20,479 nucleotides of DNA from a virus, in the IMG/VR virus record IMGVR_UViG_3300010367_000007, positions 1 to 20,479 of that record. One strand, written 5' to 3'. The position numbers were made by a program, and so were the translations under genes. A model generated the notes under the pieces. The model did not search any database. It was not told the DNA's origin and was given only the letters and a program-made list of their open reading frames with translations. How positions within the stretch are numbered: the first letter of the stretch is position 1; each line of letters begins with the position of its first letter. Positions 1 to 20,479 of the stretch are shown here, piece by piece.

Positions 1-22
1 AACGCAAGCGGGAGACGGAAAA

Positions 23-574
23 GTGAACGCCCCCACCCCTCAGGAACAATTCCTCCCCGGCCTCAACCTCCCCACCACGGAAACTTTCGCGGACTGGCAA
101 GCCTTGGGTCGCCGCCTCTGCATGGGAGCCCGCGCCATCAACTGGCTGATCGGCGACTGGCTAATCGATGGCGCGGAACGGTTCGGGGACAAGGCAAGGG
201 ACGAAGCGCAGACCATTTTCCGGTCAGACGTCGACAGGTTCGACCCGATCCTGAAGACCTGCCGGCGCTTCCCGGAACCGAAGCGCCACGCTGCCCTGAC
301 GTTCGGGCATCATCTCGCGGTCATGTCGATCGATGACGACACCGAAGCGGAAACGCTGCTGAGCAAAGCCGAGACGGAGCGCATGACGACCGCGGCGCTC
401 AAGGCCGAGGTCAAGGTGATCCGGTCGCATGCCAGGCTACCGATCGAGGACGATGACCCGGTCGACACAGCCATGCGCCGTATCGTCCAGGCCTGGAACC
501 TCGCCAGTCGGGAAGCGAGGCAGATGTTCATCGAACTGGCGCAGGAATCTCACATGGGGGTGATCGAGCTATGA
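23..574 (+). CDS. Hypothetical protein, LmbU-like helical region, upstream of terminase
   Basis: This encodes 183 residues from a GTG start. A GGGAGA ribosome binding site at 10-15, seven bases upstream, supports that start, although the frame stays open to the window edge. Residues about 22-110 are helical, with a pattern of conserved Trp, Gly and His (WQALGRRL, INWLIGDWLIDGAERFG, LTFGHHLAVM) that recalls the LmbU/KorB-like DNA-binding proteins of actinobacteria and some phages. That resemblance is from memory and weak. The C-terminal half is acidic and helical. The stop overlaps the next start as ATGA, so it is translationally coupled to the packaging genes. A regulatory or DNA-binding role is inference only. 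Confidence 0.6.
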   Translation: MNAPTPQEQFLPGLNLPTTETFADWQALGRRLCMGARAINWLIGDWLIDGAERFGDKARDEAQTIFRSDVDRFDPILKTCRRFPEPKRHAALTFGHHLAVMSIDDDTEAETLLSKAETERMTTAALKAEVKVIRSHARLPIEDDDPVDTAMRRIVQAWNLASREARQMFIELAQESHMGVIEL

Positions 575-780
575 ACCCGACGGCAATCATGAACACCGAT
601 CCGGCCGAGGTGCGGGAACTGTTTCTTCGCGGCGGACACAGGCTGCTCGAGCGGTGTTACGGGCGGTCGAACGATGTGACGCGGCAACTGATCGCGAAGG
701 CTGGGGGTGCGGCGCTGCTGGCGGAACGGGCGCAGGTGCAGAAGTTTGGGCGGAGGGCTGGTCGTGTCCGGGCTGACTGA
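571..780 (+). CDS. Small hypothetical protein preceding the terminase small subunit
   Basis: A 69-residue ORF overlaps the upstream gene by ATGA and the start of the terminase small subunit by 17 bases, the compact coupling expected in a phage operon. The protein is basic at its C-terminus (QKFGRRAGRVRAD) and has a helical, Arg-rich middle (ELFLRGGHRLLERCYGRSNDVTRQLI). I do not recognise a family. No signal peptide or membrane segment is visible. A second in-frame ATG lies at residue 7. It may be a small DNA-binding accessory protein, but nothing in the sequence proves this. Confidence 0.55.
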   Translation: MNPTAIMNTDPAEVRELFLRGGHRLLERCYGRSNDVTRQLIAKAGGAALLAERAQVQKFGRRAGRVRAD

Positions 781-1387
781 CAAGCAGGCAGCTTTCGTCG
801 CTGAGTACCTGATCGACCTGAATGCCACCCAGGCGGCGATCAGGGCTGGCTACAGTGCCGATACGGCCCGGCAGCAGGGTGCGAGGCTGTTGACAAATGT
901 TCACATCGAGCAGGCCATCGCAGAAGCCCAAGGCGAGCGGTCAGCCCGCACCGAGATTACGGCCGATATGGTCCTTAAAGAACTGGCCAAGATCGGCTTC
1001 GCTGACATGCGCAAACTGCTCAAGTGGACCGGCAACCTGCCGCGCATGGACCTCGATCGCGCGGAGGAAACTGGCGAGGTCGAGATCAGCGCGGCGAATT
1101 TCGTCCGCCTGTTCGACAGCGACGAATTGGGCGACGACATCGTTGGCGCCATCTCCGAGATAAGCCAGACCAAAGACGGCGCGCTCAAGGTGAAGCTTCA
1201 CGACAAACAGGCTGCACTAGTCAACATCGGTCGGCATCTGGGCATGTTCACCACCAAGATTGAGCACAGCGGCTCGGTCGACGTGAATCACAAGGTTCAG
1301 GAAGATGCAGATGCTTTCACCCGCTCAATTGCTGGCATCGCTGCCAGAACCGGAGCGGGAAGCGGAACTGGCGAAACTCAGCACTGA
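764..1387 (+). CDS. terS: Terminase small subunit (Terminase_2 family)
   Basis: The 207-residue product binds phage DNA at the packaging site and regulates the large terminase subunit. Residues 4-50 carry the family signature: LTDKQAAFVAEYL, then NATQAAIRAGYS and TARQQGARLL, the helix-turn-helix of the Terminase_2 (PF03592) group. The rest is helical and would form the oligomerisation core. I chose the GTG at 764 because GGAGGG at 752-757 is well placed and the family motif begins four residues later. An upstream ATG at 707 would add 19 Arg-rich residues unlike the family. The gene overlaps the large subunit gene that follows, as usual for this pair. Confidence 0.92.
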   Translation: MSGLTDKQAAFVAEYLIDLNATQAAIRAGYSADTARQQGARLLTNVHIEQAIAEAQGERSARTEITADMVLKELAKIGFADMRKLLKWTGNLPRMDLDRAEETGEVEISAANFVRLFDSDELGDDIVGAISEISQTKDGALKVKLHDKQAALVNIGRHLGMFTTKIEHSGSVDVNHKVQEDADAFTRSIAGIAARTGAGSGTGETQH

Positions 1388-2600
1388 GACGCGCGCCGCG
1401 CTCCGCTACCATTGGCCGTTCTGGGCACGACCCAACCAACTCGCTCCCGATGGTGATTGGCGGACATGGCTGGCGCTTGCTGGTCGAGGCTTTGGCAAGA
1501 CGGAGGCCGGCGCTCAGTGGATACGGCAGCGGGTCAAGGACGGCGCTCGCAACATCGCGTTGGTAGCTGAGACGCAAAAGGATCTGGAGGAGGTCATGGT
1601 CGCCCGGCTGTTGACGATCAGCCCAGCCGATGAGGCGCCACGCGTACGCTACAAGCCTGTTCGATTGGCATGGCCAAACGGTGCGACTGCTTTCGGCTAT
1701 AACGGCACCGAGCCCGACCAGCTACGCGGTCCGGAGTTTGACACGGCGTGGGTCGATGAGCTGGCGAAATATCGATACGCTCGCGAGACCTGGGACATGC
1801 TGCAGTTCACCATGCGCGCTGGTGACGATCCGCGCGTGTTCGTGACGACGACGCCGCGTCCGATTCCCGTCCTGAAGGAGATCATCGCCGATAGCGGCAC
1901 GATCATCACCAAAGGCTCGACCATGGACAATGCGTCCAACCTCGCGCCGTCGTTCATGAAGGCGATTGTCGATCGGTATGCCGGCACCCGTCTTGGACGA
2001 CAGGAATTGAACGCAGAGTTGCTTGACGACGTGCCGGGCGCGCTGTGGTCGCGGGATATGCTCGACGCCAATCGGGTGAAGGAAGCGCCTGAGCTACAGC
2101 GCGTCGTGATCGCCGTCGACCCCAGCGGCACCAAAGGCACAGGCGCTGGTGACGACATCGGCATCGTAGCCGCTGGGCTTGGCATCGATGGTCGCGGCTA
2201 TGTGCTCGGCGACTGGACCTGCCAGCTTTCGCCGGAAGGATGGGGCCGTCGCGTGGTCGAGTGTGCGTCGTTCTTTGGTGCCGATCGCATCATCGGCGAA
2301 CGCAACTTCGGCGGCGCTATGGTCGAACACGTCATCCGTACCGTCGACAAGAACGCGTCGTACAAGGAAGTTGTCGCCAGCCGCGGCAAGGTGGCGCGTG
2401 CCGAGCCTATCGCGGCGCTCGATGAACAAGGGCGCATTTCACACGTCGGTGCGTTCCCCGACCTCGAAGACCAGATGTGCTCGATGACGGCTTCCGGCTA
2501 TGTCGGCGAAGGATCGCCAGACCGTGCCGACGCGCGAGTTTGGGCGCTGACTGAGCTGATGCTCGGCGGCACGTACTCCCCCGATTATGGGGCGCTGTGA
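1311..2600 (+). CDS. terL: Terminase large subunit (ATPase-nuclease packaging motor)
   Basis: This 429-residue protein is the motor that translocates DNA into the prohead and cuts concatemers. Walker A is GRGFGKT at residues 58-64. Walker B ends in Asp149-Glu150 (FDTAWVDE), followed by the coupling motif TTTP at 179-182. The C-terminal RNase H-like nuclease shows acidic residues Asp270 (VVIAVDPSG), Glu331 (IIGERNFGG) and Asp408 (DRADARVWAL), which fit the metal-binding triad of the Terminase_6 type. ATG 1311 is preferred because AGGAAG at 1299-1304 is six bases upstream. ATG 1305 abuts that site and would add two residues. It overlaps the end of the small subunit gene in another frame. Confidence 0.95.
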   Translation: MLSPAQLLASLPEPEREAELAKLSTETRAALRYHWPFWARPNQLAPDGDWRTWLALAGRGFGKTEAGAQWIRQRVKDGARNIALVAETQKDLEEVMVARLLTISPADEAPRVRYKPVRLAWPNGATAFGYNGTEPDQLRGPEFDTAWVDELAKYRYARETWDMLQFTMRAGDDPRVFVTTTPRPIPVLKEIIADSGTIITKGSTMDNASNLAPSFMKAIVDRYAGTRLGRQELNAELLDDVPGALWSRDMLDANRVKEAPELQRVVIAVDPSGTKGTGAGDDIGIVAAGLGIDGRGYVLGDWTCQLSPEGWGRRVVECASFFGADRIIGERNFGGAMVEHVIRTVDKNASYKEVVASRGKVARAEPIAALDEQGRISHVGAFPDLEDQMCSMTASGYVGEGSPDRADARVWALTELMLGGTYSPDYGAL

Positions 2601-2622
2601 TGATTTGTGCGAGGATAGCGAT

Positions 2623-2916
2623 ATGACCGATACGATGATCGAGCGCGTTGCGATTGCGTTGGAAAACGAACTGCGCCGACAGCACGAAGGCGAGTATCTC
2701 GTACGCTATTTCCCGCGCGGCCCCGGGTCGGATTGGTTGACGGTCGACGGCAACATTTACGTGACGCCCCTAGTGCGCGCCATCCTCGCCGCGATGCGCG
2801 AGCCGACCGAGGCGATGCTCGACGCCGCCGAGGACAAGGAGTGTCAGAGCCCAAGGGGAACGGCTCGAGCAATGCACCACGCCATGATCGACGCCGCCCT
2901 AACCGACCAGCCGTAA
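2623..2916 (+). CDS. Small hypothetical phage protein
   Basis: A 97-residue protein starts at ATG 2623, with GAGG at 2611-2614 eight bases upstream. An in-frame ATG at 2587 would overlap the terminase gene and has poorer support. It resembles a widespread class of small phage proteins: an N-terminal helix (MIERVAIALENELR), a short beta region with aromatic residues, and a C-terminal segment VRAILAAMREPTEAMLDA followed by MIDAAL. The function of that class is not known to me. The last three codons and stop (Asp-Gln-Pro-stop) lie inside boundary element copy A, so the element supplies the stop codon. Confidence 0.7.
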   Translation: MTDTMIERVAIALENELRRQHEGEYLVRYFPRGPGSDWLTVDGNIYVTPLVRAILAAMREPTEAMLDAAEDKECQSPRGTARAMHHAMIDAALTDQP

Positions 2917-2943
2917 TCATCAACCCACCCGCGCGCGTATCCC
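2905..2943 (+). repeat. Module-boundary element, copy A (before the portal gene)
   Basis: This is the first of four copies of a bipartite element: GACCAGCCGTAATC at 2905-2918, 19 bases, then TATCCC at 2938-2943. The ATG of the portal gene follows seven bases later with no Shine-Dalgarno sequence between. The TAA inside the first half is the stop codon of the preceding gene. Similarity to copy B also covers parts of the spacer (CCACCC and CGTATCCC). The fixed distance of TATCCC to the start codon would suit a promoter making a leaderless mRNA. A recombination boundary is the alternative. Function is inferred. Confidence 0.6.
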
Positions 2944-2950
2944 AGCGCGC

Positions 2951-4921
2951 ATGTCCGGCCGCATCCGACCCGAGAGTGTCCGCCTGAAGGACGCCGGCAA
3001 CGTCGTGCCGATCCGCGACGGGCTCATCAGCATGCTCACCGGCATGGGCACCAGCACCGATCAACGCAGCTACAGCCGCTATTTCGCGCGCGTCATGTCA
3101 GATGTGGAGATCGATCAGGCCTATCGTGGGTCCTGGGTGATGCGGAAAGCAATCGACAAGCCCGCCACCGAGATGGTGCGGGAATGGCGCGACTGGCAGG
3201 CGGACAGCGCCGACATCGAAAAGCTTGAGGCCGAGGAAAAGCGGCTCGACATCCGCAACAAGGTCCGTCGCGCCGAATGCCTGCGTGGGCTCGGTGGAGC
3301 GGGCATGGTCCTGTACGTCGGCGGGTCTGACGCCGAGCAGGCAAACGCGATCGACCCGACCAGGATCAGGGCCGGCGACCTCAAGGCAATCCACGTCTGG
3401 CACCGGTCGCGTTTCGCGCTCGGCCCGATGATCGACACATGGGGCGATCCATGGTTCGGGCACCCGTCCTATTACGAGGTCCAGCTTTCCGGCACGTCTG
3501 GCGGTAAGACGATGCGCTTTCACCCCTCTCGCGTTGTCGCCTTCAAGGGCGAGCCGGTAACCGACATTGCGGGCGTCGACTGGCGTGACGCGCACTGGGG
3601 ACAAGCCAAGGTCCAGACGATCATCGACGCAATCCAGAACGTGGACACCGCGGACACCGGGTTTGCCGCACTGATCAGCCAGGCCAGACTACGGCGCATC
3701 TACATCCCCAAGCTGCTCGACATGCTCAGTCAGCCCGGTGGCGAGGCGAAACTGGCCAAGCGGTTGCAGGCCTTCGCGCTGGGCGAAAGCAACAACTCGG
3801 TATCGTGGCTCGATGGCGGTGACGGTGCGACGGGCGCCGAGAAGATCGACGACAAGCAGGTCACTTGGACCGGCATGCCCGATATCATGGCGGCCTATCG
3901 CACTGCCGCGGCTGCTGCTGCCGACATGCCGGCGACCGTGCTGTGGGGCATCTCGCCGCAGGGCATGAACGCGACCGGCGATAGCGATATCACGCTGTTC
4001 CATAAGACGATCAAGGGCAGGCAGGACCTCGATTTGCGACCGTGCATGACGCAGATCGACGCCGTGTTGGTGCCTTCCGCGCTTGGTCGTGTTGATGACG
4101 GCCTCTGGTACGACTGGGCGCCGCTGTCGACGCAGTCAGAGAAGGACGAAGCGACGACGTTCTTCACCTTCATGCAGGGCGTGGAGAAGCTGCAGGCGAC
4201 CGGCGCGATTCCCGGCGTTGCGTTCGACAAAGCGCTGCAGAACACGCTCGAGGAAAGGTCGTGGTTTCCTGGTCTCGGCGACGCATTGGCCGAGATACCG
4301 GAAGACGAGCGCTTCCCGTCGCTGTCCGAGCCCGATCCGAACGAGCAAGACCCCAACGCCATTCAAGCGGAAGGAGGTGATCAGACCACCGGCGGCAAGG
4401 TAGCCCCACTGCGACGAGCCGCAAACGACACGCGGTTCGTTGATGGCGCGGACCCGAAGACCTTGTACATCGAACGTAAGCTGCTGAACGCGGACGAAGT
4501 GATCCGCTGGGCCAAGTCGCAGGGCTTGGAAACGACGCTCGCACCCGCAGACATGCACGTCACCGTCGCCTATTCGCGGACACCAGTCGATTGGTTTAGC
4601 GTCGGCACGGATTGGGCCGGTGATCAGGACGGCAAGCTGCGGGTCAAACCGGGCGGCGCGCGGACGGTTGAACGTCTCGGTGATGGCGATGCTGTCGCGC
4701 TGCTGTTTGCATCCGATGATCTAAAATGGCGTCACGACCGTATCGCAGAGGCCGGCGCGTCGTGGGATTGGCCCGACTATCGCCCGCACATCACGTTGTC
4801 GTGGAATGCACCCGGCGTCGATGTTGCAGCGATCAAGCCGTATGTCGGGCCGTTGGTGTTTGGACCGGAATTGTTCTCGACAGTGAACGAGGACTGGAAA
4901 TCGGGAGTAACGGAAGAATGA
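2951..4921 (+). CDS. Portal protein with C-terminal Acb1-like anti-CBASS phosphodiesterase domain
   Basis: The 656-residue protein has two parts. Residues about 25-440 are a DUF1073-type phage portal, the dodecameric ring at the capsid vertex through which DNA passes (YRGSWVMRKAIDKPATEM, FHPSRVVAFKG, then ISPQGMNATGDSD). A Pro/Asp/Gln-rich linker spans about 455-495. Residues about 500-656 form a 2H-phosphoesterase with paired HxT motifs, His536-Val-Thr538 and His613-Ile-Thr615. It also has the blocks LYIERKLLNADEVIRWAKSQG and GASWDWPDYRPHITLSW, which I recognise as typical of Acb1, the enzyme that hydrolyses CBASS cyclic nucleotides. The ATG lacks a Shine-Dalgarno sequence and sits seven bases after boundary element A. 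It overlaps the possible early start of the next gene by ATGA. Portal identity is firm. The Acb1 activity is inferred from motifs. Confidence 0.93.
   Translation: MSGRIRPESVRLKDAGNVVPIRDGLISMLTGMGTSTDQRSYSRYFARVMSDVEIDQAYRGSWVMRKAIDKPATEMVREWRDWQADSADIEKLEAEEKRLDIRNKVRRAECLRGLGGAGMVLYVGGSDAEQANAIDPTRIRAGDLKAIHVWHRSRFALGPMIDTWGDPWFGHPSYYEVQLSGTSGGKTMRFHPSRVVAFKGEPVTDIAGVDWRDAHWGQAKVQTIIDAIQNVDTADTGFAALISQARLRRIYIPKLLDMLSQPGGEAKLAKRLQAFALGESNNSVSWLDGGDGATGAEKIDDKQVTWTGMPDIMAAYRTAAAAAADMPATVLWGISPQGMNATGDSDITLFHKTIKGRQDLDLRPCMTQIDAVLVPSALGRVDDGLWYDWAPLSTQSEKDEATTFFTFMQGVEKLQATGAIPGVAFDKALQNTLEERSWFPGLGDALAEIPEDERFPSLSEPDPNEQDPNAIQAEGGDQTTGGKVAPLRRAANDTRFVDGADPKTLYIERKLLNADEVIRWAKSQGLETTLAPADMHVTVAYSRTPVDWFSVGTDWAGDQDGKLRVKPGGARTVERLGDGDAVALLFASDDLKWRHDRIAEAGASWDWPDYRPHITLSWNAPGVDVAAIKPYVGPLVFGPELFSTVNEDWKSGVTEE
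4371..4382 (+). promoter_or_regulatory. Perfect internal Shine-Dalgarno sequence inside the portal-Acb1 linker
   Basis: AAGGAGGTGATC is a 12-base complement to the usual bacterial 16S rRNA 3' end. It lies in codons 474-478, in the linker between the portal and Acb1-like domains. No in-frame ATG, GTG or TTG follows at initiating distance; the nearest TTG is at 4463. It may be a relic of a once separate acb1 gene, a translational pause site that lets domains fold separately, or chance coding of Glu-Gly-Gly-Asp. Confidence 0.45.
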
Positions 4922-4986
4922 GTTGCTTCCATCCGTGGTGCGGCGTCGAGGGCCGCAAATGCATCGATTGCTCACAGGAGAATATC

Positions 4987-5268
4987 ATGCCTACTGTCGA
5001 TAGAGCGCCCGACGCGCGCACCGCCAACAATGCCGTCCGCCACCAGTATCGCGTCCTGAGTGACGCCGAGAAAGCGCAGATGGTCGCCGTGAAGGACAAG
5101 GGCGCCGAGTTCCTTGACCTGATCGACACCCTTCGCACGCCGCCCGAGCCAGCCGGAGAAGTCGATGGCCAGCCGATGGCTATCATGACGTTCGACCGCG
5201 AGTTGCACATCGCGCGCGAGCGTATCGAGGAAGCGGTCATGTGGGCGGTGAAGCACATCACCGCCTGA
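4987..5268 (+). CDS. acb2: Acb2-like cyclic-nucleotide sponge (anti-CBASS/anti-Thoeris)
   Basis: This 93-residue protein matches what I know of the Acb2/Tad1 hairpin family. After a short variable N-terminus come HQYRVLSDAEKAQMVAVKDKGAEF (20-base quote limit aside, residues 19-42) and the C-terminal helix RERIEEAVMWAVKHITA at 77-93. Acb2 proteins form small helical hexamers that bind and sequester CBASS signals such as cGAMP and cyclic trinucleotides. As I recall, phage PaMx33 Acb2 uses Tyr11 and Lys26 in binding. Here Tyr21 and Lys36 keep the same 15-residue spacing. AGGAG at 4976-4980 lies six bases before this ATG. A second possible start, at 4918, overlaps the portal stop by ATGA and would add 23 residues with four cysteines. 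The gene sits between portal and minor head genes. Confidence 0.82.
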   Translation: MPTVDRAPDARTANNAVRHQYRVLSDAEKAQMVAVKDKGAEFLDLIDTLRTPPEPAGEVDGQPMAIMTFDRELHIARERIEEAVMWAVKHITA

Positions 5269-5274
5269 TGCACG

Positions 5275-6132
5275 ATGGCCTCCCAACCTCCGACGACTGA
5301 GCCCGACGAACACCGCAGAGCCGAAGCCGCCGCCCTGATTGCGATCGGGCTGTCCCTCCCCGCCATCATCCGCGCAGCCAAGATAAAGCCGCGCCCGTTC
5401 CGGCAGATCGCGCCAACGGAGGCGCTGCGTTCGTCTATGGCTGCGGTGTTTCTCGACATCGTGAAAGCCTGGCGGGCCGAGCGGCCGGCGATCATGGCGG
5501 CATATGCGGAGGCTCGGGCAACCGGTGATGCCCGCGTTGCCCTGCGCGCTGTCGATGATGCTGCGGCTCGGGTTGCGCCAGTCGTCGCCAGCACCAAGAG
5601 CCGCCTGCCCGACGTCGTGTCGCGCGTAGAGGCATGGCATCGTGGGCAGTGGGTGCGTCGTGTCCAATCCGCGACCGGGCTCAACGTCGCCCATAGCACG
5701 ACGCCGGCCGATGTCCGCGGCGACATCCAGACGACCGTCGATTGGGCATCGCGCCTCGCGGACGATGTCAGCCGCAAGATACAGAACGATATCACGTCGG
5801 GACTGCTCGGCGATCTGGCGGCCAAAAAGCCGGTTGCGGATGCTGGAACGACTGCCAGCGACGTTATCGCCAAGGCCAAGCGTCGATCGCTCGGTATCGG
5901 TGTCGACCAGACTGACAAGCTATCGCGGTCGATGGATCGGTCGCGGCGCAAGGCGGCGGGATTGACGCGGTTCATCTGGCGACACTCTCCGCATGTGCGG
6001 CACCCGAGGCCGGAGCACGTGGCCAGAGACGGGCGCGTGTACAGCGAGGCCAACGCGCCCAACGATAGGGCTGGCGTACTTTTTGGATGTGCCTGTTACG
6101 AGGAACCGATCTGGACTAACGACCAGCCGTAA
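5275..6132 (+). CDS. Minor head protein, phage Mu gpF / SPP1 gp7-like
   Basis: The 285-residue protein belongs by position and C-terminus to the Mu gpF-like minor head proteins (PF04233), which associate with the portal during head assembly and may be ejected with DNA. The family signature is seen late: FIWRHSPHVRHPRPEHV from residue 233 with Trp235, Arg242, His243 and His248, then a Cys272-Ala-Cys274 near the end, matching the usual R-x-x-H and terminal cysteine pattern. Residues about 10-230 are Ala-rich and helical. The start lies six bases after the upstream stop with only a weak ribosome binding site, suggesting coupled translation. The stop lies in boundary element copy B, as Asp-Gln-Pro-stop. 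Confidence 0.82.
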   Translation: MASQPPTTEPDEHRRAEAAALIAIGLSLPAIIRAAKIKPRPFRQIAPTEALRSSMAAVFLDIVKAWRAERPAIMAAYAEARATGDARVALRAVDDAAARVAPVVASTKSRLPDVVSRVEAWHRGQWVRRVQSATGLNVAHSTTPADVRGDIQTTVDWASRLADDVSRKIQNDITSGLLGDLAAKKPVADAGTTASDVIAKAKRRSLGIGVDQTDKLSRSMDRSRRKAAGLTRFIWRHSPHVRHPRPEHVARDGRVYSEANAPNDRAGVLFGCACYEEPIWTNDQP

Positions 6133-6158
6133 TCCCCCGCCACCCCCGATCGTATCCC
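6121..6158 (+). repeat. Module-boundary element, copy B (before the tail tube gene)
   Basis: GACCAGCCGTAATC at 6121-6134 is identical to copy A, followed after 18 bases by TATCCC at 6153-6158. The spacer also shares CCACCC and CGTATCCC with copy A. As in copy A, the TAA serves as stop codon of the preceding gene. Unlike the other copies, a 27-base gap with a proper AGGAG ribosome binding site separates it from the next ATG. A transcript starting just after the element would carry a short leader here. Confidence 0.6.
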
Positions 6159-6185
6159 GCTCCGCAAATTCGCAGGAGTGCACAG

Positions 6186-6920
6186 ATGTCACAGCCCGAC
6201 ACGGTCAAAGGTGGTTATTTCGACGTCGCAGTTGACGTGACCAACCAGGGCGTGACCGATTCCGGCGGCAATTCCCTCAGCGGCTATGTCGTCATCTGCG
6301 GGCTGAACACCCGCAATCTGACCCATCAAGTCAACACCAGCGACGAAGCCGTTCCGAACTGTCAGGACCCCGAAGCGGTGCCGTGGGTGTCGCGCAACGC
6401 GAACAGCCAGGAAAAGAACATGTCGGGCACGGGTTTGCACAATCGCGCGCAGACCAACGTCATTCGTGCGATCTTCGGCAAGACGCTCCCGTATCGCTTC
6501 ATCGAGGGCGAGCCCGGCAACGATCTCGTCAGCCAAGGTTACTGGCAGGGCCCATACCTGTTCAACCAATGGCAGGAGGGCGCGACCGACAAGCAGAACG
6601 TGACGTCGCAGTTCTCGTGGCAGAGCGATGGTGAGGTCGACTGGGTTTCGACCACCTCACCCACGCTGGCCACGCTGACCGCGACCCCGCTGACCGGCAC
6701 TGCCGCGACGCCGTGGTCCGGCGTGATTTCAGGCCGCACCGCCGGCTCGACGATCAGCGTCGTCGCAACCGGCGCCACTGCCGTAAGCTTCGACGATGCG
6801 ACCAACACGATCCATGCCACCTGGGCGACGTCCGGCAGCAAGACCGTGAAGGTCAACGAAACGAACGCCGAGGCCAACAATTCTCCGCACCTGACGACGC
6901 TCACCGTCGTCATCTCGTAA
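6186..6920 (+). CDS. Major tail tube protein with C-terminal Ig-like domain
   Basis: This 244-residue protein would polymerise into the non-contractile tail tube. Residues 1-155 have the beta-rich character of siphophage tube proteins, with NMSGTGLHNRAQTNVIRAIF, a segment GYWQGPYLFNQW and the terminal SWQSDGEVDWVS typical of the fold. Residues about 160-244 look like an added Ig-like domain (TATPLTGTAATPWSGVISGR through SKTVKVNETNAE), a common surface decoration on tail tubes. AGGAG at 6174-6178 is seven bases before the ATG. The following chaperone and tape measure genes confirm the tail assignment. The location before the capsid protease gene is unusual. Confidence 0.82.
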   Translation: MSQPDTVKGGYFDVAVDVTNQGVTDSGGNSLSGYVVICGLNTRNLTHQVNTSDEAVPNCQDPEAVPWVSRNANSQEKNMSGTGLHNRAQTNVIRAIFGKTLPYRFIEGEPGNDLVSQGYWQGPYLFNQWQEGATDKQNVTSQFSWQSDGEVDWVSTTSPTLATLTATPLTGTAATPWSGVISGRTAGSTISVVATGATAVSFDDATNTIHATWATSGSKTVKVNETNAEANNSPHLTTLTVVIS

Positions 6921-6924
6921 TCCC

Positions 6925-7368
6925 GTGCAGACGTGGCTTGATCTCAAGTTTGCGGACGGCGCCTACACCTTCAAGCTCGGCCTCGCGCAGATTGTCGAGA
7001 TCGAGCAGAAGTGTGGTGCCGGCATCGGCGCGATCTATGCCCGCACGCTGAAAGGCCGCTACGGTTTCGACGAAGGCGATATCTACCCCGAGCTTGCGGA
7101 ATATCGGTTTCCGGAATTGATTGAGGTCATCCGCCAAGGTCTGATCGGCGGCGCATCCGGCGAGGTTGATGGTAGCCCGGTATCGGTCTCGTCCGTGCGC
7201 GCCGGTGACCTCATCGATCGGTATGTTCTAAACATCAGCGACCAGCGCCTGCGCCTGACACAGGTCTGGATGCTCGCCTATGCGATTCTCGCCGCACTGA
7301 TCGAAGGCTACACGCCGCCAAAAAAAGACGAGCCGGGGACAAGCCCGGCGACCGAAACGAGCGGATAG
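6925..7368 (+). CDS. Tail assembly chaperone, short (unshifted) form, GTA gp10-like
   Basis: The 147-residue product starts at GTG 6925, four bases after the tube gene stop. It resembles the gene-transfer-agent gp10-type tail assembly chaperones: LKFADGAYTFKLGLAQIVEIEQ, GIGAIYARTL, then VIRQGLIGG and a C-terminal helix AYAILAALIEGY. Such proteins coat the tape measure protein while the tube assembles and, like lambda gpG, are made with a minor frameshifted extension. The A-run at 7320-7326 near the 3' end is a matching slippery site. Its C-terminal tail after the slip site is a short Pro/Thr-rich segment, as expected for the default product. Confidence 0.82.
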   Translation: MQTWLDLKFADGAYTFKLGLAQIVEIEQKCGAGIGAIYARTLKGRYGFDEGDIYPELAEYRFPELIEVIRQGLIGGASGEVDGSPVSVSSVRAGDLIDRYVLNISDQRLRLTQVWMLAYAILAALIEGYTPPKKDEPGTSPATETSG

Positions 7369-7580
7369 ACTGGGCGGGCGTTCTCACGAATTGCGCCATG
7401 ATGGGTGTGTCGTTGTCCGATGCCCGCGCGCTGACATGGTGGGAGTATCAAGGCATGCTCTGGACCTGGAACGATCGCCACTCGACGGAACAGGAACCGG
7501 TTGAGGCACCTGAAGCTGCGTTCGTCGAGCGCCGGCAACAGCGATTGGCTGATCGCGGCATCGCAAGGACTATTCACTGA
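6925..7580 (+). CDS. Tail assembly chaperone, predicted -1 frameshift fusion (lambda gpG-T analogue)
   Basis: A -1 slip on the seven adenines at 7320-7326 would move ribosomes from frame 1 into the frame of the downstream ORF. That frame is open with no stop from the slip site to the TGA at 7578-7580. The predicted fusion has 134 residues from the first frame and 84 from the second, 218 in total. The extension contains RIDWAGVLTNCAMMGVSLSD and WWEYQGMLWTW, resembling the T-domains that bind the tape measure protein. Frame, slip sequence and hairpin are directly visible. That the shift happens is inferred from the general rule for long-tailed phages. Confidence 0.75.
7320..7349 (+). other. Programmed -1 ribosomal frameshift signal
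   Basis: The heptamer A-AAA-AAA at 7320-7326 has the zero-frame Lys codons at 7321-7326, so both tRNAs can re-pair after a -1 slip. Five bases later comes a hairpin: GCCGGG at 7332-7337 pairs with CCCGGC at 7344-7349 around a six-base loop. Spacer and stem fit a stimulatory element. The shifted frame leads into the second chaperone ORF. Confidence 0.78.
7398..7580 (+). CDS. Downstream tail chaperone ORF (T-domain), probably made only by frameshift
   Basis: The 60 residues from ATG 7398 form the distal part of the frameshift fusion and would be called as a separate gene by standard methods. No convincing ribosome binding site precedes 7398. The frame is open further upstream through the slip site, which argues that independent initiation is not the normal route. 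The Trp-rich segment LTWWEYQGMLWTWNDRHS resembles tail-chaperone T-domains, and the C-terminus is a charged helix (FVERRQQRLADRG). The stop overlaps the tape measure ATG as TGATG. Confidence 0.65.
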   Translation: MMGVSLSDARALTWWEYQGMLWTWNDRHSTEQEPVEAPEAAFVERRQQRLADRGIARTIH

Positions 7581-10500
7581 TGGCTGAGGTTGTCGACGCG
7601 ATCGTTGCGGACCTCATCGTTCGCAATCTCGATAAGTATGAGGCGGATTTCGCGCGTGCCACGTCGGCACATGAGAAGTTCTCTCGCTCGACCGACAAGC
7701 TGAAGGCGCAGACGTTCGATCTCGGCGCCGAGGGGCAGAAGTATAAGGCGGGCGCCAATGCAATCGGTGCCGCAGAGGAAGGCCTGACCCAGCGCGTCAC
7801 CCGCACCCGCAAGGCGCGCGCTGATACTGCCGTTGCCCAATCGAACCGCGAGACGGCAGCGGTAAAGAAGGCGGCCAAGGAGCAGGCCGACGCCGCGATT
7901 GCCGAAGCGCAGCGCGAGGCGGCTGAGACGCGGCGCATCCGGGAGATGGTCGCTCGGTCCGTTGCATCAGGTGGTGTGAAGCCGGGATCGCGCGGATCGA
8001 CTGGCCGCCTGCCGAACACGTCGGTGCCAGGAGAGCGCACAGGGCAACGCTCCATTCCGCTGTCGGCGCTCGGCGCAGACTCGTCGGCGGACGTTGCCGC
8101 AGAAGCTGAAATAAATCGGCTACTGGTGGACCAAATCAAGTATCGTGATGCGAGAACCTACGCCAATGCTGCCGATAAGCGGATAATCGACGAAAAGCTT
8201 GGCGCAATGCGGCTTGAGCAGCAGCTATTGAGGCAGGGCGTTTCCGAGCAAGAGATTATGAACACGCTTGAGCAGCGTGCTCTAGCGATAGAGGTTGAGC
8301 GGGCGGCCGTCGCCCGCGGCAAGGGTAGAGGCGCCTTCGCCAAGGATGCCGAGCAGTTCGCGCGTGGTGGCGGACTATTTGCCGCAACGGGTGGGGCGGC
8401 AGCGATTGCAGGTATCGGGGTGGTCGGTGCCGTATCGGCGACGATATCTGGCATGGTCCGAGCCACAGAGGTCGGCCTCGAATACGCGAAGTCGATCAAA
8501 CAGGTCAGTGATCAGCTCGGCATATCGGCGCACGATCTCCAAATCTGGGAGGTCGCGGCCGGCCAAGTTGGCGCCACAACAGAGCAGTTGCGCGAGGGCT
8601 TCAGTCAACTCGGGTCGAACATCGGCAAGGCCCAGGAGGGGGCGCAGGAACAAGGTAAGATATTCAAGGGCCTGAAGATCGACCTCGGGAATGCCAAGGA
8701 CGGCTATAAGTCGCTCAACGACATCTTGCCGGTCTTCATGGACAAGCTGTCCAAAATTCCCGACCAGGCGCGCCGCATGGCTCTGGAAACCGCACTCGGC
8801 GGCGAGCAGTTGCGCAAACTGGACCCGATCCTGTCGAAAGGGTCGGGATCATTCGATGAACTAACGAAATCGATCGATGCGACTGGCACCGTGCTTAGTA
8901 ACGCGGAGATTCAGCGCGCTGACCAGACGGCCATGAAGCTGAAGATGATCGGCGATCAACTCCAGCGGCAGTTGACGGGCGTTGTAGCGTCTAATTCCGA
9001 GGCGATCGATCAGTTGGCGGCATCTTTTGGGCGCCTCGCCACGAAAGCGATTGAGGCCATCGCGGCCTTGCAGCGCTTCGGCGCGAACAAGGTCCTCGAC
9101 AGCGATATGGCTAGTCCGGAGGACCGTCGCGCGGCCCAAGATCTGTTGAAATCGACCCCAGATGGCAGGAACGCCCTACGCGTCCGATATGCCCAAGCAT
9201 CGAACACGATCGGCAATATGGCCCGCGATCCCAACACGGTCGTCAACCTCCGGGGGTTTGGTCGTGTGGAGAATACGCCGAAAGGGCGTGCCGCCGCGAT
9301 GCAGTTCCTCGGCAGGGAGACTCTGGCGATTGACAAAGCCGACGCCGCCCCACCGCCGGCAGCTAGCGGACCCGATCTCAGCAAGTTGTTCGCGCCCAAG
9401 GGTCCGAAAGGCCCCAAGGACAAGACCAACGAACGCGAAAAGCGTTTCATCGATGAGATGAACCGCCTACGGGACGAGCAGCTGCGGGCGCAGGAAGACC
9501 AGACGCAGGACGAGCACGACAGACTAGATCTCAAGAAGAAGCAGTTGGATGCCGATACCCAACGCCAACGTGACGATATTGAGCTGCAGGTCAAAGAGAA
9601 GCAGCTCACGCGAGAGCAGGCCGATGCGCTGGAGAAGCAACTCAAGCTCACCTACAATGAACAATTGAACGTCATTAAGCGAGACGACACGCTCGAAGCA
9701 CTCAAGCGCAGCTACGATACCACCGTGGCGATCATCGATGCCAAGGAAGAGGAGCTTCGCAATCAGGAGGTGTTGGCTAAAACGGTCGCCGAGCGGGCGG
9801 CGCTGGAAAAGCAGATCCTCGAAATAGAGCGCCAGAAGGAGACTCTCGGCGCCAACTACACGATCGAACGCGCTGCGGAGGGAGACACGTCTGTCTCGAC
9901 TAGCGACGTGAATAACGCAAAGCGGACGTTGAAGACCGCGGATCAGCGTCAACGCGAAGGCGAGGCTGTCATCGACGCGCAGAACCGCGGTCCGCTGGGC
10001 GACTATCTGGCTAGACTTCCTTCGTCCGTGAAGCAGATCGACGAAGCGCTTCAACAGGCTGCGGCTAACGGGTTGCAAAACCTTGACGACGGCCTGACCA
10101 GCGCGGTTGCCAAATTCCTACATCTCCACGGCCTGGCGGGACAGTTCCTTCAGGATTTGATTAAGATCGGCATCGAGCGCGAATTGTTGATCCCGTTGGC
10201 GAACACGCTGTTTCCGCAACAGGGCGCGAGTGCGGGCCTAGGCGGCAGTGGTGGCGGTTTCTTCGGCTCGATCCTGTCGGGGATCGGTCATCTGTTCGGA
10301 GGAGGTGGTGGTGGCCTCGGGGGTATCAACGGCACCGGCGTTCTTATGGACATGCCAGGCTTCGCAACCGGCGTTTCTGGCGTGTTCGGCGGCCGGCATG
10401 GCACCGACAACAATATCCTCTCGCTCAATGGCCAGCCGTTCGCGCGGGTCAATCGTGGCGAACCGTTCGCGATCGGGCCGAATATCGGGGCGGCGAATGG

Positions 10501-10702
10501 GCGAGTGAATGGGCCGTCGAACGCCATGATCCTGCACCAGACCGTCAACATCGATGCATCCGGCGTGAATCCTGAGGGTTACACCAAGGGCATTCTTGGC
10601 ATCGTCCAGCGTGAGACGGCGGCGGCTATCCAGCAAGGCAATCGCCAAGTGCTCGATGCGGTGCCAGGGACGCTGTCGCGGACGCAGACGCTCAAGAGCT
10701 AG
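7580..10702 (+). CDS. Tail tape measure protein
   Basis: At 1040 residues this is the longest gene. It sets tail length and helps DNA pass into the host. It shows the family layout: a charged coiled-coil N-terminus (about 30-150), a hydrophobic Gly/Ala-rich stretch at about 263-292 (LFAATGGAAAIAGIGVVGAV) and then the tape-measure-like block SIKQVSDQLGISAHDLQIWE. Next are long Glu/Lys/Gln coiled coils at about 610-770, a Gly-rich hydrophobic region from about 884, and a C-terminal helical tail. By the usual rule of about 0.15 nm per residue the tail would be around 150 nm. The start overlaps the chaperone stop as TGATG. The gene ends just before boundary element copy C. Confidence 0.92.
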   Translation: MAEVVDAIVADLIVRNLDKYEADFARATSAHEKFSRSTDKLKAQTFDLGAEGQKYKAGANAIGAAEEGLTQRVTRTRKARADTAVAQSNRETAAVKKAAKEQADAAIAEAQREAAETRRIREMVARSVASGGVKPGSRGSTGRLPNTSVPGERTGQRSIPLSALGADSSADVAAEAEINRLLVDQIKYRDARTYANAADKRIIDEKLGAMRLEQQLLRQGVSEQEIMNTLEQRALAIEVERAAVARGKGRGAFAKDAEQFARGGGLFAATGGAAAIAGIGVVGAVSATISGMVRATEVGLEYAKSIKQVSDQLGISAHDLQIWEVAAGQVGATTEQLREGFSQLGSNIGKAQEGAQEQGKIFKGLKIDLGNAKDGYKSLNDILPVFMDKLSKIPDQARRMALETALGGEQLRKLDPILSKGSGSFDELTKSIDATGTVLSNAEIQRADQTAMKLKMIGDQLQRQLTGVVASNSEAIDQLAASFGRLATKAIEAIAALQRFGANKVLDSDMASPEDRRAAQDLLKSTPDGRNALRVRYAQASNTIGNMARDPNTVVNLRGFGRVENTPKGRAAAMQFLGRETLAIDKADAAPPPAASGPDLSKLFAPKGPKGPKDKTNEREKRFIDEMNRLRDEQLRAQEDQTQDEHDRLDLKKKQLDADTQRQRDDIELQVKEKQLTREQADALEKQLKLTYNEQLNVIKRDDTLEALKRSYDTTVAIIDAKEEELRNQEVLAKTVAERAALEKQILEIERQKETLGANYTIERAAEGDTSVSTSDVNNAKRTLKTADQRQREGEAVIDAQNRGPLGDYLARLPSSVKQIDEALQQAAANGLQNLDDGLTSAVAKFLHLHGLAGQFLQDLIKIGIERELLIPLANTLFPQQGASAGLGGSGGGFFGSILSGIGHLFGGGGGGLGGINGTGVLMDMPGFATGVSGVFGGRHGTDNNILSLNGQPFARVNRGEPFAIGPNIGAANGRVNGPSNAMILHQTVNIDASGVNPEGYTKGILGIVQRETAAAIQQGNRQVLDAVPGTLSRTQTLKS

Positions 10703-10710
10703 CCCATTCC

Positions 10711-10749
10711 GACCAGCCGTAATAGGTTGTCGTCACACCATCTAATTCC
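10711..10749 (+). repeat. Module-boundary element, copy C (before the protease-scaffold gene)
   Basis: GACCAGCCGTAAT at 10711-10723 is identical to copies A and B. Nineteen bases after position 14 comes AATTCC at 10744-10749, a variant of TATYCC at the same offset as in copy A. The ATG at 10757 follows seven bases later with no Shine-Dalgarno sequence, exactly as at the portal gene. Here the first half is wholly non-coding, because the tape measure stop lies upstream at 10700-10702. Conservation is therefore not explained by a shared protein C-terminus. Confidence 0.58.
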
Positions 10750-10756
10750 GCGTGCC

Positions 10757-11875
10757 ATGTTCACGGACGCGCTCATCATGGACAAGACGTGGGAGGTCCC
10801 GGGTGGATTTCTCGGCTTTTCCGCGCGTTTCGCCCGCACCGGCGTGCAGATGTACGACGGATCGGAGATCGACCCGGACGGCATTTACAAAGACGCTGCC
10901 GGTGATCGTAAGTTCAAGCCGGGCACGCTGTACCCGGTCGATCGTCCAGCCGAGGAAGTGTTCAAGCCGTCCGCTATGGCGAGCTTCATCGCCAAGCCGC
11001 TGACGAATGACCACCCCGCCGATGGTGTGACGATCGACGATTGGAACGCCAAGACCAAAGGCGTGATCGGCGAAGTTCTCCGCGATGGCGAGTTCGCCCG
11101 CCTGTCCGGCTTGATGACCGACAAAGGACTGATCGCCGACTATCGCGCCGGCAAGAAAGACCTCTCCGGGGGCTATGAGGCCAACCTCGTTGTTCGCGAT
11201 GGCGTCAACCCGGCTGGCGAAAGCTACGTCGCCCAGCAAACGAACATCGACGGCAATCATGTTGCATTCGTGAAGCACGGCCGCGCCGGCAACACCCGCG
11301 TGACAGACGCCGCTCCCTGCTCACCTGCCCCTCAATCCTTCCTCTACAGCCTGCAAACGGAGAAGCCCGTGAAGACCATGCTCATCGACGGGCTCACCGT
11401 CGACGTGTCCAACGCCGATACGGCGATTGCGACGATCAACACCATCCTGGCCGCGCGCGATGCTGCGAATGGCAAGGTGGCCGGCCTCGAAACGCAGGTC
11501 GCCACGCTCACGACCGACAAGGCGACGCTTGAAGCCGAAAAGGTCACGCTGACGCAGCAACTCGCCGATGCGTCGAGCCCCGCCAAACTGCGCGATGCCG
11601 CCAAGGCCTATTCGAACATCGCCGACAAGGCGAAGGCGCTCGGCATCACCGTCACCGACGCGATGGGGCAGACCGAGATCACCAAGGCGGTGGTCGATGC
11701 CAAGATCGATGCCACGCTCCGCGAAGGCTGGACCGATGAGCAATACGCCGCGTCGTTCGCCTCGCTGACCAAGGACGTGAAGGCCACCGACGCGCGCCCG
11801 GGCATCTCCGGTTCGCCGATCGTCGCCAATGACACCAAGAGCGTCCGCGATCTCGCGCGCGCCTCGCGCTACTGA
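10757..11875 (+). CDS. Prohead protease-scaffold fusion (DUF2213)
   Basis: This 372-residue protein matches the DUF2213 family, in which a head maturation protease is joined to a scaffold. Residues about 1-180 form the protease part: GGFLGFSARFARTGVQMYDG, then LTNDHPADG, DLSGGYEANL and NIDGNHVAFVKHGRAG. His86 and Ser137 are candidate catalytic residues, with spacing close to the His/Ser pair I recall from HK97 gp4; this is an inference. Residues about 200-370 are an Ala/Thr/Lys coiled coil typical of scaffolds. I chose ATG 10757 because it aligns with the portal start relative to the boundary element. A TTG at 10727 is possible. An internal start at 11369 may yield scaffold alone. Confidence 0.82.
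   Translation: MFTDALIMDKTWEVPGGFLGFSARFARTGVQMYDGSEIDPDGIYKDAAGDRKFKPGTLYPVDRPAEEVFKPSAMASFIAKPLTNDHPADGVTIDDWNAKTKGVIGEVLRDGEFARLSGLMTDKGLIADYRAGKKDLSGGYEANLVVRDGVNPAGESYVAQQTNIDGNHVAFVKHGRAGNTRVTDAAPCSPAPQSFLYSLQTEKPVKTMLIDGLTVDVSNADTAIATINTILAARDAANGKVAGLETQVATLTTDKATLEAEKVTLTQQLADASSPAKLRDAAKAYSNIADKAKALGITVTDAMGQTEITKAVVDAKIDATLREGWTDEQYAASFASLTKDVKATDARPGISGSPIVANDTKSVRDLARASRY
11369..11875 (+). CDS. Possible nested scaffold protein from an internal GTG start
   Basis: Within the protease-scaffold gene, GTG 11369 is in frame and preceded by GGAGA at 11359-11363 with a five-base gap. It falls at the boundary between the protease domain and the coiled-coil domain. The 168-residue product would begin with Met-Lys-Thr-Met-Leu-Ile-Asp-Gly-Leu, an ordinary-looking protein N-terminus, and would contain the whole scaffold region. 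This arrangement is known from lambda C/Nu3. Only the start signal and position support it here. Confidence 0.35.
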   Translation: MKTMLIDGLTVDVSNADTAIATINTILAARDAANGKVAGLETQVATLTTDKATLEAEKVTLTQQLADASSPAKLRDAAKAYSNIADKAKALGITVTDAMGQTEITKAVVDAKIDATLREGWTDEQYAASFASLTKDVKATDARPGISGSPIVANDTKSVRDLARASRY

Positions 11876-11889
11876 CGGGAGCCTGAGCA

Positions 11890-12357
11890 ATGCCTGTTCT
11901 TCAGACCAACTTCACCGAAACAGTCGCGATCGGCTATGACGGCATGGTCGCGGATGGTGAAACGTCCAATCGCATCACCCGCACGTGCGAGGACGCCGGC
12001 GGTATCCCGTTCGGCGCCCCGGTCTATCGTGGTTCCGGCGATCATGGCTGCACCGCCACGGTCGGCACTGCGGCTACGTTCCTGGGCTGGGCGATTGCGG
12101 TCGCGGGTCAGCCGGCAATCGCCGGTCTCGCCGCAGACACCTATGCCCAATACGACAACGTCCCGATCCTCACGAGCGGTGCAATGATTAAGTCCGTGAA
12201 GGGCGCCGTCACCGATGGTGCGCCGCTCACGGTCGGCACTGGCGGTGGTGCCGCGGATTTGGTCGGCGCGACCGCTGCGGACGCGACGCACATCGCGACC
12301 GGCTGGATCGCCGACATCACTGTTACCGACGGCCTGTGCCGCATCGTCAAGCGCTGA
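11890..12357 (+). CDS. Capsid cement/decoration protein
   Basis: The 155-residue beta-rich protein has a GGGAG ribosome binding site at 11877-11881. It resembles the small cement proteins encoded between scaffold and capsid genes in DUF2184-type phages: an N-terminal MPVLQTNFTETVAIGYDGM, a GIPFGAPVYRGSGDHGC block, and a C-terminal beta hairpin rich in Gly, Ala and Thr. These trimerise on the capsid surface and stabilise the expanded head. The assignment rests on position and general character. No catalytic motif or membrane segment is visible. Confidence 0.72.
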   Translation: MPVLQTNFTETVAIGYDGMVADGETSNRITRTCEDAGGIPFGAPVYRGSGDHGCTATVGTAATFLGWAIAVAGQPAIAGLAADTYAQYDNVPILTSGAMIKSVKGAVTDGAPLTVGTGGGAADLVGATAADATHIATGWIADITVTDGLCRIVKR

Positions 12358-12370
12358 GGGGGCGACTGAA

Positions 12371-13468
12371 ATGAACGCAATCACGAATTTCTACGATCGC
12401 GCCTCTGGCCAGATAACGGACGCCGCCGCCTTCATGGTGGCGGACGCCGCGACGAAGAAGCATGTCATCAGCCTGTGGGCTACGGACAATGCGCGTCACG
12501 CCGCCAGCTTCGCCGACAAGGTCGACTCGTTCCTGAGCGATGCGCAGGTTGGTTACGCCTTCCTGACGCCGCAGCTCTACCGGATCGAGACCGAAGTCTA
12601 CATGATCAAGTACCCGAGCTTCGACATCGGGCGCTATTTCCCGGTCGATAGCTCGGGCGACATGTGGGACGTTGGCACGCTCGTCTATTCGATGGACAAG
12701 GTCGGCGAGGCCGCGTTCTTCTCCGGCGCGTCGTTCGACATGCCCTATGCGTCGAGCAAGATGGCGCAGGCCACCCGCAACTTCCACCTGGCCGGCATCG
12801 GCTACGAATGGAACACGCAGGAATTGCAGCGCTCGGCCAAGCTCGGTCGCGCGCTGTCGTCGGACAAGGCCGCTGCGGCCGACATGGTGTCGCAGAAGTT
12901 CATCTACGGCATCGGCATGACGGGCAAGAACCCGGCGGGCGTGTCGGAGAAGGGCTGGACCGGCTTCACCAACGACGCGAACGTTCCTGCGGTGCAGGTT
13001 GCCGCGGACGGCACGAGCTCGTCGCGGACTTGGCCGGCGAAGACCCCCGAACTGATTCTGCGCGACGTCAACGCCGCCATCAATGCGGTCGAGACGAACA
13101 GCGGAGAGGTCTTCGTGGCCGATACGCTGGTCCTGCCGACCACGGCGTACAACTACATCGCCAATACGATGATCGGCACCAGCGGGTCAAACTCGATCCT
13201 GGCGTTCTTGCAAGCCAACAACACGGCCGGCGACAGCCTGACGATCATGAAGAGCCGCGCACTCGAAACCGCAGGAACCGGATCGAGCCGCCGCATGGTC
13301 GCCTATTCGAAGAACCCGCAGGTGATGAAGTTCATGCTTCCCGGGCCGCACCAGTTCCTGCCGCCGTTCCAGAAGGCGAGCATGGTCTACGAGGTCGGCG
13401 GGATCATGAACGTCGGCGGTCTCGATGTCCGCGTGCCCAAGGGCATGGCTTACTACGACTCGTTCTGA
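12371..13468 (+). CDS. Major capsid protein (DUF2184 type, HK97 fold)
   Basis: The 365-residue protein is the shell subunit. It has the DUF2184 pattern: an N-terminal arm (residues 1-60), FLTPQLYRIETEVYMIKYPS leading to the E-loop-like region near 70-120, NFHLAGIGYEWNTQELQRSA and a spine helix after 140. Near the end come an LVLPTTAYNYIANT segment and LPPFQKASMVYEVGGIMNVG. GAGGGGG at 12356-12362 is eight bases upstream of the ATG, a strong ribosome binding site that suits a highly expressed gene. Cement upstream and a small accessory gene downstream complete the capsid block. Confidence 0.9.
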   Translation: MNAITNFYDRASGQITDAAAFMVADAATKKHVISLWATDNARHAASFADKVDSFLSDAQVGYAFLTPQLYRIETEVYMIKYPSFDIGRYFPVDSSGDMWDVGTLVYSMDKVGEAAFFSGASFDMPYASSKMAQATRNFHLAGIGYEWNTQELQRSAKLGRALSSDKAAAADMVSQKFIYGIGMTGKNPAGVSEKGWTGFTNDANVPAVQVAADGTSSSRTWPAKTPELILRDVNAAINAVETNSGEVFVADTLVLPTTAYNYIANTMIGTSGSNSILAFLQANNTAGDSLTIMKSRALETAGTGSSRRMVAYSKNPQVMKFMLPGPHQFLPPFQKASMVYEVGGIMNVGGLDVRVPKGMAYYDSF

Positions 13469-13478
13469 GGAAAGCGAC

Positions 13479-13670
13479 ATGGCGAAGATCACGAACATTA
13501 CCGCTGGCCCCAAGGGGCTTCACGACAAGGACGGCGCGCTGGTCATGCTCGAACCGGGCCAGACCGAGGACATCGAACTCGGGGCCGGCGAATTGAATAA
13601 GGAATGGTTCGGCACCGGCGCGCATGCCGCGAAGGAAGCCGAGAAGGCTGCGGACGCGCCAAAAGCCTAA
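13479..13670 (+). CDS. Small head-region hypothetical protein
   Basis: A 63-residue protein starts at ATG 13479 behind GAGGAAAG (13467-13474). It is beta-rich at first (AKITNITAGPKGLHDKDGAL, then MLEPGQTEDIELG) and ends in a short Ala/Lys helix. Small proteins of this kind are common directly after the major capsid gene in related phages. I cannot name a function; a minor capsid or head-tail role is guesswork. It is the last gene before the hairpin at 13689. Confidence 0.68.
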   Translation: MAKITNITAGPKGLHDKDGALVMLEPGQTEDIELGAGELNKEWFGTGAHAAKEAEKAADAPKA

Positions 13671-13688
13671 CCCATTCGTCGCGGGGAT

Positions 13689-13722
13689 AAGGGCCGCTCC
13701 GCTTCGTGTGGGGCGGCCCTTT
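13689..13722 (+). terminator. Rho-independent terminator-like hairpin after the capsid block
   Basis: AAGGGCCGCTCC (13689-13700) pairs with GGGGCGGCCCTT (13710-13721) around a nine-base loop, with one G-U pair. Only three Ts follow, so termination would be partial. It sits 16 bases before the next ATG and could lower expression of downstream genes relative to the capsid protein. Confidence 0.62.
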
Positions 13723-13738
13723 GCATAGGGAAACTGAG

Positions 13739-14146
13739 ATGACGCTGCAATACTCCGTCGCCGTTCGCAACGCCCGCCTCGATGCGGTCGAAAGCACGGC
13801 AGGCGCGTCGGCGATCCTGACGATCCGCACCGGCGCCGCCCCTGCCAACTGTGCAGCGGCCAACAGCGGCACTGTTCTGGCGACCGTCAACCTGCCGAGT
13901 GACTGGATGGCTGCGGCGTCGTCCGGCACCAAGGCAAAGTCGGGAACGTGGGAGGACACGAGCGCCGATGCAACAGGGACCGCGGCGCATTTCCGGATCC
14001 ACGACAGCGCCGGCACGACCTGCCATCTCCAAGGCACGGTGACCGCGACAGGCGGTGGCGGAGACATGACCGTCGACAACACTTCGTTCGCGGCCGGGCA
14101 GGATTTCATCGTTTCGACCTTCACGCTGACCGCCGGTAACGCCTGA
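13739..14146 (+). CDS. Putative virion structural protein
   Basis: The 135-residue protein begins MTLQYSVAVRNARLDAVEST and consists almost entirely of Gly/Ala/Thr-rich beta segments, ending FIVSTFTLTAGNA. Proteins with this opening are common in structural gene clusters of phages, where they are annotated as hypothetical or minor structural. I cannot place the fold. GGGAAA at 13728-13733 precedes the ATG. The gene lies between the hairpin and the long repeat gene, so these may belong to a capsid-fibre cassette. The function is unknown. Confidence 0.68.
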   Translation: MTLQYSVAVRNARLDAVESTAGASAILTIRTGAAPANCAAANSGTVLATVNLPSDWMAAASSGTKAKSGTWEDTSADATGTAAHFRIHDSAGTTCHLQGTVTATGGGGDMTVDNTSFAAGQDFIVSTFTLTAGNA

Positions 14147-14171
14147 TCCTCACGCGGGCGGGAGATAGCCC

Positions 14172-15620
14172 GTGACCACCGTCTCGTATCAGATCACATC
14201 GAGCGTCAACGACGTCAGTTACGTCACTGGTTCCGGGCTCGACGACACCGGTGTTGCTGCCGGCAATGCCTTGGGCTCGACGATTTACGCCGGGCTTCGT
14301 TTCACCGCCGTGGCCGTGCCAAAGAGCGCGACGATTTCATCCGCGACTCTGTCCCTTGTCGTCGGCGGATCACTCGGGCCAGCAACAGGCTCGTCACTCG
14401 GCACGCTGAAGGGCGTCGCGTCGGACAATGCGCCCGCGTGGACAACGACGGGGCCGAATACCGGGATCCGCACGACTGCATCGACTGCCATTTTGGGTAG
14501 CACGACGGCGGAAACGACGGTCAACCACAACGTCGCATCGATCGTCCAAGAGATCGTCAACCGCGCTGGCTGGGTTTCAGGCAACGCCCTGGCGTTCGCT
14601 GGCGACCCGACCGGCGCGGCAAACTATTGCTCCTATCACGACGTAGCCGACGCCCCGGCCAAGGCGGCAACGCTGTCGATCACGTACACGACTGGCAGCG
14701 GTATCACTGGGTCGGCTTCCATGACAGAAGCCGGCGATACGGTGTCGTCAGGCGGCACCATCAAGGTCAGTGGGGCGCTCGCGAAGACTGAAGCCGCTGA
14801 CGGCGTTGCAGCAGCCGCCACCCTGCGCCTGAGCGCAGCCGTAGTGGTTGCTGAAGCCGATGACGGCCTGGCATCTGGCGGCGCGCTCAGAGTTACCGGC
14901 CAGTCGTCGCCGACTGAGGGCGATGATAGCCTATCGTCGGCAGGAACGCTTGTCGCGGCACCGATTACGGGCGCCGTTTCCGCTACAGAAGACGGCGACA
15001 TCGTCTCGGCGGCGGGTTCAGTGCGCTTGGCGGCGTTCATGTCCGCGCCCGAGGCGGACGACAGCATATCCGGGACTGCCACGGTTCGTGTGGCCGGATC
15101 ATCGGCACTGGCGGAAGCGAACGATGCCACCATCTCGACCGGAGCGTTGCGGATATCGGCTGCCACCGCCGCCAGCGAAGCCGATGATACGGTGGCCAGT
15201 GATGTGGCGCTCCACATCGCCGGCAATGCTAGCATTGGCGAACAGGACGATTCGGCGTCGGCAATATCATCCACAGCGATCCACGGATCACTTTCTGCGC
15301 AAGAGGCGGCGGACAGTGTCTCGGCGTCCGGCACATCGACACTGGTGCCAATCACCGGCTCGGTAGCTATCGTGGAGAACGGCGACAGCAGCGTTGGATC
15401 GGCGCGGCTCGTCATCTCCGCGCTCGTCGCCTGCAATGACAATGCCGACAGTGTGGAGGCACATGGGCTCGCTCGCGTGCCGATGACGCCGACAGCAACC
15501 CGCTCAGTATCTTCGCCGAAGGTCGATCGTACAGCGGCCGAACTAGCCGTAATGCGCGTGGCGTCATCGGCCGTAAAACCGCGCACCGTGTCCAGTGTTC
15601 GATCGAGAAGGGCTGTCTGA
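14172..15620 (+). CDS. Long repeat protein with N-terminal jelly-roll-like domain (putative head fibre or decoration)
   Basis: The 482-residue protein starts at GTG 14172 with GGGAGA at 14160-14165. Residues 1-175 look like a DNRLRE/carbohydrate-binding-type beta sandwich (GLRFTAVAVPKSATISSATL, NHNVASIVQEIVNRAGW). Residues about 180-437 are twelve imperfect repeats of 21-24 residues. Each has a small residue-rich strand, an acidic Glu-Ala-Asp-Asp or similar turn, a Val/Ser stretch and a GTLRV-like strand. The C-terminal 45 residues are basic. Repeats of this kind would build an elongated beta rod, suiting a fibre on the head or neck. The acidic turns might bind metal ions. No enzyme motif is visible. 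Confidence 0.72.
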   Translation: MTTVSYQITSSVNDVSYVTGSGLDDTGVAAGNALGSTIYAGLRFTAVAVPKSATISSATLSLVVGGSLGPATGSSLGTLKGVASDNAPAWTTTGPNTGIRTTASTAILGSTTAETTVNHNVASIVQEIVNRAGWVSGNALAFAGDPTGAANYCSYHDVADAPAKAATLSITYTTGSGITGSASMTEAGDTVSSGGTIKVSGALAKTEAADGVAAAATLRLSAAVVVAEADDGLASGGALRVTGQSSPTEGDDSLSSAGTLVAAPITGAVSATEDGDIVSAAGSVRLAAFMSAPEADDSISGTATVRVAGSSALAEANDATISTGALRISAATAASEADDTVASDVALHIAGNASIGEQDDSASAISSTAIHGSLSAQEAADSVSASGTSTLVPITGSVAIVENGDSSVGSARLVISALVACNDNADSVEAHGLARVPMTPTATRSVSSPKVDRTAAELAVMRVASSAVKPRTVSSVRSRRAV

Positions 15621-16348
15621 TGTCGCTCACCTGGCCGGCAAAGCATCCCGCCGAAGTCGCTGATTATACGTGGTCGCCAGGGCTCGACGCCGGCGACACG
15701 ATTTCGACCGCGTCAATCAATGTCACCGAAGGCACGGTATCGGCCACCGCGCGCGCACCACAGACCGGGGATACGGCACTCGTCGCGGATGTGTCCGGCG
15801 GCACGGCAGGCGAAACCAACGTTCTGTACGCGATCGTGACAACAACGGGCGGCCGCACGTTCGATGAGACGATCTATCTCTCCATCAACGCGTTAGTCGC
15901 GATTGACCCGAACGTCGCCGCGCTCAAGATGCGCTATCCCGCATTCGCCGCGGTCGATGACGCGACGGTCGCCTATTGGCTGGCCGACGCCAAGCGGTTC
16001 GTCGATGTATCGTGGAACGATGGGGACTACGCGCCGGGCCTTATCGCGGCGGCGGCTCACAATATGTCCAAGACTGGCGTTGCAGGCATTTCCGGCTCCC
16101 AGCTTGGTGGATTCGCCGCTGCTGGCGTTACCCGGTTCAAGTCGGGAACCTTTGACGCGCAATTCAGCGATGTGGCGATCAAGGTTGCGGTGGCGGGCGG
16201 CTGGGCATCGACGCCATACGGGCAAGATTATCTCGACCTGTTGCGGCGCAATGTGAGCGGGTTTGGCGTGACTTCGCCCGGCACTGTTGTGGTCGGTTGC
16301 GGCTTCAACGGGTTCGCTGGGCCGCTGTCGCCTTGGACTTATCCGTGA
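15620..16348 (+). CDS. Head-tail connector (DUF4054) fused to an N-terminal Ig-like domain
   Basis: The 242-residue protein starts at an ATG overlapping the previous stop (TGATG). Residues about 1-92 are a beta-rich domain of the type found in phage fibre-adaptor proteins (HPAEVADYTWSPGLDAGDTI through GRTFDETIYLSI). Residues about 93-220 match DUF4054 head-tail connectors: MRYPAFAAVDDATVAYWLAD, LIAAAAHNMSKTG, FKSGTFDAQFS and a STPYGQDYLDLLRR helix. The connector would sit under the portal as an adaptor ring. The Ig-like part may hold the adjacent repeat protein on the neck. The fusion is seen directly; that tethering role is inferred. Confidence 0.8.
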   Translation: MSLTWPAKHPAEVADYTWSPGLDAGDTISTASINVTEGTVSATARAPQTGDTALVADVSGGTAGETNVLYAIVTTTGGRTFDETIYLSINALVAIDPNVAALKMRYPAFAAVDDATVAYWLADAKRFVDVSWNDGDYAPGLIAAAAHNMSKTGVAGISGSQLGGFAAAGVTRFKSGTFDAQFSDVAIKVAVAGGWASTPYGQDYLDLLRRNVSGFGVTSPGTVVVGCGFNGFAGPLSPWTYP

Positions 16349-16740
16349 ACCTCCCGGATGCATTCCTCGGCCTGGCACAGATGGCGTCTACAGCTTTTGG
16401 CGCGCCTTTCTATGCCGGTGCGATCATCTCGCAAGCAACGCCCGGCGGCTATGACGACAATGGCGTATTCCATTCCGGATTGCCGCCAGCGGAAACGCCA
16501 TGCACGGTCCAGATCGACGCGATCGACGAACGCGCGCGGCCACAGGGTTGGTCGGACAAGGACTATCGATTCATCATCCTGGCGAGCGGATTGCCTGCCG
16601 GTTTGCGCTTAGACACCGACGCCAGCGTGAAGGTCACGGACGCGAAGGCGCCGGACGACTTCCGCGCACAATGGCTTGTCAGTTCGCTACAGCGCGATCC
16701 GGCGGGCATAGGCTGGGTCGGCAAGGGACAACTGGCGTGA
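16345..16740 (+). CDS. Putative head-closure protein
   Basis: This 131-residue protein starts at GTG 16345, overlapping the connector stop as GTGA. It directly follows the DUF4054 connector and precedes an HK97 gp10-like gene, the usual slot for the head-closure (stopper) protein that retains packaged DNA. The sequence is mixed alpha/beta, with an N-terminal helix (PDAFLGLAQMAS), a beta segment TPCTVQIDAIDERARP and a C-terminal region that may bind neighbouring rings. The family was not recognised with certainty, so the call rests on synteny. Confidence 0.65.
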   Translation: MNLPDAFLGLAQMASTAFGAPFYAGAIISQATPGGYDDNGVFHSGLPPAETPCTVQIDAIDERARPQGWSDKDYRFIILASGLPAGLRLDTDASVKVTDAKAPDDFRAQWLVSSLQRDPAGIGWVGKGQLA

Positions 16741-17150
16741 TCCGCTTCACCGACAATCATGGCGACCGGCTCAAGCGCCTGGCGCTGCATCGCCTTACGC
16801 CCGGCCTCGGCGAGGTGTTGCTGGAGAACGCGCAGACGATCGTCGATTTCGCGCGCGTCAATATCAATGACGGCTCGGTGTCCGGTCCGGGTCACGTTCC
16901 CGGCCCCGTCGGCGGATACCCGAACTCCGATACGCATGAACTCGAGCAATCGCTTCACGTCGGCGAATTGATCGAAACAGGCTCAGAGATAAAGACCAGC
17001 GCCATCGCCGACGCGCCACACGCCATCTACGTCGAGCGCGGAACGAGCAATGCTGGTCCACGGCCATATATTGAGCCGTCCACCGAGGAAGTACGCCCGC
17101 ATGTGCTTGCCGGGCTAGCGTCGGCATTCCGCAAGGTGGTCAACGACTGA
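16737..17150 (+). CDS. Neck/tail-joining protein, HK97 gp10-like
   Basis: The 137-residue protein starts at GTG 16737, overlapping the upstream stop by GTGA. It shows the HK97 gp10-like pattern: an N-terminal helix (LTPGLGEVLLENAQTIVDFA), a GPGHVPGPVGGYPNSDT region that often appears as PG-rich turns, then AIYVERGTSNAGPRPYIEP, the most conserved part of the family, and a final helix. Such proteins form or attach at the head-tail interface. The neighbouring tail-terminator gene supports the call. Confidence 0.8.
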   Translation: MIRFTDNHGDRLKRLALHRLTPGLGEVLLENAQTIVDFARVNINDGSVSGPGHVPGPVGGYPNSDTHELEQSLHVGELIETGSEIKTSAIADAPHAIYVERGTSNAGPRPYIEPSTEEVRPHVLAGLASAFRKVVND

Positions 17151-17590
17151 TGCCGGTATCCACTCTCAAGACTCGCGCCGCGGTCATGGCCGCGCTGAAA
17201 GCCAGCGACGCGGTTACGGCGCTCATCCAGAAGCCGTCACTATATCCAGGCACGGTTCCGGCGACCAAGACCTTTCCGTTTGGCCGCTTCGGCACAATGA
17301 TCGCATCGCCATTCGCCGCATCCGGCCTGCGATCGTCGGCCTATCGCATTTCGGTCCAAGGCTTCAGCAAAGACATCGTGGACGGCAGCGGGACCGTGAT
17401 CGTGCCAGCGGAGGATAACGCGACTGCAATCGGCGATGCATTCCAGGCCGCGCTTGATGGAGCCACGATCGATCTCGGCAACGGCGACAAGCTGCGGCTG
17501 GAATGGATCCAGTCCATGCCGACGCAAGACCCGTCGGAAGCATCGGCGTGGATGGTGACGACGACGTTCACCGGTGAGGTGTCGGGCTAA
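17150..17590 (+). CDS. Tail terminator / tail completion protein (DUF3168-like)
   Basis: The 146-residue protein starts at an ATG overlapping the upstream stop (TGATG). It fits the DUF3168 tail terminators: a helix at the N-terminus (LKTRAAVMAALKASDAV), a YPGTVPATKTFPFGRFG turn, AYRISVQGFSK as a core strand, a helix AIGDAFQAALDGAT, and a last strand (AWMVTTTFTGEVSG). Tail terminators form a hexameric ring that ends tube growth and joins the head. In most phages the tail tube gene would come next. Here boundary element copy D follows instead. Confidence 0.8.
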   Translation: MPVSTLKTRAAVMAALKASDAVTALIQKPSLYPGTVPATKTFPFGRFGTMIASPFAASGLRSSAYRISVQGFSKDIVDGSGTVIVPAEDNATAIGDAFQAALDGATIDLGNGDKLRLEWIQSMPTQDPSEASAWMVTTTFTGEVSG

Positions 17591-17627
17591 TCAGCCGTAA
17601 TCCTGAGCGTCGTCGCGTGCCTATTCC
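17589..17627 (+). repeat. Module-boundary element, copy D (before the tail-tip genes)
   Basis: CAGCCGTAATC at 17592-17602 matches the other copies, but the first three bases differ (AAT instead of GAC). TATTCC lies at 17622-17627 with the same 19-base spacing as copies A and C. GTG 17634 follows six bases later without a Shine-Dalgarno sequence. The upstream gene stops at the edge of the element. It marks where a tail tube-chaperone-tape measure cassette would normally lie. Confidence 0.57.
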
Positions 17628-17633
17628 ACAGCG

Positions 17634-18299
17634 GTGCGCACGGTCCACCTCTGTCAGTTCGGCTTTCGCACGGTTGACCTGCGACGGGTAGGGCATGTGG
17701 TCGACGGCGGCACTGCGCTTTCGGGCATCACCGACACGACCGAAACCGATGGCGGCGGCTATCTTCAGGGCGATTTCAGCAACGGCACGGCCCGAACAAA
17801 GCAAGCCGGAAACGCCTGGCGCGTTCTCAGCGACGCCGATGCCGGGGATGCCTTCATCGTCCTGCTGTGTGCAGAACGACGGTTTCAGCCGGTCGGCGCA
17901 ATCGCCACGGTCACGCATAGCGACGATACCAGCTTCGACGACGATACCCTTTACGAAAGCGGAAGTACGTCTTTCACGGCAACCGCTGGCGCAGGCCTGC
18001 GCGCGACAACGCTTCACATCACCGGAACATCGCCGACCCCACTGATCGGCGGCGAGCTATTCTCGGTCCAGCATGAGAATTGGGGTTGGCGTTCGTATCG
18101 CATCCGGTCAGTCGACGGCGACACGATCACCTTTCGTCCGCCGCTGCGTGAAGCGATAGCGGCAGGAACTGCGCTGGAATTCGACACGCCGCGCTGCCAG
18201 ATGGTGATCCAGGGGCAGACCAGCAACTCGACAGATACGGGCCGTTTCACGTCCTGCACGGTATCGTTTGTCGAGGATATGCGGCCTCCTGCAACATGA
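17634..18299 (+). CDS. Putative distal tail / minor tail protein
   Basis: The 221-residue protein starts at GTG 17634 immediately after boundary element D. The N-terminus (HLCQFGFRTVDLRRVGHVVDGG followed by Gly/Thr turns and GGGYLQGDFS) and the C-terminus (TPRCQMVIQGQTSN to VSFVEDMRPP) recall the distal tail proteins of YuA-like and related siphophages, all beta-rich. It would form the ring that links the tube to the tip. The next start overlaps as ATGA. The first in-frame codons could belong to a non-coding leader, so the exact start is uncertain. The family call is moderate, based on synteny and strand pattern. Confidence 0.62.
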   Translation: MRTVHLCQFGFRTVDLRRVGHVVDGGTALSGITDTTETDGGGYLQGDFSNGTARTKQAGNAWRVLSDADAGDAFIVLLCAERRFQPVGAIATVTHSDDTSFDDDTLYESGSTSFTATAGAGLRATTLHITGTSPTPLIGGELFSVQHENWGWRSYRIRSVDGDTITFRPPLREAIAAGTALEFDTPRCQMVIQGQTSNSTDTGRFTSCTVSFVEDMRPPAT

Positions 18300-18841
18300 G
18301 GGGGTCGGTCCTATTTCGGATCGAGAGTGATCCGATTGCGCGGCTTTGGTCTGGCGTTGGCGAGCTAGTTATCCCAGCCGACATCGTGGAACCCTCGCCC
18401 GCGCCATATCTCGGCGGCGGCCAGCTCGTGAACATTCCCGAACTCGAGCAAGTCATCAACGGCACAGCATCACGCCTCGATATCACCGTGAGCGGAGTCA
18501 GCACCGAAACGGTGAAGTTCGCGATCGAGGAAGCGGCAAGCATCAAGGGCGCCAAGGTCCATATCGGCAACGTCTATTTCGATGCCGACTGGCAGATTGA
18601 CGACGTTGAATGGATTGGGGTTCTGCGCGCTGATACGCTGACGACGGCACGGCAGGGCACGACGCGGTCAATTACCCTCAGCATTGGCACCGACTACACC
18701 GATCGGTCGCGTGCGCCGGTCGCATTCTTTACAGACTCCGACCAACGGCGTCGCTCACCGACAGACCGGTTTTTCGATCACATCGCGGGCATTAGCGCCG
18801 GCACGTCCCGTCGCTTCGGGCCGTCGGACAGCGGCAAATGA
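18296..18841 (+). CDS. Putative tail-tip protein
   Basis: The 181-residue protein starts with an ATGA overlap. It contains a beta-rich central part (ASRLDITVSGVSTETVKFAI, KVHIGNVYFDADWQIDDVEW) and a typical tail-protein ending, SDQRRRSPTDRFFDHIAGIS, resembling the C-termini of minor tail proteins encoded before NlpC/P60-like genes in many alphaproteobacterial phages. It likely helps build the tip or baseplate. No enzyme motif is visible. I cannot name the Pfam family with confidence. Confidence 0.65.
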   Translation: MRGSVLFRIESDPIARLWSGVGELVIPADIVEPSPAPYLGGGQLVNIPELEQVINGTASRLDITVSGVSTETVKFAIEEAASIKGAKVHIGNVYFDADWQIDDVEWIGVLRADTLTTARQGTTRSITLSIGTDYTDRSRAPVAFFTDSDQRRRSPTDRFFDHIAGISAGTSRRFGPSDSGK

Positions 18842-19233
18842 CCGATCTCGGCGGTTTTCTCCAAGCCGCGATCTCACGCCCATGGAGATGGGGTGAATGG
18901 GATTGCTGCCGGTTCGCGGCAGAATGGTGCATCCGTCGTGGGCGTGGCGACCCGATGGATTTCTTGCGCCCGCTTTACACGTCCGAATTCTCAGCCATGC
19001 GCACCATCCGTGAGGGCGGCGGCCTGGTCGCTCTGTGGTCGCGCGGTATGGCGGACATCGGCGCGCCCGAGGTCGATGTTCCAGAGCTCGGTGATGTCGG
19101 TATCGTCGAAGCGATCACCGAAAACGGCGCCGAACAGGTCTGCGCGATCTTCACCGGCGAGCGCTGGGCCATGCTCGGCATTCGCGGGCTGGTCTGCGCC
19201 CCAGCCGAGCCGATCAAGGTCTGGCGGCCATGA
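18838..19233 (+). CDS. NlpC/P60-like peptidase-fold tail protein (DUF6950-like)
   Basis: The 131-residue protein starts with an ATGA overlap. Its WGEWDCCRFAAEW segment (Cys23-Cys24) and the later PELGDVGIVE match the DUF6950 group related to NlpC/P60 cell-wall peptidases. In tail clusters such proteins may cut peptidoglycan during entry. The Cys would be the nucleophile. The usual catalytic His is not obvious near the GDVGIVE strand, so activity is uncertain, and a degenerate structural role is possible. The gene-transfer-agent cluster has a similar peptidase next to its hub gene. Confidence 0.72.
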   Translation: MTDLGGFLQAAISRPWRWGEWDCCRFAAEWCIRRGRGDPMDFLRPLYTSEFSAMRTIREGGGLVALWSRGMADIGAPEVDVPELGDVGIVEAITENGAEQVCAIFTGERWAMLGIRGLVCAPAEPIKVWRP

Positions 19234-20479
19234 GCAAGGTCATCGGCTCGATCCTCAAGATATGGTTCGGTATCAACGCGCTGGTTGTCGGTGCGGTGAC
19301 CGGCAATATCGGCCTAATCGGTGTGGGCGTTGGCCTGCTGTCGAGCGGCATCGGAAGCTTGCTGCAGCCTCACCAGAAGCCGGACCAGACCGAAACGTCA
19401 CTGAAATCCCCCACCCCGCCGCGCGTGTCCGGCTATGGTCTCGGCCGCCACTACATGGCGTTCGCCCTTTACGTCACGAACAAGGACGGCATCGCGGTCG
19501 ACGTCGGCGCGTTCCACGACGGTAAGGTCAACGCGATTACCGGGCACTATCTCGGTGATACCAAAATCACAGTTCTCACCGATGGCCGCGTCCAGGCCGG
19601 TGAGGCTGGCCAGTTCGGCGAATTGAGCGACATCGTCACCGTCTTCACGCGGTTGGGCGAGGATACCGAAACCGCCTTTAGCGAGGTGATCGCCAAGGTT
19701 CCGGACCAGTGGACCAGCGAACACCGCGGCGATGGCGTCTGTACCGGCTGCGTCATCACCAAGCCGACCAAGGCCAAGAATTTCCAGATGATCTTCCCGA
19801 CCGGCGGTCCGAACAACATGCCGCTGTCGTTGGTCATGGAACGGCAATTGGTGTTCGACTGGCGCGATCCGAGCCAGAGCGTCACGGATCGATCGACCTG
19901 GAAATACAGCGAAAACGCTATCCTGCACCTCGCGCACTACGAACTCGTGCGGGATAACAAGGACTGGGCGACCCACTTCCTGCCAACCTTGGCATCGTGG
20001 ACCGAAGCGGCGAACGTCTGCGATGAGGGCGTGCCGCTAAAGGGCGTGCAGACTATCCTTGCGGAAAAGGCCGATGAAGGCAGCGGACACGTCACCGTCA
20101 CGACGACGAACGGCCTGGCCACCGGCCAGACGATCGTCATTTCGGCGACCGGCGATACGTCGCTGACCGAGACACGCACGGTGACGTCGATCATCGGACT
20201 TGTGCTCGGGCTCAGCAGCCCTCTTGATAATGACCATCCAATCGGCTCCCAGGTGGTCTGGTCGTCGTCGGAAGGCTCACCGGCGACCGAACCGCGTTAC
20301 CGGTCATGCCTCGCCCACAAGCATACCGACGAACACAAAGCGGTCGTGGGTGGCCTGCTGGCCTGCTGTGACGGCTGGATGGCGCCGCGGTCGGACGGCG
20401 CGCTCGTCGTCTATGCCGGGAAGTATTACGCGCCGACGGTGACGATCGGTCCTGACATGATCGTCGGGTATTCGCTGCA
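19230..20479 (+). CDS. Tail hub / central tip protein, N-terminal part (runs off the window)
   Basis: An open frame from ATG 19230 continues to the window edge (416 full codons). The start overlaps the peptidase gene by ATGA. The N-terminus has a hydrophobic Gly-rich segment (residues about 5-45: VVGAVTGNIGLIGVGVGLLS), common in tail hub proteins. The middle contains a Val/Thr-rich Ig-like or OB-like insert near 285-345. The last visible stretch, CCDGWMAPRSDGALVVYAGK with YYAPTVTIGP, is typical of the baseplate-hub family that includes gp27-like and lambda J-like proteins. It would contact the host receptor or form the tip core. The end is not seen. Confidence 0.72.
   Translation, partial: MSKVIGSILKIWFGINALVVGAVTGNIGLIGVGVGLLSSGIGSLLQPHQKPDQTETSLKSPTPPRVSGYGLGRHYMAFALYVTNKDGIAVDVGAFHDGKVNAITGHYLGDTKITVLTDGRVQAGEAGQFGELSDIVTVFTRLGEDTETAFSEVIAKVPDQWTSEHRGDGVCTGCVITKPTKAKNFQMIFPTGGPNNMPLSLVMERQLVFDWRDPSQSVTDRSTWKYSENAILHLAHYELVRDNKDWATHFLPTLASWTEAANVCDEGVPLKGVQTILAEKADEGSGHVTVTTTNGLATGQTIVISATGDTSLTETRTVTSIIGLVLGLSSPLDNDHPIGSQVVWSSSEGSPATEPRYRSCLAHKHTDEHKAVVGGLLACCDGWMAPRSDGALVVYAGKYYAPTVTIGPDMIVGYSL

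Follow-up and report, generated by a model that had tools for sequence, protein, structure and literature searches.

Four copies of a bipartite signal on the forward strand of a phage genome fragment are, very probably, the late promoters of its virion-block genes. The window, i.e., the whole stretch of DNA analysed here, is the entire 20,479-base IMG/VR record IMGVR_UViG_3300010367_000007. Each site consists of a box (GACCAGCCGTAATC or a close form), 18–19 bases, a −10-like hexamer, and then a gene start. The first-pass annotation had placed the copies at 2905, 6121, 10711, and 17589 (below, sites A, B, C, and D), and there we re-located them exactly. Three of them share an identical stretch, as had been noted, although its length is 14 bases rather than 13 (CGACCAGCCGTAAT at 2904, 6120, and 10710); the box of site D has two mismatches to GACCAGCCGTAATC. 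The second halves, previously written as TATYCC or AATTCC, are indeed TATCCC at sites A and B and TATTCC at site D, but the hexamer of site C is TAATTC, AATTCC being out of register by one base.

The joint pattern CAGCCGTAAT-N18..20-TA[AT][CT] occurs four times in the window and never in 1000 dinucleotide shuffles. A 14-mer occurring three times was not seen in any of 200 shuffles, and GACCAGCCGTAATC with at most three mismatches has 9 matches in the window vs. 1.97 expected (sd 1.27). The original description of the element is confirmed, and its occurrence is well above chance. Partial matches elsewhere had been said to lack the second half, and this is the case for a looser match at 15541, which is intragenic. 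A trivial explanation by protein-coding repeats is ruled out. The boxes of sites A and B overlap the stop codon of the upstream ORF, site C lies outside all genes, as had been pointed out, and the first bases of site D are the last ones of the upstream stop codon; since site C is wholly non-coding, site D starts where its neighbor ends, and the four neighbors differ, protein similarity does not account for the element.

Downstream of each copy is the gene that opens a virion block, in agreement with the proposed block boundaries. At site A, the box GACCAGCCGTAATC (2905–2918) and the −10-like element TATCCC (2938–2943; fitting the TANCNT profile described below and flanked by GCGCGC arms at 2931–2936 and 2945–2950) stand before the portal gene (2951–4921; Pfam Phage_portal_3, E 6.8e-86). 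Site B, with a box found by sequence match (6121–6134) and a −10-like TATCCC placed by the position profile (6153–6158), precedes the tail tube gene (6186–6920; Pfam Phage_tail_2, E 3.9e-5; PHROG major tail protein). At site C, the box (10711–10724) and the −10-like TAATTC (10743–10748, by sequence match) are followed by the gene of the head maturation protease, or DUF2213 protein, that heads the capsid block (10757–11875; Pfam DUF2213, E 2.1e-39; PHROG head maturation protease, E 1e-58); its start at ATG 10757 is our assignment, while the mechanical ORF list opens at TTG 10727. A related phage (L121, i.e., G001) has TTTAATTCCGCGTCCCATG before the homologue of this gene. Finally, the site D box AATCAGCCGTAATC (17589–17602, by sequence match) and the −10-like TATTCC (17622–17627, by the position profile) precede the distal tail protein gene (17634–18299; PHROG tail protein, E 1.9e-34), whose GTG start is common to the window, G001, and G002. 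A feature absent from the first-pass annotation is the constant spacing between site and downstream start codon (ATG 2951 at site A, ATG 10757 at site C, and GTG 17634 at site D), so that the portal, protease, and distal tail genes are predicted to be leaderless; at site B, a predicted start at A6166 is followed by a 20-base leader with AGGAG and then by ATG 6186.

Some genes of these blocks deserve mention in their own right. The portal protein is fused to a C-terminal anti-CBASS Acb1 domain (residues 503–651; Pfam E 2.9e-43), and the next ORF (4918–5268) matches the Acb2/Tad1 hairpin domain (E 8.7e-17); hence, the late operon behind site A contains two anti-CBASS-type genes. In Synechococcus phage Yong-M3-232, the region equivalent to the portal-fused Acb1 is annotated as a separate ORF. 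A 482-aa ORF at 14172–15620, with internal repeats of the form EA/ED-GD...S..G, is without homologues among the 16 relatives.

With the portal protein as the query, 80 viral loci were recruited, and 16 related contigs were fetched. The element likewise precedes the portal gene in the nearest portal relatives (L119–L123), where the box stands in the same place as at site A; in other relatives its spelling has diverged. We found neither many intragenic matches nor a lack of conservation: in 17 related phages, with selection by the box alone, there are 75 matches on the late-coding strand, before the same gene families, and two on the opposite one, although the strand bias is descriptive only, because the box pattern was built after inspection of the same genomes. 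The −10 and start-codon signals were outside the selection, though many sites had been seen beforehand. A −10-like motif TANCNT occupies these unselected positions at offsets 23–28, with frequencies of 0.68 (T), 0.84 (A), 0.67 (C), and 0.59 (T) at offsets 23, 24, 26, and 28, respectively. The dinucleotide TA is present at offset 23–24 in 51 of the 75 sites and at any other offset in at most 6, and A is enriched at offsets 35–36 after the box. A start codon of an ORF of at least 100 codons lies 34–37 bases after the box in 43/75 sites, vs. 2.7 at random positions (sd 1.5). The same −10 and start-codon picture is seen for 64 non-redundant sites. Contigs recruited via a candidate regulator, R1 (see below), rather than via the portal protein contain 22 forward sites and no reverse ones; the phages are related, and the portal-recruited set already includes a few of these contigs. 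At the level of sequence, these comparisons establish the box, the −10 motif, their fixed spacing, the strand bias, the gene specificity, and conservation with lineage-specific spelling.

The geometry is specific to the downstream gene. Homologous sites are predicted to yield leaderless genes for the portal (13/13), the protease (11/11), and the distal tail protein (8/8), and leadered ones, with a leader of about 20 bases, for the tail tube (11/11). Leadered and leaderless genes have a common predicted start position, 7–8 bases past the −10 element, at a purine.

Diverged spellings of the box with the same geometry include CCGTCCGTAG, ACGACGGTAA, GACGGAGGTAA, and GACGGCGGCAA. The AGCC/CGCC-GTAATC spelling is found in the window, G001–G003, and G005, and GGCG-GTAA in most genomes. 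Other variants are GGAG-GTAA (G014), GGCG-GCAA (G006), GTCC-GTAG (L130, L143, L147, L148, L153, L159), and GACG-GTAA (L149, L144). Phage Yong-M3-232 (L382, OM868076) has GCGGCGGGAA before the portal, the protease, and apparently the small terminase genes, with GGCGGGAA as the upstream part; given the relatives of this phage here and the GTA-like genes, its recorded host is worth checking. In class II, a leading TGA is present in 45/53 sites and closes an ORF of 60 or more codons in only 19; being common yet seldom ORF-closing, it seems to be part of the box.

We also scanned larger collections. Among 2.9 million viral contigs, TGACGGCGGTAA-N19..21-TANC has the gene-start geometry in 76 of the 139 matches listed (54 leaderless and 22 leadered with a Shine-Dalgarno-like sequence), compared with 1 of the 118 matches listed for a scrambled pattern of equal composition (0 leaderless, 1 leadered); both scans include chance matches and some positive contigs were already in hand, the result being the contrast in geometry. 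The loose pattern CAGCCGTAAT-N-TATYCC yielded mostly background in the viral collection, and the window's own spelling had the gene-start geometry in 1/113 matches there; this spelling class is rare in the collection. In named bacterial genomes, the class-II pattern gave mostly chance matches in unrelated phyla. A link to sphingomonads is unsupported: in 199 of their genomes, no exact match was obtained for the class-II pattern combined with a start codon, hence this pattern is no common sphingomonad feature, and R1 was found in none of 298. A search for R1 in 385 genomes of the class gave one match, which has no portal, R2, or box in its vicinity.

The late-promoter reading can be formulated as follows. 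The second half, TANCNT, would serve as the −10 element in a sigma-70-type promoter; the hexamer is related to TATAAT and is situated about 7 bases before a purine start. Relative to the predicted transcription start, the first half would span about −46 to −33, as at site A, i.e., the place of a −35 element. No −35 hexamer TTGACA is seen about 17 bases upstream, where the bases are the 3′-terminal ones of the box (GTAA...). A box near −40 is shared by several sites on the late strand, as in activator-dependent late promoters of phages. On balance, the box probably binds an activator, most likely a phage-encoded one that would recruit the host RNA polymerase; phage origin is probable because the geometry is constant across lineages that differ in the box. 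Transcription would begin about 7–8 bases past the −10 element, and we infer that RNA starts at the predicted positions. At sites A, C, and D, the start would coincide with the first base of the start codon or fall within one base of it, resulting in leaderless mRNA, while at site B it would fall at AAA and leave a 20-base leader with a Shine-Dalgarno sequence. Most virion mRNAs are thus predicted to be leaderless, with at least four late transcription units, one for each virion block.

Two DNA-binding candidates, R1 and R2, are encoded upstream of the terminase. The R1 gene (23–574, forward strand) encodes a protein whose AlphaFold model (pLDDT 80.9) resembles a ParB/Noc-type DNA-binding fold; the top Foldseek matches are to ParB/Noc (6y93, TMt 0.75, prob 1.00), a likeness that is suggestive only, as the best E is 0.1. 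Pfam HTH_ParB matches 2/12 members with E 0.024 at best, and weak profile matches of R1 to cryptochromes/photolyases were treated as spurious. R2 (571–780, forward strand) is a small protein with a helix-turn-helix predicted from sequence (four helices, pLDDT 78.8) with no relatives of note in Pfam, PHROG, or PDB. R1 is present in 14 of the 16 genomes reaching this region, window included, and R2 in all 16 by a profile seeded from 8 of them, so that its presence is partly built in. In portal-related phages without R1 and R2 (L154–L198 except L159), the box is absent save for one match in L157. A scan with the box only found R1 in 7/60 and R2 in 11/60 positive stretches, and neither in 60 negatives or 120 controls. 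Three box-bearing genomes lack R1 (G009, G014, and L149), and R2 varies widely among phages sharing one box. With box spellings assigned by hand, the best correlate of box distance is portal distance (Mantel r 0.71), and partial Mantel tests controlled for the portal leave r −0.07 for R1 and −0.07 for R2, i.e., neither explains box divergence and their covariation with the box is lost once phylogeny is controlled. As box distance tracks the portal best and nothing is left for R1 or R2, the association could reflect kinship within one related phage group. That the activator is R1 or R2 is a tentative suggestion, with the balance somewhat against it.

Stems spanning the predicted start are longer than in shuffled sequences (mean 4.41 vs. 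3.69, sd 0.11; three stem definitions were looked at), and those of 7 or more bp occur at 7 sites vs. a shuffled mean of 0.7. Stems wholly downstream of the start are not longer than in shuffles. The clearest case is site B, where a hairpin in the read-through RNA (6158–6180; arms 6158–6165 and 6172–6180, with the loop from the predicted start 6166) would cover AGGAG at 6174–6178; the predicted folding energy is −12.0 kcal/mol for the read-through RNA and −4.4 for an RNA begun within the site, and AGGAG is covered only in the former. The GCGCGC arms of site A surround the −10 element, whereas no obvious stems are seen at sites C and D and stems are absent at several sites. Such hairpins may silence read-through RNA, which is a secondary and weaker claim. 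Its full form is unlikely, namely, that the promoters double as translation switches, with transcription starting within or just past a hairpin by which the start codon or the Shine-Dalgarno sequence would be masked in read-through RNA, so that virion proteins would be made only from late-promoter RNAs, mostly leaderless, under a ParB/Noc-fold activator.

The stems bring up an explanation at the RNA level, in which the element acts in a read-through transcript as a boxA/hairpin (nut-like) antitermination site or as a translation-initiation element. The bipartite layout, the stem-loops in many sites, their excess across the start, and the frequent overlap of the box with the upstream stop codon are what one would expect of such a signal. 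It seems very unlikely nonetheless, as the stems are neither universal nor conserved in sequence, the second half fits a sigma-70 −10 element both in sequence and in its 7–8-base distance to a purine, leadered and leaderless genes have a common start position, and a fixed distance to the start codon is unexpected for nut-like sites.

Another possibility is that the boxes are repressor operators, or stoperator-like silent sites, over ordinary promoters, keeping late genes off in a prophage. The box does overlap the −35 position, and some relatives are probably temperate, e.g., Yong-M3-232, which carries R1 and has an annotated integrase and cI. We consider this very unlikely: no consensus −35 element is left for unaided use of the promoter, nearly all boxes lie within the late region, and, unlike stoperators, they are nearly confined to the late-coding strand, with a single orientation and a single distance to the −10 element.

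The block order varies among these phages. The tail tube precedes the protease/capsid block in the window, G001, and G002 and follows it in G009 and others, and every block keeps its own promoter copy; under the late-promoter reading, the promoter would move along with its block when the gene order changes. While retained copies and 14 identical bases in three of them might also suggest linker sequences for recombinational exchange of virion blocks, with the pre-gene position a by-product, this is most improbable, as homology of that kind should extend over longer identical stretches and keep no fixed register with start codons, and the spelling shifts by lineage while the spacing and the −10 element persist. 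In the window (6186–13468), the tail tube and a probable tape measure protein of 1040 aa are situated between head morphogenesis and protease/capsid genes, as in G001 and G002 and unlike G009.

As a sequence rule, the element can be used to locate late transcription units and true start codons across a large group of phages, most of them uncultured. If leaderless initiation is true, the synthesis of abundant virion proteins would do without a Shine-Dalgarno sequence, and the leadered tail tube gene would offer a natural comparison. Lineage-specific boxes with constant geometry would represent promoter-activator pairs for orthogonality tests. No description of this element was found in the open-access literature; a prior account elsewhere is possible.

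Activator-dependent late or middle phage promoters are known from P2 Ogr/P4 Delta, Mu C, and T4 MotA. In these, as is proposed here, the −35 element gives way to a phage-specific box, the −10 element is still of the sigma-70 type, and late operons are fired from several copies. The present box sequences differ from those of these systems, no relationship was found for the candidates R1 and R2, the activator is putative, and at most target genes the predicted start falls on the start codon. In T4 gene e-type control, the ribosome site of read-through RNA is hidden by a hairpin and becomes free when transcription starts inside or after the first arm; here, only part of the sites have a hairpin, which is predicted, and a stem covering the Shine-Dalgarno sequence is seen at site B.

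The SAS and ESAS of cluster K mycobacteriophages are likewise repeated asymmetric signals just 5′ of phage gene starts, conserved and with subcluster-specific upstream parts; SAS (GGGATAGGAGCCC) lies directly at the start and is linked to translation, whereas ESAS is a 17-bp inverted repeat (PMC3203893). The present element has a −10 element and no inverted repeat in its box, and the sequences at the four window sites differ from the SAS/ESAS definition (PMC3203893). Dedicated regulators at promoters of virion-like clusters are also represented by GafA and GafY-GafZ, which control gene transfer agents in α-Proteobacteria, GafZ binding a palindrome between −10 and −35; the Caulobacter cluster has one promoter and antitermination (PMC9638019, PMC11150451), whereas several promoters are predicted here. 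DUF6456, the annotation of GafA homologues, has no Pfam match at E up to 1 in R1 and R2, the two proteins covered.

Follow-up and report, generated by a model that had tools for sequence, protein, structure and literature searches.

The window analysed here is the whole stretch of 20,479 nucleotides from the viral IMG/VR record IMGVR_UViG_3300010367_000007. It holds a head operon in which the portal gene carries a second domain at its 3' end. The features of the locus are listed by coordinates and strand.

2951..4921, + strand: portal-Acb1 fusion protein of 656 aa (open reading frame list; Pfam PF06381 and PF23474)
3107..4186, + strand: portal core, residues 53-412 (PF06381, E 6.8e-86; Foldseek top match 8hds, the Pam3 portal)
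4325..4447, + strand: disordered linker, residues 459-499, the 5' edge of the exchangeable cassette (pLDDT <50)
4428..5355, no strand: cassette of Acb1 and the acb2-like gene, without DNA homology to the relatives L004 and L005 (blastn breaks)
4457..4903, + strand: Acb1 (2H phosphodiesterase) domain, residues 503-651 (PF23474; model pLDDT 90.8; Z 17.4 to 7t27)
4556..4564, + strand: first HxT motif, His536-Val-Thr538 (aligned to T4 H44/T46)
4787..4795, + strand: second HxT motif, His613-Ile-Thr615 (aligned to T4 H113/T115)
4987..5268, + strand: acb2-like gene (Acb2/Tad1 hairpin, PF24729, E 4.3e-17), directly 3' of the portal
5275..6132, + strand: head-morphogenesis gene directly after the cassette (phrog_324, E 4.9e-22)
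10727..11875, + strand: head maturation protease of the DUF2213 type (PF09979, E 2.3e-39; phrog_530)

The protein belongs to the PF06381 (DUF1073) portal family both by profile and by its location between terminase and head genes, with TerS and TerL upstream and the head-morphogenesis gene, protease, and MCP downstream. A phmmer search of PDB sequences aligned the Pam3 portal with the window portal from end to end (E 5e-101); the Acb1 of FBB1 matched residues 525-649 (E 9e-10). Between terminase and portal, an open reading frame of 109 aa (window 2587-2950) had no Pfam match and lies where the window and L005 share no DNA homology; it is possibly a second variable slot.

The PF23474 profile, “Anti-CBASS protein Acb1”, matched residues 503-651 with E-values of 2.9e-43 in the whole protein and 1.2e-44 in the isolated domain. 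The corresponding 147-152 bits, over a curated cut-off of 27 bits, are too high for chance and, together with the Acb1 fold, bear out the Acb1-like domain that the preliminary description had placed on the portal C-terminus. The domain was modelled with AlphaFold2 from an alignment of 32 sequences (pLDDT 90.8). Its best match in the PDB was Acb1-cGAMP with bound product (7t27), with a Z-score of 17.4 and an rmsd of 1.8 Å over 135 residues, followed by the phosphodiesterase of phage BCSR5 and LigT with Z-scores of 14.2 and 10.7, respectively. The structure search thus placed the domain with Acb1 and not with another 2H family. Membership among the LigT or RNA ligase enzymes was rejected, as the competing Pfam profiles LigT_PEase and 2_5_RNA_ligase2 stayed under their own cut-offs on the window portal and the fold match was weaker. 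An SD sequence with a start codon near the domain was found in 11/98 cases compared to 9/98 in the control, without enrichment. Free Acb1 from an internal start was thereby ruled out, leaving the fusion as the form in which the enzyme is produced.

The active-site tetrad of T4 Acb1 consists of H44/T46/H113/T115 (PMC9117128), and the two HxT motifs noted beforehand, His536/Thr538 and His613/Thr615, align with it. Among 73 distinct fusions, the tetrad and the equivalent of Tyr12 (Tyr506 in the window) were invariant, with Ser replacing the last Thr in 14. The larger set of 208 portal fusions showed His in 208/208 and Thr in 207/208 at the first motif, and His in 206/206 and Thr or Ser in 205/206 at the second; the Tyr506 equivalent was kept in essentially all of them. 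At the position of T4 Phe107, 70 of the 73 fusions had an aromatic residue, two His, and one Leu, while the equivalent of Trp147 in the C-terminal lid was kept in 42/73. For the base-stacking aromatics of T4 (Y12, W74, F107, W147), the alignment gave Y506, W607, and W649 in the window. The Trp74 position is taken by Glu or Asp in the portal class (E574 in the window), and that of Glu141, an adenine contact, by Glu in 62/73 and 149/208 fusions and by Ser643 in the window. The proposed Acb1 identity is supported by tetrad and fold, with the differing residues at E141 and W74 as a qualification. Residues that never vary in the portal class, among them R509, N513, and R571, are in turn missing from T4 Acb1, which is a free protein encoded near 57A/gene 1, unlike the portal C-terminal domain of a head operon described here.

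In close pairs, the dN/dS of the domain was about 0.02-0.1 (e.g., dN 0.008 with dS 0.30, and 0.013 with 0.24), and the Acb1 domain is under strong purifying selection in these pairs. The medians over all pairs, 0.31 for the domain and 0.52 for the core, include distant saturated pairs, and close pairs were used instead. Judged by its conservation, the domain is a maintained enzyme, and its predicted binding pocket is akin to, but not identical with, that of T4 Acb1.

As the W74 and E141 contacts differ from T4, another nucleotide substrate is possible, and the same fold might do another job, as an RNase, as a 2H enzyme of RNA ends (2',3'-cyclic phosphate), or as a hydrolase of other signals (Thoeris, type III CRISPR). 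An RNase is among the options favoured by Iyer et al. 2017 (PMC5512222), where a parallel with the PBECR RNases is noted, and T4-type relatives carry the label “RNA ligase” in PHROG 755 and RefSeq. Both sequence and fold, however, are much nearer to Acb1 than to LigT, CPDase, and Usb1. The Acb1-specific Y12 equivalent never varies, and residues at the F107 position are, with rare exceptions, aromatic or His, which speaks for Acb1 in spite of the partly different substrate residues. T4 Acb1 and nine homologues all cleave cGAMP and cAAA (PMC9117128). Another job is thus rather improbable, even when a possibly Tad1-like neighbour gene (see below) is counted in its favour, and the portal Acb1 domain is predicted to be a likely hydrolase of CBASS signals.

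Comparison with close relatives delimited the cassette. By blastn, DNA homology of the window extended to 4439 in L004 and to 4428 in L005 and returned at 5355 in both, with the portal core on one side and the head-morphogenesis gene on the other. The domain start proposed earlier (4440) falls where this homology ends. The fusion had been read correctly, but the swappable cassette with its adjoining Acb2-like gene had been missed. When portals of a diverse set of 33 were compared in pairs, the identities of the two core halves correlated with an r of 0.91, compared to 0.16-0.22 for core and Acb1 domain. L026 and L036 shared 97% identity in the core versus 47% in the domain, and L026 and L032 shared 34% versus 96%, although such example pairs do not count as independent cases. 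AU tests rejected the sister groups of the core with the domain data, and vice versa (p 2e-4 to 9e-54). The DNA of L031 and L042 was 96% identical until 19 nt ahead of the domain and became homologous again 6 nt beyond the coding sequence. The Acb1 domain is an exchangeable cassette, bounded by abrupt DNA breakpoints, one at the linker and the other just past the stop. A separate observation concerns L036 and L141, whose Acb1 domains were 98.8% identical with cores of only 43% identity, pointing to a very recent domain transfer.

The survey of presence and absence that had been suggested for DUF1073 portals covered 135 non-redundant portals, with Acb1 in 98, PBECR3 alone in three, and neither in 34. 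In the near relative L005, a PBECR3 nuclease domain stands in the place of Acb1 (PF18812, E 3e-15), and a single protein of L008 consists of portal, Acb1, and PBECR3 in tandem. PBECR3 also exceeded the cut-off in L110, and only weak PBECR3 matches were found in L009, L105, and L108. This arrangement resembles the MuF polymorphic toxins of temperate phages, in which an N-terminal head-protein part is joined to exchangeable effector C-termini, but differs in its carrier, the portal, and in its main cargo, which is counter-defence and not toxin. Assignment to a MuF-type polymorphic toxin system was rejected, as no MuF carrier is present and the head-morphogenesis protein is encoded just downstream.

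Further portals carried other cargo without a convincing Pfam match, namely 245 aa after Acb1 in L006:5680-6414 and a 113-aa tail in L157:5255-5593. An 838-aa protein (L359:2688-5204) has Acb1 near its N-terminus, the rest being likewise without a convincing Pfam match. The portal of L138:2124-3620 ends in ...RRAVNDAKPRTLY/EDWKSRIEEE, an in-frame deletion of the Acb1 domain that left both edges. The peptide RRAAND or near variants of it lies at window 4410-4430, at the seam before the cargo, and occurs there in many relatives too, in Acb1, PBECR3, and bare portals alike. Possible roles are those of a recombination seam and of a processing site.

Portals without Acb1 or PBECR3 (34 of the 135, including the L138 deletion) and the portal location itself would fit a structural remnant, in which the domain is bulk on the portal crown and an enzyme no longer. 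This is very improbable, given catalytic residues that are essentially invariant in 208 sequences, the low dN/dS in close pairs, the swapping of the domain independently of the core, the existence of free-standing versions, and a Pam3 portal domain that is unmodelled rather than packed.

The second gene of the cassette scored 62.5 bits with PF24729 against a cut-off of 27, and a second search gave E 1.4e-18 at 5047-5262. Its ATG at 4987 is preceded by AGGAG, while an alternative ATG in the same frame, at 4918, overlaps the stop codon of the portal gene. In a curated-profile search of 50 records, PF24729 exceeded its cut-off in five, always 50-150 nt past the fused Acb1. It was found in none of 35 records whose portals are without fused Acb1, a comparison to which loci already known to hold Acb2 had been added by hand. 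The unbiased sample gave 5/48 with and 0/37 without fused Acb1, which is not significant by itself, and most portal-Acb1 fusions have no Acb2. Of about 20 distinct loci with acb2/tad1, which include prophages of Rhizobium, Sphingomonas, Mesorhizobium, and Tropicimonas, 19 had the gene at -7 to +197 nt from the fused portal. It is this fixed position beside the fused portal, and not presence or absence, that is striking. The sole exception in position is L237:7262-7621 (Aureimonas altamirensis), where about 2 kb separate the acb2-like gene from the fused portal upstream of it. PF24729 also covers Tad1, the target of which is a Thoeris signal, and this counts against the CBASS reading of the neighbour gene. 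T4 has both Acb1 and Acb2, and nuclease and sponge may be of unequal use against a given CBASS operon (PMC11722364).

Outside the PF06381 portals, the Acb1 domain was found on PF04860 portals (L209, L210, L196, and L239, as well as L416 with a weaker portal match) and on 16 distinct Mu-type PF06074 portals. It also occurred on head proteases of the DUF2213 family, to which the protease at window 10727..11875 belongs (L247, L341), and of the S78_2 type (L292 and L412, with L420 by phmmer only). In the domain tree, in which many branches are weakly supported, Mu-type and PF04860 fusions lay among the PF06381 ones and S78_2 fusions in more than one place. Head proteins have captured the domain repeatedly, with portals of three families and head proteases of two types as carriers. 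Acb1 was also encoded separately beside the portal in Edwardsiella phage ZHS and as an ORF overlapping the portal end in Synechococcus phage Yong-M3-232 (L082:1480-2144). In the latter, a tandem duplication of about 130 bp, which covers linker and first domain strand, shifts the frame and makes Acb1 a separate ORF.

The model of the whole portal has the portal fold, with 8hds as its best Foldseek match (E 1.8e-26), and residues 459-499 are disordered in it (pLDDT <50), so that the Acb1 domain would hang on a flexible tether. The 8hds entry contains 12 portal chains, in which 442 of the 621 Pam3 residues are modelled; the 179 missing ones approximate linker and domain in size. A search of PDB structures with the Acb1 domain alone did not return 8hds, which was found through the core, and this was read as a sign of an unmodelled Acb1 domain in Pam3. 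Very probably the tethered domain was left out of this virion structure because it is mobile or had been removed.

These observations bear on the main rival explanation, in which the domain is virion cargo. Loaded into the head lumen via portal or protease, freed or tethered, it would be ejected with the DNA or act on entry and pre-empt CBASS in the next cell, as modelled on the T4 internal proteins and MuF-linked effectors. The residues absent from the Pam3 virion structure and the predicted linker disorder would agree with this, although the former may be merely flexible. The DUF2213 and S78_2 protease partners are procapsid components, and the same slot holds a PBECR3 nuclease without evident assembly role (L005, L110, and the L008 tandem). 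Iyer et al. 2017 (PMC5512222) propose packaging and injection for PBECR proteins that are encoded together with virion components. Portal subunits, however, remain in the capsid, and ejection needs a cleavage for which the candidate site is only putative. Acb2, a small free protein of the same cassette, would work in the cytoplasm, and free Acb1 is encoded in the head operon of Yong-M3-232 and ZHS. On balance, virion cargo is considered unlikely.

Instead, the portal C-terminus is probably a cargo slot for a late counter-CBASS module, composed of an Acb1-type phosphodiesterase, predicted to be active, and an Acb2-like sponge. Lying in the same direction, the Acb1 domain and the acb2-like gene would constitute an anti-CBASS unit of the head operon that can be swapped. 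Late expression of the head genes would yield portal subunits both free in the cytoplasm and at twelve per assembling head. The portal-tethered Acb1 would hydrolyse CBASS cyclic di- and trinucleotides, and Acb2 would sequester uncut signal. Abortive infection would thus be suppressed when heads, one reported CBASS trigger, appear. The C-terminus of portals usually points into the head, where a signal from the cytoplasm would be harder to reach, and this counts against cytoplasmic action. According to a review (PMC12409349), a CBASS sensor is among the interaction partners of a prohead protease.

More tentatively, tailed phages may have repeatedly made head proteins carriers of swappable counter-defence, placing an enzyme at or inside every new head. 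If true, an anti-CBASS enzyme would either quench the alarm at the site where capsid assembly sets it off or reach the next host with the genome. The predicted counter-CBASS activity would then be tied to head assembly, a stage linked to CBASS activation, and the head position itself can now be tested against late co-expression alone. The exchange hotspot also offers a simple place to seek more anti-defence genes.

The bare portal-2H fusion is already known in outline, as had been anticipated. Pfam lists both domains, and the Pam3 portal and portals of Rhizobium, Pseudomonas, and Synechococcus phages share the two-domain architecture over the full length, annotated merely as portal. Acb2 was not found in the Pam3 genome with the PF24729 profile. 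Fusions of MuF or portal domains with 2H and PBECR domains were described by Iyer et al. 2017 (PMC5512222), with RNase activity or degradation of nucleotide-activated defence signals as suggested roles. The exchange between near-identical portals, the Acb1-PBECR3 tandem, the linkage to Acb2, the spread over three portal families, and the fusions to proteases are not described in the passages of that article that were searched. No paper discussing the Acb1-portal fusion as such was found in a search of mostly openly accessible articles. Cassette exchange, Acb2 linkage, and capture by three portal families and two protease types appear undescribed in the literature covered.

In earlier work, Acb1 and Acb2 appear as relatively rare proteins of particular phage groups (PMC11722364), whereas the portal-fused form shows Acb1-type domains to be widespread. 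In viral sequences, the domain matched at least 566 stretches. With the domain alignment as query, 103 stretches of GTDB genomes were found, and Alphaproteobacteria and Pseudomonas made up most of the 80 matches listed. A PF18144 CD-NTase-type protein occurred in 14 of 50 host genomes with the domain, a count without a matched background rate, so CBASS-type enzymes exist in these hosts.

Several Acb1 relatives carry misleading names. RefSeq labels T4 57B (L088) and many others as “RNA ligase”, and PHROG 755 does likewise. The name “prohead protease” is attached to L083:3989-4441 (DSS3P8 gp129) and L084:2116-2715 (ZHS_4). Both were rejected as protease fusions, since these short genes, encoding 150 and 199 aa, respectively, are filled by the Acb1 domain.

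Follow-up and report, generated by a model that had tools for sequence, protein, structure and literature searches.

The locus lies in the IMG/VR virus record IMGVR_UViG_3300010367_000007, of which positions 1 to 20,479 were analyzed (the whole 20,479-nt stretch is hereafter called the window). Its head genes follow one another on the plus strand in the order small terminase, large terminase, a 109-aa ORF, portal, an acb2-type gene and a minor head gene, and tail, cement and major capsid genes come farther along the same run. The portal ORF (2951..4921) encodes 656 aa, comprising a core (aa ~53-412), a low-confidence linker (aa 454-499) and a C-terminal domain of the Acb1 family of 2H phosphoesterases (aa 503-651; 4457..4903). 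Its stop is separated by 65 nt from the acb2-type gene (4987..5268, ATG at 4987 and TGA at 5268), which encodes a 93-aa hairpin protein and ends 6 nt before the head morphogenesis/minor head gene (5275..6132; PHROGs, phrog_324, E = 4.9e-22). A mechanical ORF start for acb2 at 4726 was rejected in favor of the ATG at 4987, upstream of which a ribosome-binding-like AGGAG can be read (4976..4980). No promoter-like sites were found in 2400-6400, hence none between portal and acb2, and terminator-like sites in this interval were no stronger than the shuffled background, the sole plus-strand site lying inside the portal coding sequence. Given the lack of a promoter and of terminator-like sites above shuffles, portal and acb2 are likely carried on a single transcript. 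A sequence-only reading had placed an Acb1-like degrader and an Acb2-like sponge back to back at 2951-5268, within the structural run. The coordinates are right, the pair does sit among same-strand head genes, a promoter between the two was looked for and not found, and both families with their key residues are recovered; however, the degrader is the C-terminal domain of the portal and not a separate gene.

In Pfam searches, both domains of the portal scored far above the cut-offs: Phage_portal_3 (PF06381) covered aa 53-412 with E = 6.8e-86, and Acb1 (PF23474) covered aa 503-651 with E = 2.9e-43 and 147.5 bits, its cut-off being 27. A search of the record itself gave Acb1 an E of 1.6e-46. The catalytic tetrad of Acb1 is H44/T46/H113/T115 (PMC9117128). 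In the alignment to 7t26, these residues correspond to two HxT motifs of the portal, H536-V-T538 (4556..4564) and H613-I-T615 (4787..4795). The HxT/HxT arrangement is kept across diverse portals (alignments of 20 and of 23 sequences), with the H536-V-T538 motif and H613 invariant and the T615 position nearly so (Thr, with Ser in a few rows). The AlphaFold2 (AF2) model shows a folded core, a stretch with pLDDT below 50 at 454-499, where the linker between portal core and Acb1 is predicted to be disordered, and then a folded Acb1 domain. This modelled domain matched the FBB1 Acb1 structure 7t26 by Foldseek (E = 8.5e-9, TMt 0.81), in agreement with a predicted 2H phosphoesterase fold. When compared with the PDB, the portal aligned over aa 18-653 with the portal of Pseudanabaena phage Pam3 (8hds; E = 4.8e-101). 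In a comparison of 4448-4918 of the window with a relative (L002), pN/pS was 0.47 for the Acb1 domain and 0.20 for the portal core, pointing to fast evolution or replacement of the domain.

The 93-aa protein matched the Acb2/Tad1 hairpin family PF24729 in Pfam (E = 4.4e-17; 62.4 bits against a cut-off of 27). A single-sequence phmmer search against the PDB gave nothing meaningful, and only the family profile worked: built from 23 relatives, it retrieved Acb2 p26 (8h2j, E = 1.4e-13), T4 Vs.4 (7uq2, E = 2e-5) and, weakly, Tad1. Y21, K36 and R71 are invariant in 23 rows that include canonical Acb2 proteins at 24-27% identity, and by alignment they equal Y11/K26/R67 of Acb2 p26, with a Y21-K36 spacing of 15. 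Y11 and K26 are ligand residues of Acb2. For the T4 protein, binding is deficient in the Y8A mutant (PMC12657230). The Acb2 fold has one short and two long helices; the AF2 model (pLDDT 83) shows two long helices and ranks Acb2 first in the PDB by Foldseek, with a weak E of 0.8. Pairs of Acb2 sequences gave pN/pS values of 0.15-0.31, and the protein is under purifying selection. The subfamily to which the window's Acb2 belongs is found mostly in phages of Alphaproteobacteria, and its members start with TANNAVRH.YRVLSDAEK. Chance origin of the two matches is excluded by their E-values and by the conservation in relatives, and both parts are, by sequence, new members of known families. PADLOC returned no match for either the portal-Acb1 or the acb2 product, a null result that is uninformative because its library is built around defense. 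An Acb2 of the window's subfamily also occurs in the tailed-phage genome named Dunaliella viridis virus SI2 (HQ332136, L160), for which the recorded host is a green alga and which may in fact infect a bacterium present in the algal culture.

The linkage was examined by the co-occurrence test that the sequence-only reading had proposed. Searches by portal in viral contigs and in named bacterial genomes gave 359 portals, which were classified and dereplicated at 95% core identity, and the slot was defined as the 500 nt downstream of the portal. The slot contained acb2 in 22 of 165 dereplicated Acb1-portals and in 0 of 52 Acb1-free portals (Fisher p = 0.0027, with relatedness not corrected). Across the 1.69 Mb of the same Acb1 loci, acb2 was located 22 times in the slot, which makes up about 5% of this DNA, and once elsewhere. 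Seen from the other side, an Acb1-portal was the commonest upstream neighbor in two samples of Acb2 drawn with separate queries, accounting for 10 of 64 distinct neighbors in the one and 5 of 60 in the other; one of these samples is biased towards relatives of this phage because its query was the window's own Acb2. Among the 64 neighbors there were also Acb1-free portals of the SU10 type (3) and the Mu type (2), which suggests that portal-adjacent slots are somewhat attractive to acb2 in general. A paired-branch test of the association had too few informative pairs. The pairing of acb2 with Acb1 is real, recurrent and, in tests not fully corrected for relatedness, beyond chance. At the same time, 143 of the 165 Acb1-portals (87%) have no acb2 in the slot. 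With carriers at only about 13%, acb2 is optional and the pair is facultative, not an obligate unit, so that the idea of a fixed unit has to be given up; the scatter of carriers on the portal tree and an exact gain or loss, both described below, speak against it as well.

On the portal-core tree, the 22 acb2 carriers require 22 changes, much like shuffled labels, which indicates that acb2 comes and goes quickly. Joint transfer of Acb1 and acb2 in a single piece found no support: the labels change 22 times on the core tree and 21 times on the Acb1-domain tree, and both values resemble shuffles. Sequences from the portal context cluster on the Acb2 tree, yet 12 changes of context are needed there, at least 4 of which are forced by well-supported branches. 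Two deep Acb2 subfamilies occupy the slot, the window type and the canonical type, the latter including Pseudomonas prophages (L296, L300). Two proviruses (L037 and L053) are 96.5% identical up to near the portal end and 94.7% identical from the next gene onwards; between these flanks, L053 carries a cassette of about 0.26 kb with acb2 and L037 has nothing. Thus, acb2 can be gained or lost exactly. In other relatives the slot holds nothing or small ORFs, and in L006 an ORF that looks, by eye, like a serine recombinase directly follows the Acb1-portal. An Actinomycetota MAG contig (L262), which may be misbinned, carries an Acb1-portal together with an acb2 of a type otherwise seen in Alphaproteobacteria. 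A hairpin downstream of an Acb1-portal fragment in L306 matched weakly, at 24 bits, and was left out of the main argument.

The Acb1 domain itself is exchanged independently of the portal core. Compared with the window, one relative (L004) is 90% identical in the core and 45% in Acb1, and another (L011) is 43% identical in the core and 78% in Acb1. A further portal (L005, 6001-7989), the best segment of which is 87% similar to the window's, ends in a PBECR3 nuclease (Pfam) instead of Acb1, and 47 of the 217 dereplicated portals end without the domain. The portal tail seems to act as a general site for effectors. In L398, L448, L474 and L500, too, portals of this family end in another C-terminal domain, the tails of the last three being similar by eye only. 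Fusions to Acb1 extend to other head proteins, since the domain was found at or near the C-terminus of HK97-type portals (PF04860; L311, L313 and L317) and of Mu-type portals (PF06074; L312, L316 and L552). In a single contig (L085, 6001-7115), Acb1 is fused to an XkdF-type prohead protease with an Acb2 of the window's own clade immediately upstream, and this Acb2 and the fusion sit downstream of a Mu F-like head gene. Acb1 there is on the protease and the order is reversed; this contig is the best evidence that Acb2 is tied to Acb1 and not to the portal slot.

Characterized Acb1 proteins (FBB1/T4 57B; 7t26/7t27, PF23474) share with the portal domain the 2H domain, the HxT/HxT tetrad, a strong profile match and, in the model, the same fold, but they are free-standing and about 150 aa long, whereas here Acb1 is the tethered C-terminus of the portal. 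Similarly, Acb2 (p26, 8h2j/8h2x) and T4 Vs.4 (7uq2), both of PF24729, resemble the window's Acb2 in the predicted helical hairpin, the Tyr/Lys/Arg places and size, but canonical Acb2 is only about 27% identical to it and the window's protein falls in a separate subfamily. The Pam3 portal is of the same family and has a C-terminal Acb1 domain; Pam3 differs in being without acb2, its minor capsid gene overlapping the portal end. The solved chain of 8hds has 442 modelled residues out of 621, as would fit a tail domain on a loose tether. Phage T4 also combines a nuclease and a sponge, but its acb1 and acb2 are separate genes (57B and vs.4; PMC12657230) and neither is fused to a structural protein. 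The two T4 proteins count against different CBASS operons. The nuclease dominates in lysates; one operon is countered by the sponge by itself, another requires the nuclease, and the acb1/acb2 double mutant shows a loss of about 10,000-fold on CBASS hosts (PMC11722364). The nuclease-plus-sponge principle is therefore already known from T4 (PMC11722364, PMC12657218), where the logic put forward by the sequence-only reading has been demonstrated. In the 2022 paper on Acb1, 112 members were counted in prophages, and the word "portal" is absent from it (PMC9117128). Our literature search, which had most subscription papers and the original Acb2 reports outside its scope, returned nothing on Acb1 in portals or on this physical pair. 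The sequence-only reading knew of no description of this exact pair; as far as the literature was searched, this holds for the Acb1 fusion to structural proteins and for the recurrent physical pairing, which are new, but not for the principle.

We regard a facultative two-layer counter-defense within the head operon as the probable explanation, if by a limited measure. The portal would carry an Acb1 phosphodiesterase on a flexible tether. Late in infection, portal subunits still free or being assembled would degrade cyclic oligonucleotide alarm signals in the cytoplasm. The Acb2 sponge encoded in the next slot would bind the same signal class directly, including signals that the enzyme cuts poorly. 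Such a two-layer mechanism is credible, with CBASS as the presumed target; the two parts may be active as enzyme and sponge, may be expressed at the same time, in step with capsid sensing as the sequence-only reading proposed, and may give a joint, synergistic benefit. More tentatively, phages may repeatedly have fused Acb1 to essential proteins of the head (three or more portal families and a prohead protease) and placed the sponge beside it, so that counter-defense is made together with virion parts; we hold this broader view to be a possibility somewhat short of an even chance.

A serious rival, possible although on balance unlikely, is that the gap between portal and minor head gene is simply permissive for small passengers and that acb2 has no functional tie to Acb1. 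The varied slot contents of the relatives (nothing, small ORFs or the serine-recombinase-like ORF of L006) would be expected in this case, as would the random-looking scatter of acb2 over the portal tree and its presence after Acb1-free SU10- and Mu-type portals and in many other places. On the other hand, a merely permissive gap does not account for the absence of acb2 from all 52 Acb1-free portals of the same family, for Acb1-portals topping the neighbor lists of both Acb2 samples, or for the contig in which Acb2 accompanies an Acb1 carried by a different protein and in reverse order. A less probable alternative is that the pair acts on other nucleotide-signal systems, such as type III CRISPR cyclic oligoadenylates or Thoeris, as much as or more than on CBASS. 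Cyclic trinucleotides are ligands of Acb2 homologs, with a potential effect on type III CRISPR (PMC12043709), and the hairpin is common to Acb2 and Tad1; however, the nearest solved relatives of both parts are anti-CBASS proteins. Least likely of all, and in our judgment improbable, is that the portal 2H domain does other work, such as assembly or RNA or tRNA chemistry. Its location on a structural protein and the PHROGs label of the family (RNA ligase) would suit such a role, but its best matches are Acb1 itself, it swaps independently of the core, and a PBECR3 nuclease takes its place in L005. Moreover, the many same-family portals that lack it (47 of 217) indicate that the portal can do without the domain.

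Carrying these proteins also has a known cost: Acb1 and Acb2 can activate Panoptes, a host system on guard against proteins of this kind, and Acb2 is the stronger trigger (PMC12657218, PMC12657230). We infer that this cost would fit an acb2 that is optional and quickly gained and lost. If the parts are active, the locus would represent counter-defense that is part of structural proteins, its tail module being exchangeable and the neighboring sponge cassette optional, and this would explain protection made exactly when the portal is made. The natural near-isogenic phages found here, some with and some without acb2, and with portals that end either in Acb1 or in a nuclease, are suited to asking why a phage should have a sponge as well as a nuclease.

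An Acb1 domain that forms part of a portal gene is easily overlooked, and Acb1-family proteins are also found under other annotations, namely prohead protease or RNA ligase (L546, DSS3P8 gp129; L547, ZHS_4; and phrog_755). The ZHS protein (ZHS_4, L547), which is labelled "prohead protease", was considered as a further protease fusion and rejected, because Pfam finds no protease in it, only Acb1 plus weaker 2'-5' RNA ligase/LigT-type matches. No Acb2 was found near the Acb1 proteins of DSS3P8 or ZHS that bear this label. In another contig (L553:1-3090), Acb1 is one part of a 1030-aa ORF, and the same ORF has matches to ADP-ribosyltransferase families, including one of the polyvalent-protein type.
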